Of a stretch of DNA of 64,000 nt, positions 1 through 64,000 are shown in pieces; positions within the stretch are counted from its first letter, which is position 1, and every line of letters begins with the position of its first letter. This DNA is from Dulcicalothrix desertica PCC 7102 (GTDB taxonomy: Bacteria > Cyanobacteriota > Cyanobacteriia > Cyanobacteriales > Nostocaceae). The notes under the pieces were generated by a model. The model saw only the letters and a list, made by a program, of their open reading frames with translations, searched no databases and was not told the origin of the DNA. The stretch covers positions 349,733 through 413,732 of the forward strand of contig NZ_RSCL01000006.1 in assembly GCF_003991905.1 (NCBI RefSeq), read 5' to 3'. The position numbers and the translations under genes were made by a program.

Positions 1-10
1 ACCCTACAGT

Positions 11-1396
11 TTATCGTCCGACACCGATATATTGGAAACCAGCTTTTTCCATATCTTGAGGGTTGAGGAAGTTACGACCGTCAATAATTACAGGGTGGCT
101 CATCAACTTAGCCATTTTGTTATAGTCTAAGGTGATGAATTGTTGCCATTCGGTAACTAGTACCAATGCATCACAACCATCTGCAAGACGTTCAGCGTCA
201 GTTTCTACTAATACGCCCGAAAGACCGTGACGCATTCCGGTTTGAGAAACGATTGGGTCGTATGCTTTAACTTTGGCGCCGAGACGATTGAGTTGTTCGA
301 TTAAATTTAGTGCAGGTGCATCACGTAAGTCATCTGTATCAGGCTTAAATGTTAAGCCGAGTAATCCTACAGTTTTACCTTTAAGAATTTTCAGAGCTTG
401 TTGTAGTTTTTCTAATGCAATTAAACGCTGACGTTCGTTAACGCTAACAGCAGCTTTGAGAAGTTGAGCTTCGTAACCGTAGTCATCAGCAGTGTGAATA
501 AGCGCACTAACATCTTTGGGGAAACACGAACCACCCCAACCAATACCAGCATTGAGGAACTTGCTACCAATACGTGAATCTAAACCAATACCTTTCGCAA
601 CTTGAGTAACATCGGCGCCTACGCGGTCGCAAATGTTAGCAACTTCGTTAATAAAGCTAATTTTGGTAGCTAAGAAGGCGTTAGCGGCATATTTAATCAT
701 TTCTGCCGAACTGAGGTCTGTTGCGAGTACAGGAACAGGGGCAGCAGTTTTATTTTCAGCAAACTGACGCTCGACAATAGGAGCATAAAGTTGCTTCATC
801 AATGCGACTGCTCTTGGACTATTACCACCAAGTACAATTCGGTCGGGGTTGAAAGTGTCATAAACAGCGGAACCTTCGCGCAAGAATTCTGGGTTGCTAA
901 CAACATCGAAGTCTGCAACTTCGGGCAACCTTTCTGCGGGGCCACTACCTGCTGTAACTAATTGTTTTTGACGTTCTGCAAGACCATCCAGAACAATCAT
1001 TCGCACCCAGTCACCTGAACCAATGGGTACTGTTGATTTGTTAACGATTACTTTGTAACCACCATTTAAATTGGCGCCAATGCTGCGGGCAACTGCTTCT
1101 ACATAACGGGTATCACTTTCACCATTAGGTAGTGGAGGTGTACCAACTGCAATGAATAAAATTTCACCGTGTGCAACACCAGCGGCAATATCGGTGCTGA
1201 ACTCAATTCTTCCTGATTGAATTGCACCTTGCATGATTTCAGAAAGCCCCGGTTCAAATATCGGAGACTGACCGGCTTTCATAATTTTGACTTTTTCTTC
1301 GTTATTGTCGATGCACACAACATCATGACCAATATGTGCTAAACAAGCACCTGTAACCAAGCCAACATAACCAGTACCAATTACACAAACACGCAT
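11..1396 (-). CDS. ugd: UDP-glucose 6-dehydrogenase
   Basis: Oxidises UDP-glucose to UDP-glucuronate with two NAD+, feeding exopolysaccharide and nucleotide-sugar synthesis in the cytoplasm. The 461-residue protein has the normal family length. The N-terminal Rossmann motif GTGYVG lies at residues 7-12 and the catalytic cysteine, in the context GGSCFPKD, is about residue 290. The C-terminal UDP-binding domain contains GLTFKPDTDDLRDAP. The gene lies 66 bp downstream of the UDP-glucuronate decarboxylase gene on the same strand, so both are probably co-transcribed and act in sequence (UDP-glucose to UDP-glucuronate to UDP-xylose). Family assignment is secure; the final sugar product is inferred from the pair. 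Confidence 0.96.
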   Translation of the reverse strand: MRVCVIGTGYVGLVTGACLAHIGHDVVCIDNNEEKVKIMKAGQSPIFEPGLSEIMQGAIQSGRIEFSTDIAAGVAHGEILFIAVGTPPLPNGESDTRYVEAVARSIGANLNGGYKVIVNKSTVPIGSGDWVRMIVLDGLAERQKQLVTAGSGPAERLPEVADFDVVSNPEFLREGSAVYDTFNPDRIVLGGNSPRAVALMKQLYAPIVERQFAENKTAAPVPVLATDLSSAEMIKYAANAFLATKISFINEVANICDRVGADVTQVAKGIGLDSRIGSKFLNAGIGWGGSCFPKDVSALIHTADDYGYEAQLLKAAVSVNERQRLIALEKLQQALKILKGKTVGLLGLTFKPDTDDLRDAPALNLIEQLNRLGAKVKAYDPIVSQTGMRHGLSGVLVETDAERLADGCDALVLVTEWQQFITLDYNKMAKLMSHPVIIDGRNFLNPQDMEKAGFQYIGVGR

Positions 1397-1462
1397 TTTC
1401 GTTCAATTCCTATCTTAATTTTGTACAATGAAAGTGAGGTAATATTTAAAACTGTCTTTAGC

Positions 1463-2401
1463 TTAAATAGGCGCATTGCCCATGCGTTTACGGAAATCTT
1501 CTACTGTTAGTTTTAATCCTTCTGCAAGAGGCACAGTAGGTTCCCAATCAAGCAATGTTTTAGCTTTAGTAATGTCAGGACGGCGCCGACGTGGGTCATC
1601 AGAAGGTAAAGGTTCGTGGATTATCTCTGCATTTGGATTAATCATGTCTCTTACCGCTTCTGCTAACTGCAAAATCGTATATTCTCCGGGATTACCAATA
1701 TTTACAGGACCAACATAGTCACTGTTCATTAAGCGAATAAACCCTTCAATCAAATCTGAAGCGTAACAAAAACTACGAGTTTGAGAACCATCGCCGTATA
1801 CAGTTAGAGGTTTACCCTGTAATGCCTGGACAATAAAGTTACTAACAACACGACCATCATTTTCTAACATACGTGGGCCGTATGTGTTAAAAATACGAAC
1901 CACTCGTATATCAACTTTATTCTGACGGTAGTAATCGAATGCTAATGTTTCAGCAATACGCTTACCTTCGTCATAGCAAGCGCGTAAACCGATAGGGTTA
2001 ACATTACCTCTGTACTCTTCGCTTTGTGGATGTACATCAGGGTCTCCGTAGACTTCGCTAGTCGAAGCTAAGAAAAATCTGGCTTTAACGCGCTTCGCTA
2101 GTCCCAACATATTTAAGGTACCCATGACATTCGTTTTCACGGTTTTCACGGGATTGTACTGGTAATGTACAGGAGAGGCAGGGCAAGCCAAGTGGTAAAT
2201 TTGGTCTACCTCCAACCGAATTGGTTCTGTGATGTCGTGGCGAATGAGTTCAAAGTTATGATTATCTAACCATTGCTGGATATTGCGCTTGTTGCCCGTG
2301 TAAAAATTATCCAAACAAATGACTTCATGCCCAGCGGTCATAAGTCTGTCGATAAGATGGGAACCAAGAAACCCAGCTCCGCCCGTCACCAAAATTCTCA
2401 T
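1463..2401 (-). CDS. uxs: UDP-glucuronate decarboxylase (UDP-xylose synthase type)
   Basis: Extended short-chain dehydrogenase that decarboxylates UDP-glucuronate, normally to UDP-xylose. An N-terminal GGAGFLGSH glycine motif is followed by the active-site STSEVYGDP segment and the YxxxK pair (YDEGK). I chose the ATG at 2401 (312 residues) because AGGA precedes it by about six bases and the protein then begins directly with the Rossmann strand. An in-frame ATG at 2428 would add nine residues and has no clear ribosome site. It is the first gene of the pair with ugd. A related epimerase function is possible but less likely, given the UXS-like sequence and the neighbour. Confidence 0.92.
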
Positions 2402-2706
2402 ACTTTTCCTGTGTTTAGAGATATTCACTTCAAGATGCGCTTGTATTTAGGGTACCCAGCACCAACCCAAAAATTCATCACTAACAAAATTTTGTCAGTA
2501 TTTTTTCGCTTACAAGAGCCAATATTTGCTGCCAAGTGAGATTTAGACGTGTCTATCCACTGGTTGTAAATGCCACTTGCAAAATAACAAATATAGCTCG
2601 GTATAAATAAAGGAAAATTAAAGATTCACACAATCTTCAAAAAAACTTAACTTATACTATATGCTGAACTAGCGATAAATAAATGCCAAAAAGTGGTTGA
2701 CAATAC

Positions 2707-2833
2707 AGTGCTGAGTGCTGGGTCCTGAGTGCTGAGTCCTGAGTGGGAAATAACTTCTAACTCCTAACTCCTAACTCCTAACTCCTAACTCTAATCACTA
2801 ACTCAGCACTCAGCACTTTGAACTCAGCACTTA
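2707..2833. repeat. Heptameric STRR array (GCTGAGT and TCCTAAC units)
   Basis: Degenerate GCTGAGT/CCTGAGT copies (about 2709-2748) are followed by TCCTAAC copies (about 2757-2795). The inverted ACTCAGC form then runs up to the antiporter stop codon at 2831. The stretch 2402-2706 ahead of it is AT-rich and I see no gene in it. Confidence 0.85.
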
Positions 2834-4954
2834 TACTACGGCGGTTTTACTTGCCACACCAGCAGTTGCAGTTGCCTCAATACCGCGTTGTGGTTCTCCG
2901 AGCATGACTATTGAGCATGTTAGTTGACGTGCTAACTGTGTTGTCACATCACTGATGCCTAAACCACCTGGTATTGTGTGATTACGTATGAAAGGTAGTA
3001 CAACTAAATCGTAAAGTCGTGCGGCTTGAAGAATTGCTTGTGCGACGTTTTCATGGGCGATAATTTGGACTTCTGGTGGATTAGACAGTGATAGCTTCGA
3101 TACGATTAGTGCTAACTGTGAACGTAATGATGCTATTTTGCTCGAACTTGTACGGCGTTCACATACGTTTAACACTGTTACTTGCGCTTGCAAACCTTCT
3201 GCTAAAATGTGCGCGAAATGCACGGGTTGTAGTACAGGCGCCATTAAATTTTCGACTGGTACTAATATACGCTGAATTTTTCTTGGTGATTCAACTAAGC
3301 GGGTGACGGCAACAGGACAATGTGATGCCCAAAGCACGTTATCTATAACATTTCCAAATAGCTTTGCTCGTATACCAGTACGCTTACCCCATCCCATTAC
3401 TATCAAACTGGCAGTTTGCTCGCGTGCGGCTCTACTTATTCCTTGTGCAAAAGCATCGTCAATACGCAGTAGTGGTTCAGACTCGACGTTAAGAGCTTTT
3501 GAAACAGCGCAAGATTTAGCTAATAATCTTTCACTGCGCTGTAATGATGCTTCTAAACGTGGTGCATCCATTTGCGCGGCAGCTGTTGCAATTGCTAAGG
3601 GTATTATTTTACCATTTGCAACAGATGCCAATAATGCCGCCATTTCAATTAAGTGTTGCTGAGTGTGAGGGTTATATACGGGGACTACAATTGTAAACGG
3701 ATTATTATTTTGATTGACAGATGGATAAACGGGTGCGGCTAAGTGTTTTTTTGCAACAGATGTATTTAAACCTACTGCTGCTCTGCTCGTAATTAATGGG
3801 CCAATTGTTGAAGTTACGAGCATCAAAAGAATAATACTATTAAATATAGATGGAGGTAGTAAGCCTGCTCGATAGCCTACGAGTGTTGCTGCGACAGTGG
3901 CGCCTACTTGTGGTAAAGATAATGACCACATTGTGATTGCTTCTCGCCAGTTATATTGATATAAATATTTTGCTAGTATTGCTGCGACTAATTTACTCAA
4001 GATTAAACCCGCAATAATAAAAGCAGGTAGTTGTAGAGTTGTTATGTTTCGAGTAAACGATGTCAAATCTACTAGTAACCCTAAGTCAACAAAAAAAATC
4101 GGTATAAATAATACACTACCAACAAATACAACTTTTTCTTTAACTGGGCCGTCTGCTAAAGCTTCATTAACTGCCAAACCTGCTAAGAAAGCTCCAACAA
4201 TTTTTTCTATACCTATTAACTGGGCGCCGACCGAAGCAAGAAATACTACCAGTAATACAAATAAAAACTGATGTCCTTCGTCTTCACGTGAGCGTCGAAA
4301 AAATTCTTTCCCTGCCCAATCAAAACCGACTAAAACGACTGTTGCATATATAGTTAACCAGCCAATTAGAGTAATTAAGCTAAAAACGTTAAGCTGACTT
4401 GTGTGAACAGCTATGCATACAGCGAGTAGTAATAGGGCACTAATATCAGTAAAAACAGTGGCACCCATTGTGACTGTAACAGCTTCGTTGTTAGTTACGC
4501 CCAAACGATTAATAATCGGATAAGCGAGCAAAGTATGGGAGGCAAATAATGAACCAATTAATATTGCAGCATTCCAATCAAACCCAAAACTTCTTCCTAC
4601 AGCAGTACCGACAATCATCGGTACACCAAATGTGAAACTACCAAAACCCAATGACCGATTTGCAGTGTGGCGAAACTGATCAATTTCAATCTCAAGTCCA
4701 GCTACAAACATTAGGTACACTAACCCAATATCTGATAGCAGGTTCATGGTTTGCGATTTATCTTGCAAAAAATTCCAACCATGTGGACCTAGTACCATCC
4801 CAGCCAAAAGTAAACCTACTACTCCAGGTAGCCGCAGTCGTTCAAATACAATTGGAACGACCAAAATAACTAGCAGTAAAATAGCAAAAGGAACAATTGG
4901 CTCCTTGCCAAGACCTTGAGATGTTGGTGCAAGTACTTGGGATATTAGTTCCAT
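2831..4954 (-). CDS. CPA2-type cation:proton antiporter with two universal stress domains
   Basis: Membrane Na+/H+ or K+/H+ exchanger of the KefB/CPA2 group, 707 residues. Residues about 15-400 hold some 12 hydrophobic segments. The cytoplasmic half carries two tandem UspA-like domains (about 418-560 and 565-690). The first includes a GxG-type nucleotide loop, MGWGKRTGIRAKLFGN, followed by HCPVAVTR. This antiporter-USP fusion is common in cyanobacteria, and the USP modules may sense nucleotides. The stop codon directly abuts an STRR repeat. The transported ion cannot be told from sequence. It is transcribed alone. Confidence 0.9.
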   Translation of the reverse strand: MELISQVLAPTSQGLGKEPIVPFAILLLVILVVPIVFERLRLPGVVGLLLAGMVLGPHGWNFLQDKSQTMNLLSDIGLVYLMFVAGLEIEIDQFRHTANRSLGFGSFTFGVPMIVGTAVGRSFGFDWNAAILIGSLFASHTLLAYPIINRLGVTNNEAVTVTMGATVFTDISALLLLAVCIAVHTSQLNVFSLITLIGWLTIYATVVLVGFDWAGKEFFRRSREDEGHQFLFVLLVVFLASVGAQLIGIEKIVGAFLAGLAVNEALADGPVKEKVVFVGSVLFIPIFFVDLGLLVDLTSFTRNITTLQLPAFIIAGLILSKLVAAILAKYLYQYNWREAITMWSLSLPQVGATVAATLVGYRAGLLPPSIFNSIILLMLVTSTIGPLITSRAAVGLNTSVAKKHLAAPVYPSVNQNNNPFTIVVPVYNPHTQQHLIEMAALLASVANGKIIPLAIATAAAQMDAPRLEASLQRSERLLAKSCAVSKALNVESEPLLRIDDAFAQGISRAAREQTASLIVMGWGKRTGIRAKLFGNVIDNVLWASHCPVAVTRLVESPRKIQRILVPVENLMAPVLQPVHFAHILAEGLQAQVTVLNVCERRTSSSKIASLRSQLALIVSKLSLSNPPEVQIIAHENVAQAILQAARLYDLVVLPFIRNHTIPGGLGISDVTTQLARQLTCSIVMLGEPQRGIEATATAGVASKTAVV

Positions 4955-5121
4955 AGGTTGGTGTTTGGCAGGAGTGAAATGAAGAAAGCAGAGAATGTTT
5001 TCCTAATTACAAAGCTGACGCTTTTTTAATGAGTATTGTTGCTTTTATATTCTTTATATAAGGAAATAGTATTTTTAATGACAATTTGCGCCCTAATATG
5101 ATAACCGCAGTTACCTATTGC

Positions 5122-5775
5122 TTATATATGAATTTGACTCAATATATATTTTAAACGGTCGTAATCGTCTTTGAGTAATATACTTAGAGTTCGACCCGCT
5201 TTAACTAACCATTCACGGTCAGCCTTGCGTAGTTGAAACACTTCGCGAATCGCCGCTGCCGTCAAAGAATCGATAGGGGCGCCGTTTATAGTTAAAAGAG
5301 TTCGTAAAAAGTCCATTTCCTCTGAAAATCGTATTATTGCATCGGATTCGCAGCGATAAACAGCCTGATGAATTTGTGGGGGACGAGGTGGTAAGTACTG
5401 ATAGACAGCACCGTTTGAATTATTAGTTTTTGGCTGCTCAAACCCGATAATTGCGGCACGAAACTCTGTTTTAAGCATAGCAAAAATTTGGGGTTGTTCC
5501 TCACGTAAATCAGCGAGTGACATACCCAAAGCGCGCGCACGATGCACTGAGTCTATTGGCATGGTGGTGGCGTGATAAACAACAGCGTATATTTGATTGC
5601 CAGATTCCTCATCTTGTGATTTTACCCAGCTACCGAATGGGGGCATTGGGGGAAAGCTCAAATCATCTGGTTCTAAACACTGAGCTAAAATTTCTGTTGT
5701 TGTTGTCTCTATGACTTCGGCGATGTGATTTTCATCACGGTTACTGCGATTGAATTGTGGTAAAGGAAGGCGCAT
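5122..5775 (-). CDS. HAS-barrel domain protein, cyanobacterial
   Basis: About 217 residues from the ATG at 5775. An in-frame ATG at 5808 would add a hydrophobic 11-residue stretch, and neither start has a strong ribosome site. The central part (FGSWVKS, then VYHATTMPIDSVHRARALGMS) resembles the HAS-barrel proteins conserved across cyanobacteria. In other proteins HAS barrels sit at the N-terminus of HerA-type ATPases, but no ATPase domain is present here. Molecular role unknown. No signal peptide if the shorter start is used. The assignment rests on resemblance recalled from the family, not on a search. Confidence 0.6.
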   Translation of the reverse strand: MRLPLPQFNRSNRDENHIAEVIETTTTEILAQCLEPDDLSFPPMPPFGSWVKSQDEESGNQIYAVVYHATTMPIDSVHRARALGMSLADLREEQPQIFAMLKTEFRAAIIGFEQPKTNNSNGAVYQYLPPRPPQIHQAVYRCESDAIIRFSEEMDFLRTLLTINGAPIDSLTAAAIREVFQLRKADREWLVKAGRTLSILLKDDYDRLKYILSQIHI

Positions 5776-5868
5776 AGTCTTGAAAATTATAAATATAAAC
5801 CCTAACATCTCATATTTATAATTTAATACGGATGTTTTGGTTTTTTATATATTAATCTGGCGCCTGTG

Positions 5869-5997
5869 ATTGGGGCGGGTCTCGGGGTGGGTTTTGATTG
5901 GGGCGGGTTTAAATTGGGACGGGTTTCGGGGTGGGTTTCGGGGCGGGTTTAGCGATATCGTTATTAATAACGGAAATCTCGGTTAACCCGCCCCTAC
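5869..5997. repeat. GGGGCGGGTTT direct repeats closed by the inverse complement
   Basis: About six imperfect copies of GGGGCGGGTTT or GGGGTGGGTTT in head-to-tail order are followed, after a short AT spacer, by the inverse form AACCCGCCCCTA. The array can fold into alternative hairpins. It ends immediately downstream of the ndhS stop codon. A related array lies at 21645-21760. Confidence 0.8.
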
Positions 5998-6001
5998 AGT
6001 A

Positions 6002-6196
6002 TCATTTTCCTTTTTTGCGCCCTGCGGTTTCTACGGCTTCTAATTCCGATAAACGGAATGTGATTAATTTATCCCAATTACCACCCTCGAACAAAACGGC
6101 AACTTTACCATCGCTGACTCGTTGAACTAATCCTTCAAAGCGATAGTAGGTATCTGCAGGGTTTTTTACGCGAACGGTTGCTCCAGGCAGAATCAT
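6002..6196 (-). CDS. ndhS: NAD(P)H-quinone oxidoreductase subunit S
   Basis: Small 64-residue SH3-like subunit of the photosynthetic NDH-1 complex on the thylakoid cytoplasmic face. NdhS is known to help dock ferredoxin, the electron donor for cyclic electron flow. The protein begins [13 protein letters not shown], and its core ([22 protein letters not shown]) matches the cyanobacterial NdhS pattern across its whole length. It ends with a basic tail, RKKGK. It stands alone, downstream of rodA on the same strand, with a GGGGCGGG repeat directly after the stop. Confidence 0.88.
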
Positions 6197-6259
6197 GGCT
6201 TTTACTCTTTTTATGGTTGGTTTCCTTTATATAGCTTAATGCTTGTTGGGCGAAGCGTA

Positions 6260-6302
6260 AAAACTCCTAACTCCTAACTCCTAACTCCTAACTCCTAACT
6301 CC
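6260..6302. repeat. STRR array TCCTAAC x5-6
   Basis: Uninterrupted TCCTAAC heptamers. The last copy overlaps the 3' end of rodA and supplies its stop: the final codons TGG AGT TAG read straight into the GGAGTTA repeat on the minus strand. Confidence 0.9.
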
Positions 6303-7608
6303 AATATTTCTTTTTGGTTCGGAAGTTGGCGACTGATTCGACAATACCTAGGGATACAAAATTTGTTACCATTGCTGAACGTCCGTAGCTCATCCAAGGT
6401 AATGGTATTCCCGCTACTGGCGCCAGTCCAACGTTCATACCTACGTTTACTATTACTTGGAACACAATCATTGCTAAGACTCCAATTGCTAGGAGTGAAC
6501 CAAAATTATCTTTGGCTGTTTGAGCAATATGTAGTAAGCGTAAGCAAAGGAAAGCAAAGACTGAAAGCAATATCAAGCAACCAATAAAGCCAAACTCTTC
6601 ACCTACTGCAGAGAATATAAAGTCTGTATGTTGTTCAGGCACGAAATTCAACTGTGTCATCGGACCCTTGTTTAATCCCCATCCTAGCCACTCCCCGGCG
6701 CCGATGGCAATCCGTGATTGGTGTTGGTGATACCCAGTTGTTAACAGGTTTTGGTCGGGATTTAAAAATGATGTTAAGCGCCCTTTTTGATATTCTTTTA
6801 AAACGTGATTCCAAAGGAAAATACCTATTTCCCCACCTAGCATATTAAGTGCCCAGGCGCCGATTCCACTTACACCAAATCGTTTCCAAGGCAAAGTACG
6901 CCACCCAACAATACCCATTGCTACTGCCCAAATTAACCCCAAGGGACCAAATACCAAATCCTTGGAAAAGGCAATTGTAAAGGGCCATTGAATACTAAAT
7001 AATATCGCGGCAATAATTGGTGAAACCATTAGTACTAACCAACCTGGATTCGCATTTGCCCAGTACAACATCCCTAAGACAATTGCTCCGAACACTAACG
7101 ATGTCGCCAAGTCAGGTTGAATGAAAACTAATGCCCAAGGAATTGCGGTAAATGCCATCGCACGGAAAACGCTAGATAAATTCGATGCTGTAGTTTTATG
7201 TAATAGCGCCGCCAAAGTAATAATCATCGCCAATTTGGCAAATTCTGACGGTTGTACAGGTACACCAGCAATATTAATCCACCTTTGTGCCCCTTTTGCG
7301 CTTTTACCGATAATCATTACCGCAACAAGACTGATATTGACTGCGGTATATATATACCAGTGATACTCAAGTAGATTTTCGTAGCGTACACGAGCAATAA
7401 TTAATGCAACACAGGCGCCGATTATAGAGACTATCCAGTGCCACCACCAATCTATCAAACCTTGGCTTAACTCGGTGCTGCGAATCATTAAGCCACCGAA
7501 AAAACTGACACCTACTACAACGAAGAACAATAGCCAGTCGATTTGCTGCCAAGGTTTAATCCAATACTTCCAGCGTGATTGGGAGCGCGAACTCTTTTTT
7601 AATAACAT
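6295..7608 (-). CDS. rodA: Rod-shape peptidoglycan glycosyltransferase RodA
   Basis: SEDS-family polytopic membrane enzyme that polymerises lipid II during cell elongation, usually with a class B PBP. It has 437 residues with about ten membrane helices starting near residue 23. The family signature is visible in INIAGVPVQPSEFAK, the loop EQHTDFIFSAVGEEFGF, and the C-terminal GIPLPWMSYGRSAM. The longer loop near WNHVLKEYQKGRLTSFLNPDQN is the usual periplasmic segment. FtsW would be the alternative, but PSEFAK and VPEQHTDFIFS fit RodA. Its last three codons and stop lie in an STRR heptamer. Confidence 0.93.
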   Translation of the reverse strand: MLLKKSSRSQSRWKYWIKPWQQIDWLLFFVVVGVSFFGGLMIRSTELSQGLIDWWWHWIVSIIGACVALIIARVRYENLLEYHWYIYTAVNISLVAVMIIGKSAKGAQRWINIAGVPVQPSEFAKLAMIITLAALLHKTTASNLSSVFRAMAFTAIPWALVFIQPDLATSLVFGAIVLGMLYWANANPGWLVLMVSPIIAAILFSIQWPFTIAFSKDLVFGPLGLIWAVAMGIVGWRTLPWKRFGVSGIGAWALNMLGGEIGIFLWNHVLKEYQKGRLTSFLNPDQNLLTTGYHQHQSRIAIGAGEWLGWGLNKGPMTQLNFVPEQHTDFIFSAVGEEFGFIGCLILLSVFAFLCLRLLHIAQTAKDNFGSLLAIGVLAMIVFQVIVNVGMNVGLAPVAGIPLPWMSYGRSAMVTNFVSLGIVESVANFRTKKKYWS

Positions 7609-7740
7609 TGTACGATTTTAGACTTTAGCTTTATAGATTTTAAATTTAGTCGCCACTAAAAATCTGTATTCCCAGGTATCACCTGAGAACCAGAATGAAA
7701 ATATTTTATTTTTTTATGCCAAAACTGTAACATCCCACAC

Positions 7741-7862
7741 AGAAACCGGGCTTCTTGTTATAAATTATGCTAAAAATTCTAGTTTGTTACAAAGAAGCCC
7801 GGTTTCTTGAAAGCAACTTTATGCTAAAAATTCTAGTTTGTTACAAAGAAGCCCGGTTTCTT
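7741..7862. repeat. 42-bp direct repeat x2 with an inverted partner
   Basis: Two identical 42-bp copies (7767-7808 and 7821-7862) end in AAGAAGCCCGGTTTCTT and are spaced 54 bp apart. An inverse copy, AGAAACCGGGCTTCTT, sits at 7741-7756. The second copy ends inside the apbC stop codon. Related AAGAAACCCGGTTTC elements occur at 49808-49986. Confidence 0.9.
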
Positions 7863-8949
7863 AAGGACAACTCAGAGCTGCAACAGATACTTTGCCTGCA
7901 ATGGCTAGTGCAATTGAACGTAAGGCTTTTGCACTTGCTGAGTCAGGGTCTGCAGCAACAATTGGCACACCGTTATCTCCACCAACGCGGGTGGAAATTT
8001 CTAGTGGGACGCAGCCAAGTAGAGGTACATCCAATTCTTGTGCTGTTTTTGACCCACCACCTGAGCCAAATATATCGTATTGTTTTTCTGGCATGTCAGG
8101 AGGTATAAAATAGCTCATATTTTCTACTATTCCCAACACAGGCACGTTTAGCTGTTGAAACATCCGTAGTCCTTTACGTGAATCTAACAAGGCAACGGTT
8201 TGTGGTGTTGTGACTATTACGGCACCTGCCATTGGTACTGCTTGTGTCAATGTTAACTGAGCATCGCCTGTACCAGGAGGCATGTCAACGATTAAGTAAT
8301 CAATATCACCCCATTCTACTTGGTATAGAAACTTACGGATAATACCGTTAAGCATTGGACCACGCCAAATTACAGGTTGGTCTTTATCAATTAGAAAACC
8401 CATTGATACTAACTTGACACCGTGATTAAAAGCAGGTTCCAATATTTCACCGTTTTCGGATGGGCGCACAATTAGCGGTGTGTCTGATAACCCTAACATT
8501 GTTGGGTCATTCGGTCCGTAAATGTCAGCATCTAGTAAGCCAACTTTGGCGCCTGTTTGAGCCAATGCCACAGCTACGTTAACTGCTACAGTACTTTTAC
8601 CGACTCCACCTTTACCACTAGAAATGGCAACAATATTTTTTACGCCTTTAATACCAGTACGGTCGGGTAAATCTTTTTGCTTTGGTGTTTCTGCTGTAAC
8701 TTCCACTGCCACATCTGTAACACCTGGTAGCTTTTTAACAGCCCTTTGACAATCTTCGACTATAAACTCGCGCAACGGACAAGCAGGTGTAGTCAACACT
8801 AATGTGAAGCTAACCAAAGAGCCGTCTATTTTGACGTTGCGAATCATGTTCAGTTCCACCAAACTTTTGCGGAGTTCGGGGTCTTGCACTGGTCGCAATA
8901 CGGATAATACTGACTGTGTATCAAGAACATCATTAATCATGTTTTCCAC
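7861..8949 (-). CDS. apbC: Mrp/ApbC-type P-loop ATPase, Fe-S carrier
   Basis: Cytoplasmic ATPase of the Mrp/NBP35 group, which assembles and transfers iron-sulfur clusters. The 362 residues carry an N-terminal MIP18/DUF59 domain (about 10-88). The ATPase core begins with the deviant Walker A SGKGGVGKS at residues 111-119, followed by DADIYGPN and the Walker B-like DMPPGTGD. The CxxC seen near the C-terminus of some Mrp proteins is not evident after VENMSYF. The last residue and stop fall at a 42-bp repeat boundary, so the extreme C-terminus may be repeat-derived. It reads away from the SRPBCC gene on the same strand. Confidence 0.92.
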   Translation of the reverse strand: MENMINDVLDTQSVLSVLRPVQDPELRKSLVELNMIRNVKIDGSLVSFTLVLTTPACPLREFIVEDCQRAVKKLPGVTDVAVEVTAETPKQKDLPDRTGIKGVKNIVAISSGKGGVGKSTVAVNVAVALAQTGAKVGLLDADIYGPNDPTMLGLSDTPLIVRPSENGEILEPAFNHGVKLVSMGFLIDKDQPVIWRGPMLNGIIRKFLYQVEWGDIDYLIVDMPPGTGDAQLTLTQAVPMAGAVIVTTPQTVALLDSRKGLRMFQQLNVPVLGIVENMSYFIPPDMPEKQYDIFGSGGGSKTAQELDVPLLGCVPLEISTRVGGDNGVPIVAADPDSASAKALRSIALAIAGKVSVAALSCP

Positions 8950-9021
8950 CCTTACTGCCCCAATAAAATTTTTTTGTATCTAATCGGATTTTAACTGGCT
9001 ATGGGGGTGGAGTTATGCTAA

Positions 9022-9546
9022 CTAAAAATCGAAGCAACCAAATTGACGTGGTTTTCTCTTCCTTGACACTGCTTTTAATGCCGTTCCTTCTACTGCTTCA
9101 ACTAGTGCGCGCGCTACACGGTCTGCGTAGGGACGCGAGAATGACCAAATTAACGGAGATAACCAGCCGCGTAATGTTACGGAATATGACAAACAAGTGC
9201 CGCAAACTGTAGACTCGACTTTATAAGTTATCCGTTCCTCAATACCCGGAAGTGCCAGCACCCTAATACTCAACAATTCTCTTGGGTTAACTCTTTCTAC
9301 AAAAATACGAATCGGAATTGGTGATAAGCGCGTTACTGCTTCATATATCAACCCTGGTTTTGGAACTAATCCATAAGGTACATTGGTACTTTTTAACAGT
9401 GGATGCCAAGAAACATCAGCTATGTCAACAACTTTCTGCCAAAGTTCGTCAACTGAAGCCGAGCTAATTTCTCGGTATGTTCGTACTAAGGAAGCGCATA
9501 TCCGGCGCCGTTTACGGTGGATAAACCTAGATAACCAACCTTGCAT
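9022..9546 (-). CDS. SRPBCC (START-like) family protein
   Basis: 174 residues with a basic N-terminus (RKRRR at about 12-16). The helix-grip-fold pattern follows: an SSASVDELWQKVVDIADVSWHP entry, beta strands with GIEERITYKVEST, and a long C-terminal helix. Such proteins bind hydrophobic ligands or act as cyclase-like scaffolds. Neither ligand nor pathway can be inferred. It lies upstream of apbC on the same strand with a 72-bp gap, so co-transcription is possible. Confidence 0.75.
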   Translation of the reverse strand: MQGWLSRFIHRKRRRICASLVRTYREISSASVDELWQKVVDIADVSWHPLLKSTNVPYGLVPKPGLIYEAVTRLSPIPIRIFVERVNPRELLSIRVLALPGIEERITYKVESTVCGTCLSYSVTLRGWLSPLIWSFSRPYADRVARALVEAVEGTALKAVSRKRKPRQFGCFDF

Positions 9547-10189
9547 TTTAATTCGACCCTCCTTGTTATACGCGCTTTACTATATCGTTATGGCAATGAC
9601 AAGTGTTTTAGTATCAATAATTTTGCGATTAAAATCTCTGTTCTCAGTCAGAACTTAATACTTTAAATAGGTAATCGTTATATACATATATCTCTCACTA
9701 CAATAAGTCTTCCTTCTTACGGCATATACACAGCTATGAGAGAGTATGAATTTTTATAAACATTGCTTGTTGTTACACTAAAAGTGTGCATATAAGAATA
9801 CTTTTATAGAACCTGCAAGAGTAAATATAAATGTTTATGCTGAAGTGGCGCCAGTAGTAAAAATAGCACTTTAATTGTTTGTGTATTTTTATGTATTAAG
9901 TAATATTGGGTTATTTGGGCTGTATTGCTTACTAGAAGAAGATTGTGGCAATTTTGATGCGATGTTAAGCATTCGTTAAAATAATAAATCGTATACAAGT
10001 AGATACACAATTTAAGAGAGAATAACTTAAGTTACGCCGACGCTTGTGTGTCAACAAAGGGGATATCACGTGTCCGGCTTGTGGTAGTAGCGTTTATTCT
10101 ACGCTTGCAAGCAATAATCGCTGCACTACCCTATGGATTAAAAGCCATAAAAACAAAGAGTGAAAATTTTAATCTAGGTTTTGAGACTT
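9547..10189. other. Intergenic region between SRPBCC gene and hemF
   Basis: About 640 bp of AT-rich sequence between divergent genes, presumably holding both promoters. A 39-codon frame at 10044-10163 encodes a single CPACGS knuckle but has only a TTG start and no ribosome site, so I do not call it. No RNA gene recognised. Confidence 0.5.
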
Positions 10190-11229
10190 ATGTTGACAAA
10201 CTCGCATTCTCCTGCTATCCAAACTTCTCCATCAAAATTTTTACCCCCAGACAACGCGAAAGAGCGAGTTAGTGCTTTCATGCGTCAATTACAAGACGAA
10301 ATTGCTAACGGTTTGGAAGCAGTTGATGGTGTTGCCAAGTTTCAAGAAGATAGCTGGGAGCGTCCCGAAGGTGGTGGTGGACGTTCGCGCGTTTTACGGA
10401 CGGGGCAATATTTGAACAAGCTGGTGTCAATTTTTCGGAAGTGTGGGGAGACCATTTACCACCATCAATTTTGACCCAGCGTCCTGAAGCTGCTGGACAT
10501 CGTTTCTACGCTACTGGCACATCTATGGTGTTGCACCCCCGTAACCCTTATGTACCTACCGTTCATTTAAACTACCGTTATTTTGAAGCTGGCCCTGTAT
10601 GGTGGTTTGGTGGTGGCGCCGACTTAACTCCGTACTATCCTTTTGCTGAAGACGCAAGTCATTTTCATAAAACTTTTAAACAAGCTTGTGATAAACACCA
10701 TTCGGAATATTACCCAGTATTTAAACGTTGGTGCGATGAATATTTTTATTTAAAACATCGTAACGAAACACGCGGTGTTGGTGGGTTGTTCTTTGACTAT
10801 CAAGATGGTCGTGGCTCCTTGTATCGCGGCCCCGACAACCACGGCCCAGCAGCTAATTACAGTACTGAAGTTGGCGAACCTACACAACGCACTTGGGAAG
10901 AATTATTCTCTTTCATTACAGACTGTGGTCGAGCGTTTTTACCTGCTTATGTACCCATCGTCCAACGGCGCCATAATACTGAGTACGGTGAACACCAACG
11001 CAATTTCCAACTTTATCGTCGCGGTCGCTACGTCGAATTCAATTTGGTCTACGACAGAGGAACTATTTTTGGATTGCAAACAAACGGACGTACAGAATCG
11101 ATATTAATGTCGCTACCTCCGTTAGTGCGTTGGGAATATGGTTTTAAGCCAGAACCGAACACTCCAGAAGCAGAACTTTATGATACTTTCCTCAAGCCTC
11201 AAGATTGGGCAAATTGGTCGCATACCTAA
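10190..11229 (+). CDS. hemF: Oxygen-dependent coproporphyrinogen III oxidase, apparent 1-nt frameshift
   Basis: Converts coproporphyrinogen III to protoporphyrinogen IX in heme and chlorophyll synthesis. The N-terminal part, through [16 protein letters not shown], reads in one frame from the ATG at 10190. The rest ([17 protein letters not shown] to WANWSHT) reads in another from about 10400. The span of 1040 nt is one base short of a 346-residue protein. One missing G in the CGGACGGGG context near 10399 would restore it. Both parts are strongly conserved, including [15 protein letters not shown] and [14 protein letters not shown], so this is either a sequencing or assembly error or a very recent lesion. 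A bent terminator hairpin follows. Confidence 0.93.
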
Positions 11230-11308
11230 AAAGACAAGAAAAGGAAGTAAAAAGAGTGATGCGCTTGACTAAAATGTAACATTCGTTTTTATTTCCAAGA
11301 AACATATA

Positions 11309-11346
11309 ATGCCCACACCATAGTCATTTCGGCATGGTGTGGGTAT
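11309..11346 (+). terminator. Hairpin downstream of hemF
   Basis: ATGCCCACACCAT pairs with ATGGTGTGGGTAT (13-bp stem with one G-U pair, 12-nt loop), followed by a short T-rich run. Position fits transcription termination of hemF. Confidence 0.7.
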
Positions 11347-11439
11347 TTATTCATAAAAAAAGACTGGATACTAGCGAGATAAAAGGTTATAAAAAATACT
11401 AGATTAGTTTTATTTCGTAGTGCCAGGGGAGAGATAAGC

Positions 11440-11814
11440 GTGATTCATATCGACCAGAGAACCTATAGCATTCAAGACGGTAATTGTGTAATTGTTCTGA
11501 CCCCATCTGGGCGCCTGGATATTACAACAGCTTGGCAGTTTCGCCTGAAGTTACAGGAGTGCATATCCAAACTTACCCACCACGTTGTTGTTAATTTGGG
11601 TCAAGTCAACTTTATCGATAGCTCAGGTCTTACATCTCTAGTAGCTGGAATGCGGGATGCTGATAAAGTCAAAGGCAGCTTCCGTATTTGTAACGTTCAT
11701 CCAGAAGCCAAGCTTGTTTTTGAGGTAACGATGATGGATACGGTATTTGAAATTTTTGAAACTGAAGAAGAAGCTTTAGAAGGTGTACCTCGCAGTCTCA
11801 CTCCTCAGAATTAA
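11440..11814 (+). CDS. STAS-domain anti-sigma factor antagonist
   Basis: 124-residue single STAS domain of the SpoIIAA type. The phosphorylation motif FIDSSGL is present with serines at 61 and 62, the site that partner serine kinases (RsbW/SpoIIAB-like) modify. Such proteins control sigma-factor availability or, in cyanobacteria, other partner-switch outputs. The start is a GTG at 11440 preceded by AGGGGAGA, a strong ribosome site. No kinase or phosphatase partner is adjacent, so its target is unknown. An STRR array follows the stop. Confidence 0.88.
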   Translation: MIHIDQRTYSIQDGNCVIVLTPSGRLDITTAWQFRLKLQECISKLTHHVVVNLGQVNFIDSSGLTSLVAGMRDADKVKGSFRICNVHPEAKLVFEVTMMDTVFEIFETEEEALEGVPRSLTPQN

Positions 11815-11820
11815 AAGTAA

Positions 11821-11894
11821 TGAGTAATGAGTGCTGAGTGCTGAGTGCTGAGTGCTGAGTAATATATTAAAACTCCTAACTCCTAACTCCTAAC
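11821..11894. repeat. STRR arrays GCTGAGT x4 and TCCTAAC x3
   Basis: Four GTGCTGA units and then three TCCTAAC units lie between the convergent STAS and cpcT-like genes. The TCCTAAC part overlaps the 3' end of the lyase gene and supplies its stop (codons GTT AGG AGT TAG). Confidence 0.9.
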
Positions 11895-12476
11895 TTTGGT
11901 GTAGCAAAACGGCCCCATGATAGCTCCCCAAGTTGCTTTTCCTGTTTCTCCGTCAATTCCTTTGTCGTAAGTTTTTAGTTCTGTTTGAGTAACTTCAAAC
12001 CCTAACGAGACTTGCACGGTGTTGCCGAGGTAAGTAAAAGTGCATTTGGCTTCTTTTGGTGGCACCGCTGAAAATTCGTAACAGTTGGGTGCTAGTTCTT
12101 TTACTGACACGTTTAGTACGCAACCGGGTAGCAATTCTAACTTGTCACTGGTTAAACTTTGTATTTTGCTTGGGTTACTGCCTCCACCAGCTAATTCACC
12201 TGGGTCTTGAGGCATATAGTATTGAACGCTAATGGGTGTATCTGAGTTACCTGTCTCACGTAACCTCATAATTCTCTGTCTATAAGGTTTGTCAAGGCTA
12301 ATAATATTTGCCTGTTCGGCGAATATAGTTATGCTGTCTTCTTTAAAAATGGGTACAGGCGCCTGCCATAAGCGCAAGTGGACATACCACACAGGGTCTT
12401 GGAGTGTTTGTTCTTGGTTGTCAAATTCACCAGTGAGGTATTCAGCGAGAGCTAGTAGCTGCGATGAGAAGGGCAT
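11883..12476 (-). CDS. CpcT/CpeT-family phycobiliprotein chromophore lyase
   Basis: About 197 residues. Members of this family attach phycocyanobilin or phycoerythrobilin to beta-subunit cysteines of phycobiliproteins (CpcT acts on Cys-153 of CpcB or its equivalent). Family features visible are an N-terminal LLALAEYLTGEFDNQEQ helix, the SLDKPYRQRIMRL stretch, and a C-terminal TGKATWGAIMGPFCYTK, which resembles the usual WGS-GPFEF ending. No phycobilisome genes are nearby, so the substrate is not shown. The last residues V-R-S-stop are encoded by an STRR repeat. Confidence 0.78.
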   Translation of the reverse strand: MPFSSQLLALAEYLTGEFDNQEQTLQDPVWYVHLRLWQAPVPIFKEDSITIFAEQANIISLDKPYRQRIMRLRETGNSDTPISVQYYMPQDPGELAGGGSNPSKIQSLTSDKLELLPGCVLNVSVKELAPNCYEFSAVPPKEAKCTFTYLGNTVQVSLGFEVTQTELKTYDKGIDGETGKATWGAIMGPFCYTKVRS

Positions 12477-12763
12477 TTCGGTAATATTAATTTATGCTGT
12501 ATTATGTTAAGAAGAAGTTACACATTATAAAGATGCTTAAATTAAGTATCGTGAGTATGTAATAACTCCTACAGCTATAATAATAGAGATGCAGGATACA
12601 AAAGCCTTGTGTCTTAAGATGCAATACGGGTATATTCCATTCTGATAGCATCTGAGCTAAAGAGCGTTAAAGCTATTAGCGCCTAGAGTATAGTCTTTTG
12701 ACTTTCCTTGTATTCAAGTACAAGAAAACAAACATTCCTTCGTCCTAATAAAGAACTATTGTT

Positions 12764-13441
12764 GTGAATAACGTCCGTACTGTCTCTGATACAAAGCGAA
12801 CATTCTACTCGCTTCATACTCGCCCGGTAAACACAATTTATCGTCGAGTTGTGGAAGAGTTGATGGTGGAAATGCATCTACTATCAGTTAATGTAGATTT
12901 CAGCTACAACTCAATTTACACCTTGGGTGTTGTCACAGCGTTTGACCGCTTTATGCAAGGTTATCAACCAGAAAGCGATAAAGCATCAATCTTTTATGCT
13001 ATGAGTCAAGCAGTTGAGGCAAATGAAGACCAATATCATCAAGATGCCGCACGCTTGCTTAATGTTGCCAAGAGTTTACCTGTAAATGATTTGGTTGCGT
13101 GGCTGAGTCAAACTAATCGTTTAGAAAACGATACGCAATTACAAGCTGAACTCGACGCCATTGCTCACAATCCGAAGTTTAAATATAATAGATTGTTTGC
13201 TATTGGTATATTTACACTATTAGAAGCATCTGACCCAGAAGTTGTTAAAGATGAAAAGGGTCGTACTGAAGCTCTCAACTCCATCGCTAGGGGTTTGAAT
13301 ATTTCTGACGACAAACTCAATAAAGATTTAGAGTTATATCGCTCCAACCTCGATAAAATGACACAAGCTATGGCTGTAATGGCTGATATGCTGCAAGCTG
13401 ACCGTAAAAAGCGTGAAGAACGCGCAAAAGCTAAACAATAG
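12764..13441 (+). CDS. thf1: Thylakoid formation protein Thf1 / Psb29
   Basis: 225-residue soluble helical protein associated with photosystem II and FtsH-protease homeostasis in thylakoids. The N-terminal VRTVSDTKRTFYSLHTRPVN and the YTLGVVTAFDRFMQGYQPESD segments are typical. The C-terminus is a coiled-coil-prone basic helix (about 180-225, ending RKKREERAKAKQ). The start is a GTG at 12764 with only weak AAAGAA upstream. The 287 bp ahead of it, shared with the divergent lyase gene, should contain both promoters. Confidence 0.93.
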   Translation: MNNVRTVSDTKRTFYSLHTRPVNTIYRRVVEELMVEMHLLSVNVDFSYNSIYTLGVVTAFDRFMQGYQPESDKASIFYAMSQAVEANEDQYHQDAARLLNVAKSLPVNDLVAWLSQTNRLENDTQLQAELDAIAHNPKFKYNRLFAIGIFTLLEASDPEVVKDEKGRTEALNSIARGLNISDDKLNKDLELYRSNLDKMTQAMAVMADMLQADRKKREERAKAKQ

Positions 13442-13446
13442 TAAAG

Positions 13447-13513
13447 TAATGAGTGAGTCGTGCTGAGTGCTGAGTTATTTCCTCTTACTTTATACTCAGC
13501 ACGACTCACTTTC
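13447..13513. repeat. Inverted GCTGAGT repeat hairpin
   Basis: AGTGAGTCGTGCTGAGTGC and its inverse complement (TACTCAGCACGACTCACTT) face each other around a short spacer between convergent genes. It can form a long stem and may act as a bidirectional terminator. Confidence 0.75.
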
Positions 13514-13518
13514 AACTA

Positions 13519-13881
13519 TTAAATCGGTACGATGCGGTAGATAATGTTACTGACTATTGACAATGCTAAGGCGCCCATTATTGCGCTCCAGATGCCATAG
13601 CGTAAACGAAAACCCTGTACAAAATAAGCAGCTAAACAGAAACAAATAACTCCGATAACGAAGGTAAAAAAGTCGGGAAAGAAGTTAAAGGTTAAAGCAT
13701 TTGGTATTGCAAATACAAAGGTAAGAAGCGGTTTAACCATTACTGTTATAATGCCAAGAGCGGCAGCAGCAGTAAAAGTTTTGTCAGGAGAATCAATATC
13801 AACTCCAATTGGAAGTTTACTGATAGCAAAAAAGCTGGCTGCTGTTACAAACCAAGCAATCATAATTGATGTAATATTCAT
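13519..13881 (-). CDS. Phage-holin-IV-like (PF04020-type) membrane protein
   Basis: About 120 residues and four predicted membrane helices (roughly 5-22, 36-60, 68-92 and 98-118), with little soluble sequence. The fold pattern matches the 4-TMS proteins annotated as phage holin family, which are common chromosomal genes in cyanobacteria and not evidence of prophage. I prefer the ATG at 13881, about nine bases after AGGG. A GTG at 13887 is possible. Function unknown. Confidence 0.75.
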   Translation of the reverse strand: MNITSIMIAWFVTAASFFAISKLPIGVDIDSPDKTFTAAAALGIITVMVKPLLTFVFAIPNALTFNFFPDFFTFVIGVICFCLAAYFVQGFRLRYGIWSAIMGALALSIVSNIIYRIVPI

Positions 13882-14136
13882 TGCCACATACCCTGAAACG
13901 TTAATGGCGTAGGCTTGTTATTATGGTGTCATCGTTTGCAAGAAGATTCTTCCGCAGCAATAACATCAAATATGAAAGTTATTATTTGTAAATTTGAATA
14001 ATAAATTCCGCTATCAGAGAACTATTTTAAATATTTTTATTTTTTTTCATTTTTGATAAATTAATCCCCCCAAGCAGAACGCTCTATAAGGGGGGTTAGG
14101 GGAGATTATTTTAATTATTATTTGTTCTAGGCGCCT

Positions 14137-14832
14137 TTAAGGTTGTGCTGGAACTGTGCCGGGATTAACATTTTGCCCACTAGGTGCAGTTATACCTGGA
14201 GCCGGAATTGGCGGAGCTTGATTAGGTAAATTAGGATTAATGTTACCTTGTGGGTTAATTTGTGGGTTAATTGGTTGAATAGGGTTTGGCACCACAGTAT
14301 TTGGTATTGTTTGGTTAGGAATGGCGCCTGGTGTTGCTCCGGGTAATGTTTGGTCGGCGCCACTGGCTGATACTGCTAAAGAAACACGGTCGCCACCAAC
14401 TTGTCTCAGTAAATCTATGGTTCCAATTACATCATTGTAGCTTACTGAACGCGCTGCATATAATACTAAAGGTTTTGTCGGATTTTGCTTGACATAATTT
14501 TCTAAGTATGATCGCAATTGCTCTTTGGGAATTTGAGTTTGCGCCTCTGTGCTAATGTCAATAATTTGACCTAGCGCGTCAAGATATAGTACTAGTCTTT
14601 GCCCATCTTTTGTTTCTGCTTGGTTAGCTGGTGAGCCAGGTGCAGATGTTCCAGGAATTGTTGTTCCTGATTTGGCTGGTGCTAAGTCAAAGTTAATACC
14701 ACGTATTGCTTGTTGTCTAGAAAATTGTAGTGCTGCCAAGAGAAAAAACGTCAAGATACAAAAGATTACGTCTATTAAAGGAATGATTTGTACTTGAGCC
14801 TCATCTTTGGAATTATTAAGGTTTATTTTCAT
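14137..14832 (-). CDS. exbD: ExbD/TolR-type biopolymer transport protein
   Basis: 231 residues: a short cytoplasmic N-terminus, one membrane helix (about 17-38), a periplasmic ExbD domain to about residue 150, and a long Pro/Asn/Gly-rich tail (about 155-231). Such a tail is unusual for ExbD but frequent in cyanobacteria. With ExbB it forms the proton-driven motor that energises TonB-dependent outer-membrane transporters. The gene starts 57 bp after exbB, in the same operon. Downstream, at about 14062-14098, TAATCCCCCC and GGGGGGTTA form a short GC stem that could terminate it. Confidence 0.88.
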   Translation of the reverse strand: MKINLNNSKDEAQVQIIPLIDVIFCILTFFLLAALQFSRQQAIRGINFDLAPAKSGTTIPGTSAPGSPANQAETKDGQRLVLYLDALGQIIDISTEAQTQIPKEQLRSYLENYVKQNPTKPLVLYAARSVSYNDVIGTIDLLRQVGGDRVSLAVSASGADQTLPGATPGAIPNQTIPNTVVPNPIQPINPQINPQGNINPNLPNQAPPIPAPGITAPSGQNVNPGTVPAQP

Positions 14833-14889
14833 TCACGTCTCCGCATCTTGTATCTGAGTTACGTTCGTATTGTTCTATTAGTTGTTGAA

Positions 14890-15687
14890 CTATATATTGT
14901 CTGAATCGCTAGGGTTTGGTTCTGTTGGAGCTTCGTAAGGGTCGCCAAACCGATTTTTTCCTCTCTTGCGTGGAGAATTTCCTCCCGAATTTCTATTGCT
15001 GTTGGTTTCTGGTGCCAGCAAAGTTGGAGTTTCTGTATTTACGACATTGGTATCAACATTGATATCAGATGGAGGTGACTGGCGGTACAATAGTTCTAAC
15101 TCGTTACCTGCTTTGCGAAATACCTGAACTTGGTTAAAAATGAATGACTGAAACAAGCGGTAAAATACCAAACTTGTAATTGCCACTACTAGTCCTGCTG
15201 CTGTACTAATTAATGACTCCCCAATACCTGTAGTCACTCCTGCTGTTGCTTCGGTTCCTAAATCACCGATTTTAATCGCGCGCAATGACTGAATTAGTCC
15301 CCACACTGTACCAAACAATCCTAAAAGTGGCGCCAGGGCAATTACTGCTTCTAAAAGCTTCTCACCACGTCGCATTCCAGTTAACTCATCTTCAGCAGTT
15401 GCTTCTAAGGCAAGTCGAAAAGTTTCAGGGTCGTTTTTTGTCAAACTCAAAGGAGCATATAAAAATCTGCCAATTGGCTGGTCAGTTGCTCGTTGGGCAA
15501 TATCACGAGCTAATCCCCAATTTTCACGCGCAGCTTCTAAAACGCGCTCGACTATTTGACGCTCTTGGTTCAACATGCGGAGCCAAAACCATAACCGCTC
15601 AAAAACTACGCTTATCGTCAAAACTGACAACGCGAGTAGCGGATACATCGCGGGTCCGCCTCTTCTAAATTCAGCTATTATATCCAC
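14890..15687 (-). CDS. exbB: MotA/TolQ/ExbB proton channel family protein
   Basis: 265 residues with three membrane helices (about 15-32, 113-135 and 155-180). The conserved ExbB segment includes APLLGLFGTVWGLIQSL and the GIGESLISTAAGLVVAI motif, which lines the proton path. The C-terminus is hydrophilic. First gene of an exbB-exbD pair driving TonB-dependent import, for instance of siderophores or cobalamin. No TonB or receptor gene is in the window. Confidence 0.9.
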   Translation of the reverse strand: MDIIAEFRRGGPAMYPLLALSVLTISVVFERLWFWLRMLNQERQIVERVLEAARENWGLARDIAQRATDQPIGRFLYAPLSLTKNDPETFRLALEATAEDELTGMRRGEKLLEAVIALAPLLGLFGTVWGLIQSLRAIKIGDLGTEATAGVTTGIGESLISTAAGLVVAITSLVFYRLFQSFIFNQVQVFRKAGNELELLYRQSPPSDINVDTNVVNTETPTLLAPETNSNRNSGGNSPRKRGKNRFGDPYEAPTEPNPSDSDNI

Positions 15688-15864
15688 GGTTAAAACTATC
15701 CTCTCCTAAAAACGACAAGCAAGCTATTAAGCTCTAGTCTGGCTACACAGCAGCCATTACAGAAATAAGTTTTTCGCACCTTCTGGACAATTAAGGGCGG
15801 TTATTCCCACAGGAAGTTTAAGGCAATATCATGCAAAATTAAAGCTAATAAGGAGGTTCAATAT

Positions 15865-16194
15865 ATGAAATTCTCGATTCAAGCTGTTTACGGATGGTAC
15901 CGTGATTTGATACGCAACCCCAAATATCGCTGGTGGGTAATTCTAGGTACAGCTTTGTATTTTATTAGTCCATTTGATATTGCTCCAGACTTTTTACCTA
16001 TTGTCGGACAAATCGATGACGCTTTTATATTGACTTTACTAGTATCAGAAGTATCTCAGTTAGTGATTGAGGGCTTTAAAGCGCGTAAAGGAAACACCGA
16101 GGTTAGCGATAGTACATATACTACTACCACAGCAAGTTCACAAGCTAATACACAGACACAGACGATTGATGTGGATGCTGTTTCAGTTGAGTAA
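15865..16194 (+). CDS. YkvA family (DUF1232) membrane-associated protein
   Basis: 109 residues. The DUF1232 core RWWVILGTALYFISPFDIAPDFLPIVGQIDDAFIL is present at about 22-56, followed by a helix and a Thr/Gln-rich tail. The ATG at 15865 follows a strong AAGGAGG. Role unknown; the domain is widespread and small. Confidence 0.85.
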   Translation: MKFSIQAVYGWYRDLIRNPKYRWWVILGTALYFISPFDIAPDFLPIVGQIDDAFILTLLVSEVSQLVIEGFKARKGNTEVSDSTYTTTTASSQANTQTQTIDVDAVSVE

Positions 16195-16366
16195 CGGTTA
16201 CAAAGGCATAAACTATAGATATATATATAGTTAACCTCTTCTTAAGCATGAGTTTTGTTTGAGAAGGGGATATTTATTTATCTACCAATTCATACAGAAT
16301 TTCCGTAAATATTCAAGTGATTTGTGATACTTGTAATATTAATATTTTAATTAATTGCAAAGCTGT

Positions 16367-17176
16367 ATGAATCGGCGAATTATAGGACTGTTACCTGCGG
16401 GTGGGCAAGCAACACGTATTTCACCTTTGCCATTGAGTAAAGAGTTATACCCTATTGGGTTTCAATTTAAAAATATTTGTTATCAAAATAACTTTAATGA
16501 TAAAGAGGATAAACTACACCCTAAAGTAGTTTCGCATTATTTGCTCGAAAAGATGCGGCTAGCAGGTATTGAGACAGCGTATTTTATTTTGCGACCTGGA
16601 AAATGGGATATTCCTGCTTATTTTGGTGATGGCTCAATGCTTGAGATGAACTTGGGGTATTTAATGATGGGATTGCCTCATGGTGTTCCTTTTACACTAG
16701 ACCAGGCGTACCCGTTCGTTCAAGATGCGATTGTGGCTTTGGGTTTTCCTGATATTTTATTTGAACCGCTTGATGGGTTCCAGCGAATTATCGCACGTCA
16801 AGCTCTTGGCGCCGATGTTGTTTTAGGGTTATTTCCTACAGAACAACCCCAAAAAGCTGGTATGGTTGATTTTGATAGTACGGGTAAAGTTAGCCTAATT
16901 GTTGAGAAACCCCCACAATCGAATTTACGATATATGTGGGCTATCGCTGTATGGGCGCCTGCATTTACAGAGTTTTTGCATTCTTTCGTATCGAATTTAA
17001 AGTTAACAAATGATTTGCTGAGTCTGCCTGAGTTGCCTATTGGTAATGTGATACAGGCAGCTATTCAACAAGGTATGCGTGTTGAAGCTGAGGTTTTTGA
17101 TAATGGTAGTTATTTGGATATTGGCACACCGAGTGATTTGATGCTCGCTGTGCAGCGGTTTGCTGGGTGTACGTAA
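16367..17176 (+). CDS. Sugar-phosphate nucleotidyltransferase-like protein
   Basis: 269 residues of the GT-A nucleotidyltransferase fold. The N-terminal loop GLLPAGGQATRISPLPLSKELYPIG corresponds to the GxGxRxxPxTxxxPK nucleotide-binding signature in altered form. Later segments FGDGS and DIGTPSDLM follow glucose-1-phosphate thymidylyltransferase relatives. The altered loop (GGQATR rather than GxGTR) leaves the substrate open. I use the ATG at 16367; a TTG at 16355 would add four residues. Its stop codon lies within a long inverted repeat shared with the convergent gene. Confidence 0.75.
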   Translation: MNRRIIGLLPAGGQATRISPLPLSKELYPIGFQFKNICYQNNFNDKEDKLHPKVVSHYLLEKMRLAGIETAYFILRPGKWDIPAYFGDGSMLEMNLGYLMMGLPHGVPFTLDQAYPFVQDAIVALGFPDILFEPLDGFQRIIARQALGADVVLGLFPTEQPQKAGMVDFDSTGKVSLIVEKPPQSNLRYMWAIAVWAPAFTEFLHSFVSNLKLTNDLLSLPELPIGNVIQAAIQQGMRVEAEVFDNGSYLDIGTPSDLMLAVQRFAGCT

Positions 17177-17223
17177 TAATCACTTTAGTGATTGAGTTGG
17201 AAATCACTGAAGTGATTATTACG
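17172..17223. terminator. Long inverted repeat spanning both convergent stop codons
   Basis: Arms 17172-17193 and 17202-17223 are 22 bp each with one mismatch and an 8-nt loop. Each arm also contains the palindrome AATCACTNNAGTGATT. The plus-strand stop (17174-17176) and the minus-strand stop (17185-17187) both lie in the left arm. Likely bidirectional terminator. Confidence 0.8.
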
Positions 17224-18279
17224 AAGGGGGTCTTCAGGGTAGCCTAGACGATGGCGCCCAGACCAGAGTAATTCTTGGACTTGTTTGGTGTAGGGTTGTA
17301 TTAGCTGTTTTGCTTGGGGATTTATGCGATTTAAAATTTCTTGTTCTAGAACCTGCCACCATTTTTCTGTTAGTTCCCATTTGATGTTGACTCCTTGAAC
17401 AACCATCGCGCACAAAGGTAGTAACTCTTGCTGTATTGGTGCGATGGTACCTTCAAATAGACATAGCCATAGGTAAGCTTGAAACATAGTTAAGTCGCGA
17501 ATGCATGAGTGAGCTATATCCTCGTCACCCAAGTGACCACGACGACTTCGATATTCGGGAAATAATTCTAACAGTCGATTATAAACTGAAGAGGCAATAG
17601 ACGGCGCCGCTGGTAGCATTTCTTCGACTAAGCGAAACTCAGCAGAATCAACGCTATACTTGGCACTCGCAGCACAAACTCTTTGCCAAGGTATTGCTAC
17701 TTGCTCTTCAACGAATTTTAAATAAGGAGCAAGCAGGATTTTTTCTTCTGGCTCAAGCTTTTTAGCAATTAATTTATTGGTAAAATTTAACTGCGTAGTC
17801 ATAAATCCTAAAGCACGCCAGTCTTTAGAGGCAATATGCTGTTCTTGAAACACGAGTAATGTCGGTTCAAGTGCATACGCTAACTCTTGGATTGCAGGTA
17901 GTTCTAAGTTTGAAAACGATTCGTCAGTTAGCGCTTCGTCTGCACAGGGGGATTTTTGGTAAACGTCGATTAACTTTTTGTATACGCGAAACGCAAACTG
18001 TGTAATTCGACGTGCCTCCGTCAAATCCATCACATTCGGTATATAAGCATAAAGTGTCTTTGTTTGTATCCATCCCATTTGGCAGTTAACGGTCAGTATA
18101 TTATCTTTCAGCTTGGTCGCGGTTAAAGTTCGACCTTTTAAAGATGCACTCTCAAGCAACTTACTACCTAGTGAGTTTTGATTTAAGGTTCGATTCATGC
18201 CAAGTGTATAACGCTGTGCCCAGAGGTTAAGCAAACGTTCAACTGGCGGAGTTTCTAAAACTTGAGTTGTTTTTAGCAT
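17185..18279 (-). CDS. Conserved-looking cyanobacterial protein, function unknown
   Basis: 364 residues, soluble and mainly helical in appearance, with no signal peptide and no catalytic motif that I recognise. Composition and codon use match neighbouring genes, and the length argues for a real gene. The C-terminal dozen residues (RNNHFSDFQLNH) are encoded inside the inverted repeat at 17172-17223, so the natural end may have been remodelled by the repeat. It faces the nucleotidyltransferase gene tail to tail. No function proposed. Confidence 0.7.
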   Translation of the reverse strand: MLKTTQVLETPPVERLLNLWAQRYTLGMNRTLNQNSLGSKLLESASLKGRTLTATKLKDNILTVNCQMGWIQTKTLYAYIPNVMDLTEARRITQFAFRVYKKLIDVYQKSPCADEALTDESFSNLELPAIQELAYALEPTLLVFQEQHIASKDWRALGFMTTQLNFTNKLIAKKLEPEEKILLAPYLKFVEEQVAIPWQRVCAASAKYSVDSAEFRLVEEMLPAAPSIASSVYNRLLELFPEYRSRRGHLGDEDIAHSCIRDLTMFQAYLWLCLFEGTIAPIQQELLPLCAMVVQGVNIKWELTEKWWQVLEQEILNRINPQAKQLIQPYTKQVQELLWSGRHRLGYPEDPLRNNHFSDFQLNH

Positions 18280-20178
18280 AGATTTTTCTCTAAGACAGTC
18301 ACATTACTACTGCAATGCAATTTGTGTAAAATGTATCCTTGTTATACAATTTTCGATAAGTTAAAGTACTTATTAATAGTTACAAAAATGTTACAAATGT
18401 CTATATTGATTAGAGTAACACTATATCATGTTCTGCACGTGATAATACGTAGAAAATCTCACTATTTTTTCGTTTGAGTTTACATAAACTTAACCTTTTA
18501 ATAAATGCACCTTTATATTGCAAGGCATAGAAATTTCAATAAGAATTATTACCTAAGTAGTTTTAGTGATGTATACAAGTAGCTATTTTTATTTTATATT
18601 TAAGCAAGTTGACGGTTGTTTATATCTTAGGACGGCATAAAAATATATACAGGACTTACGCATGAAAACCTAGAAACCTGGAATATACGTTGATAGCATG
18701 TAATAAAAATGACGATTTGTCTGCGACAATGAATGCGCTAGATTCCAGGTTTATGCAGCGTAAGTCCTAATATACATAAATCCAGTTTCTCAAATTTAAA
18801 TTTACAGTCGCTTTAAAATTAATGCTGATTATTTCATCATTCTTTACTAAGTAATTGTATATGGGGGCTAGCTAACATATATACATCGGTGATATCTTGG
18901 TAATGTCACTAGTCAGTCCAGACACTTTAGTTTTTGTTATAAATTCCTTCTTATGTATTTGTTTTGTATAACCGTTTACAGATGTTACGCTTTTTTAAGT
19001 AAAAATAATAGTAAGCGTAGTAATTAAAGCTGACTGATATTTTGTCTTAGTATTAAAAATCGTTTTTTTGCGAAAGCTTGTACTAAATCAACCTCTGTCT
19101 AATCATATTGCAATTCAATAATCGCAATTTAACACAAACACTTTAAAATTTTTTAATACCAATAAAGTTAGTATGTAAAAAAACTAAATTCACATCATGA
19201 TATCAAAAAACTGAAAATTTGGTAAGCATGATTAGAATAATTTCGAGTGCTAGTCAATTTGAGAATTTTGTACATACACTTATTATTTCAGATTATTTTA
19301 GCTATGCAGTATTTTATCGTCACAATATTAGCTCGTTTGCCTTCATATAATAGTCAAGCCAACTCAATGCTTGAATACGCAGAACTAACTTGTTGATTAT
19401 CAATACTAAAGGCTAGACAAAATGTGTATTTTGATACTTGACATGACTCAAGCAAAGTTAATAGTGTCAAAAATATTTAATCTACCTCTAAATTGATAAT
19501 CAGATTTATTAATTTTGTTAATTTTTGTTATTTGTCAAAAATGACACTTTGCAAACACTTTATAAATGTTTGCGATTTTTTGCATTTGTGTACAAGGCAA
19601 TTATATAAAGGGTTTCAAGGTTTTGTGTTAATGATTCAAATTTTATTTAAGGTTAACTATGTTGCTAAAGCATACGTGTAATGCGTGGATTATGAAAATA
19701 ATGTTGCATATTGTGAAAAAAGGTTATAAATTATGATTAATATGTATTTAGATAATTATGTCTGGTAACTTGAACATCTTGTCGGTAAAAGCTGGTAAAA
19801 CTACTTAATTCTAAATTTCCCGGATAAGTCAAACTAATGAGTTTGTTTGTGAAACAAAATATCTAGGTAGTAGAAATAATTAGTTATATCTTGTTAAATA
19901 AGCAAGAGTGCAAGTTTGTAAAATTTGAGCATTTGTAGTACAAGCAAAAGCTTAAGACAGGTATTAATTTACATTTAACAAGCAATATCCACAATTGGTT
20001 TACAAGCGAGAATCGTTAATTTAATGGCGGTTTGAGTGAGTAAATATAGTCTTCCATTTAAAAGTGCAGATAATAAGATTTGCTTTTTCAGAAAACAGTA
20101 TTGTTAATATGAAGATAGCAAGTTTATAAAAGGCGCTTCTACCATTAATCATTGAAATTGAAAAGGAGTTTTCTGACG
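18280..20178. other. 1.9-kb AT-rich gene desert
   Basis: No credible coding sequence: the longest frames are about 60 codons, lack ribosome sites and have random composition. No tRNA or known RNA gene recognised. It contains a MITE-like palindrome at 18651-18768. The last few hundred bases should contain the invertase promoter. This is by far the longest non-coding stretch in the window. Confidence 0.6.
18651..18768. mobile_element. MITE-like imperfect palindrome
   Basis: Terminal inverted repeats AGGACTTACGC (18651-18661) and GCGTAAGTCCT (18758-18768) enclose inner inverted repeats ACCTGGAAT (18676-18684) and ATTCCAGGT (18742-18750). About 118 bp with no coding capacity. The ends look like transposon termini, but no matching transposase is in the window. 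Confidence 0.65.
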
Positions 20179-21639
20179 ATGCAACTTAAGGACTTAGCAG
20201 CAACAACAGTAAAAGATAACGATATCGACGTAGAAGCTTGGGAAGCTTTAGAAAAATCTATTGTGTACTATCAAGGGCGCCCAGTTGGAACTGTAGCGGC
20301 ATTTGATAATTCAACAGAAGCGCTGAATTATGACCAAGTATTTGTACGCGATTTTGTGTCATCTGCTCTGATATTTTTAATGAAGGGTAGAACTGATATT
20401 GTTCGTAACTTCTTAGAAGAAACTCTCAAGTTGCAACCAAAAGAACGTGAACTCGATGCTTACAAACCAGCACGCGGATTAATGCCCGCTAGTTTTAAAG
20501 TTGTGTCAATCGATGGTAAAGAATACCTTGACGCTGACTTCGGTGAACATGCTATAGCACGAGTCACACCAGTAGACTCTTGCTTATGGTGGATTATTTT
20601 GTTACGCGCTTATGTCGTAGCAACCAAAGATTTCTGTTTCGCTTATCAACCAGAATTTCAAACTGGTATCAAGTTGATTGTAGAATTATGTTTGGCAAAT
20701 CGCTTTGATATGTACCCAACACTGTTGGTACCCGATGGCGCCTGTATGATTGACCGTAGGATGGGAATTTATGGTCATCCCTTAGAAATTCAAGCTTTGT
20801 TCTATGCTTCACTACGTGCAGCACGAGAACTATTAGTATGTGAGTACAACGAAAATATTGTTGCTGCTATCGATAACCGTTTACCCTTATTGTGCGCTCA
20901 TATTCGCCAGCACTACTGGATTGATATAAACCGTCTCAATGCAATTTACCGTTTTAAAGGCGAAGAGTATGGAAAGGCGGCAGTAAATCTATTTAATATA
21001 TATAGTGATTCGCTTCCTTATTATGAACTAGACAAATGGCTACCTATTAATGGTGGTTATCTTGCGGGTAATGTGGGACCGTCACAACTCGATACGCGCT
21101 TCTTCTCGCTCGGTAACTTGATGGCAATTATTTCTGAGCTAGCTACTGAAGAACAATCGCAAGCGATTATGAATTTGGTAGACCAACGCTGGGATAATTT
21201 AGTTGGGGACATGCCGATGAAGATTTGTTTCCCTGCTTTAGAAGGTGAAGAGTATCGAATTGTCACTGGATGTGACCCTAAAAATATTCCTTGGTCTTAT
21301 CACAATGCTGGAAGTTGGCCCGTTTTATTGTGGATGTTGGCTGCTGCTGCTGTGAAAACTAATCGTGTTGACCTTGCTAAGAAAGCAATTGCTGTTGCTG
21401 CTCCACGTTTGAAGAATGATGAGTGGGTTGAGTACTACGACGGTAAGAAGGGAAGATTGATTGGTAAGCAAGCTCGGAAGTACCAAACCTGGACTATTGC
21501 TGGCTTTTTACTTGCTAAAGAACTTATTGAGAATCCTCAACACTTGCCTTTGGTTAGCTTTGAAGAATTACCGCAGGAACTTGTATCGCGTGCGTGCGAG
21601 TTTGAAATTGGTAGCGTTGTTGATACTGCGCGGTATTAA
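20179..21639 (+). CDS. Alkaline/neutral invertase, GH100
   Basis: Cytosolic sucrose hydrolase giving glucose and fructose; in heterocystous cyanobacteria such enzymes link sucrose import to nitrogen fixation. It has 486 residues from the ATG at 20179, preceded by AAAAGGAG about eight bases upstream. GH100 landmarks are visible: [50 protein letters not shown] and [14 protein letters not shown], which form the conserved (alpha/alpha)6 barrel with acidic catalytic residues. Which of the cyanobacterial paralogs (InvA or InvB) it is cannot be judged. Confidence 0.92.
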
Positions 21640-21644
21640 AATTT

Positions 21645-21760
21645 AGGGGCGGGTTTTCGGTATTTTGGAATTAGGGGGCGGGTTTACGATATTTTGGAAT
21701 TAGGGGGCGGGTTTACGATATTTTTCTACTAGTTGGAGGATATGGGTTAACCCGCCCCTA
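21645..21760. repeat. GGGGCGGGTTT tandem array with inverse end
   Basis: Three units of GGGGCGGGTTT plus an AT spacer (29-bp period: GGGGGCGGGTTTACGATATT then TTGGAATTA) end in the inverse form GGTTAACCCGCCCCTA. Same family as 5869-5997. It lies between invertase and rsmB. Confidence 0.85.
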
Positions 21761-21791
21761 CGATATATATATTCTGATAATCGTAATTTTA

Positions 21792-23126
21792 ATGTTTTCT
21801 GCTCGTCAAATTGCTTTTATTGCTTTGCGTGATGTCCATAAAGGCGCCTTTGTTGATGTTGCTCTTGACCGTGCTTTACAAAAATATAATTCAAAATCGA
21901 GTTTGGCTGATAATGAACGGCGCCTTGTTACTGAATTGGTTTATGGATGTGTTCGGCGCCAACGAACGCTTGATTATTTTATTGACGTGCTTGGAAAGAA
22001 GAAAGCACACCAGCAACCAAAGGACTTGCGTACTATTTTACATATCGGTTTGTACCAATTGATGTACCAAGACCGCATACCCGCTTCTGCTGCTGTAAAT
22101 ACTACTGTTGAACTTGCAAAAGATAATGGTTTTGTACAGCTAGCTCCGGTTGTGAATGGGATGTTACGCTCGTTTATACGTGAGGGGGAAAAGCAAAAAG
22201 GGGAAGGGTTAGGAGTTTTATATAGCTTTCCTGATTGGATAATTGATGTGTGGGTGAAACAATTTGGTGAAGAAGAAACTGAGAAATTATGCCAATGGAT
22301 GAACCAAACACCGACAATTGATTTACGGGTTAATTTGCTTCGTGCGACGATTAGAGAAGTTGAAACAGCTTTTTACGATAGTAATATTAAATATGAAAAA
22401 CTTACTTATTTACCCCAAGCTTTACGTTTAATTGGTAGTAACGGCGCCATTCAAAATTTACCAGGTTATGAGCAAGGTTGGTGGAGCGTTCAAGATAGCA
22501 GCGCGCAGCTAGTAGCTCACTTACTCGACCCGCAACCAGGAGAAGTGATAATTGATGCTTGTGCGGCTCCGGGTGGAAAAACAACTCATATTGCGGAACT
22601 GATGGGTGATGAAGGTAAAATATGGGCTTGTGACCGTACTGCTTCGCGACTTCGTAAACTTGAAGAGAATGCTCGTCGTTTACAGTTAAAGTCTATAGAA
22701 ATTTTTACTGGGGATAGTCGGAGTTTAAGAGAGTTTATTAATTCTGCTGACCGCGTTTTAGTTGATGCTCCTTGTTCCGGACTAGGTACTTTACACCGTC
22801 ATGCAGATGCACGATGGCGCCAAACTCCTGAAAGTGTAGAAGAATTAGCTGTGCTTCAGCGTGAGTTATTGTCGAACACGGCAAAATATGTAAAACCCGG
22901 TGGTGTATTAGTCTATGCTACATGCACATTACACCCACTCGAAAATGAAACGGTTATCGAGTCGTTTTTAGTTGCAAACCCAAACTGGGAAATTGAGGCA
23001 CCAAGCATTAATTCATTCCTAAATAAATATATAATGCCCCAAGGCTGGTTAAAAGTGGTGCCGCATCAACATAATATGGATGGTTTTTTCATGACCCGGT
23101 TAAGAAAATCAAACAATTCTCAGTAA
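21792..23126 (+). CDS. rsmB: 16S rRNA (cytosine-967-C5)-methyltransferase
   Basis: 444 residues. An N-terminal NusB-like RNA-binding domain (about 1-135) is followed by a linker and a class I SAM domain. The SAM loop is DACAAPGGKTTHIAEL. Two conserved cysteines are present: C328 in DAPCSGLGTLHRHADARW (motif IV, catalytic/product release) and C378 in YATCTLHPLEN (motif VI). Acts on the small ribosomal subunit RNA. Full family length with nothing missing. A TerB-like gene follows on the same strand. Confidence 0.95.
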   Translation: MFSARQIAFIALRDVHKGAFVDVALDRALQKYNSKSSLADNERRLVTELVYGCVRRQRTLDYFIDVLGKKKAHQQPKDLRTILHIGLYQLMYQDRIPASAAVNTTVELAKDNGFVQLAPVVNGMLRSFIREGEKQKGEGLGVLYSFPDWIIDVWVKQFGEEETEKLCQWMNQTPTIDLRVNLLRATIREVETAFYDSNIKYEKLTYLPQALRLIGSNGAIQNLPGYEQGWWSVQDSSAQLVAHLLDPQPGEVIIDACAAPGGKTTHIAELMGDEGKIWACDRTASRLRKLEENARRLQLKSIEIFTGDSRSLREFINSADRVLVDAPCSGLGTLHRHADARWRQTPESVEELAVLQRELLSNTAKYVKPGGVLVYATCTLHPLENETVIESFLVANPNWEIEAPSINSFLNKYIMPQGWLKVVPHQHNMDGFFMTRLRKSNNSQ

Positions 23127-23189
23127 ATACTCGCTTGTATTGTTAGGATTGCATCAAGGTGAAATCCACTCATAAAGGTCTTGCAGTAT

Positions 23190-23612
23190 ATGAGAACCGA
23201 TTCGAGCGTAAAAACACAAGTAAAAATACTGATAGGCGCCGCATGGATTGACGGTATAATCCAACCTGAAGAGCGTAAATATCTACACCAAATCGCTCAA
23301 GCGAATAATTTGACAAACGACCCAGAAATAAGACCGTTTCTGTACGAATTCTTATCAGTAAAACCAAACGAGTTTTACAAATGGGTACATGAGTACTTAG
23401 GAGAACATCCGACTCACGAAGATTGTCAAAAGTTGATTGAGTCAATTAGTGGGTTGATATATAGTGACGGTGATGTTGCGAGTGAAGAAGCGAAGCTATT
23501 GAGTAAGCTGTTGAAATTATCTGATAGCAAAGATTCTAACAAGCCAGTAGCGGACACTATTCTAAAACAGATTCAAAAACTGTACCGTCGTTGGATTGAA
23601 ATCCAAAATTAG
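23190..23612 (+). CDS. TerB-like protein
   Basis: 140 residues, all-helical. VKILIGAAWIDGIIQPEERKYL and ISGLIYSDGDVASEEAKLLSKLL are two D-G-x-x-x-x-E-E type turns characteristic of the TerB/TerB-like fold, which binds metal. The ATG at 23190 is chosen over a TTG nine bases upstream. Role unknown; the name does not imply tellurite resistance. A second TerB-type protein is at 31150-31836. Confidence 0.78.
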   Translation: MRTDSSVKTQVKILIGAAWIDGIIQPEERKYLHQIAQANNLTNDPEIRPFLYEFLSVKPNEFYKWVHEYLGEHPTHEDCQKLIESISGLIYSDGDVASEEAKLLSKLLKLSDSKDSNKPVADTILKQIQKLYRRWIEIQN

Positions 23613-23615
23613 AAT

Positions 23616-23734
23616 AGTTAGGAGTTAAAAGTTAGGAGTTAGGAATTATCAGTTTTTAAGTGTTGAGTAGGAAGTAGCAATACAAAATTTTAACTCCTCA
23701 CTCCTCACTCCTCACTCCTAACTCATAACTCATT
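23616..23734. repeat. STRR arrays GTTAGGA and ACTCCTC
   Basis: GTTAGGAGTTA copies directly after the TerB gene face inverse ACTCCTCACTCCTAACTC copies just after the Psb35-like gene, forming a potential stem between convergent genes. Confidence 0.8.
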
Positions 23735-23737
23735 ACT

Positions 23738-23965
23738 TTATTCAGTTTTAGGTTCTCCAATACCTGGGGTTTCCTCTTTTTCAACTTTGGGTACAACACT
23801 TGGACGTTCTTTGTCTTCCCAACCTACGGGACGTTTTGAGTTATACCAAGCTATGGAACCTATCGTTGTAGCAGCAATAAAACCAATTACATATACTGCA
23901 ACTGAAGCTACTGGAAAACTAGGCTCTTGAGATACGGCGCCTGCCGCTTGCATGAATAAGTACAT
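23738..23965 (-). CDS. Psb35-like small thylakoid protein
   Basis: 75 residues with one membrane helix (about 20-42, VASVAVYVIGFIAATTIGSIAW) followed by YNSKRPVGWEDKERPSVVPK and an acidic tail. The YNSKRP-GWE-KERP sequence resembles the small cyanobacterial proteins annotated as Psb35-related photosystem II components. This is a recalled resemblance, not a search result. If correct it sits in the thylakoid membrane near PSII/CP47. Confidence 0.62.
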   Translation of the reverse strand: MYLFMQAAGAVSQEPSFPVASVAVYVIGFIAATTIGSIAWYNSKRPVGWEDKERPSVVPKVEKEETPGIGEPKTE

Positions 23966-24124
23966 AAGTATTTTCTCTTGTTAACTGCGCTACTTATGAC
24001 CGTATAAAAATTAGGCTCTGACTTCATCTCCCAGTAGGGAGAATGCTCAAAAGTACTGTAGAAGGAGATTTAAATTTCTTGAGGATGAGTAATCTTTTAT
24101 ACAATTAAATTTTAATAGTAAAAA

Positions 24125-24160
24125 ACCCGCGCAAAAAGCATGAAAGTTGTTTGTGCGGGT
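24125..24160 (-). terminator. Rho-independent terminator of the PBP gene
   Basis: ACCCGCGCAAA (24125-24135) pairs with TTTGTGCGGGT (24150-24160), an 11-bp stem with one G-U pair. On the minus strand it is followed by a run of T. Position is about 85 bp after the PBP stop. Confidence 0.85.
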
Positions 24161-24243
24161 ATGCAGTTATTGGGTGTGAGATTCCAGATTTTGAGAAAAT
24201 CGAGAACCTTTTATATTATTTTATTGTAGTATACTTAGCCTGA

Positions 24244-26844
24244 CTAACCACCATCTGGTCTCAAACGTTCACGCCATGATGGTGTGCTTGGTGAGGAATT
24301 GTTGCTACCTGAACGGCTACTTGAACCTTCAGAACCAGAACTTCGAGAACGTGAGGGTCTAGAGCTACCGCTATCTGAAGAAGATTCTAAACTTCTACGA
24401 CGACGCGACGAAGACGTTGGTTGAGATGACGAAGAAGACGAATCTGAATTTGAAGAACTTCTACGTCGGCGCCTTGGACGAGACTCTGAGGAAGAATCTG
24501 AGCTATTATTTGATGTGCTACTCGACGACGAATTGGAATCATCGCTTCGACTACGCCGTCTGCGACGACGTGGCGTATTATCATCTGAGTTATCTTGCTG
24601 GAAGCTTTGGTAAGAACGTCGGCGCCTTCTCGATGATTGTTCGTTATTGTTATCGTTAGTGTCGGAACTTACTTGACTACTGCGGCGCCTTCTCGACTGT
24701 CTAGAAGAATCATCACTCCAACTGTCATCACCAGAGCGCTCGTTACTAGAGAATGAACGGTTGACAAGTCGTCTAGCTTTGACTGGTTCAGCTTTAATAG
24801 TGCCTTTACGACGGTTGAGTTTTGGACGTTCGGCAAATTGTTCAACGGACATTCCTTTTACAGCTTCTTCCATAAACTCGTGCCAAGTGTAAGCCGCACT
24901 CGCACTACTGCCGTAAGTAACATTATTATTATCGTTACCCAACCATACCCCAGTTACAAGTTGTGGAATAAATCCAATAAACCACAAATCACGAGCTTCA
25001 TCAGTCGTTCCTGTTTTACCTGCGACTGGACGATTACCCAGTTGTGCAGGTTGACCAGTTCCAGATGTTACAACATTTCTTAACATCCAGGTTGTAATAT
25101 TAGCGCTATCCGAATCAAGCGCGCGAACGGGTGTAAAATTTGCCTTCCAAATTTCTTCACCTCGACGATTCAGAATACGGGTAATACCGTGTACTTCGTT
25201 ATGAACCCCTTCAGCTGCAAAACTACCATAAGCACTTGTTAATTCAAGCAAATTAACTTCAGAAGAACCAAGTGCTAAAGAATACATTGGTCGAAGTTCA
25301 GATTTTATACCCATTTTATTGGCAAGGTCGATGACAGGGTTAAAGCCCACTTTCATCAAAATTCGTACTGCGACAATATTAATTGATTTAGTTAGGGCAG
25401 TTCGCATATCAAGCGAACCTCGATAACCTTCATCAAAATTCTTTGGTTCGTAACCGTCTACTACTAATGGACTATCTTGAAAAGTGTCATAAGGACTCAT
25501 GCCAGTAGCAATAGCTGCTGCATAAAGAAATCCTTTAAAAGTTGAGCCAGGTTGTCGCTGTGCTTGGGTGACGCGGTTAAATTGGTATTTACCAAAATCT
25601 TTACCACCCACCATCGCTTTAATTTGTCCAGTGCGGGGGTCAATTGAAACTAATGCTGCCTGTTTGAAGTTTTCCCAACGTCCTTGATTTCGCAATGTTT
25701 TCGCGACAGCTTTGTCTGCTGCTGCTTGCATCGTTGGGTTGAGAGTTGTTTCTACGGTTAACCCACCTGCTTCTATAACTTCGGGTGAAACGTACTTCGG
25801 CAGTTCTTTTTGAACAAAGCTAGTAAAGTAAGGAGCTTGAACTTCTAAGCGTTTGGGTAGGCTTGATTTAATAGTAAGTGTTTCTGAAACTGCTTCAAGT
25901 CTTTCGGCAGCAGTAATTACACCGTCTTCAAACATTCGCGTTAAAACTAAATTGCGACGCTGTTTTGCTGCTTCGGGGTTTTTATCAGGAGCGTACACAC
26001 TTGGTGCAGGCGCCAAACCAGCGATAGTAGCCATTTCACTCAAAGTTAGTTCGCTAACTGGCTTACTAAAATATACCCAAGAAGCATCACCAACACCATA
26101 GGCGCCAGAACCAAGGTAAACAAGATTTAAATATCGTTCCAAAATCTTGTCTTTGCTTAATTCTTTTTCCATCTTCTGAGCTAAACGCACTTCTCTAACC
26201 TTACGCAACATAGTTTTTTCTTGCTTCAGGAAAAGAATACGCGCTAACTGCTGGGTAATAGTACTACCACCTTCAACAACATTTTGCGAGCGCAAATTAT
26301 TGACTATAGCACGGGCGATACCAGTAGCATCAACTCCGTTATGTTTATTAAAGCGTCGGTCTTCAGAAGCAATAAAAGCTTTTCTGAGTTTTTCGGGAAT
26401 TTCTGAAAGTGCTAACTGTTCGCGCGTTGCTGGTCCAGACTGCTGTAAAATTGTGCCATCAACAGCTTTAATAGTCAGCGTTTGCTCACGCACCAAACTG
26501 TTGAGTTCTGAAGTAGGAGGTAAATTTCGGTCGATAGACGAAATAGTGTTAGCCACCGCAATGGCGCCACCACCTAGACCTAAGAAAGCGATAAACCAGA
26601 ACCGACGGTATAGCGGTTTTGGGTGACCAGGGAGTTTAGAGACTATTGTAGATGACACTCTCCCGACTTGTTCCCGCAACTGCTTACCTTTGCCTTGCTT
26701 GCTTGGCTTCTCTTCATCAGTCGTCAATTCTGAATCAACCTCAACAGTTGGTTGAACATCGTCGCCCGATGGCAACTCAAAATTGTTTGTATGCGTATCA
26801 CTCAAGTTGGTTTTGTCTTTGAACCAAGAGGTAAACTTAACCAC
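24244..26844 (-). CDS. Class A penicillin-binding protein (PBP1A type) with Arg/Ser-rich tail
   Basis: Bifunctional peptidoglycan synthase, 866 residues. A cytoplasmic stretch of about 80 residues is followed by a membrane anchor (about 83-105). The GT51 transglycosylase has EDRRFNKHNGVD and EGGSTITQQLAR. The transpeptidase has catalytic Ser434 in PGSTFKG and KTGTTDEARDLW with Lys610. After about residue 690 the protein changes to a roughly 170-residue low-complexity tail of alternating RRRR/RRRRR clusters and Ser/Asp/Asn runs, ending TPSWRERLRPDGG. The tail would lie in the periplasm, where it could bind acidic polymers. A strong terminator follows. Confidence 0.93.
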   Translation of the reverse strand: MVKFTSWFKDKTNLSDTHTNNFELPSGDDVQPTVEVDSELTTDEEKPSKQGKGKQLREQVGRVSSTIVSKLPGHPKPLYRRFWFIAFLGLGGGAIAVANTISSIDRNLPPTSELNSLVREQTLTIKAVDGTILQQSGPATREQLALSEIPEKLRKAFIASEDRRFNKHNGVDATGIARAIVNNLRSQNVVEGGSTITQQLARILFLKQEKTMLRKVREVRLAQKMEKELSKDKILERYLNLVYLGSGAYGVGDASWVYFSKPVSELTLSEMATIAGLAPAPSVYAPDKNPEAAKQRRNLVLTRMFEDGVITAAERLEAVSETLTIKSSLPKRLEVQAPYFTSFVQKELPKYVSPEVIEAGGLTVETTLNPTMQAAADKAVAKTLRNQGRWENFKQAALVSIDPRTGQIKAMVGGKDFGKYQFNRVTQAQRQPGSTFKGFLYAAAIATGMSPYDTFQDSPLVVDGYEPKNFDEGYRGSLDMRTALTKSINIVAVRILMKVGFNPVIDLANKMGIKSELRPMYSLALGSSEVNLLELTSAYGSFAAEGVHNEVHGITRILNRRGEEIWKANFTPVRALDSDSANITTWMLRNVVTSGTGQPAQLGNRPVAGKTGTTDEARDLWFIGFIPQLVTGVWLGNDNNNVTYGSSASAAYTWHEFMEEAVKGMSVEQFAERPKLNRRKGTIKAEPVKARRLVNRSFSSNERSGDDSWSDDSSRQSRRRRSSQVSSDTNDNNNEQSSRRRRRSYQSFQQDNSDDNTPRRRRRRSRSDDSNSSSSSTSNNSSDSSSESRPRRRRRSSSNSDSSSSSSQPTSSSRRRRSLESSSDSGSSRPSRSRSSGSEGSSSRSGSNNSSPSTPSWRERLRPDGG

Positions 26845-27057
26845 GTCAGTTCCTCATATGAAGCAGTTGCTAATTAACGAATAATCAAAACTTTTGAATC
26901 GAAGCACTATGTTTGTGTTAGTATAACATTCCATCAGAGTTTAATTATATATACTGTTATTTAACACTTACGTATAATTTTTTTCAATTCAATTTCGTAA
27001 AATAAAATACATTAATAATACGAATTGTTGAAATAAAGCGTAAGCGGGAAAAACAGC

Positions 27058-27537
27058 TTGTCTAATAATACAGCTAATACAGCGATTGCTTTAGGAAGCA
27101 ATATTGGTGACAGTCACACGATTTTATTAGGGGCGATTGACGCGATAGCGCAAACGCCGGGAATTAGATTAATTTCCCAATCGAGTTTGTACCGTACCAA
27201 AGCGGTAGGTCCACCACAGCCAGATTATCTTAACGGTTGCGTTTTATTGCAAGTGGAAATGATACCAGAATTACTGCTAGAAGTATTGTTAAAAATTGAA
27301 AATAAGTTTGGGCGCCTGCGTGGTGAGCGTTGGGGACCGCGTACCCTAGATTTAGATATATTATTATACTCAGACCGAATTATCGAAACACCGAAATTAC
27401 AAATTCCTCACCCTCGGATGCGAGAACGTGCTTTTGTGTTAGTGCCACTTATGGAAATAGCACCAGATTGGATAGACCCAGTTTCAGGTCTAACGATTAA
27501 AGAGCTTATTAAAGATGTAGACTGTACCAAAATATAA
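27058..27537 (+). CDS. folK: 6-hydroxymethyl-7,8-dihydropterin pyrophosphokinase
   Basis: Transfers pyrophosphate from ATP to hydroxymethyldihydropterin in folate synthesis. It has 159 residues. AIALGSNIGDS opens the domain, and the signature WGPRTLDLDILLY, then IPHPRMRERAFVLVPL, is intact. The only plausible start is a TTG at 27058 with poor ribosome-site match. It is followed after 16 bp by a NUDIX gene, likely an operon. Confidence 0.93.
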   Translation: MSNNTANTAIALGSNIGDSHTILLGAIDAIAQTPGIRLISQSSLYRTKAVGPPQPDYLNGCVLLQVEMIPELLLEVLLKIENKFGRLRGERWGPRTLDLDILLYSDRIIETPKLQIPHPRMRERAFVLVPLMEIAPDWIDPVSGLTIKELIKDVDCTKI

Positions 27538-27553
27538 ACAAAGCTAACTGATT

Positions 27554-28102
27554 ATGCCATTAGGTAGAGAATTACCGCAGCTACTAAAACAGCGCTTATT
27601 CTATAAGGGAAGAAAGTTTGATTTTGAAGTGAATCGGTTACGTTTACCCAATAATGTTGAGGGTGATTGGGAGTGTATTCGTCACCCAGGAGGCGCCTTA
27701 GCAGTACCCGTAACATCAGATGGCAAACTTGTACTGGTGCGTCAATATCGTTTTGCGGTGAGTGGGAGAGTTATCGAGTTTCCTGCTGGTACTGTTGAAG
27801 TAAATGAAGACCCATCAGAAACAGTAAAGCGGGAAATTGAGGAAGAAACCGGTTATCATGCGAACCAATGGCAAAAACTTGGCGAATTTTTTCTGGCACC
27901 TGGTTATTCGGATGAAATTATTTACGCATTTTTGGCAACTGATTTAGAAAAGCTGGAAAAACCACCTGCACAAGATGATGATGAAGATATCGAAGTGCTA
28001 ATTTGGAGTCCCGAACAGTTAGAGAACGCCATTTTAGACGGTGAACCCATTGATGCCAAATCAATTTCTAGCTTTTTACTAGCACGGAAGTTTTTAAGTT
28101 AA
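27554..28102 (+). CDS. NUDIX hydrolase (ADP-ribose pyrophosphatase type)
   Basis: 182 residues. The complete NUDIX box GX5EX7REUXEEXGU is visible as G-TVEVN-E-DPSETVK-REIEEETGY. The preceding LVRQYRFAVSGRVIEFPAG is the form typical of ADP-sugar pyrophosphatases. Cytoplasmic housecleaning of ADP-ribose or related nucleotides is likely; the exact substrate is inferred. Immediately after folK in the same orientation. An STRR array begins right after the stop. Confidence 0.88.
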   Translation: MPLGRELPQLLKQRLFYKGRKFDFEVNRLRLPNNVEGDWECIRHPGGALAVPVTSDGKLVLVRQYRFAVSGRVIEFPAGTVEVNEDPSETVKREIEEETGYHANQWQKLGEFFLAPGYSDEIIYAFLATDLEKLEKPPAQDDDEDIEVLIWSPEQLENAILDGEPIDAKSISSFLLARKFLS

Positions 28103-28103
28103 G

Positions 28104-28183
28104 AGTGCTGAGTGCTGAGTGCTGAGTGCTGAGTGCTGAGTTAAGAGTAAAGACTCAACACTCAGCACTTTCTACTCAGCACT
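28104..28183. repeat. STRR GCTGAGT x5 with inverted ACTCAGC copies
   Basis: Five head-to-tail GTGCTGA units (28104-28141) face inverse copies (28150-28183), forming a potential stem between the convergent NUDIX and aroE genes. The inverse part encodes the last residues and stop of aroE (GTG CTG AGT AGA AAG TGC TGA). Confidence 0.9.
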
Positions 28184-29049
28184 TCTATTAAAGTTTGACG
28201 CATGACATCGACGGGTACTGTTTCGCGTTGTAGCCAAATTTTTAAGGCTGCGGCGCCTTGTTGTACTAACATTTCTAAACCGTTTATAGTTATGGCTTCG
28301 GCTTGTTGGGCGAGTTCGAGAAATTTTGTTGGGTTTGGATTATAAGTTAAATCGTAGGCGATGGCGCCATCTGGTAAGTTATTTATTTCTTCGGGAGTTA
28401 AAGGCGCCTCATCAATATGAGGATACATGCCAATAGGTGTTGTATTGACAATGAGATTTGCTTGTGGGATATATTTTGGTAGTTTATCCCAGTGATGTAC
28501 ATGTAAATGTGCAGCTATTGTTGAATTGTTCCAGCTTTCATGAAAGGCAACTAATTTATTTAGGTTACGTCCGACTATGTGAATTTCGGGACAACCTAAT
28601 TGCGCGCATCCTGCAACAACTGCGCGTGCTGCTCCTCCGTTACCTAAAATAACTGCTGTAGTGTTAGACCAATCACGGTTATATGTTGATTGTAGGGGAG
28701 CAATAAATCCTTCAACGTCGGTGTTTGTACCAATCCATTGATTATCTTTACGAACAACAGTGTTAACAGCACCGACAGATTGAGCCAGACTTGAGATTTC
28801 GGATAATAGGGGAATAATTGTTTGTTTATGGGGAATGGTAATGCTAAAACCTACTACTCCAATTGCTGCAAACCCTTCTAAGGCAGCTTGTAAATTTTGT
28901 GGTGCGATTGGAAATGGCAGGTAAGCATAATCTATTCCCATCTGAGCAATGGCAGCATTGTGCATACGAGGTGATAGCGAATGCTCTACTGGATATCCTA
29001 TTACACCTAAAAGCTTGGTTGTTCCTGTAATCAACGTTGGTAGCCCCAA
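28162..29049 (-). CDS. aroE: Shikimate dehydrogenase
   Basis: NADPH-dependent reduction of 3-dehydroshikimate in aromatic amino-acid synthesis. It has 295 residues. Substrate-site SLSPRMHN is near residue 25, with IPHKQ lysine and NTDVEGF. The nucleotide loop is GNGGAARAV, and the NTTPIGM segment is intact. The C-terminal EVLSRKC is encoded by STRR repeat remnants, suggesting that the end of the gene was overwritten without loss of the enzyme core. Confidence 0.93.
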   Translation of the reverse strand: MGLPTLITGTTKLLGVIGYPVEHSLSPRMHNAAIAQMGIDYAYLPFPIAPQNLQAALEGFAAIGVVGFSITIPHKQTIIPLLSEISSLAQSVGAVNTVVRKDNQWIGTNTDVEGFIAPLQSTYNRDWSNTTAVILGNGGAARAVVAGCAQLGCPEIHIVGRNLNKLVAFHESWNNSTIAAHLHVHHWDKLPKYIPQANLIVNTTPIGMYPHIDEAPLTPEEINNLPDGAIAYDLTYNPNPTKFLELAQQAEAITINGLEMLVQQGAAALKIWLQRETVPVDVMRQTLIEVLSRKC

Positions 29050-29275
29050 ATGGTCGGTGTTACAAATGCTTGTGCATAAGTTGACAAGTTTATTACTAAT
29101 TATATAACTAGAGGCAAATGATTTACTATTCGTAAATTTATGTAATTAAGGCGCCCATGATTATGGGCACTGTTGCTAGGATAGAGAATATTCTCTCCTT
29201 GCCTACATAACTGAATAGTTAAAGATATTACGCTGCTGCTCGTTTCAAGTTTACAAAATGTAAAGGATTGGGGTA

Positions 29276-29437
29276 ATGCTTTATACTGTCGAGCCCGGTG
29301 ATACTTTGTTAAAAATTACAGAGAAGTTTTATGGAAATCGTCTTTTTTGGCAACTAATTATTGATGCGAATCCAGATGTAATTGTACTAATGCCAGGAAT
29401 CAGAATGTTGATACCTTTACAATGTGGTTATCACTGA
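29276..29437 (+). CDS. Stand-alone LysM microprotein (53 aa)
   Basis: ATG at 29276 preceded by AAAGGA at about nine bases, stop TGA at 29435. The whole 53-residue product is one LysM domain: MLYTVEPGDTLLKITEKFYGN at the front (YxVxxGDTLxxIA-like core) and the closing PGIRMLIP. There is no signal peptide or membrane helix, so it would be cytoplasmic unless it acts after lysis or with a partner. Its last bases overlap by 7 nt the 3' end of the convergent phosphatase gene. LysM normally binds N-acetylglucosamine polymers. A degraded larger gene is less likely, since start, ribosome site and stop are all present. Confidence 0.75.
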   Translation: MLYTVEPGDTLLKITEKFYGNRLFWQLIIDANPDVIVLMPGIRMLIPLQCGYH

Positions 29438-29970
29438 TGTTTGTTACGGCATTTATCAAGAAGTGCATTTAGTTCTGTTACAACTTTCCAAGGATTTTTG
29501 ACGTAAAAAGGAGCGGCAAAAGCTGCTTCATAAGGGTCTCTACCTGTTTTTTTAACAGCAGTAATTGCCTCGTGGTTTGATATTCCGCGACTATATACTA
29601 ACCAAGCAGCTAATACATGTCCTGTACGTCCAATTCCTCCTCCGCAATGCACAACTACTTTTTCGCTTTCTTGAAAAGCTTCGTTGAGAAACGGCAAGAT
29701 AATTTGAGTCAATGTTTCTTCGCTTGCTAAGTGAAAATCTTCAATCGGCGCCGAGCATACTTTATTCGCTCCAAATGTTTGATAATAAGTTTCAAGTAGG
29801 TTTAATGGGTAACGGGTTAATTGAGCATCTGCAAGCAAGCAACAAACTCTCTGGATATCTTGTTCCTGCATAAACTGTACCCAGTTATTAACTTCCTCGT
29901 TTGAATAACCGGGTTTAGCTGCACCATAAACTATGGTTTCTTTTTCATCAGCAGCATAAAATTTATACAT
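29431..29970 (-). CDS. Dual-specificity / tyrosine phosphatase-like protein
   Basis: 179 residues. The cysteine phosphatase loop HCX5R is VVHCGGGIGRTGH, with catalytic C109 and R115. The N-terminal part holds the usual strand-helix pattern with an aspartate-bearing loop (PIEDFHLAS) as the probable general acid. Cytoplasmic. It begins 9 bp after the obgE stop on the same strand, so co-transcription with obgE is likely. Whether the substrate is a protein or a small molecule is unknown. Confidence 0.85.
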   Translation of the reverse strand: MYKFYAADEKETIVYGAAKPGYSNEEVNNWVQFMQEQDIQRVCCLLADAQLTRYPLNLLETYYQTFGANKVCSAPIEDFHLASEETLTQIILPFLNEAFQESEKVVVHCGGGIGRTGHVLAAWLVYSRGISNHEAITAVKKTGRDPYEAAFAAPFYVKNPWKVVTELNALLDKCRNKHQ

Positions 29971-29979
29971 TCTTGTACA

Positions 29980-31020
<1,041 letters not shown>

Positions 31021-31143
31021 TCAAAAGTGCTGAGTACTGAGTGTTGAGTAATAAGTTAAGAGTCATGAGTCTTCTATTATAAATATTCTTAGCACCATTA
31101 ACCTAATTAATTCGGTCTTTACACTCAGCACTCAGCACTCTCC
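31021..31143. repeat. STRR GCTGAGT with inverted copies
   Basis: Imperfect GTGCTGAGTACTGAGTGTTGAG after position 31025 and the inverse ACTCAGCACTCAGCACTC near 31122-31139, between the Mo-nitro_C gene and obgE. Confidence 0.75.
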
Positions 31144-31149
31144 ACTATT

Positions 31150-31836
31150 TTATATATACGGGGTGACATCCTCACCACAATCATCAGCTAGGTAAGAAAG
31201 CGCACGGAAACGCAACCCTACTAGTTGTTCGTAGATGGGATTGAGTTTACATAAGGGAGGGATATGAACTATTTTGCGCTTAAATAAAGTGACATCACGT
31301 TCAAAAGGACATTGCGAGGGAATCATTTTACACAAGAAACGCGCAACTCTAGGGTCATGAATTTCAAGCTTATCTAGCCAGTCACGCACTGGATGAAGCG
31401 CATCTGGGTGTTGACGACTGGGAGTTGTAGTTATAGTTTGTGACGTTGCTGGGTCAATTTTTTCTGGATGTTCAAGGGTGTGACGTAAAGCTTCAAGAAT
31501 ATTTTCTGGTTCACCTAAAGCTTTGCACAACTCATGAAGCATGTAGTCTTCACTTTTGGTATATGTACCATCGGCAATTGCCACCATCACGGCAGTTCGT
31601 AAGAAATTTTCTGCTAGAGGTGTACCTTTACCTAGTACAATTGCTAGTTCGTCTGGCGAAATATCTTCTAGTGATTCGATTACTAGGCCAGGAGCTAACT
31701 CCTGCTCGGTAATGCTAGCAATTAACTGCTGTTCTTGGTCATCGAAATCGCCATCTGCCCAAGCAATAGCGAGCAACCCGCGCAACCACGCACTCACTTG
31801 TTCGCTGCTGTAAGGAGATTTTACCGCACTCATCAT
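31150..31836 (-). CDS. TerB-like plus Mo-dependent nitrogenase C-terminal domain protein
   Basis: 228 residues. The N-terminal half has TerB-like turns (AIAWADGDFDDQEQQLI, AVMVAIADGTYTKSEDYML). The C-terminal half (about 150-228) matches what I recall as the Mo-nitro_C family: HDPRVARFLCKMIPSQCPFERD, then HIPPLCKLNPIYEQLVGLRFRALSYLADDCGED. Three cysteines are conserved in that region. The Pfam name reflects an early annotation; a biochemical link to nitrogenase is not shown. No nif genes are nearby. Separated from obgE by STRR repeats. Confidence 0.75.
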   Translation of the reverse strand: MMSAVKSPYSSEQVSAWLRGLLAIAWADGDFDDQEQQLIASITEQELAPGLVIESLEDISPDELAIVLGKGTPLAENFLRTAVMVAIADGTYTKSEDYMLHELCKALGEPENILEALRHTLEHPEKIDPATSQTITTTPSRQHPDALHPVRDWLDKLEIHDPRVARFLCKMIPSQCPFERDVTLFKRKIVHIPPLCKLNPIYEQLVGLRFRALSYLADDCGEDVTPYI

Positions 31837-32302
31837 AAAGTCATGCCTAAAGCTGTATTTATGTCCATAGTAGCGAACGGTAAGTTAAGGCAGTAAGGGT
31901 GAAAATTGGAAAATGAGGGGTTTACTATTAGGTATTTTTATCATTTGCTTCTTGTTTAAATATTTTATTTTATTATTGTGACAGACTTTATATTGAATAT
32001 TACAGTATAATTTATATACCCAATATTAAGAATTATTTCTAATTATTTTTTCAAGCTAACTAAGTAATAATTGTATAAAATAATACTATTGTTTATGATA
32101 GTCAATGTATCTAAGTAGACAGTATGATTTATAAGTTATTTGCTAATCTTTAGCAAGTAGTAAGAGTAAATTAGCAACGGATATAACGGATGTAACGGAT
32201 AAGTTATTTGTGATAGTAAGCTTTTAAGGCGCCTTAAATTAAAAAAATCAGCTATCCGTTGCATCCGTTCAAATCTGTTGCAAATGTTTAAAGGTGTGAA
32301 TA
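31837..32302. other. Intergenic region with a hairpin repeat
   Basis: 466 bp, AT-rich, between divergent genes. Apart from the ACGGATGTAACGGAT hairpin at 32174-32282, I see no gene or RNA. Confidence 0.5.
32174..32282. repeat. GCAACGGATATAACGGATG hairpin element
   Basis: GCAACGG, ATAACGGATG and TAACGGAT on the left face ATCCGTTGCATCCGTT and CTGTTGC on the right. A central TTAAGGCGCCTTAA palindrome lies in between. A second copy of the family is at 55378-55466. It lies 20 bp upstream of the GCS-like start, so it is in the transcribed leader or promoter region. Confidence 0.75.
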
Positions 32303-33418
32303 ATGTTTAATTTTGGCATAGAACATGAGGTTGCTTTCGTTGACCGTGTGGGAAATTTTGTTGATTTTTCACGTGCAAAGTTTGCTGATTTTAATCAAAT
32401 AATTGAAGCATTACCAGAGTATGCTGATGATTATTTACACCTGCATATGGGGGATGCTGGGATTAGAAAAAAAAGATGGTATATTGAAGGGTTTGAGCGT
32501 TATTCAGAGTCTGAGCAGTTTGTGGAATGCGTACCAAAAGGAATTGAGATACGCACTACGATTCACTCTAGTATTCAAGATACTATTACAGAGTTGAATG
32601 AGAGTTTTTCTTTACTGTGCGATGTTGCATCTAAGTTTGGACTTTCTCCAGTTCTAATTAGTTACAACCCTTACCAATCAAAATATGAACCTCAACCACC
32701 GTTAAATGCTTTTGAGATTAGTGAGTTGCAGGCATATCCAGATGAACAAACTGTTAATATTTATATGGTTTCATATGGACCAGATTTAAATATTTCAATG
32801 GCTGATTTACCAGTAGAGCGTGTAATTGAGATTGGTCAGAAGTTAACTTATTACAGTCCCTATATTGTTTCTTTTAGCTATAGCTCCCCTTTTTATGAGG
32901 GTGCTTTATGGGAAGGATTATCAGTAAGAACGTTTATTCGTACAGGAAAGCGTGCGGCAACACGGGTATTTGTAGCAGAACAAGAACAACTTATTTCAAG
33001 TATTCCTGCACTTACTAAAATTGCGCGTTTGCCAGCAGAAGTAGGTCGAATTGAATTTAAAGCTTGTGATAGCTGTGATGATTTTAGTATTTATGCTGGG
33101 ATATTAGCTTTATTAAAAGGTTTAGTGCTAGACACAACTTTACCAGGTCGAGCAACTGTTCCCGATGCTGCGTTACATCAACTTTCTGCCCAAGAAGCAT
33201 TTGATCACGAAGAAATTTTTGGCGCCGCAACTGAGGTAATTCATGCTGCTGAAGTTGCTCTTAATAATAATAGTGACCCTGATGTTGAGTTATTGGCGCC
33301 GCTTAAAAGTTTTTTAGAAAAGCGCGAAACTCCTGCACATCAACTTGTTAGAGCTTATAAAAATTTGGGGTCAATAGAAAAAGCATTGATGCAAACCTAT
33401 CTTAAATTAGATTCTTAA
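32303..33418 (+). CDS. Glutamate-cysteine ligase-like (GCS2 superfamily) protein
   Basis: 371 residues. The N-terminus FNFGIEHEVAFVD and the metal/substrate strand EIRTTIHSSIQD are those of the GCS2 carboxylate-amine ligase fold. The glycine-poor ATP region and VGRIEFKACDSCDDFSIYAG follow the same family order. The usual cyanobacterial GshA has a different, longer N-terminus, so this is more likely a paralog joining another acid and amine. Substrates cannot be read from sequence. A REP-like palindrome begins two bases after the stop. Confidence 0.7.
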   Translation: MFNFGIEHEVAFVDRVGNFVDFSRAKFADFNQIIEALPEYADDYLHLHMGDAGIRKKRWYIEGFERYSESEQFVECVPKGIEIRTTIHSSIQDTITELNESFSLLCDVASKFGLSPVLISYNPYQSKYEPQPPLNAFEISELQAYPDEQTVNIYMVSYGPDLNISMADLPVERVIEIGQKLTYYSPYIVSFSYSSPFYEGALWEGLSVRTFIRTGKRAATRVFVAEQEQLISSIPALTKIARLPAEVGRIEFKACDSCDDFSIYAGILALLKGLVLDTTLPGRATVPDAALHQLSAQEAFDHEEIFGAATEVIHAAEVALNNNSDPDVELLAPLKSFLEKRETPAHQLVRAYKNLGSIEKALMQTYLKLDS

Positions 33419-33419
33419 T

Positions 33420-33508
33420 CTTGTGGAACAGGCATCCTTGCCTGTTAGATATTTAGGGGGCTTGGTTGTTTCATATTCAGGGCGGGCAAGGATGCCCACC
33501 CCACAAGA
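33420..33508. repeat. REP-like palindrome family A, copy 1
   Basis: CTTGTGGAACAGGCATCCTT at one end and the inverse GGCAAGGATGCCCACCCCAC plus AAG at the other. It fills almost the whole space between the convergent GCS-like and old-yellow-enzyme genes. Confidence 0.85.
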
Positions 33509-33512
33509 GAAT

Positions 33513-34595
33513 TTAAGCAACAGCTGTTAAAGCTGGGTAATCGATGTAACCTTTTTCACCGGGAGTATAGAAAGTATGAGAATCTGGAGTATTAAGCGAT
33601 GTGCCTTTGCGGAAACGTTCGACTAAATCAGGATTAGCAATAAATAGAGTACCGTAAGCTATTAAATCCGCTTCATTATTTTCTAAAGCTTCGGCGCCTA
33701 ACTCTTGGTTATATCCACCATTAACCATTAGTATTCCATTATACGTGCGACGAATATGAGGCGTAACGCGCGGTTCTGGGCCTGCCATTGCACTACCAGG
33801 AAGTCCTTCAAGAACATGTAAATAAGCGAGTTGAAATTTATTTAATTGTTCAGCAGCATAAGTAAATAATCCAATAGGGTCGCTATCACTCATATCGTTG
33901 TAAGGATTTACAGGTGATATTCTAATACCCACACGGTCGGCACTCCAAGCAGAAACTACGGCTTCGACAACTTCTAACATGAAGCGCACACGGTTTTGTA
34001 TGGTGCCACCATATTCATCATTACGTTGATTTGCACTATCTCGTAAAAATTCATCAATTAAATAACCATTGGCGCCGTGTATTTCTACACCATCGAATCC
34101 AGCTTCACGTGCGTTTTTTGTAGCTGTAGCGTAGTCTGCAACAGTTGCGTGAATTTCTTCTACTGTTAATTCGCGTGGTGTTACGTAAGGTTTTTTACCT
34201 AGTGGTGTATGGGCATCACCAATAGCAGCAATAGCTGAGGGTCCCACTGGCTGTTGTCCGTTGAGAAAGTCAGGGTGTGATACTCTGCCCATGTGCCAAA
34301 GTTGTAAGAATATACGACCACCTGCTTGATGGACTGCATCAGTTACAGTTTGCCAGTTTGTAATATCTTCGGGTTTAAATATTGTGGGAGCATTTACCCA
34401 ACCTACACCAAACGGTGATATTGAAGTTGCTTCACTAATTATTAATCCTGCTGTTGCACGCTGACGGTAATATTCCACCATTATCTCAGTGGGTGTACCA
34501 TCACTTTCTGCTCGTCCTCGTGTTAGTGGCGCCATTACCATACGGTTTGGTAGTGTTAAGGCGCCGACTTTAATCGAATCGAAGAGTGTTGTCAT
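33513..34595 (-). CDS. Old yellow enzyme family alkene reductase
   Basis: FMN- and NAD(P)H-dependent ene-reductase of the NemA/XenA-like class, 360 residues in a TIM barrel. LPNRMVMAPLTRGRA near residue 15 and the His/Asn substrate anchors in EIHGANGYLIDEFLRDSANQR are intact, as is VNGGYN before the phosphate-binding end. It reduces activated C=C bonds or nitro compounds, typically as detoxification; the native substrate is unknown. The gene stands alone between REP-like repeats. Confidence 0.92.
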   Translation of the reverse strand: MTTLFDSIKVGALTLPNRMVMAPLTRGRAESDGTPTEIMVEYYRQRATAGLIISEATSISPFGVGWVNAPTIFKPEDITNWQTVTDAVHQAGGRIFLQLWHMGRVSHPDFLNGQQPVGPSAIAAIGDAHTPLGKKPYVTPRELTVEEIHATVADYATATKNAREAGFDGVEIHGANGYLIDEFLRDSANQRNDEYGGTIQNRVRFMLEVVEAVVSAWSADRVGIRISPVNPYNDMSDSDPIGLFTYAAEQLNKFQLAYLHVLEGLPGSAMAGPEPRVTPHIRRTYNGILMVNGGYNQELGAEALENNEADLIAYGTLFIANPDLVERFRKGTSLNTPDSHTFYTPGEKGYIDYPALTAVA

Positions 34596-34736
34596 TGGGG
34601 ATTTTTATGTAGCGAACTTTCTTTTAGGTTACGAAGCACGCGGTACTTGGTAGCAGAATAGCTCAAAAATGCTAATAAAGTTACAAAAACTTTACTCTGC
34701 TTAAGGTTTTGTATCAATTAGTTTAGATTAAACTAT

Positions 34737-34898
34737 CTTGTGGAATGATTATCTTGTGGAATGATTATCTTGTGGAATAATTATCTTGTGGAATGGGCAT
34801 CCTTGCCCGTTCTAAAAGTAGGATGGCTTGCCTGTTCTAAAGGTGGGATGGCTTGCTTGTTCTAAACGTGGGCGGGCAAGGATGCCCACCCCACAAGA
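34737..34898. repeat. REP-like palindrome family A, copy 2 (expanded)
   Basis: Three tandem CTTGTGGAATGATTAT units (16 bp) lead into GTGGAATGGGCATCCTTGCC. Two decayed TGGCTTGCCTGTTCTAAA units follow, and then the inverse GGCAAGGATGCCCACCCCAC. The 34596-34926 gap holds nothing else that I can identify. Confidence 0.85.
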
Positions 34899-34926
34899 GA
34901 ATTTTGGATATTTTTTATTTGAAAAT

Positions 34927-35166
34927 TTATTGCTGTGCGCGATGCTGATATGCTTCTTCTTCAAGTGCAAACCAATCTTGGGCAAGATTAAGGTCGCGTT
35001 CAGCATGACGAGTGGCGCCTTTTTTCATCTGCTGTCTCAGTTGTTCTTTTTGTTTTTGGACAAGTATATTTTTTTACTCTAAAAATTCGGCGAATTCAAG
35101 AAGCTGCTGCTGTTTATCTAGAGGTAAGGATTTTACAAGACCGATGATTTTGGTTTCTACACTCAT
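34927..35166 (-). pseudogene. Broken small antitoxin-like gene (in-frame stop)
   Basis: Read on the minus strand from ATG 35166 this gives 30 residues (MSVETKIIGLVKSLPLDKQQ..LEFAEFLE), a TAA at 35074-35076, then 48 further residues in the same frame (including KKGATRHAERDLNLAQDWFA and EEEAYQHRAQQ) to a stop at 34927. The N-terminus resembles DUF2281-type antitoxins of cyanobacteria. The single premature stop suggests recent inactivation, or two short products. No adjacent toxin gene is seen. Confidence 0.55.
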
Positions 35167-35335
35167 AATATTATGGCTTTACACTACTAAAATGGGTGGA
35201 TAAAGTATCTAGGATAAGAGCAAAGCTGCGGAGTCAAGCAACAAAGAAGCATTTACCTGTGTTTTTACTGAACCCTTTGTATTTTTGTTAAGCGAGAATC
35301 TAAAAAGTGGACTTAACTTTATACGGGGTAAAAGT

Positions 35336-35632
35336 ATGGTTTCTAGTGCGCTGAAGCCGAACGTTCAAAGCTTGCAAGAAGACGTTGTTGATCTATTGGA
35401 GCAAATTAGCTCGTTAATGGGTTATGCTAGCGACGTTTTAAGTAATGATAATGATAACAAATATATACAGTTTCAACACCAAGTACAGAGCGAAGCAAAC
35501 AAAGTTAAGAATCTTGAGTTGAGAATGGCAATTGTGGCGCCAATGAAAGCTGGTAAGTCAACAATTGTGAACGCGATAGCAGGACAAGAAATTCTGCCAA
35601 GCCGTAATTCCGCACTTTTCGGCATTGGCTAA
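35336..35632 (+). pseudogene. Truncated dynamin-family GTPase
   Basis: About 98 residues from the ATG at 35336 (a TTG at 35285 is also open). A helical N-terminus (VVDLLEQISSLMGYASDVL) is followed by the P-loop APMKAGKSTIVNAIAG and GQEILPSRNSA, then an abrupt end ALFGIG-stop. Bacterial dynamin-like proteins run to 500-900 residues, so only the first sixth remains. The break falls directly after the P-loop. The sequence that follows is unrelated, consistent with a deletion junction near 35608. Confidence 0.75.
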
Positions 35633-35719
35633 TAAATTTCGACTAGTTTGGTGTTCATAATAAGTAATTAAAACTTTTAATCCACGTTTTGACAGATTGA
35701 GTCCAACCATTGTTGTCTT

Positions 35720-36177
<458 letters not shown>

Positions 36178-36253
36178 TAATTATAATATTATAGTTTTTT
36201 ACTTGAGCAACTTGTACTAAAGGTAATCTTAATTTTGTTGTTAAGACGGTTAG

Positions 36254-36281
36254 AGGCGGGCAAGGATGCCCGCTCCACAAG
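36254..36281. repeat. REP-like palindrome family A, copy 3
   Basis: GGCGGGCAAGGATGCCCGCT plus CCACAAG. It flanks the 3' end of the RAYT transposase gene; copy 4 flanks its 5' end in the opposite orientation. Confidence 0.85.
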
Positions 36282-36336
36282 AAGGGGGCAAGAGTTATAT
36301 TAGCTTTTGGTAAAACGATATTAAGTATAGGGTTGA

Positions 36337-36804
36337 TTATGATGCTTGCCAGAAAAAAGGATATTCTTCTGGAGTTTCAGAAAATCCTGCTTTAACTGGA
36401 TTTTGTCTGATGTATTCCCAAATTGCTAATAACTCTTGTTCATCTCTAACTATTCGGTCGTATCGTTCATCTTGCCAAATTATACCTGTGTGTTTGCTGG
36501 CTTTAGAGATTTGATTGGAACTGTAACTTTTGATGCTGTGCATAATATTGCTGATTGACCAATATTCATTTTCTAACTTTAGCCAGGGTTCTATTAGCAT
36601 ATGCACATGGTCTGCCATCACAACTAAAACTGGAATTTTATACCTTTTATTATTGAAGAATAAACAGCTATTTAAAACTATTTGCCTTGCTTCTGGGGTG
36701 AGTTCTAATTTTTGCCAAGTATTGAAAGTTATAAAATAAGTGGCGCCGTCTAATTCCCAGTGAGGCAAGTTTCTTTCGGTAGCTTTAAAGTTTGTTTCTT
36801 GCAT
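36337..36804 (-). CDS. REP-associated tyrosine transposase (RAYT, Y1 HUH family)
   Basis: 155-residue single-domain HUH nuclease. The His-hydrophobic-His motif is MADHVHMLI (H66, H68). The candidate nucleophilic tyrosine is Y115 in WQDERYDRIVRDEQEL, followed by the family ending IWEYIRQNPVKAGF. RAYTs cleave and join single-stranded REP palindromes and are thought to spread them. Here the gene is intact and enclosed by inverse family-A palindromes at 36254 and 36836, with four more family-A clusters elsewhere in the window, which identifies its likely substrate. Confidence 0.9.
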   Translation of the reverse strand: MQETNFKATERNLPHWELDGATYFITFNTWQKLELTPEARQIVLNSCLFFNNKRYKIPVLVVMADHVHMLIEPWLKLENEYWSISNIMHSIKSYSSNQISKASKHTGIIWQDERYDRIVRDEQELLAIWEYIRQNPVKAGFSETPEEYPFFWQAS

Positions 36805-36835
36805 TTAAATTTGGTAAATGGTTTTTATTATTCAT

Positions 36836-36862
36836 CTTGTGGAGCGGGCATCCTTGCCCGCC
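36836..36862. repeat. REP-like palindrome family A, copy 4
   Basis: CTTGTGGAGCGGGCATCCTT then GCCCGCC, about 30 bp upstream of the RAYT start, in inverse orientation to copy 3. Confidence 0.85.
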
Positions 36863-36998
36863 ATTTATATCTTTCCCATTTACCAAAAAATATTTTCTAA
36901 TTTATTAGTAATAAATAGAATCTTTGTACAATTTAAATTTTCTTATATTTTATATAAAGTAAATTGTTTTGATTATCATTGACATATTTGGTTCAACT

Positions 36999-37117
36999 CT
37001 TGTGGGATGGGCATCCTTGCCCGTTTAAATTTTTAAGGGCGGGCAGGGATGCCCGCTCCACAAGACAGTTCCACAAGACAGTTCCACAAGACAGTTCCAC
37101 AAGGCAGTTCCACAAGA
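36999..37117. repeat. REP-like palindrome family A, copy 5 with 13-bp tandem tail
   Basis: TTGTGGGATGGGCATCCTTG pairs with the inverse GGGCAGGGATGCCCGCTCCA. Four tandem 13-bp units (A/G)CAGTTCCACAAG follow, which look like stuttering of the repeat end. It lies just downstream of the psaB terminator. Confidence 0.85.
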
Positions 37118-37126
37118 TTACAATAA

Positions 37127-37157
37127 AAAATCCCCTACCACATGGGTAGGGGATTTT
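37127..37157 (-). terminator. Rho-independent terminator of psaAB
   Basis: AAAATCCCCTACC and GGTAGGGGATTTT form a 13-bp perfect stem with a 5-nt loop and a T run on the minus strand, about 30 bp after the psaB stop. Confidence 0.92.
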
Positions 37158-37187
37158 ATTAGTTAGCTAAGAGCTGTGAAGTTGGAA

Positions 37188-39413
37188 TTATCCGAACTTA
37201 CTGGCCGTAGAAGCTATGAGGAACGCTGCGTAAGTTAGGATGTAGCCGACTGTGAAGTGTGCTAAACCAACTAAGCGACCTTGAACGATGGACATTGCAA
37301 CGGGCTTGTCTTTCCAACGAACTAGGTTCGCAAGAGGAGTACGCTCGTGTGCCCAAACCAATGTTTCTATCAACTCTTGCCAGTAACCACGCCAAGAGAT
37401 GAGGAACATGAAACCAGTTGCCCAAACAAGGTGTCCGAAGAGGAACATCCATGCCCAAACAGACAGGTTGTTCATACCGTATGGGTTGTAACCGTTGATT
37501 AACTGTGCGGAGTTCGCCCAGAGATAATCGCGGAACCAGCCCATTAAGTAAGTCGAGTTTTCGTTGAATTGTGCTACGTTACCTTGCCAAATACCTAAAT
37601 GCTTCCAGTGCCAGTAGAAGGTTACCCAACCGACAGTGTTTAGTGCCCAGAATGCAGCGAGGTAGAACGAGTCCCAACCGGATATGTCGCAAGTACCGCC
37701 ACGACCAGGACCGTCACAAGGGAATGCATAACCAAAGTCTTTTTTGTCGGGCATTAATTTAGAACCACGAGCATCCAAAGCACCTTTGACAAGAATCAAT
37801 ACGGTGGTGTGGATAGCTAACGCGAAGGCGTGGTGTACTAAAAAGTCGCCAGGACCAATGGTTAAGAATAAAGAGTTGGTGCCGTTGTTAATTGCATCTA
37901 ACCAACCAGGCAACCAAACGTTGGCGTAGTTCGGGTAAGCGGTGTAAGCAATACTGTCTGGGTTAGAGAGCAATGTTTGCATTCCGTACAGAACTTTACC
38001 GTGAGATGCTTGGATGAATTGAGCAAATACTGGCTCAATCAAAATTTGTTTCTCAGGAGTACCAAACGCAACAACTACGTCGTTGTGTACGTACAAGCTG
38101 AGGGTGTGGAAACCCAAGAAAAGGGATACCCAGCTTAAGTGCGAGATAATCGCTTCTTTGTGCTTCAGCACGCGGTCAAGTACGTTGCCTTTGTTTTGTT
38201 CGGGGTCGTAGTCACGTACCCAGAAAATTGCTGCGTGGGCAAAGGCGCCAAGCATGAAGGCAACGGCTATGTACTGGTGGTGTGTGTACAATGCTGCCTG
38301 TGTAGTGTAGTCCTTAGCCATGAAAGCGTAAGGAGGCAGAGCGTACATGTGTTGTGCAACTAATGACAATGCAGTTCCTAACGCAGCCAAGTGTATAGAC
38401 AATTGGAAGTGTAGGGAATTGTTGTAAGTGTCATACAACCCTTGGTGAGGCAAGTTGAATTGACCTTCGGTCTTGGTGCCAAAGAAGTTTTTGGCGTTGA
38501 GCATTTCTTTAATGCTGTGACCAATACCAAAGTTGGTGCGGTACTGGTGACCAGCGATGATAAAGATAACTGCAATTGCCAAGTGGTGGTGTGCCATGTC
38601 GGTCAACCACAGCGATTCTGTTTGAGGGTGGAAACCGCCCAAGAAGGTCAGAATTGCTGTACCTGCACCTGTTGAGGTACCAAATAAGTGATTCGCAGTA
38701 TCTGGATTCTGTGCGTATACAGCCCAGTTTCCTGTAAAGAAGGGTGTTAAACCTTCGGGGTGAGGCAATGTACTTAGGAAGTTATCCCAGCCTACGTGTT
38801 GTCCACGAGATTCAGGAATAGCAACGTGTACCAAGTGACCAGTCCAAGCTAAGGAGCTTACACCGAACAAACCAGCCAAGTGGTGATTTAAACGGGGTTC
38901 TGCACTCTTGAACCAAGAAAGGCTAGGACGGAACTTGGGTTGCAAATGTAACCAACCTGCAAACAAGAACACTGCTGCCAACAGGAGTAAAAACACGGCG
39001 CCCATGTAGAGGTCGTTGTTAGTACGTATCCCGATGGTGTACCACCAGTGGTAAACACCAGAGTAAGCAATGTTTACTGGATTCGAGGCGCCACCTTGGG
39101 TGAATGCTTCGATAGCTGGTTTGCCGAAGTGAGGGTCCCAAATTGCGTGAGCGATAGGGCGAATGTGGAGAGGGTCTTTAATCCACTGTTCAAAGTTACC
39201 TTGCCAAGCTACGTGGAAATTGAGGCTGGATGCCCACAAGAAAATGATTGCTACATGACCGAAGTGAGTAGCGAAAATCCTTTGATAAAGATTTTCCTCC
39301 GTCATCCCGTCATGGCTTTCAAAATCATTCCCTGTAGCCATCGCATACCAGAGCCGACGAGTAGTCGGGTCTTGTGCGAGATCTTGGCTAAATTTTGGAA
39401 ATTTTGTTGCCAT
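37188..39413 (-). CDS. psaB: Photosystem I P700 apoprotein A2
   Basis: 741-residue thylakoid core subunit of photosystem I, 11 membrane helices. It shares with PsaA the P700 chlorophyll pair, the A0/A1 cofactors and the FX 4Fe-4S cluster. The FX loop [18 protein letters not shown] is intact with both cysteines. N-terminal [20 protein letters not shown] is normal. Second gene of psaA-psaB, separated from psaA by a 136-bp repeat-bearing spacer. Strong terminator downstream. Confidence 0.98.
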
Positions 39414-39450
39414 AGGTTTTGATAAATCCTCTAACCTTTAGCCGTCATGT

Positions 39451-39547
39451 GATTTTGGATTCTTTGATTTTAGATTTTAGATTTTAGATTTTGGATTAAT
39501 AATTTTAAAGAACTAATCCAAAATCGCCAATCCAAAATCCAAAATAT
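39451..39547. repeat. ATTTTAG heptamers and inverted GGATTTTGGATT copies in the psaA-psaB spacer
   Basis: GATTTTAGATTTTAGATTTT tandem units followed by the inverse AATCCAAAATCGCCAATCCA. The spacer can fold into a hairpin between the two cistrons and might affect processing or the psaA:psaB ratio (inference). Confidence 0.75.
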
Positions 39548-39549
39548 AG

Positions 39550-41808
39550 TTAGCCTACTGAAAGGATGTGCGCGTGGAAGAATGCCCACGTTGTGGCAAT
39601 ACCTCCTAGTAGATAGTGTGCCACACCTACTGCACGACCTTGAATGATACTTAAAGCACGTGGCTGAATTGAAGGTGCTACCTTCAATTTATTATGTGCC
39701 CAAACAATCGATTCAATCAATTCTTGCCAGTAGCCGCGACCACTGAACAGGAACATCAAGCTGAATGCCCAAACGAAGTGAGCGCCTAAGAACATCAAAC
39801 CGTAACCAGCCAGAGCGCTACCGTAGGAGTTGATGACTTGTGCGGCTTGTGCCCACAAGAAGTCACGCAACCAACCATTGATAGTAATCGCACTTTGAGC
39901 AAAGTTTCCACCTGTGATGTGTGAAACCATACCGTCTGAGTCAACAGTTCCCCACACATCAGACTGCATCTTCCAACTAAAGTGGAAAATCGCAATTGAG
40001 ATAGTGTTATACATCCAGAAGAGTCCGAGGAACACATGGTCCCAACCAGACACTTGACATGTACCGCCACGACCTGGACCATCGCAAGGGAAGCGGAAGC
40101 CTAGGTTCGCTTTATCTGGGATTAAGCGTGAACTGCGGGCGAATAATACACCCTTAAGCAGAATCAGTACGGTTACGTGAATTTGGAATGCGTGGATATG
40201 GTGAATCATGAAATCCGCCGTACCCAAAGCAATTGGCATCATTGCTATTTTGCCGCCGACTGCGACGATACCGCCACCGAAGGCATGACTGACAACTTGC
40301 AATGCATTTGGAGCTGTTGCACCAGGCGCCACTGTGTGTAGGTTTTGAACCCACTGAGCAAACACTGGTTGTAACTGGATTGCAGTGTCGGAGAACATAT
40401 CTTGAGGACGACCCAACGCGCGCATTGTGTCGTTATGGATGTATAAACCAAAGCTATGGAAGCCTAGGAACATACATACCCAATTGAGGTGAGAGATAAT
40501 TGCATCGCGATGACGAATTACTCGATCCAGAACGTTGTTTTGGTTAACAACAGGGTCATAATCCCGCACCATGAAGATGGCTGAGTGCGCCGCACCACCG
40601 ACAATTAAGAAGGCGCCAATCCACATGTGGTGAGTGAAGATACACAGTTGGGTAGCGTAATCTGTTGCCAAGTAAGGGTACGGAGGCATTGCGTACATGT
40701 GGTGCGCGACGATAATCGTCAGCGAACCCAACATAGCTAGGTTAATACCTAACTGAGCGTGCCAAGAGGTGGTCAAGTTTTCATAGAGACCTCTGTGACC
40801 ATCACCTGTGAAAGGTCCTTTGTGGTTCTCAAGAATCTCTTTGATACTGTGACCGATACCCCAGTTGGTACGGTATTGGTGACCAGCAACGATGAAGAGA
40901 ACTGCAATCGCTAAATGATGGTGTGCGATGTCAGTCATCCAAAGACCGCCAGTTACCGGGTTCAAACCGCCTTTGAAGGTCAAGAAATCAGCGTACTGAC
41001 CCCAGTTTAACGTCCAGAAAGGAGTTAAACCATTTGCAAAGCTGGGGAACAACTCAATCAACAAATCTTTGTTGAGGATGAACTCGTGGGGTAAAGGTAC
41101 ATCTTTCAATGCTACCCCTGCATCCAACAACTTGTTAATTGGAGCTGATACGTGAATTAAGTGACCTGTCCAACCTAACGAACCGCAACCTAACAATACT
41201 GCTAAGTGGTGGTTGAGCATGGACTCAACGTTTTGGAACCATTCCAATTTTGGCGCCCGCTTGTGGTAGTGGAACCAGCCTGCAAATAAGAACAAGCCAG
41301 CTAATACTAGACCACCAATTGCAGTGACATATAACTGGAAGGTATTTGTAATACCCCAACCACGCCAAACTTGGAACAAACCACTGGTGATTTGGATGCC
41401 GTGAAAACCGCCGCCTACATCACCGTTTAATATGTCTTGTCCAACGATTGGCCAAACAACTTGAGCGCTAGGCTTTACGTTGAGAGGGTCCATTAACCAA
41501 GCTTCGTAGTTCGAGAACTTGGCACCGTGGAATATCATCCCGCTTAACCACAGTGTCACAACAGCCAAGTGACCGAAGTGTGCTGCGAAAACTTTACGGG
41601 AAATGTCTTCTAAATCGCTTGTATGTGTATCAAAGTCATGGGCGAGTGCGTGAAGGTTCCAAATCCAGGTAGTGGTTTTTGGACCTTTAGCGAGAGTTCT
41701 ATCGAAGTGACCGGGCTGTCCCCATCGTTCAAACGAAGTTGGTACTGGGTCTTTATCGACGATTACTCTTGCTTTCTTCTCCTCTCGCTCTGGAGGACTA
41801 ATTGTCAT
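39550..41808 (-). CDS. psaA: Photosystem I P700 apoprotein A1
   Basis: 752 residues, partner of PsaB in the photosystem I heterodimer. The FX cluster loop [19 protein letters not shown] is intact, and the many paired histidines that ligate chlorophyll (for example [18 protein letters not shown]) are in place. N-terminal [26 protein letters not shown] is typical of cyanobacterial PsaA. First gene of the operon; a GAGG motif lies about six bases upstream of the ATG. Confidence 0.98.
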
Positions 41809-42325
41809 TCGACCTCCTCTCTATAAAGGGATTGAGGAATTATAAACACCACGTAGAGTCTTGGTGACTAAATTTTAGCTTATTCGCATCCTAACTTAAG
41901 TTGACCAATATGGGTTAACAAAATTTAGGCAGCGATCAGGACTCATGTGGAGAGTGGTTTCAGTCTGAATTATAAAGTCGAATACCCCACATTGTTAGAT
42001 ACTTGTTTACAATAATTCAAAATCCCTCAACTTCCCGTAGATTCAAGCTCCTAGGTTATATCACTGGTCAAAATGTCAATACTTTATTCATTTTTTTTAC
42101 AAACCGAAACAATTCGTAAAATTTATCCGTTTCAACCTTTTCTGTGCTAACATCAGCGACCCCAGCTTATCTATAGTCATCATTAGTTTTATTATTATTC
42201 TGAGTCACGAATAATACCAAGGGCTAGGTTGTAACTGAAGATTTAACTTTTGCTTTGTTGCTCCCTTATGTGCGTTAATGAGCCACAATTGTTTGTTAAG
42301 TTGTTCTGATGCAGGATGCGGTTAC
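41809..42325. promoter_or_regulatory. Divergent upstream region of psaA and the lipoprotein gene
   Basis: About 500 bp without a gene. By position it must hold the psaA promoter, and in other cyanobacteria this promoter is long and light-regulated. I cannot assign -10 or -35 boxes with confidence. No repeat family member is present here. Confidence 0.45.
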
Positions 42326-43888
42326 ATGGACTGGCTAATGACTTCGGCGCCCCTCAAACCTTTACGAACGCGACACAGGATAATTGCAGGTACAGTAAAA
42401 TCATTCTTCGCTCTATTACTGGTACTAAGTCTAGCTAGCTGTGGTGATAAAGCTGTTAGCACTGAACCGTCGCTCATAGGACGTAAAGATAACCCACAGT
42501 TAACTAATCAAATTTCAGAAGTTGCCCCACCATCGGTTATTCAAGAACTTCAACGTAGTTTAGATACTTACCGACCCCAGGTTACAATCGTTACTCCTAA
42601 ATCTGATGAGGTTTTATCGACAGATACAGTAGAAGTGACGCTACAAGTAAAGGACTTACCAATATTTAAAGATTCCCAGTTTAATCTAGGCTCACATCTA
42701 CAAGTAATTTTAGATGACCAGCCAGGTATTGAAGTTTATGATTTAAATCAGCCTTTAAGCCTGCACGACCTACCTCCGGGTACCCACACCCTGCGTGTTT
42801 TTGCTGAACGTCCTTGGTACGAAAGTTATAAAAACGAAGGAGCTTACGCGCAGACAATATTTCACGTATTTACCAAAACCGATGAACACAACCCAGATGC
42901 TACGAAACCCCTGTTAACTTATAACCGTCCAAATGGAGAATATGGCGCCGAACCCATTCTTCTCGACTTCTACTTAACAAACGCGCCGTTACAATTAAAC
43001 GGTAGAGACATATTACAAGACGAAATTGGCGATTGGCGGATTCGCTGCACAGTTAACGACGAAAGCTTTATAATTGACCGTTGGGAGTCTATATACTTAA
43101 AAGGTTTTAAGCCAGGTAAAAACTGGATAAAACTGGAATTTTTAGATGGTAAAGGCGAAGTACTTAAAAACGTCTTTAACAGCACAGTTAGAAGTTTTAC
43201 TTATGAACCCAAAGGCAAAGACACACTTTCTCGCATAGTTAGAGGAGAACTCTCACCTGACCAAGTACGCAGCATAGTAGACTCTACATATGTAGCCAAA
43301 GAACCTTTATCTGAACCCACACCAACCCTTGAGCCAGCTATAGAACCAACTATAGAACCAACTATAGAACCAACTATAGAACCAACACCTGAAGCGAAAG
43401 AACCAGAAATGGCGCCACCCGTAACGGAACCAGAGAAACCAAAATCTGGCGGTTACTTTAAACGTCGAGAAATAAAAGCACCATTACCAACACCAAATAT
43501 AGAACCAACACCAATTGAAACTCCTGCTCCGCCAGAAGTAATTATTACACCAACACCGGAACCAGAAGTTACAAATATACCTTTACAAACACCTGAAGTT
43601 GAAAAACCAACACCATTACCTGAGATAGTCCCAACCCCAGAAGTAACAATACCCGAAAAGGCGCCTGAAGTAGAAAAACCTATTATTGAGTCTCCAGTAC
43701 CACAACCAGAAGCAACTAAGGAGACAACAGTAAAACCATCAAAGGTTCAATTAGGTAAATACTTTAAACGTCGCGAGTCAAAAGAACCAATACCTGAAAC
43801 TACATTATCTCCGGCGCCGGAAATAATACCAGATAAAGTGTTACCAACCCCATTACCTGAAATTATTCCTACTCCTCTAACAAATTAA
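42326..43888 (+). CDS. Proline-rich lipoprotein with repeats, function unknown
   Basis: 520 residues from the ATG at 42326 (AGGA about nine bases before; an ATG at 42278 is also open but has no ribosome site). A basic n-region RTRHR, a hydrophobic core and lipobox LASC predict lipidation at C39. Residues about 60-320 form a soluble domain of unknown type. The rest is Pro/Glu/Thr-rich and includes four tandem PTIE units (12-bp DNA repeats at about 43336-43385). A motif GxYFKRRExKxPxP occurs twice, about 105 residues apart. Likely anchored in an envelope membrane with an extended, possibly peptidoglycan-spanning tail (inference). Confidence 0.75.
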   Translation: MDWLMTSAPLKPLRTRHRIIAGTVKSFFALLLVLSLASCGDKAVSTEPSLIGRKDNPQLTNQISEVAPPSVIQELQRSLDTYRPQVTIVTPKSDEVLSTDTVEVTLQVKDLPIFKDSQFNLGSHLQVILDDQPGIEVYDLNQPLSLHDLPPGTHTLRVFAERPWYESYKNEGAYAQTIFHVFTKTDEHNPDATKPLLTYNRPNGEYGAEPILLDFYLTNAPLQLNGRDILQDEIGDWRIRCTVNDESFIIDRWESIYLKGFKPGKNWIKLEFLDGKGEVLKNVFNSTVRSFTYEPKGKDTLSRIVRGELSPDQVRSIVDSTYVAKEPLSEPTPTLEPAIEPTIEPTIEPTIEPTPEAKEPEMAPPVTEPEKPKSGGYFKRREIKAPLPTPNIEPTPIETPAPPEVIITPTPEPEVTNIPLQTPEVEKPTPLPEIVPTPEVTIPEKAPEVEKPIIESPVPQPEATKETTVKPSKVQLGKYFKRRESKEPIPETTLSPAPEIIPDKVLPTPLPEIIPTPLTN

Positions 43889-43896
43889 AACCCTGT

Positions 43897-43924
43897 GTAG
43901 AGACGTGATTAATCACGTCTCTAC
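43897..43924. repeat. 28-bp palindrome family D, copy 1
   Basis: GTAGAGACGTGATT followed by its exact inverse complement. It lies between the lipoprotein and NHL genes and could terminate transcription. Other copies: 49184-49211, 59058-59085 and 63742-63769. Confidence 0.9.
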
Positions 43925-43973
43925 TGTGTTTGTGGTAAATAAAACAATTAATAATTAACGTGGGTTTTAATTT

Positions 43974-45446
43974 ATGGTTCGTGTACGGGCGCCGGAACTA
44001 CCGCAATATAATTGGTTGAATACAGATAAACCTTTGTTATTAAAACAACTCAGGGGTCGAATAGTTATTTTAGATTTTTGGACTTATTGTTGTATAAATT
44101 GCTTGCATGTACTACCAGATTTAAAATATCTGGAACAAAAATATAAAGATAGTCTTACTGTTATTGGTGTACACTCTGCAAAATTTGATAATGAGAAAGA
44201 TATTGAGAATATTCGTCAAGCTATTTTACGCTACGATATCGAACATCCTGTTTTAGTAGACAAAGATTTTCGAGTCTGGCAAGAATATGCTGTACGTGCA
44301 TATCCTAGTTTTATGGTAATTGACCCAGATGGTTATGTAGTTGCTTCTTTTATGGGAGAAGGGAAACGTGAAATTTTAGACGAGTTAATACAGCAAATAA
44401 TTCAACAGCATCAAGATAAAGGCACAATTAATCTTCAAGAGCTAGATGTAATTTTAGAGAAGCAGCGACAACCAATAATTACACCATTAGCTTTTCCTGG
44501 TAAAGTTTTAGCAACTTCTTCAGGTTTGTTTATAGCAGATACAGGACATAATCGTATTGTTATGACAACTTTAGAAGGTGAGGTTTTACATATAATTGGA
44601 AGCGGAAAATCAGGATTAAAAGATGATAATTTTAATATAGGTGAATTTTCGGCGCCACAAGGAATGACATTTGATAATCACAATCAAATTCTGTATATCG
44701 CCGATACAGAGAACCATGCTTTACGAAAAGTTGACTTACGGTGCCAATGTGTAGAAACAATAGCAGGAACAGGTATACAAAGTCGTAATTTACAACCAAC
44801 TCAAGGTAATGCTTTAGATACCTCTTTAAATTCCCCTTGGGATTTAGTAAAGCATAAAAATCAACTTTATATTGCAATGGCAGGTTCACACCAAATTTGG
44901 ATGATGGACTTGGAAACAAATATAATTAAAACTTACGCGGGTACTGGCGCCGAAGCTTGTTTTGATGGTGAGTTAAATACCTCAGTATTCGCTCAACCAA
45001 GCAGTATTACAATTAACAGTAATTTTCTATACACAGCAGATAGTGAAAGTAGTTCAATTCGTGCAATTGAATTAAATACTGGTATAGTTAAAACAATTTG
45101 CGGTGGTGGTGACTTATATTTATTTGGTGACAAAGATGGTTTTGGAGAAGAAGTAAGATTACAACATTGTATGGGTGTAGAATATATACAAGGTAATCTC
45201 TGGGTTGCTGATACCTATAACCATAAAATCAAATTAGTTAATCTTCAAACAGGTGAATGTAAAACAGTGCTAGGTAATGGAGAATTTTCTGAACCTTCAG
45301 GACTAAGCATTTTCAACTTAAACTTATATATAGCAGACACTAACAATCATGTGATTCAACATGTAAACTTAAATACCTTAGAAGCAACCACTTTAAAAAT
45401 ATCAGGTTTATGCGCGCCAGACTTTTGCATCCCCAGTATTTCGTAA
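43974..45446 (+). CDS. Thioredoxin-like domain plus NHL repeats (NHLRC2-like)
   Basis: 490 residues. The N-terminal thioredoxin fold (about 1-145) has the redox motif WTYCCINC, the arrangement seen in NHLRC2 and bacterial relatives. From about 165 a beta-propeller of five to six NHL blades follows, each with an xxxIADTxNHxIxxV-like strand (IADTGHNRIV, IADTENHALR, VADTYNHKIK, IADTNNHVIQ). No signal peptide, so cytoplasmic as read. Exact role unknown. The stop codon TAA falls in the first base pairs of a family-B palindrome. Confidence 0.85.
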   Translation: MVRVRAPELPQYNWLNTDKPLLLKQLRGRIVILDFWTYCCINCLHVLPDLKYLEQKYKDSLTVIGVHSAKFDNEKDIENIRQAILRYDIEHPVLVDKDFRVWQEYAVRAYPSFMVIDPDGYVVASFMGEGKREILDELIQQIIQQHQDKGTINLQELDVILEKQRQPIITPLAFPGKVLATSSGLFIADTGHNRIVMTTLEGEVLHIIGSGKSGLKDDNFNIGEFSAPQGMTFDNHNQILYIADTENHALRKVDLRCQCVETIAGTGIQSRNLQPTQGNALDTSLNSPWDLVKHKNQLYIAMAGSHQIWMMDLETNIIKTYAGTGAEACFDGELNTSVFAQPSSITINSNFLYTADSESSSIRAIELNTGIVKTICGGGDLYLFGDKDGFGEEVRLQHCMGVEYIQGNLWVADTYNHKIKLVNLQTGECKTVLGNGEFSEPSGLSIFNLNLYIADTNNHVIQHVNLNTLEATTLKISGLCAPDFCIPSIS

Positions 45447-45513
45447 GGTGGGCAATGCCCACCATACTACGTAACATTTTGTACTTTTGTAAGGTGGGCA
45501 CTGCCCAGCATAC
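45443..45513. repeat. REP-like palindrome family B, copies 1 and 2
   Basis: GTAAGGTGGGCAATGCCCAC (45443 onward) and a variant GTAAGGTGGGCACTGCCCAG (45489 onward). Copy 1 contains the stop codon of the NHL gene. Copies 3 and 4 are at 46068-46134, on the other side of a broken RAYT gene. Confidence 0.88.
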
Positions 45514-45644
45514 TGCAACTCGTCATAAAAAAATTAATAATTTTACGTATTTTTACTAAATCAGCAAAGAAAATAACAAGATAAACTAATTATGCAATGG
45601 TAGGCGCCTATCCAACAAAGATTAACTTCATATTTAAAAATCAA

Positions 45645-45788
45645 ATGCCAGAATACCGTCGTGCATATACTCCAGGAGGCACAGTTTTTCTCACACTGGT
45701 AACTTATCAGCGTCAACCAACATTTAATAATCCAGAAAATATAGCTAAACTACGCAATGCAATTGCGATAGTTCGTACCTCAGTATGA
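45645..45788 (+). pseudogene. N-terminal fragment of a second RAYT transposase
   Basis: MPEYRRAYTPGGTVFLTLVT and the following RQPTFNNPENIAKLRNAI are the typical N-terminus of REP-associated tyrosine transposases. The frame ends at about residue 47, and the HUH histidines and the tyrosine are missing. Sequence after 45790 does not continue the gene. It lies between family-B palindromes, presumably its former substrate. Confidence 0.78.
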
Positions 45789-45848
45789 CATGGAAGGACA
45801 CTTTTCAAACAACCTCTAAGAGTCCGGCGCTACGAGGTAGTTAAATAA

Positions 45849-46058
45849 TTAGCTGATAGAGAGGAAACAATTGCTCTTAGCGAACCTGTTACTTTTAATA
45901 TTCAAGGACGTGAAACTACAGAATTTGTAGTAGTTACGGGTGATGAGGTGTTAATTGGTAGAACAACTTTGGCAACATTAGATTTAGTCGTTGATGATGA
46001 AAATCAGTGTTTAATACCAAATCCAAAACATCCTAACTATCCAGTGTTTAGAATTTAA
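45849..46058 (+). pseudogene. C-terminal fragment of a retroviral-type aspartic protease-like gene
   Basis: A 69-codon frame with no start: ETIALSEPVTFNIQGRETTE, later GDEVLIGRTTLATLDLVVDD and NPKHPNYPVFRI-stop. The I-G-R-T-x-L-x-x-L-D strand is the C-terminal psi-loop half of clan AA proteases. The half with the catalytic Asp-Thr/Ser-Gly is absent. Fusion of RAYT and protease remnants between palindromes suggests deletions at this site. Confidence 0.55.
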
Positions 46059-46067
46059 TTGAAGATT

Positions 46068-46134
46068 GTATGGTAGGCAATGCCCACCTTACTCGTATAG
46101 TTGAATATTATATGGTGGGCAGTGCCCACCTTAC
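46068..46134. repeat. REP-like palindrome family B, copies 3 and 4
   Basis: GTATGGTAGGCAATGCCCAC (46068 onward) and TATGGTGGGCAGTGCCCACC (46111 onward), both ending CTTAC. Confidence 0.88.
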
Positions 46135-46146
46135 TTGTATTAAAGC

Positions 46147-46467
46147 ATGAAGACAATTCATCACATTACACGGCGCCAAGTTTGGGAAGAAGCGCTTAGG
46201 TCAGGCAACTATCAGGCTGATTCTCTTTTAACTGAGGGTTTTATTCATTGTTCTACTCCTGTACAGGTTCTAAGAACAGCAGAAAGATTCTTTAAAAATC
46301 AAACTGGTTTGATAATACTTTATATAGATATAGACAAAGTTGAAAGCGAAGTTAGGTATGAACCTGCTGATAATGAACTGTTTCCACATATTTATGGCGC
46401 CTTAAATCTTGATGCAGTGTATAAAACTATCGATTTTGAAGCTCGTGATAACTATTTTGTCAGGTAA
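46147..46467 (+). CDS. DUF952 family protein
   Basis: 106 residues. IHHITRRQVWEEALRSGNYQADSLLTEGFIHCSTPVQVLRTAERFF is the DUF952 core (ADP-ribosyltransferase-like fold by recalled family description), ending PHIYGALNLDAV. Role unknown. Neatly placed between family-B and family-A repeats. Confidence 0.85.
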   Translation: MKTIHHITRRQVWEEALRSGNYQADSLLTEGFIHCSTPVQVLRTAERFFKNQTGLIILYIDIDKVESEVRYEPADNELFPHIYGALNLDAVYKTIDFEARDNYFVR

Positions 46468-46471
46468 GTAT

Positions 46472-46555
46472 CTTGTGAGACAAGTATTTTGTGGAATAAG
46501 TATCCTTGCTTGTTCCATTTATGCAGAGGCAGGCAGGGATGCCTGCTCCACAAGA
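46472..46555. repeat. REP-like palindrome family A, copy 6 (degenerate)
   Basis: CTTGTGAGACAAGTATTTTG, then TGTGGAATAAGTATCCTTGC, and the inverse GGCAGGGATGCCTGCTCCAC. It starts four bases after the DUF952 stop codon. Confidence 0.8.
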
Positions 46556-46638
46556 GTAAAAAAGTATTGCAAATTACAACATAATAGATAAATTAGTAGT
46601 TAAGTAATAATTCATACATATATATCAGGGCTAGACCA

Positions 46639-48174
46639 GTGCCAGAAACAAGAGATGCATCAGCACAAGCAAAGTCAAAATGGGTTGAAAAATCATTGGC
46701 TTTTATTGAGGGACTAGGCAATAAGTTACCTGACCCACTAACGCTTTTCTTCATACTCTCACTTTTTATAATTGTAGTCAGTGCTATAGCTGCTTCTGTA
46801 AATTTATCGGTTGTTCATCCTGGTACTGGTAAAACAGTTGCGGCTGTATCATTGCTTACACCCAATAGCGTGCGGCGAATATTTACGCAAGCGGTAAAGA
46901 ATTTTGTTGAGTTTCCACCTTTAGGAACTGTGTTAGTGGCAATGTTGGGTGTGGGTGTTGCTGAAGCTACTGGTTTACTATCTGCGCTTTTACGTGAAGT
47001 TGTTATGATAACGCCCAGGAAGTTAATTACTCCAGTGGTTATTTTTGCTGGTGTATTGGCGAATGTGGCTTCTGATGCGGGTTATGTTGTTCTTGTACCG
47101 CTTGGCGCCGTTATATTTCTTGCATTTGGGCGCCATCCTTTAGCGGGTTTGGCTGCTGCTTTTGCTGGGGTAGCTGGTGGTTTTAGCGCTAATTTGCTTA
47201 TTAGTTCGCTTGACCCTTTGTTAGCGGGACTTACTCAGACAGCAGCACAGTTAATAAGACCTGAATATCAGGTGAATGCTACTGCGAACTATTATTTTAT
47301 GGCTGTATCAACATTTTTGATTACGTTGATAGGGTGGTTTATTTGTGAAAAGATTGTTGAGCCTCGTTTGGGCGCCTATACTGGTGATGCTGATATCCAA
47401 ATGGATGAGGTGACGGCTACTGAACGTAAGGCTTTACGATGGGCAGGATATGCTTTTTTGGCTTTTATTGCGTTTATTTTGGTGTTGGTGATACCATCAC
47501 AGGGTATTTTACGTGACCCCCAGAAGTTTACTATTATTCCTTCGCCGTTTATTGATGGCATTGTTTTTATTATTGCGCTGGCTTTTTTTATTCCAGGTGT
47601 TGTTTATGGGAAAGTTGCTGGTACTGTCAGGAATAATAAGGATGTGGCGAGGTTTCTTGGTAATGCGATGAGTTCGATGGGGTATTATATCGCGTTGGCT
47701 TTTATCGCTGCTCAGTTTATTAGTTATTTTGCTTGGAGCAATTTGGGTATTATTGTGGCGGTTAAAGGCGCCGATTTTTTAAAGGCGACGGGGATTACTG
47801 GGCCGCCATTATTGATATTATTTATTTTGGTTAGTGTGGCTATAGATATTTTTGTGGGGTCGGCTTCGGCTAAGTGGGCTATTATGGCGCCTATTTTTGT
47901 GCCGATGTTTATGTTGTTGGGTTATTCGCCGGAGTTGGTGCAAGCTGCGTATCGTATTGGCGATTCGACGACTAATATTATTACTCCTTTAATGCCTTAT
48001 TTTCCTGTAGTGGTGGCTTTTGGGCAGAGGTATGATAAGAGTTTGGGGATAGGGACGTTGATTTCTCTGATGTTGCCTTATTCGATTGCTTTTTTGATTG
48101 GTTGGTCGGTTTTGTTTGTAATATGGTTTATGTTTGGGTTACCTTTGGGTCCTGGGGCTGGGATGAGGATTTAA
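46639..48174 (+). CDS. AbgT family transporter
   Basis: 511-residue inner-membrane transporter with about 11 helices and two hairpins. Founding members import p-aminobenzoyl-glutamate, and others export sulfonamides. The N-terminal LAFIEGLGNKLPDPLTLFFIL and the later DPLLAGLTQTAAQLI and GDSTTNIITPLMPYFP segments are characteristic. The start is a GTG at 46639. A DUF4089 (AtzG-like) and an AtzE-like amidase gene follow, so the substrate may be an amide- or carbamoyl-bearing acid (inference from context only). Confidence 0.92.
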   Translation: MPETRDASAQAKSKWVEKSLAFIEGLGNKLPDPLTLFFILSLFIIVVSAIAASVNLSVVHPGTGKTVAAVSLLTPNSVRRIFTQAVKNFVEFPPLGTVLVAMLGVGVAEATGLLSALLREVVMITPRKLITPVVIFAGVLANVASDAGYVVLVPLGAVIFLAFGRHPLAGLAAAFAGVAGGFSANLLISSLDPLLAGLTQTAAQLIRPEYQVNATANYYFMAVSTFLITLIGWFICEKIVEPRLGAYTGDADIQMDEVTATERKALRWAGYAFLAFIAFILVLVIPSQGILRDPQKFTIIPSPFIDGIVFIIALAFFIPGVVYGKVAGTVRNNKDVARFLGNAMSSMGYYIALAFIAAQFISYFAWSNLGIIVAVKGADFLKATGITGPPLLILFILVSVAIDIFVGSASAKWAIMAPIFVPMFMLLGYSPELVQAAYRIGDSTTNIITPLMPYFPVVVAFGQRYDKSLGIGTLISLMLPYSIAFLIGWSVLFVIWFMFGLPLGPGAGMRI

Positions 48175-48180
48175 GATTTT

Positions 48181-48437
48181 TTACCACAGAGACACGGAGT
48201 TCACAGAGATAAGAGGTAAGAGGAGATGGAAGAGAGAGAGCCGGAGATGAGGGTGTTTGTTGAGCAGATGGCTTTGTTGGTCGATTTGAAGTTACGTGAT
48301 GAGTATAAGGATGGGGTGGTTGCTAATTTTGAACGGATATGTAATGTAGCTAGGGTTGTGAACGAGTTTGAGTTGCCGGAAGATGTTGAAGCGGCGCCTG
48401 TTTTTGAACCTCTGTAAACTCTGTGTCTCTGTGGTAA
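48181..48437. repeat. 28-bp inverted repeats enclosing the atzG-like gene
   Basis: Arms 48181-48208 (TTACCACAGAGACACGGAGT..) and 48410-48437 are inverse complements with two mismatches. The coding sequence of the DUF4089 gene starts inside and ends within the right arm. A single arm copy recurs near 59043. Confidence 0.85.
48226..48417 (+). CDS. DUF4089 / AtzG-like small subunit
   Basis: 63 residues: VFVEQMALLVDLKLRDEYKDGVVANFERICNVARVVNEFELPED, the helical DUF4089 pattern. In cyanuric-acid catabolism AtzG is the small partner that binds and stabilises the amidase AtzE. An AtzE-like gene begins 28 bp later, so the pair probably forms a complex. The last codons (EPL) and stop are encoded by the right arm of a 28-bp inverted repeat. 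Confidence 0.82.
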   Translation: MEEREPEMRVFVEQMALLVDLKLRDEYKDGVVANFERICNVARVVNEFELPEDVEAAPVFEPL

Positions 48438-48445
48438 TTAAATAA

Positions 48446-49831
48446 ATGAGTCTAAATTTAACCGATGCAATATCGATAGCAACTGCGGTAAAAACACGTA
48501 AAGTGACGGCAGTTGAAGTTGTGCGTGCTACACTTGAACGCATTCAAACTCGCGATGTTGAATTAAACTGCTTTACTGCTGTCACTGCTGGGACTGCTTT
48601 AGCTGATGCAGAAAAAATAGATAATCAAATTGAGAAGGGTGAGGATGGGGGTATTCTTGCGGGTGTACCGTTTGCTGTCAAAAATTTGTTTGATATTAAA
48701 GGTTTAACCACACTTGCAGGCGCCAAAATAAATGCAGAAAACCCAGTAGCAACACAAGATGCAACCGCTGTAGCAAAGTTAAAGCAAGCGGGTGCAATAC
48801 TTGTTGGTGCGCTAAATATGGATGAGTATGCTTATGGCTTTGTAACTGAAAACTCTCATTATGGCGCCACACGTAACCCAAATCATATTACTCGTGTAGC
48901 TGGTGGTTCATCAGGGGGTTCTGCTGCTGCTGTTGCTGCTAGTTTGGTGCCAATAACTTTAGGCAGTGATACCAATGGTTCGATACGAGTACCTGCAGCG
49001 TTATGTGGTGTATATGGTTTTAAACCAACTTATGGTAGGTTATCGCGTGCGGGTGTAGCGTTATTTTCTACTAGCTTTGACCATATTGGCCCGTTTGCAG
49101 GTTCGATTCGTGATATTGCAACAGTGTTTGATGTGTTGCAAGGTGCAGATGATAAAGACCCTGTTTGTACAACACGTCCACCTGTAGAGACGCGATTAAT
49201 CGCGTCTCTACGTAACATTGATGGAATTAAAATAGCCATCGCAGACGATTATTTCAATCAAAAAGCTGAACCAGAAGCACTCGCAGCAGTTCAAAAAGTA
49301 GCTCTTGCATTAAACGTCAAAGATTACGTTACCATTCCCGAAGCACATCGTGCGCGTGCAGCCGCATTTATTATTACAGCATCAGAAGGCGCCAACTTAC
49401 ACTTAGAAAAACTTCGCTCCCGTCCCCAAGACTTCGACCCAGCTACACGCGATAGATTTTTAGCAGGCGCCTTAATTCCAAGTAACTGGTATATACAAGC
49501 ACAAAGATTTAGAAAATGGTATCGCGATAAAGTCAGAGAAATATTCCAAAACGTAGATGTTATTATCGCCCCTACTACACCAATTACGGCGCCGTTAATT
49601 GGACAACAAACCATGATACTGGATGGTGAGGAAATTTTAGTTCGTCCTTACTTAGGACAATTTACCCAACCATTATCCTTTATCGGTCTACCAGTATTAT
49701 CAATCCCAATTAGGCGCCCAAACGCTTTACCCCTAGGTGTACAGTTAATAGCGGCGCCTTACAACGAAGCCAAAATAATACAAGTAGCAGCATACCTTGA
49801 AACCTTGGAAACCGGGTTTCTTTGTCACTGA
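48446..49831 (+). CDS. AtzE-like amidase (amidase signature family)
   Basis: 461 residues. The Ser-cisSer-Lys triad is visible: Lys79 in PFAVKN, the GGSSGGS loop at 153-159, and Ser179 in DTNGSIR. Known AtzE converts 1-carboxybiuret to 1,3-dicarboxyurea. The physiological substrate here is unknown, because no cyanuric acid hydrolase gene is present. Two oddities: codons 247-256 (VETRLIASLR) are a 28-bp palindrome copy, and the C-terminal ETLETGFLCH lies in a CCGGGTTTC repeat. Operon with atzG-like and probably abgT. Confidence 0.88.
   Translation: MSLNLTDAISIATAVKTRKVTAVEVVRATLERIQTRDVELNCFTAVTAGTALADAEKIDNQIEKGEDGGILAGVPFAVKNLFDIKGLTTLAGAKINAENPVATQDATAVAKLKQAGAILVGALNMDEYAYGFVTENSHYGATRNPNHITRVAGGSSGGSAAAVAASLVPITLGSDTNGSIRVPAALCGVYGFKPTYGRLSRAGVALFSTSFDHIGPFAGSIRDIATVFDVLQGADDKDPVCTTRPPVETRLIASLRNIDGIKIAIADDYFNQKAEPEALAAVQKVALALNVKDYVTIPEAHRARAAAFIITASEGANLHLEKLRSRPQDFDPATRDRFLAGALIPSNWYIQAQRFRKWYRDKVREIFQNVDVIIAPTTPITAPLIGQQTMILDGEEILVRPYLGQFTQPLSFIGLPVLSIPIRRPNALPLGVQLIAAPYNEAKIIQVAAYLETLETGFLCH
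49184..49211. repeat. 28-bp palindrome family D, copy 2, inside the atzE-like gene
   Basis: GTAGAGACGCGATT followed by its exact inverse complement. It begins exactly on codon 247 and leaves the frame open, adding a V-E-T-R-L-I-A-S-L-R loop between CTTRPP and NIDGIKIAIADD. Confidence 0.92.
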
Positions 49832-49986
49832 ACACAACAATCATCAATATAAACGAAAAGAAACCCGGTTTCTCAACACCAACGAAGGCTTTTATAATGC
49901 TCTAGTTTTTGCGCTTCGTTGAAAAACCAGGTTTCTATTTTTTTCAGTGAAGGTTATTTTATTCAGTCAAGAAGAAACCGGGTTTA
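49808..49986. repeat. AAGAAACCCGGTTTCTT repeat cluster
   Basis: Alternating GAAACCGGGTTTCTT (49808 onward), AAGAAACCCGGTTTCT (about 49858), AAAAACCAGGTTTCT (49923 onward) and GAAGAAACCGGGTTT (49971 onward). The first copy encodes the end of the atzE-like protein; the last touches the GNAT stop codon. Related to 7741-7862. Confidence 0.85.
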
Positions 49987-50493
49987 TTAAACATCGTTAA
50001 ATAGTTGTGGATAAATCACTTCACCAGTATATTTTATTTCGTAGTTCTTCAATGGCTTCACCATGAAAGCTTCTGCTCGAACTTCAAAAGGTGATTTTAT
50101 CCCATAATAAGTTGATTGAACAAAGCCAAAACGACTATAGAATGAGGGATGACCAAGTACAATAATTAACGCTTCTCCTAATTCGTCTGCTCTATCTAAT
50201 CCGTATTGTACTAAAGCAGTTCCTATACCTTGATTTTGGAATTGTGGTAACACAGCTACGGGCGCCAATGCTAACACAGGTAAAATTTCATTACTGATAA
50301 TATGTATGTAACTAAATAGAAGATGAGCGACAATGTTACCGTCAATTTCTGCAACTAAGGAAAGTTCGGGAATATAATTTTCTGAATTACGTATTGCTTC
50401 AACAAGTTTAGCTTCGTTTGGCTGTCCAAAAGCGCTGGTAATTACTTCTGCTATTTTTGAATAATCTGGGGAAGCTTCGCAACGAATACTCAT
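49987..50493 (-). CDS. GNAT N-acetyltransferase
   Basis: 168 residues of the YhbS-like GNAT group. The acetyl-CoA loop is QNQGIGTALVQYG (Q/RxxGxG/A), preceded by LALAPVAVLPQF, with the C-terminal GHPSFYSRFGF typical of this subgroup. Substrate unknown. It starts 15 bp after the HEAT-like gene on the same strand, so they are probably co-transcribed. Confidence 0.88.
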   Translation of the reverse strand: MSIRCEASPDYSKIAEVITSAFGQPNEAKLVEAIRNSENYIPELSLVAEIDGNIVAHLLFSYIHIISNEILPVLALAPVAVLPQFQNQGIGTALVQYGLDRADELGEALIIVLGHPSFYSRFGFVQSTYYGIKSPFEVRAEAFMVKPLKNYEIKYTGEVIYPQLFNDV

Positions 50494-50508
50494 AAATTAA
50501 TTCCTTAA

Positions 50509-51687
50509 TTATAAATCACTGAAACCACGCTTTTTCTTTTTACTTGGCTTTGCTTTCTGTGGTTTCTCTGGTTTTTCTTTACTTGTGGCAGGGCGCCCAA
50601 AACCTTTATTATCTTCTTGTTCCAATAGGTTTGACTCTTCGTCCGATTCTACAATTACAGTTTCGATAGATTCATCTTTAGTTTGTTCGTGCCATTCATC
50701 GGTTTTAGTTGATGCTTCAACAGCTACTTGTGTATCTTCACTCGCTTCAATTTCAGATACAACGTCCTCTATCTCTTCTTCTACTTTATCTATCGTATTA
50801 GTTAAGTTTTCTTCCGTGTCGATAATCTGCTGCTGTACTTCTGGTTCATTTGATAGTAAAGATGTATTTTCGGTTTCGGAAGCTAACTCAGATGTAGGTA
50901 CTGCATTTTCTTTAGTTTGGGTTTCTGTCTCAGTGACTTGTGCTACTAAATCAATCAAAGCATTAATTTCATCTTCGCTTGCCTCTTCTACATCTGGTGT
51001 CGATGCTTCTGTAACGCTATGTTGTGGAGTTGGTATAAACTCTTGAACTTCTTCGTCTGAATTAATACCTAAACTTTGTCGTACTTCGTCCCAGTTACCG
51101 ACAATATCTTCAGCGACTTGGTTCGTATTGAATGCGTATTTTATTATAGGCGCCGCTTCTTGTGTCTGTAAATTAATAAGCGCACTTACAATAAATCCAT
51201 TCAGTTCGGCTTCATTTTGATTACACGATTGTAAACTTTGAGTTAGTACGCTTTTAACTTGATTACTCGCACTCGGGTGTTGCGAGGCAATTTCTTCTAG
51301 GCTGTTTATGGCAGTAACGCGCGCTAAAAGCTGATTTTGGTTTTGAGCTAAATATTCTACAAGTGCTGGAATTGCCGCAGTACCTATATTGCCGTAAACT
51401 TTTGGCAGTTCTTCGTTGACTAAATCATTATCTACCAGCTTAAACAACTGTATTAATGGAATTATTGCGTCAGTTGCTTGTAGTTGACCTAATATACGCC
51501 AAGCATGAACTGGCGCCATTGTCTCTTTCTCATTATCGGCGCCTAGCAACTCGTCATCAACCGCCATTTTAATCAAGTCGGGAATATGCTCAGAACCAAT
51601 ACCGAGTTCTGCAACATCATTCAAGTGCTGCGAACCAAGAGTTAAGAGTTTATCTATAGGCGGTTGATAACTTGTGCTGTTTACCAT
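50509..51687 (-). CDS. HEAT-like repeat protein (DUF1186-like start), acidic linker
   Basis: About 392 residues from the internal ATG at 51687, the point where the conserved-looking YQPPIDKLLTLG begins (an ATG at 51723 is also open). Residues about 5-205 are helical pairs of HEAT type: AWRILGQLQATDAIIPLIQL, YGNIGTAAIPALVEYLA, RVTAINSLEEIA. A long Glu/Ser/Thr-rich disordered linker follows to about 360, and then a basic tail GFGRPATSKEKPEKPQKAK..KKKKRGFSDL. Possibly a scaffold; function unknown. Confidence 0.72.
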   Translation of the reverse strand: MVNSTSYQPPIDKLLTLGSQHLNDVAELGIGSEHIPDLIKMAVDDELLGADNEKETMAPVHAWRILGQLQATDAIIPLIQLFKLVDNDLVNEELPKVYGNIGTAAIPALVEYLAQNQNQLLARVTAINSLEEIASQHPSASNQVKSVLTQSLQSCNQNEAELNGFIVSALINLQTQEAAPIIKYAFNTNQVAEDIVGNWDEVRQSLGINSDEEVQEFIPTPQHSVTEASTPDVEEASEDEINALIDLVAQVTETETQTKENAVPTSELASETENTSLLSNEPEVQQQIIDTEENLTNTIDKVEEEIEDVVSEIEASEDTQVAVEASTKTDEWHEQTKDESIETVIVESDEESNLLEQEDNKGFGRPATSKEKPEKPQKAKPSKKKKRGFSDL

Positions 51688-51799
51688 TAGATATGTGAAA
51701 TGTATTTTGAGTTGGGCTTCCAAATATCAGGTATAACAGAAAGTTGTCGAATTGCACCGAATTTGTGCCAAAAGTTTTTATTAAATTACTTATATATTT

Positions 51800-52423
51800 T
51801 TATACTAAGTTGTATTGTTTTTTACTTAAGAAATCTATACCTTTTTGAGTAATTTGTACATAGTCTCTCAAGTCACCCGTTGGCGCCATTCCAGAAATTG
51901 TTTTACCGGCTAAATTTTCGATAAAGCCAAACGCGCGTAAATGGCGTAACTCTTGTTCAAATGCGCGTTGTTTTGTGTACACGAAAGGCTGATTACCTGA
52001 TAATTGTTCGAGATGCTTTAACTCGTATTCGCTTAATAGACTATTTACAATCAGCTCTTTTTCATCTTTGTTTTGAGCTATTTGCTGCTCTAATGCCGTA
52101 ATACGTTGTATTATGCTTGTTACTGCTTCGATGTTGGATTGATTCGCTTGGATGCTGAGTTGCTGACTGTCTTGTGTTTCTTTAATTTGATTTAAATCAA
52201 GCGTGATACCATCTTTGGAAATTACGAGTTTAACTAGTTTTTCTAATAGTTCAGAGTTGAATAATAAGATAATAAAAAGTATTACTACATCGTCGGTTTC
52301 AAATTTGGTCTTTGTCCATCCTAATGGGATAGAGACGAAATATAGTAAGCTGAGAATCGAAATTGCCTTTGATACGAGAAAGTTAATTAAGTTTTGATTG
52401 TTAATTTTAGAAGCTAGAGACAT
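51800..52423 (-). CDS. Membrane protein with coiled coil and winged-helix-like C-terminus
   Basis: 207 residues. Two membrane helices near the N-terminus (about 15-35 and 43-60) precede a coiled coil (about 75-125, SIIQRITALEQQIAQNKDEKEL). The C-terminal region (about 128-205) reads like a winged helix: ELKHLEQLSG, RAFEQELRHLRAFGFIEN, then a TGDLRDYVQITQKGIDFLSKK wing. This layout suggests a membrane-tethered sensor or regulator, but no family was recognised. Monocistronic between unrelated genes. Confidence 0.65.
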   Translation of the reverse strand: MSLASKINNQNLINFLVSKAISILSLLYFVSIPLGWTKTKFETDDVVILFIILLFNSELLEKLVKLVISKDGITLDLNQIKETQDSQQLSIQANQSNIEAVTSIIQRITALEQQIAQNKDEKELIVNSLLSEYELKHLEQLSGNQPFVYTKQRAFEQELRHLRAFGFIENLAGKTISGMAPTGDLRDYVQITQKGIDFLSKKQYNLV

Positions 52424-52587
52424 AATTTTTACTTTAGGTAAACAGGAAAGTATACTTAATTTTGATACAAAGCCTGTTTTCAGTATTCCGGAATGTTGCT
52501 TTTAATACCATTAGTTTTGGCTAACTAGAAGCATTACCGGCGATATTTAAGCAATATAACCCGGCGCCGATAATTGCAGAAAAACAG

Positions 52588-52887
52588 TTAAGGGTTGGAA
52601 GAATCATCCTTTCCGTGCCTAGGTATAATCTCGAACAAAGTATTCAGATCACACCCAAAAAAGTCACACAAAGCTGCTAAGGTATCAGCGTCATAACGTT
52701 TTGTCGTGTTCTCGCATAATCCTCTGACAGCTGCATTAGTCAATCCTGTGGCTTGAGATAATCCCGTTCTAGTCATATCTTGAGCGTCTATGAGGTCTTG
52801 GAGACGGCAGCGAATTTTTACCTTCGATTGCTGTACAGCTCTTCTATCGTCTCTTTTAATGAATTTGGGTGGGACAGGGGCACTCAT
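52588..52887 (-). CDS. XRE/Cro-type transcriptional regulator
   Basis: 99 residues. The helix-turn-helix is LQDLIDAQDMTRTGLSQATGLTNAAVRGLCEN (about 30-60), then DADTLAALCDFFGCDLNTLFEIIP, the usual HTH_26/XRE ending. Likely a repressor. Its divergent neighbour at 53077 is a candidate target, with 189 bp between them. Confidence 0.88.
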   Translation of the reverse strand: MSAPVPPKFIKRDDRRAVQQSKVKIRCRLQDLIDAQDMTRTGLSQATGLTNAAVRGLCENTTKRYDADTLAALCDFFGCDLNTLFEIIPRHGKDDSSNP

Positions 52888-53076
52888 TATTATTGCGGTG
52901 ATAATACATCATACATTTCTATTGTCGATTACTAGATTAACATTAATTTTTATTAATGGATGTATCCGTGTATCCGTGAAACGTTATAATATTTGTAGGC
53001 AAAAAAACAAGGCGCCTGCCAGATTCCTCAAAAAGGTTTAAAACAGTCGCCCAAAAAAAACAAAAAAATCATTACT

Positions 53077-53517
53077 ATGTTGGCACAAATACAAGGTTTC
53101 GGCATCACCAGTCCAGATGAACTAGCAATATCACCCGCACAGTTCATCGAGTTTATGAATAATGCTTCGGATTGCTTGCATCCAATAGGCGCCATATACA
53201 CGTCCACCGTGCAGCTTCTGCGTTATTCATTCTGGCTTGCAGAGCAAAAAGCAACTTTACCCAGAAAAGAATATAAAGAATTATTAAGCGAGCTTGGTTG
53301 GGAAGGTGAAGAAAAAGCTTACCTAAAGGTAAAAGCAGCTTTTGATACCTTTACCCCATATGAACTAGCACAAGTTGAACCACGCACAATTTTTCAAATA
53401 GCTCTTAACTTCAAAAAATACCAGTCAGAAGGTGTTTATCAAGTAAAACATAATGGGTGTTTATTTTGGGAAGTTGTATACGACTATAGGATAGAAGAAT
53501 TCTTTGCGCGATTATAA
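53077..53517 (+). CDS. Unrecognised 146-aa protein
   Basis: Soluble, mixed charge, no signal or membrane helix. The stretch KEYKELLSELGWEGEEKAYLKVKAAFDTFTPYELAQVEPRTIFQIA looks like a helical domain that could bind nucleic acid or protein. A 146-codon frame without internal stops, with codon use like its neighbours and one GGCGCC site, supports a real gene. Divergent from the XRE regulator. No function proposed. Confidence 0.6.
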   Translation: MLAQIQGFGITSPDELAISPAQFIEFMNNASDCLHPIGAIYTSTVQLLRYSFWLAEQKATLPRKEYKELLSELGWEGEEKAYLKVKAAFDTFTPYELAQVEPRTIFQIALNFKKYQSEGVYQVKHNGCLFWEVVYDYRIEEFFARL

Positions 53518-53550
53518 GGAGAAGCGCATATAAACAATATTAGGGCGCCT

Positions 53551-53847
53551 CTACTCCCATGTTGCGACCAAACGGAACGGGTCGGGAATTTCTCCTTGTG
53601 AGACAGGAAATTCTAATATGGTCTCGCGATGTCCCAGATACCCAGACTCGGTAAACGACATTAGCATTCGTCCTAACGCAAACCAAACTTCTTGTTCATA
53701 TTCCCAGTCTCCATAGCGTGAAGCTTTACCAGCTATAGATTTTAGTGCCCAAAAATAACTGTTACGGACTACCGAACCACCTTTTTTGTATTCGGGCAAA
53801 TCTTCTTTGTGCAAAAATAATAAGTCCTCTTCGATACGAGCGCGCAT
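53551..53847 (-). CDS. Small hypothetical protein, 98 aa
   Basis: Acidic-aromatic protein (SYFWALKSIAGKASRYGDWEYEQEVWFALGRML) ending in PVSQGEIPDPFRLVATWE. No motif recognised. It faces the 53077 gene tail to tail with a 33-bp gap and is divergent from the CIA30/SDR gene with 43 bp between starts. Length and composition make it plausible. Confidence 0.6.
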   Translation of the reverse strand: MRARIEEDLLFLHKEDLPEYKKGGSVVRNSYFWALKSIAGKASRYGDWEYEQEVWFALGRMLMSFTESGYLGHRETILEFPVSQGEIPDPFRLVATWE

Positions 53848-53890
53848 AAAATTGAATTAATAGGCTTTAGTTATTTTAGCTTTTAACATT

Positions 53891-55375
53891 ATGAGCGACA
53901 AAAATCGGCAGCCGTGGGATTTAGGTAGATTTATTAAGACTCTTAGCTATTTTGAAGTTTTCCCTTTACTCAACTGGGTACAAAATCTATTTCAAGGTAG
54001 TTCCCAAGATACTCAAAGTAAGCTAGTTGGAGCTAAACAGGTGGGTGTAATACTAGTAGCAGGCGCCACGGGTGGTGTTGGTAAGCGGGTTGTGCGACGA
54101 TTGAATCAACTTGGCTATCGTGTGCGGTGTTTAGTGCGCGATATTGAAAAAGCACGGTTAATTCTCGGTAACGAAGTTGAGATGGTTGTAGGAGATATTA
54201 CCAACCCTGAAACTTTAACACCGCTGGTAATGGCGAATATTCAAGGTGTGATTTGTTGTACTGCTGTACGTGTGCAACCAAAAGAAGGAGATACTGCCGA
54301 CCGTGCGAAGTATAATCAAGGCATTAAATTTTACATGCCAGAAATAGTTGGTGATACACCTGAAAACGTTGAATACAAAGGTGTGAAAAATTTAGTTGAG
54401 GCAGCAGCAAAATACTTACCAAAGGCTTCGGTCAAAACTATATTTGATTTTACCCAACATCAAGAAAATTTAAAAAACGTTTGGGGCGCCTTAGATGATG
54501 TGGTGATGGGTGGAGTTAGCCAAAGTAATATAATATTGACTGGCGAAACAGCTTTATTTACAGGAAATGTATCTACAGACAATTCGGGTGGTTTCGCTTC
54601 TGTACGCACCAAGAACTTTGACCCAGCTATAAATTTATCGGGTTATGAAGGTGTGAAACTGCGAGTCAAAGGAGACGGTAAGCGATATAAACTATTTTTG
54701 CGTAGTGACTCTGCTTGGGATGGTGTTGGTTATAGTCACTCTTTTGATACGGTAGATGGCGCCTGGATAGACATTCGTGTACCCTTTGCTGATTTAATTC
54801 CTGTATTTCGTGCCAAAGTAGTTAGAGACCGTCCTCCTGTTAATATTGCTCAAATTCGCTCGTTTCAATTAATGTTGAGTAAATTTGAATACGACGGTAA
54901 TTTGAATCCTTACTTTTCACCAGGTAGTTTTTCGTTAGAAGTCGAAACAATAAAAGCTTATGGTGGAAGTCCTTTACCAGGGTTTGTATTAGTAAGTTCC
55001 GCAGGAGTTACACGTCCGGGAAGACCAGGTATAAATTTAGAAGAAGAACCACCAGCAGTACGGTTAAATGACCAATTAGGAGGTATTCTTACTTGGAAAC
55101 TAAAAGGTGAAGATAGCGTTAGAGCAAGCGGTGTAAATTATACAATTATTCGTCCCTGTGCGTTGACAGAAGAAGTAGGTGGGAAACAATTAGTATTTGA
55201 ACAGGGTGATAATATTAGAGGTAAAATCAGCCGAGATGATGTTGCCGAGATTTGTGTACAAGCACTTCAGTATGATAAAGCTTGTAATGTGACATTCGAG
55301 GTTAAGGCAACCGAGGATAAAGCTGATTATATAGATTGGCAACAACTATTCGCTTCGGTACAAAGGGATAATTAA
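53891..55375 (+). CDS. SDR-like NAD(P)-binding protein with inserted CIA30 domain
   Basis: 494 residues. A Rossmann domain begins with GVILVAGATGGVGKRVVRRL (about 53-72) and includes VVGDITNP. It is interrupted at about residue 190 by a CIA30 (NDUFAF1-like) beta-sandwich: TIFDFTQHQENLKNVWGALDDVVMGGVSQS to SFSLEVETIKAYGG. The SDR portion then resumes with VLVSSAGVTRPG and YTIIRPCALTEE. Mitochondrial CIA30 is a complex I assembly factor. In cyanobacteria the fusion may assist thylakoid complex assembly, but this is inference. Confidence 0.85.
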   Translation: MSDKNRQPWDLGRFIKTLSYFEVFPLLNWVQNLFQGSSQDTQSKLVGAKQVGVILVAGATGGVGKRVVRRLNQLGYRVRCLVRDIEKARLILGNEVEMVVGDITNPETLTPLVMANIQGVICCTAVRVQPKEGDTADRAKYNQGIKFYMPEIVGDTPENVEYKGVKNLVEAAAKYLPKASVKTIFDFTQHQENLKNVWGALDDVVMGGVSQSNIILTGETALFTGNVSTDNSGGFASVRTKNFDPAINLSGYEGVKLRVKGDGKRYKLFLRSDSAWDGVGYSHSFDTVDGAWIDIRVPFADLIPVFRAKVVRDRPPVNIAQIRSFQLMLSKFEYDGNLNPYFSPGSFSLEVETIKAYGGSPLPGFVLVSSAGVTRPGRPGINLEEEPPAVRLNDQLGGILTWKLKGEDSVRASGVNYTIIRPCALTEEVGGKQLVFEQGDNIRGKISRDDVAEICVQALQYDKACNVTFEVKATEDKADYIDWQQLFASVQRDN

Positions 55376-55377
55376 TG

Positions 55378-55466
55378 GCAACGGATGTAACGGATGAGCT
55401 ATTGTTACAAACAAAAGCTAGTTATTTAAAATCAACTATCCGTTACATCCGTTCATCATCCGTTGC
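55378..55466. repeat. GCAACGGATGTAACGGATG hairpin element, copy 2
   Basis: GCAACGGATGTAACGGATGA on the left and ATCCGTTACATCCGTTCATC plus CGTTGC on the right. It starts three bases after the CIA30/SDR stop. Same family as 32174-32282, but here placed downstream of a gene. Confidence 0.8.
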
Positions 55467-55521
55467 GAAAATCTCTGTTCGTAAATCCAATTGAGAACAT
55501 TTACCTATTTTTACTTTCATT

Positions 55522-55857
55522 ATGTCTCAAATGGATAAGGAATTACTAGAGCTTCAGCTTCTTGGCATTAAACCTGTACATTTTGCTGATTTAGTACGCA
55601 CGGCACAATTAATGTATAATCCTGCTAGCTGTATGTCGGGTATTGATATAGAGGTTGACTGGGAAGAACTGGGTGTTCCAAATGATGTGTTAGAAAATTT
55701 GCGAGTACTTGGTTATGAATACCGATATGCTTTACCAGATGTGGCGCCGTCCATTGTTTGGAGTAAGCTAAAGCCAGAAACGCGCGTTTGGTTTGTTGCG
55801 AATAAAGATGAGTTGTGGAAGTTTGAGGAATATTTTCCTGCACTTGATGAGGATTGA
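55522..55857 (+). CDS. Conserved-looking 111-aa hypothetical protein
   Basis: Soluble acidic protein (ELLELQLLGIKPVHFADLVRTAQLMYNPASCMSGIDIEVDWEELGVP..). No catalytic motif recognised, no signal peptide. The ATG is well placed and codon use matches neighbours. A poly-C/poly-G hairpin (GATCCCCCCAACCCCCC.. to GGGGGG) directly follows, between it and the convergent LysR gene. Function unknown. Confidence 0.65.
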   Translation: MSQMDKELLELQLLGIKPVHFADLVRTAQLMYNPASCMSGIDIEVDWEELGVPNDVLENLRVLGYEYRYALPDVAPSIVWSKLKPETRVWFVANKDELWKFEEYFPALDED

Positions 55858-55886
55858 TCCCCCCAACCCCCCTCGATTTCGGGGGG

Positions 55887-56771
55887 CTAAGAGTGTGTTT
55901 TAGATAATATTATTTCTAGGAATTTTTGAACAGTTGGGGATGTGTCGTTTCGGCGCCAAATAATATTAATAGTCACTTCAGTAACAAACTCTTCAATAGG
56001 TTTATAAATAACACCTGTACGTTGTAGGTGCTGAAGTGATGAGGGTACAATTGCTATACCCATTTGTGCAGCAACTAAGCTGACGATTGTTTGCATTTGA
56101 ATAGCTTCTTGTGTGACGTTTGGGTAAAAGCCAGCTTGTTGGCATAAACTAATCATTGCATCGTGAAGACCAGGAGAAAATGTTCGAGGAAATAATATAA
56201 AATCATCGTTACTAAGAGATTTGATTGAGACACTCGTTTCTTTGGCTAATCGATGTCCTTCTGGTAACGCGACAATAAGAAGCTCTTTATATACGGTTTC
56301 GGTAGCAAATAAAGGTTCTTCAATTGGAGGACGCACAAAACCAATATCTATTTTACCTTCGCGTAAATGGCGCCATTGTTCGTCAGTTGTAAGTTCATGC
56401 AGTTCTAACTTGACTCCTGGAACTTCAGCACGGAATTTACGCAAAATCTCTGGTAACACATTATATGCAGTCGAACTTACAAACCCAATTACCAATTGTC
56501 CTGCTTCACCACGACTAGTTTGGCGCCCTGTTTGTACAGCTTGTTCGAGTTGCTTAAATATTTTCTGAACTTCCAATAAAAACGCTTCTCCAGCTTCAGT
56601 TAACTGTACTACTCGTTTAGTACGATGGAATAACTGGAAACCAAGTTCATCTTCTAGTTGTCGAATTTGCTGACTCAGAGGAGGTTGAGCTATATGTAAC
56701 CGTTCAGCAGCGCGTCCAAAGTGTAATTCTTCTGCCAAGGTCACAAAATAACGTAGATGTCGCAGTTCCAT
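55887..56771 (-). CDS. LysR-type transcriptional regulator
   Basis: 294 residues. The N-terminal winged HTH MELRHLRYFVTLAEELHFGRAAERLHIAQPPLSQQIRQLEDELG is canonical, followed by the periplasmic-binding-like effector domain (GQLVIGFVSSTAYNVLPEIL..). It resembles the CatM/BenM branch. Divergent from the methyltransferase-TSUP-nucleotidyltransferase set with 196 bp between starts, so it may control that operon as is common for LysR genes. A TTAGGAG STRR array sits directly upstream of its start. Confidence 0.92.
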   Translation of the reverse strand: MELRHLRYFVTLAEELHFGRAAERLHIAQPPLSQQIRQLEDELGFQLFHRTKRVVQLTEAGEAFLLEVQKIFKQLEQAVQTGRQTSRGEAGQLVIGFVSSTAYNVLPEILRKFRAEVPGVKLELHELTTDEQWRHLREGKIDIGFVRPPIEEPLFATETVYKELLIVALPEGHRLAKETSVSIKSLSNDDFILFPRTFSPGLHDAMISLCQQAGFYPNVTQEAIQMQTIVSLVAAQMGIAIVPSSLQHLQRTGVIYKPIEEFVTEVTINIIWRRNDTSPTVQKFLEIILSKTHS

Positions 56772-56773
56772 TT

Positions 56774-56824
56774 AATAAGTTAGGAGTTAGGAGTTAGGAG
56801 TTAGGAGTTAGGAGTTAGGAGTTA
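56774..56824. repeat. STRR array GTTAGGA x6
   Basis: Six GTTAGGA units in the LysR leader region, only a few bases from its start codon. Here the array is at a gene 5' end, unlike most copies. Confidence 0.9.
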
Positions 56825-56967
56825 ATGAATGGAAGATTAGCGTTAGTAATATTTTTTATATATTAATAAACAGTGAAAAATATATTGGACATTAATTTAT
56901 ATATTACCTACTCTTGTAGATACAAGCAGCGTCTACGGCGCCACATAGAAATATAGGAATTAAATTT

Positions 56968-57708
56968 ATGCTTCAAAATACTTGGAACCCAACCCTTTAC
57001 GAGGGTAAACATGCGTTTGTCTGGCAATATGGTGAAGATTTACTCAACTTACTGTCCCCGCAATCTGGGGAAAGAATTTTAGATGTTGGCTGCGGTACAG
57101 GGCAACTCACTGCAAAAATAGCAGATACAGGCGCCATAGTAACAGGAATAGACGCTGATGCAGCAATGGTGGAAAAAGCAAAGCTGAATTATCCGAATTT
57201 AGAATTCACAGTAGCAGACGCGCGCTCATTCCAATTTGATACAGAATTTGATGCCGTATTTTCAAATGCGACGTTGCATTGGATACCAGAAGCAGAAGCA
57301 GTAATAAGTTCTATTTACCGTGCTTTAAAGCCTGGAGGTCGCTTTATTGCAGAATTTGGTGGTAAAGGTAACGTCAAATTAATTACAGATGCCCTCTACC
57401 AAGCCTTAGAAATTAAATCCCCATCATCTTGGTACTTTCCCAGCATTGGAGAATATACGACTCTATTAGAAAAGCAGGGTTTTGATGTTACCTATGCAGT
57501 ACTATTCAACCGTCCAACACCTTTACCTGATGGAGAAGCAGGTTTAAGAAATTGGTTGATGATGTTCGCAAGTAGATTTTTGGCTAACTCTACACAGCAA
57601 GAAGTAATCAAAACAGTAGAAGAACAACTTAAACCTATTTTATATAAAAACGGTACTTGGACGGCTGATTATAGGCGCCTGCGAATTATTGCTATGAGGG
57701 AAAGTTAA
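56968..57708 (+). CDS. Class I SAM-dependent methyltransferase
   Basis: 246 residues. Motif I ILDVGCGTGQLTAKIA, motif II GIDADAAMVEKA, and FSNATLHWIPEAEAVISSIYRALKPGGRFIAEFGG identify a UbiE/trans-aconitate-methyltransferase-like enzyme for a small molecule. Substrate not determinable. Its stop codon overlaps the next ATG by one base (TAATG), so translation is coupled to the TSUP permease. Confidence 0.9.
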   Translation: MLQNTWNPTLYEGKHAFVWQYGEDLLNLLSPQSGERILDVGCGTGQLTAKIADTGAIVTGIDADAAMVEKAKLNYPNLEFTVADARSFQFDTEFDAVFSNATLHWIPEAEAVISSIYRALKPGGRFIAEFGGKGNVKLITDALYQALEIKSPSSWYFPSIGEYTTLLEKQGFDVTYAVLFNRPTPLPDGEAGLRNWLMMFASRFLANSTQQEVIKTVEEQLKPILYKNGTWTADYRRLRIIAMRES

Positions 57709-58454
57709 TGCTATCTAATTTATTCTTATTTATCGTAGCTGTAATAGCAGGCGCCATGAATGGTGTTGCAGGTGGAGGAGGGTTAATTGCATTTCCAGCA
57801 TTAATGTTCGTTGGAATTCCACCAATACCAGCAAATGCGACGAACACAGCAGCAATGTGGGTGGGAACTGCTGCTTCGACATTTGCTTACCGTCAAGATA
57901 TGTCAATTCGTCGGTGGGAATTTTTCACACTGACTGTAGCAAGCGTTTTAGGAGGAACTATTGGTTCATATATACTGTTAAATACTCCCTCTAAAAGCTT
58001 TGCTGGTTTAATTCCATATTTAATGCTAACTGCCACATTACTATTTGCATTTGGTAAGCGAATTAATAGCTGGTTGCAAAATCGTTTTAAATTACCAATG
58101 TGGTTAGTAATTATCTTTCAATTCCTGATTGCTATATATGGAGGTTTTTTTGGTGGCGGTGGTGGTATTGTTATACTAGCTATTTTAGAAATGATGGGTG
58201 TTAAAAGTATTCATACGATGAATGCTGTAAAAAGCTGGCTAGCAACAACTTTAAACGCTTGCGCTTTACTTTATTTTATGAAAGCAGGCATTATTGTGTG
58301 GTCAAGTGCGATTTTGATGGCAGTTGGTGCTTTAATTGGTGGATATAGCAGTGCTTTCTTCGCGCGTAAGGTCAGTTCAGTATGGGTACGTAATTTTATT
58401 ACGTGTATTGGAGTTTCCATAACTAGCTACTTCTTTTTATTTCCAGCAAAATGA
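57708..58454 (+). CDS. TSUP (TauE/SafE) family permease
   Basis: 248 residues with about seven to eight membrane helices. The duplicated TSUP signature is seen as GAMNGVAGGGGLIAFPALMFVGIPPIPANATNT and again as GGFFGGGGGIVILAILEMMG..MNAVKSWLATTLN. Members export sulfite, sulfoacetate or related organosulfur anions. It overlaps both neighbours by 1 and 4 nt. Confidence 0.92.
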   Translation: MLSNLFLFIVAVIAGAMNGVAGGGGLIAFPALMFVGIPPIPANATNTAAMWVGTAASTFAYRQDMSIRRWEFFTLTVASVLGGTIGSYILLNTPSKSFAGLIPYLMLTATLLFAFGKRINSWLQNRFKLPMWLVIIFQFLIAIYGGFFGGGGGIVILAILEMMGVKSIHTMNAVKSWLATTLNACALLYFMKAGIIVWSSAILMAVGALIGGYSSAFFARKVSSVWVRNFITCIGVSITSYFFLFPAK

Positions 58455-58996
58455 CATTAAACCAAGCACAGCTAAAAGAAATACTTCTGAATTCTCCTGT
58501 TAGTGAAGTATTGCCAGCTATCGCAGAACTTCAACTTCCTAACTGGTGGTTAGCAGGTGGCGCCGTTCGTAATACAGTTTGGCGCTTTCTATTTGGTGAT
58601 GATTGTAAATTAGTTATTAAAGACTTTGATATTGCTTTCTTTGATGATAAAGGAGAACGTTCTCAAGAACTTGGCGCCAAAGAAGCTTTAGCAAACCAAT
58701 TTCCTAACTATATATTTGATGTAAAAAATCAGGCTAGCTTTGCAAGGTGGCGTAATGGGCGCCAGACTTTTGAGAGTACAGAAGATGGTATTAGTAAGTG
58801 GTTACATACTGCTACTGCGGTAGGGGTGCGAGTGGATAGTGAGGGGGAATGGGAATTTTTTACACCTTATGGGCTAGATGATTTGTTTAATGGTGTAATT
58901 CGTCCGACTCCTATACATATGAATAATGTTGATGCAAGTAATAAGGCTGCTAGTTTTTTAGAAAAATGTCCAGCTTTAAAAAATATTGTCTTGTAG
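58451..58996 (+). CDS. Nucleotidyltransferase family protein (PF06042-like)
   Basis: 181 residues. The N-terminal LPNWWLAGGAVRNTVWRFLFG and IKDFDIAFFDD form the GGxxRN..DxD pattern of the NTP_transf_6 family of DNA polymerase beta-like nucleotidyltransferases. Substrate unknown. ATGA overlap with the TSUP gene indicates coupling. The stop TAG abuts the palindrome GCACAGGCTTCTAGCCTGTG at 58996. Confidence 0.82.
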   Translation: MTLNQAQLKEILLNSPVSEVLPAIAELQLPNWWLAGGAVRNTVWRFLFGDDCKLVIKDFDIAFFDDKGERSQELGAKEALANQFPNYIFDVKNQASFARWRNGRQTFESTEDGISKWLHTATAVGVRVDSEGEWEFFTPYGLDDLFNGVIRPTPIHMNNVDASNKAASFLEKCPALKNIVL

Positions 58997-59085
58997 CACA
59001 GGCTTCTAGCCTGTGCAGTCACAAAACAGTATATAAAATTTTTTACCACAGAGACACGTAGAGACGCGATTTATAGCGTCTCTAC
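58996..59085. repeat. Two palindromes: family F (58996-59016) and family D copy 3 (59058-59085)
   Basis: GCACAGGCTTCTAGCCTGTG plus C is a near-perfect 21-bp palindrome. Downstream, after a TTACCACAGAGACAC half-element like that at 48181, follows GTAGAGACGCGATT and its slightly imperfect inverse. Confidence 0.85.
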
Positions 59086-59098
59086 AGAGGGATATTTA

Positions 59099-59551
59099 TT
59101 AAATAGCCCGCCATTCCTGAGCATCTATGAACTGTGATAGATGACCTACGTTAGTTGTTGCAATTACCACTTTATACCCTTCATTTTCTAGTAATATTGC
59201 TTGTGCGGCTAAAATTACATCACCATCTAATGCCGAAGGTTCTGCTGTTGGTCTTCCTCTAAGTCTTGCTTCTGCCCATAACTGAGCGGCTAAAAGCATT
59301 GTTTCTGTTGTGAGTGAAAGGTATGGAATTTGTAACTTCAGTCTATCTAGGCGCCTAATACTTTTTATTTTACCAACACGTAATAATTCACGTCTAACCT
59401 CATAATCAGTAATTTCAGGGAGCATAACTGTATAATTTTTCTGTGGCAAAGTATTGAACCACAATTTACATTCCTGAACTTCTATGGAAGATGCTTTTGG
59501 ATTTGTCACCATTCCCAAAGGCCCGGAGTCGAGCAATACAACTTGACTCAT
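59099..59551 (-). CDS. PIN-domain toxin (VapC-like)
   Basis: 150 residues. Acidic PIN positions are visible: LLDSGPLG (Asp8), EITDYEVRREL, and LDGDVILAAQAI, then VIATTNVGHLSQF near the end. PIN toxins are Mg-dependent RNases, often cutting tRNA or rRNA. The ATG overlaps the stop of the upstream antitoxin-like gene by 4 nt, the usual toxin-antitoxin arrangement. Confidence 0.87.
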   Translation of the reverse strand: MSQVVLLDSGPLGMVTNPKASSIEVQECKLWFNTLPQKNYTVMLPEITDYEVRRELLRVGKIKSIRRLDRLKLQIPYLSLTTETMLLAAQLWAEARLRGRPTAEPSALDGDVILAAQAILLENEGYKVVIATTNVGHLSQFIDAQEWRAI

Positions 59552-59886
59552 GGGAATAATGGTCTATTAGAAAGACGATCTTCATCTAACGCTTTACGAA
59601 GAAATTCCCAAGTTTCTGTTTGTTCTTGTTCATCGTCATCTTCTTCTTCCCACTCTTGCATTAACTGGCTCAAAGCCTCATGTTGCTTCACAGGGTCAAA
59701 TTTTTCAAGTTCTTCCTGACTAAGTAGGCTTTTCGCTGAGGTTTTTATGGCTGTTTGGGTTAACCCTCTAACCTCTAGTGCTTTAAGTAAATGTTGATAA
59801 TCGTTAAAATCTATTACTACCTTACGAATATTCCCTTGAGTATCGGTAATCAGTTCTTGGGCAAATGGATATTTATCTGCTTGCAT
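59548..59886 (-). CDS. Antitoxin-like partner of the PIN toxin
   Basis: 112 residues, strongly acidic in the C-terminal half (EWEEEDDDEQEQTETWEFL). The N-terminus FAQELITDTQGNIRKVVIDFNDYQHLLKALE resembles Phd/YefM-like or DUF-type antitoxin starts in cyanobacteria. The role is assigned mainly from the 4-nt overlap with the PIN gene. Confidence 0.78.
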   Translation of the reverse strand: MQADKYPFAQELITDTQGNIRKVVIDFNDYQHLLKALEVRGLTQTAIKTSAKSLLSQEELEKFDPVKQHEALSQLMQEWEEEDDDEQEQTETWEFLRKALDEDRLSNRPLFP

Positions 59887-60042
59887 AAAAGCTACACTTT
59901 TAAATTATTAGTACAAAGATAGCATAAATTCGATTCTTCTAGGTGAAACTGACGGACAGTCGGGGTTGACAGCGCTCAGGTAACAAACAAATACTTTGGA
60001 TTTGATTAAATCGCTTGACATGCAACTAAAAGGTTGCATATA

Positions 60043-60357
60043 ATGAGAAACATGGATGCAGTGTTTAAAGCCCTTGCCGATCCGAGTCGGAGAAAGTTGC
60101 TCGACCAGTTGTATGCCCATAATGGACAAACATTAAACGAACTGTGCGAATACCTTGACATGACGCGGCAAGCCGTGACAAAACATCTGACGCTACTAGA
60201 GGCCGCAAATCTGGTTGTCGTCGTCTGGCATGGCCGAGAAAAACTGCATTACCTTAACGCAGTACCGATTCAGGAGATTTACGATCGCTGGCTGAGTAAA
60301 TACGAACGCCCTCAACTAGATGCATTGAGTCAATTAAAGCGAAATCTCGAAGGTTGA
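60043..60357 (+). CDS. ArsR-family transcriptional regulator
   Basis: 104 residues from ATG 60043 (AAAAGG about eight bases before). The winged helix MDAVFKALADPSRRKLLDQLYAHNGQTLNELCEYLDMTRQAVTKHLTLLEAANLV is complete. No metal-binding cysteine pair is present, so it is of the SdpR-like kind commonly paired with an AHSA1/SRPBCC gene, which follows 27 bp later. GC and word usage differ from the rest of the window. Confidence 0.9.
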   Translation: MRNMDAVFKALADPSRRKLLDQLYAHNGQTLNELCEYLDMTRQAVTKHLTLLEAANLVVVVWHGREKLHYLNAVPIQEIYDRWLSKYERPQLDALSQLKRNLEG

Positions 60358-60384
60358 CAACTAGAAACACCAAGGAGACTAAAC

Positions 60385-60814
60385 ATGAATAAACCCACCT
60401 TCGTTTACGTGACCTATATTGCGACCACGCTCGAACAACTTTGGGAAGCAATCGTCAGTGAAGAATTCACCCAGCAGTATTGGTCTGGCGGGCAACTTGA
60501 GTCTGACTGGCAGGTGGGTTCATTCGTGCAGCATATCAACCAGGACGGCGAGACCGAAAGCATTGGGGAAGTATTGGAATCCCAGGCGCCGCAACTACTT
60601 TCTTATACCTTTGGCTCATCCAATGTAACTGGAACTGCGCCATGTCACGTCCGCTTCAAGCTGGAGCAGTACGGGCCTAGAGTGAAGCTAACGCTAATTC
60701 AAACGGCTCTTGATGTTCAAAGCAGCATGAACCATGAGCTACAGATGGAAGAAGAGCGTATCCTACCTCAAGCGCCTGTTAGAAATCGAAGATGTATTGG
60801 CATTAGTAGCTTAA
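60385..60814 (+). CDS. AHSA1/SRPBCC protein, probable frameshift near the C-terminus
   Basis: As sequenced, one frame runs to 60846 (153 residues) but ends in an atypical basic stretch VRNRRCIGISSLKFCRK. Shifting frame at about 60740 gives RWKKSVSYLKRLLEIEDVLALVA-stop at 60814. That is the helix ending expected for the family and a normal length of about 142 residues. The span of 430 nt has one extra base. Its front part (TFVYVTYIATTLEQLWEAIVSEEFTQQYWSG) is a clear AHSA1 start. Co-transcribed with the ArsR gene and probably regulated by it. Confidence 0.8.
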
Positions 60815-60902
60815 AATTCTGTCGCAAACTGGTAATGGGCAATTAATAATCGATTAAAAGTTCCATTACCCAATCGTCCACTTCATTGGAGAACTCCACA
60901 TT

Positions 60903-61514
60903 ATGATTCCTACCGTAATTGAACAATCGAGTCGGGGTGAAAGAGCCTTCGACATTTACTCTCGCTTACTGCGAGAACGGATTATTTTTTTAGCAGAAGC
61001 CATCGACTCGGATACGGCTAACCGAATTGTGGCGCAAATGCTGTTTTTAGAAGCAGAAGACCCCCAAAAGGATATTTATCTGTACATCAATTCTCCTGGT
61101 GGTTCTGTGGTAGCAGGTTTAGGCATTTATGACACGATGAACCATATTCGTCCAGATGTTTGCACGATTTGCTATGGCATGGCAGCTAGTATGGGCGCCT
61201 TTTTGCTCGGTGCGGGTGCTAAAGGCAAGCGCAGCAGTTTACCGAGTTCGCGGATTATGATTCACCAGCCTTCCGGTGGAGCGCAGGGGCAGGCAGTGGA
61301 TATCGAGATTCAAGCCAAGGAAATTATCTACCTGAAACGGCAGATCAATGAGCGGATGGCTAACTATACGGGGAAATCTCATGAGCAAATTGAGCTTGAC
61401 ACCGACCGAGACTTCTTTATGTCGGCACAAGAGGCAGTGGAGTATGGCTTGGTAGATCGGGTCATCGAGCGCCCAACTCTGACGATTCATCCCGAACTAA
61501 TAGCGACAAGATAA
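60903..61514 (+). CDS. clpP: ATP-dependent Clp protease proteolytic subunit
   Basis: 203 residues. The catalytic triad is present: Ser96 in [10 protein letters not shown], His121 in [10 protein letters not shown], and Asp170 in DTDRDFFMS. The handle region [19 protein letters not shown] is intact, as is N-terminal [22 protein letters not shown]. Cyanobacteria carry several clpP genes; there is no clpX or clpR neighbour here. A DUF4440 gene overlaps the stop by one base (TAATG). Local GATC content suggests a segment of different history. Confidence 0.95.
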
Positions 61515-61891
61515 TGGATAATCAAATTGAGCATCAAATCATCGAGGCAGAAGAAAAGCTCAGGCTGGCAATGCTTAACTCTGATGTGAAAGCACTAGAT
61601 GAACTGCTATCATCTCGATTAATTTTTACAAACCACCAGGGACATTTGGTAAGTAAAGAGGAGGATTTAGCTGGTCACAAATCGGGCGCCCTTAAACTCA
61701 ACTCGTTGTTAGCTTCCGAGCAGCATATTTTATTAACAGGTGATGTAGCGATAGTCTCAGTAAAAATGCAACTATCGGGCAGCTACAATGACACACCTAC
61801 AAATGGCATTTTTCGTTTTACCAGGGTTTGGTCTCATTCTGGGGAAGGAACTTGGCAGATTATAGCTGGGCATTCAGGTATAGTGTCCTAG
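61514..61891 (+). CDS. DUF4440 / SnoaL-like (NTF2 fold) protein
   Basis: 125 residues: EEKLRLAMLNSDVKALDELLSSRLIFTNHQGHLVSKEEDLAGHKSG, later IFRFTRVWSHSGEGTWQIIAGHSG, the standard DUF4440 pattern. NTF2-like folds bind small ligands or act as simple enzymes; role unknown. The 1-nt overlap with clpP implies translational coupling, an uncommon partner. Confidence 0.85.
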   Translation: MDNQIEHQIIEAEEKLRLAMLNSDVKALDELLSSRLIFTNHQGHLVSKEEDLAGHKSGALKLNSLLASEQHILLTGDVAIVSVKMQLSGSYNDTPTNGIFRFTRVWSHSGEGTWQIIAGHSGIVS

Positions 61892-61970
61892 CGCCTCTTT
61901 TCAAAACGATGCTGTTGGGATCGCGAGCTATGTTCGATTGGTTAGAGTAGTCCAAGAAATAAATTATCCC

Positions 61971-62035
61971 GTAGGGTAGGCGTCTCGCCTGTCCTACAAT
62001 ATTTTATGGGCAGGCGAGATGCCTACCTTACAATA
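61971..62035. repeat. REP-like palindrome family E
   Basis: GTAGGGTAGGCGTCTCGCCT and the inverse AGGCGAGATGCCTACCTTAC, separated by about 20 bp. It has the same design as families A and B but a different core. The rest of the 61892-62156 gap contains the tacA promoter region. Confidence 0.85.
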
Positions 62036-62156
62036 GTCTTGTTTAACTTCCGTTAGGGAAAAATGGGCTTCTGGGTGCGACCGCATTTAAATAGATTGCA
62101 GTTTTAACTAATTGGGTGTACATTGGGAATACAGAGAGAACTATAGGAGGAAAATC

Positions 62157-62438
62157 ATGTTTGAGGCAGCAGCGGCTACGCCAAAAGAAACGCGGCTTTC
62201 CATTCGCGCAACGGAGCAGGAAAAGGCAATACTGGCAGAAGCGGCACGAGTCCAGCACACGAATGTAAGCAAGTTTGTCCTGCAAGCATCGCTTGATGCT
62301 GCAAATGCTATTCTTATGTATCAAACAGAGTTTTCTTTGCCGCCCGACCAGTGGGAAGCGTTCTGTGAACGTCTTGACGCGCCGCCGAAAGTCATTCCAG
62401 AATTAGAGCGGCTTTTTAGCGAATCAGAACCGTTCTAA
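62157..62438 (+). CDS. tacA: DUF1778 (TacA-like) antitoxin
   Basis: 93 residues from ATG 62157, preceded by AGGAGG. The ribbon-helix-helix start ETRLSIRATEQEKAILAEAARVQHTNVSKFVLQASLDAA is typical of DUF1778, and the C-terminal PPDQWEAFCERLDAPPKVIPELERLF is the toxin-wrapping part. It pairs with the GNAT toxin gene 32 bp downstream. By family precedent the complex represses its own promoter. The gene has no GGCGCC and higher GC than most of the window. Confidence 0.92.
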   Translation: MFEAAAATPKETRLSIRATEQEKAILAEAARVQHTNVSKFVLQASLDAANAILMYQTEFSLPPDQWEAFCERLDAPPKVIPELERLFSESEPF

Positions 62439-62470
62439 TGTAAGGAATGTAAGAAACTGGAATTGTTTTA

Positions 62471-62986
62471 ATGCAAAGTGAGCCTTTAAATGAGCCTATT
62501 CTGCTTGCCAAAAGTCATATCATTGCGGATTTTGATTGTGGCAAACTGCCACTTAATGATTTCCTGATTAAATATGCTTTGCAAAATCAGGCAAGCGGGG
62601 GAGCCAGAACCTATGTCCTGACTTGCGCCGAGCGCGTCATTGGCTATTACAGTCTTGCTCCGGCATCCGTATCGCCGGACGATGTGCCTGCTCGCGTCAT
62701 GAAAGGGCAGGGGCGTTATCCCGTCCCGGTTATCCTTATGGCGCGGTTTGCCATAGACAAAGGTGAACAGGGAAAAGGCTTAGGTAAAGCCATGTTCCGC
62801 AACGCACTACGCCGCTCTCTGGCGGGGGCTGAAACTATTGGCGGTCGAGCTTTTCTTGTCCATGCTAAAGACGACGAAGCCCGCGCGTTTTACCTCAAAT
62901 TCGGCATGGAAGAATCTCCAACCAATCGCCTGCACTTGCTTTTGCTTTTCAAAGATATTCGACAATCACTTGAAGCCGCAGGTTAA
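62471..62986 (+). CDS. tacT: GNAT toxin, TacT-like (acetylates aminoacyl-tRNA)
   Basis: 171 residues. Acetyl-CoA loop QGKGLGKAMFRNALRR, preceded by VPVILMARFAIDKGEQ; the C-terminal ARAFYLKFGMEESPTNRLHLLLLFKDI includes the catalytic tyrosine (AFYLKFG). TacT-type toxins block translation by acetylating charged tRNAs. GC content near 50% suggests recent acquisition with tacA. Confidence 0.92.
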   Translation: MQSEPLNEPILLAKSHIIADFDCGKLPLNDFLIKYALQNQASGGARTYVLTCAERVIGYYSLAPASVSPDDVPARVMKGQGRYPVPVILMARFAIDKGEQGKGLGKAMFRNALRRSLAGAETIGGRAFLVHAKDDEARAFYLKFGMEESPTNRLHLLLLFKDIRQSLEAAG

Positions 62987-62994
62987 GTTTTCAA

Positions 62995-63016
62995 CGCAGA
63001 AATTTTGATTTCTGCG
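62995..63016. terminator. Hairpin after tacT
   Basis: CGCAGAAAT and ATTTCTGCG form a 9-bp perfect stem with a TTTG loop, ten bases after the tacT stop. No T run follows, so intrinsic termination is uncertain. A second small stem, CCGCTAC/GTAGCGG, lies near 63056-63080. Confidence 0.55.
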
Positions 63017-63288
63017 ATGTGCTAATTTTGAATCTATTTAAAGCGTGCCCACTCACCGCTACTTAAATCTCGTAGCGGAGGTAAATCTAAGAGGGTATTT
63101 ATAAAGTAAATCTTAAGAACAGTGAGCAGTAATTTTGTACGAGACATAATCAAGCACACTCAGTAGCGCATTATTGGGGAAAAAACCGACAGTTTTATTT
63201 TGACGCTTTAAAAAAAAGATTAAAATCTTGGATAGTAAAAAGGTTACAGCTATTATGATTATGTAACATAATCATGTGGATGTATCCA

Positions 63289-63708
63289 ATGAGTAAAGCG
63301 AAAAAAACTAAAAAATCTAAGTCTGACTGGGGAGGATATAGACTGAATGCAGGCAGGAAAGCAACTTGGAATAATGAAGAAACTTGCACTATTCGTATTC
63401 CCAAAGCTTTGTCCAACGAAATTTTAAGGTTTGCGCGAGCTTTGGATTCAGGGGAGATAATTGAATTTGTAACAGAATCAAATTGGTCTGAAGACGAAAA
63501 TCATGATTACGTAACAGATTCAAATTTTAATTATCAGCAAAGCATTTCAGGCAACTTTGATTTTGCAACAGAATCAAAATTAGAAAATGTAAATGCGTCT
63601 ACCGTTTTTGATGAGATTGAAAGCTACCTCAACAATCTTGATAATGTAACAGAATCAAATGCACGATGGATACCAATGCCAGATTTTGATGAAGCAATAC
63701 AGATATAG
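63289..63708 (+). CDS. Hypothetical protein with repeated VTESN motif
   Basis: 139 residues from ATG 63289. The N-terminus SKAKKTKKSKSDWGGYRLNAGRKATWNNEETCTIRIPKALSNEILRFARALDSG has the basic GRKxxWN..TxTIRIP pattern of small cyanobacterial proteins that may be ribbon-helix-helix-like. The remaining part is acidic and carries four copies of (V/A)T(E/D)S(N/K), each encoded by a near-identical 14-mer (G(T/C)AACAGAATCAAA at 63469, 63511, 63565 and 63646). Function unknown. Confidence 0.68.
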   Translation: MSKAKKTKKSKSDWGGYRLNAGRKATWNNEETCTIRIPKALSNEILRFARALDSGEIIEFVTESNWSEDENHDYVTDSNFNYQQSISGNFDFATESKLENVNASTVFDEIESYLNNLDNVTESNARWIPMPDFDEAIQI

Positions 63709-63741
63709 CAGTCCTACATGATTTGTAAAAATTATAACCCT

Positions 63742-63769
63742 GTAGAGACGCGATTAATCGCGTCTCTAC
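63742..63769. repeat. 28-bp palindrome family D, copy 4
   Basis: GTAGAGACGCGATT followed by its exact inverse complement, the same sequence as inside the atzE-like gene. The remaining bases to 64000 hold an AGGGAGGAGT purine run at about 63940 but no start codon follows in frame, so no gene is called. Confidence 0.9.
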
Positions 63770-64000
63770 GACGTGCGGATTTACCTTCGGTACACTTCGT
63801 GAACACAAATGATTTAGGATTGCTATAGCAAGAAAAATAGTCAAACAAAAAAAGTGCGCCCGCATATCCGTGGCACGACTGATATCCAAGTTATATTCAG
63901 TACAAGTAAATGCTAATGCCTTAAAACCATATAGGGAGGAGTAACATTTAACACACAAGACTATTTAACATTAATCTAACCATTGCGGCATATATTATTG

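What the first reader, a model, noticed from the sequence alone, without database searches (positions are those of the whole stretch)
1..64000. GGCGCC behaves like a replacement for the HIP1 palindrome, and GATC is nearly absent
By eye I count about 120 GGCGCC sites, roughly one per 0.5 kb, inside genes on both strands and spread evenly until about 61.7 kb. At about 40% GC only around four are expected by chance. Over the first 59 kb I noticed only about nine GATC sites against some 200 expected, and no GCGATCGC (HIP1). Most cyanobacteria have HIP1, which contains GATC and is linked to a GATC-type methyltransferase. This genome seems to have moved to a different iterated palindrome while purging the old core, implying a different methylase or repair bias.
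Basis: partly seen in the sequence, partly recalled or inferred. Interest (0 to 1): 0.72.

Follow-up and report, generated by a model that had tools for sequence, protein, structure and literature searches.

The report
Swapped genome-wide methylation word in Calothrix
This cyanobacterium has lost the eight-letter DNA word that almost all its relatives repeat thousands of times and repeats GGCGCC instead; this swap was already described in one Calothrix strain, and here it proves to be shared by its whole genus and to coincide with two particular DNA-modifying enzyme systems.

Summary
Observation confirmed almost to the letter: 122 GGCGCC (dinucleotide-shuffle mean 6.4), 15 GATC (mean 143; 9 in the first 59 kb), no HIP1. 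Genome: 19,393 GGCGCC in 11.4 Mb, 58 HIP1. The phenomenon is in print: Elhai 2015 (PMC4390886) reported GGCGCC as an 'alternate HIP' in Calothrix PCC 7103, with GATC depletion and GrCGyC methyltransferases. The window belongs to an unnamed species of that genus.
How GGCGCC spread (selection or biased repair) is inferred, not shown. There is one origin, so the enzyme association rests on a single event.

The parts
275..61690 (.). 122 GGCGCC sites (palindromic), first 275-280, last 61685-61690; 105 inside non-overlapping ORFs of at least 100 aa, 17 outside
1..59000 (.). GATC-purged stretch: 9 GATC in 59 kb, no GCGATCGC
37188..41808 (-). two psaA/psaB-type photosystem I core genes (741 and 752 aa) carrying six GGCGCC sites (38244, 38997, 39087, 40325, 40612, 41252): the word sits inside highly conserved genes
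59551..64000 (.). accessory end of the window: 6 of the 15 GATC, 3 GGCGCC (none after 61,690); no match from about 60 kb in the HK-06 and C42 stretches held, patchy in NIES-4105, missing after 62 kb in PCC 7716 (FI2-JRJ7 not held here), so probably later acquired

Best explanation
GGCGCC is the methylated 'alternate HIP' of one Calothrix genus. Step 1 (genes shown, causation inferred): a DpnII-type GATC restriction-modification system, present in all 7 genomes, purged GATC and with it HIP1 and CGATCG. Step 2 (genes shown, specificity by homology): a BsaHI/HgiDI/HindVP-type cytosine methyltransferase is kept without its nuclease at a fixed chromosomal site, so GRCGYC sites would be methylated and not cut. 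Step 3 (footprint shown, methylation inferred): the inner C, GG(m5C)GCC, mutates to T about 2.4 times as fast as the same trinucleotide elsewhere. Step 4 (inferred): in a genome whose HIP1 slot is empty, GGCGCC rose on the stem of the genus to about one per 0.6-0.9 kb and is held there by weak selection on the methylated sites, because losses appear on tips but rarely persist.
For: Genus-wide swap: GGCGCC 1,150-1,711 per Mb in 7 of 7, at most 111 per Mb in 210 others; 30 sites in the 204-kb block are GGCGCC in both deep species and the agreeing rest. DpnII nuclease next to its Dam-family methyltransferase, open in 7 of 7 (Pfam run on 4 of the 7 nucleases); GATC O/E 0.07-0.18 in the six genomes. 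Methyltransferase F1a: 7 of 7; syntenic and without a nuclease beside it in the 6 genomes where the place is whole; HindVP nuclease (PF09519) 0 of 7 against 43 of 210. In relatives the partner carries the BsaHI-family motif SPERRFD (9 of the 11 loci that have it; SPERRLD in the other 2). Relatives with both enzymes have least GGCGCC: median 0.71 per Mb (n 39) against 5.07 (n 151, neither), P 8e-7, not corrected for kinship. C3-to-T 57 of 1,284 against 132 of 7,107 at GCG elsewhere, P 1.8e-7; C5 and C6 not raised; M.BsaHI methylates that central C. Turnover: at deeply shared sites tip loss 24/217 against 24/320 in other GC-only hexamers, stem loss 3/55 against 26/99, Fisher P 4.5e-4.
Against: One origin, so enzymes and word are associated once. 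F1 without HindVP occurs in 16 other family genomes (3 of them with F1 broken or in pieces) without a takeover, and their GGCGCC density does not differ from genomes with neither enzyme (P 0.35); all 16 keep HIP1. G194, with no F1 match, still has 326 GGCGCC against control 9. Over all sites, not only deeply shared ones, tip loss of GGCGCC (102/841) is only a little below that of GC-only hexamers (254/1,746). Gains are very rare (4 of 249 one-off chances), so the process that created the sites is not seen acting strongly. Loss on the long C42 branch (36/88) is close to controls (67/140) and cannot be polarised without an outside outgroup. Tips could instead show recent relaxation; short inner branches argue weakly against that (1 loss in 168, GC-only hexamers 10 in 354). 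No methylation was measured.
Confidence: 0.5

Rival explanations
1. Elhai's model: same enzymes, but GGCGCC accumulates as a by-product of mismatch repair steered by G-m5C, a mutational ratchet that stops near one site per kb; the word itself need have no function.
For: Density of 1,150-1,711 per Mb is of the order of the predicted set point; methylation at the inner C, which the model requires, fits the footprint and M.BsaHI; one-off words turn into GGCGCC 4 times against 0.93 expected (P 0.015); takeover seen only where HIP1 is gone.
Against: The postulated G-m5C nicking enzyme is unidentified and was not sought here. A saturated ratchet does not by itself explain why tip losses fail to appear on older branches. 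Elhai argued from alternate HIPs being sporadic and not persisting; here one persists through a genus. His second methyltransferase copy is not needed: G000 and C42 have one F1 match each.
Confidence: 0.3
2. Very-short-patch-type repair: a Vsr-like nickase restores T:G mismatches at methylated GGCGCC and builds up the word, as at Dcm sites.
For: Most observed losses are C3-to-T (64 of 102).
Against: Vsr (PF03852) in 0 of 11 genomes, 7 of 7 genus members included, while the control rings in E. coli. The T product GGTGCC is not depleted: O/E 1.18 in G000 against 0.41 in an outgroup pool.
Confidence: 0.04
3. GGCGCC is a DNA-uptake signal under selection during natural transformation.
For: Dense, palindromic, inside and outside ORFs and on main and smaller contigs.
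Against: No long motif: the base before the six is T 41, A 35, C 30, G 16 of 122; the word tracks enzyme content and HIP1 loss; uptake itself was not testable.
Confidence: 0.05
4. Composition or codon-usage artefact (GGC GCC, Gly-Ala).
For: 163 of 310 coding sites are in the Gly-Ala frame.
Against: Order-2 Markov expectation 5.9 against 122; the reversed word CCGCGG occurs once in the genome; density outside ORFs is 0.96 per kb over 204 kb, about 18 times the 20.9 per 400 kb expected by composition.
Confidence: 0.01

Closest known systems
Alternate HIP GGCGCC of Calothrix PCC 7103 (Elhai 2015, PMC4390886)
   Same: Same word, HIP1 lost, GATC depleted with a GATC nuclease gene, GrCGyC-type methyltransferase present, other GRCGYC words depleted; PCC 7103 is G060 here (HIP1 14 per Mb in both).
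   Different: Here in 7 genomes of one genus including the unnamed window genome; methyltransferase shown solitary and syntenic; a second copy not required; methylated base and site turnover read from mutations.
HIP1 (GCGATCGC) of most cyanobacteria
   Same: Dense iterated palindrome, about one per kb, tied to solitary methyltransferases (Elhai 2015).
   Different: Different sequence with no GATC; HIP1 itself is near background in this genus.
BsaHI / HgiDI / HindVP restriction-modification systems (GRCGYC; PMC2413257)
   Same: Methyltransferase family; relatives' partner nuclease with PF09519 and the SPERRFD motif.
   Different: In this genus the nuclease is missing (0 of 7) and GGCGCC is enriched instead of avoided.
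DpnII-type GATC restriction-modification
   Same: PF04556 nuclease beside a TIGR00571 (dam family) methyltransferase, GATC strongly avoided.
   Different: Present in every genome of a genus whose relatives carry GATC-containing HIP1.

Membership tests
Alternate HIP (Elhai 2015) | a GC-rich palindrome other than HIP1 is the most over-represented word | tested here: met
Alternate HIP (Elhai 2015) | HIP1 rare or absent | tested here: met
   58 in 11.4 Mb, control 62
Alternate HIP (Elhai 2015) | a methyltransferase able to methylate the word is encoded | tested here: met
   F1a 7 of 7 by homology; family specificity from recognition-domain motif, partner nuclease and site avoidance in relatives; activity not tested
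Alternate HIP (Elhai 2015) | the word is methylated in the cell | not testable with these tools
   only an indirect C-to-T footprint
HIP1 | GCGATCGC strongly over-represented | tested here: not met
BsaHI/HindVP-type R-M system | m5C methyltransferase of the GRCGYC family | tested here: met
BsaHI/HindVP-type R-M system | cognate nuclease PF09519 present | tested here: not met
   0 of 7 genus genomes
DpnII-type GATC R-M system | Dam-family methyltransferase adjacent to PF04556 nuclease, both open | tested here: met
   7 of 7
VSP repair | Vsr endonuclease gene | tested here: not met
   0 of 11 genomes
DNA uptake sequence | longer motif with conserved flanks | tested here: not met
   no strongly preferred flanking base
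DNA uptake sequence | promotes uptake | not testable with these tools
   needs transformation assays

The most novel reading that the evidence does not exclude
A whole bacterial lineage exchanged its genome-wide methylated palindrome as a unit: a GATC restriction system erased the old mark, an orphaned GRCGYC methyltransferase supplied a new one, and the new mark took over the old one's still unknown job and is kept by purifying selection. What cyanobacteria need would then be a dense G-m5C mark, not the HIP1 sequence.
Probability: 0.3. Interest if true: 0.8.

Novelty: new member of a known kind. Interest (0 to 1): 0.5.

Why it matters
The function of HIP1 is a long-standing open question. A genus that replaced it, with seven genomes held and named isolates among them (PCC 7103, PCC 7716), is a natural experiment: remove the solitary methyltransferase and see what fails. 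The family genomes sort as a rough factorial. F1 without nuclease but HIP1 intact: no takeover (16 genomes). HIP1 low without F1: none (G182, G194, G184). HIP1 low with F1 and nuclease: none (G191). HIP1 gone with solitary F1: takeover in 7 of 7, one origin. Persistence through a genus also weakens one of Elhai's two arguments that only HIP1 itself is functional.

Tried and rejected
Vsr-type repair: no gene and no deficit of GGTGCC. Uptake sequence: no long motif. Even spacing as a hallmark of function: P 0.01 in 64 kb, gone over 204 kb. Ongoing decay: the first tip counts (101 losses, 3 gains) suggested simple erosion; the comparison with older branches did not fit permanent loss. One search's background was contaminated by GGCGCC itself (GCG context) and was replaced. 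mis-read the strand of some loci and was replaced. A note (entry 6) says 12 of 26 loci carry HindVP; recounted it is 11 of 26 plus one 63-aa remnant (L221). G420 (order level, 2,493 GGCGCC against control 38) might be a second case; the three contigs fetched were 6 kb in all and were not analysed. Orthologous outgroup DNA, to read which words became GGCGCC on the stem, was not obtained.
Full report
OBSERVATION. The window holds 122 GGCGCC (dinucleotide shuffles: mean 6.43, none of 100 reaching 122) and 15 GATC (mean 143), 9 of them in the first 59 kb, and no GCGATCGC. Order-1 to order-3 Markov models expect 6.6, 5.9 and 22.2 GGCGCC. Genome-wide there are 19,393 GGCGCC in 11.4 Mb against 1 CCGCGG and 58 GCGATCGC against 62 for its control.

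WHAT IS KNOWN. Elhai 2015 (PMC4390886; I saw the abstract and outline, sections 2.5, 3.5 and 4.2, part 1 of 2 of section 3.4, and passages) described exactly this word as the 'alternate HIP' of Calothrix PCC 7103 and of fragments of Calothrix D253. There GATC is at 16% of expectation, a possibly active GATC nuclease is encoded, two GrCGyC methyltransferases are present, and the CGATCG methyltransferase is truncated. He wrote that exceptional HIPs occur sporadically, not in clades. In the listings of my paper searches I found no later report on GGCGCC as a HIP; the library holds open-licence papers only. Xu and others 2018 on HIP1 selection is not held; I saw only a sentence about it in PMC6604393 (passages).

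WHOSE GENOME. The window's genome G000 is unnamed and falls beside PCC 7716 in a tree of 64,425 aligned columns.

A GENUS TRAIT. GGCGCC in 217 family genomes: all 7 of the genus have 7,475-20,380 (1,150-1,711 per Mb; controls 1-8). The other 210 have at most 111 per Mb, and the highest of these has an equal control (G084: 1,053 against 1,270). HIP1 is 3.6-22.6 per Mb in the 7; among the 210 the lowest are G182 (9), G194 (50), G191 (82) and G184 (104), all others at 200 or more. Among 386 genomes drawn across the phylum (G000 the only one of its genus in the draw), the only other genome with over 1,000 sites and more than ten times its control is G420, 2,493 against 38, not analysed further. 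Stretches of smaller contigs of PCC 7716, NIES-4105 and PCC 7103 share the word (1.1-3.5 per kb).

WHY GATC IS GONE. Every one of the 7 genomes has a Dam-family methyltransferase (TIGR00571, E 3e-83 for the G000 copy) directly followed by a DpnII-family nuclease (PF04556, E 1.5e-95 for the G000 copy), without stops and 84-100% identical to the G000 proteins (Pfam was run on the nucleases of 4 of the 7). That these families act on GATC is recalled knowledge. GATC is 0.07-0.18 of expectation in the six genomes and similarly low in the two HK-06 loci. HIP1 and CGATCG contain GATC and fell with it (CGATCG 2 against 55 expected). G194 suggests that the purge alone does not bring GGCGCC to genus level: GATC 5 against 284 expected in 80 kb, HIP1 50 per Mb, no F1 match, GGCGCC 30 per Mb (though 326 against control 9).

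WHICH METHYLTRANSFERASE. PF00145 gives 9-17 matches, some of them fragments, per genus genome. Clustering 59 of these hits found families present in all 7; one, F1, is of the type of BsaHI/HgiDI/HindVP enzymes. F1a is in 7 of 7 at 81-100% identity (HK-06 has a whole copy at 83% and two pieces at 94-95% at contig ends). In the 6 genomes where the place is whole it sits between a RuBisCO-like-protein gene and an SLH-domain gene (families identified in G000; the others by their matching starts; the SLH frame is short in FI2-JRJ7), with no nuclease beside it. Of the 26 loci, 11 carry a HindVP-family nuclease directly beside F1, one of them (C. elsteri) in two frames, plus one remnant; none of these is in the genus. 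Nine of the 11 bear the exact SPERRFD motif and two SPERRLD; Neely and Roberts report SPERRFD as specific to BsaHI homologues (PMC2413257, parts 1-3 of 4 read). HindVP is in 0 of 7 genus genomes and 43 of 210 others, one of these under the cut-off; of 55 F1-bearing outgroup genomes 39 also have it, several of either gene in pieces or with stops. Genomes with both have the fewest GGCGCC: median 0.71 per Mb (n 39) against 5.07 with neither (n 151, P 8e-7) and 8.5 with F1 alone (n 16, P 2e-4), which is what a nuclease cutting GRCGYC would cause. F1 alone does not differ from neither (P 0.35). These tests ignore kinship. In the tree F1a of the genus is one clade (100/99), grouped (91/85) with copies from Calothrix CSU_2_0 and C. 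elsteri, which sit beside the nuclease gene. A second F1 copy, which Elhai thought might be critical, is lacking in G000 and C42 (one match each).

FOOTPRINT OF METHYLATION. In 204 kb of G000 aligned to six genus-mates, C-to-T at the inner C of GGCGCC on tip branches is 57 of 1,284 against 132 of 7,107 at GCG elsewhere (odds ratio 2.45, P 1.8e-7). At the two outer C's it is 8 of 1,265 and 9 of 1,154, not raised. M.BsaHI methylates the central C. GGTGCC/GGCACC stands at 1.18 of expectation in G000 against 0.41 in an outgroup pool. Together these point to GG(m5C)GCC. This is an inference; nothing was measured.

TURNOVER. Pooling four blocks: on bracketed tips 102 of 841 GGCGCC were lost (GC-only hexamers 254 of 1,746) and 4 of 249 one-off words became GGCGCC (0.93 expected, P 0.015). 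At sites shared with both deep species, tip loss is 24/217 (11.1%) against 24/320 (7.5%) for other GC-only hexamers and 451/10,937 (4.1%) for hexamers with four G or C. Stem loss is 3/55 (5.5%) against 26/99 (26%) and 661/2,988 (22%). Fisher P is 4.5e-4 against GC-only hexamers and 8e-7 against all with four or more G or C. On the NIES-4105 branch loss is 9/61 against 22/95. Short inner branches: 1 loss in 168, GC-only hexamers 10 in 354. So the word mutates fast but its losses seldom persist. Weak purifying selection explains this most simply; active re-creation or a recent change of rules is not excluded. On the longest branch (C42) loss is 36/88, close to controls (67/140), which without an outside outgroup cannot be split into losses there and gains elsewhere.

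VERDICT. The swap is real, genome-wide and genus-wide. It is a new member, indeed a whole clade, of Elhai's alternate-HIP kind. The likeliest account is a GATC restriction purge plus a solitary GRCGYC methyltransferase. How GGCGCC multiplied, by selection or by methylation-steered repair, is open, and the genus makes it testable.

Noticed in passing
L243 (G000:C7:22001-37000) and L244 (G000:C25:96001-103000): Islands in the window's genome with HIP1 (7 in 15 kb, 5 in 7 kb), GATC O/E 0.86 and 0.52 and few or no GGCGCC in their middle: probably DNA taken recently from HIP1-bearing cyanobacteria; the two words mark foreign DNA.
   Followed up: partly
window 1-64000: GGCC is also strongly avoided (20 against 104 expected by composition; O/E 0.07-0.20 in six genus genomes); cause not sought.
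   Followed up: no
window 2751-2804, 6262-6302, 28103-28141, 56778-56824 and others: Short tandem repeats of period 7 (TAACTCC, GAGTGCT types) in several places, and separate 12-29 bp repeats with GGGGCGGGTTT.
   Followed up: no
G420 (same order, 6.2 Mb): 2,493 GGCGCC against control 38, a possible second and weaker rise of the same word.
   Followed up: no
L147:6171-8266, L037:5804-7902, L083:1384-3476: A second Dam-family methyltransferase beside a 378-379 aa protein, in two places in G000 and one in PCC 7103; the L147 copy has no Pfam or NCBIfam match: candidate unknown nuclease.
   Followed up: partly
G076-G079 (one genus of the family): F1 without HindVP and GGCGCC 3-29 times its control, yet only 20-43 per Mb with HIP1 intact: perhaps an early or blocked stage.
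   Followed up: no
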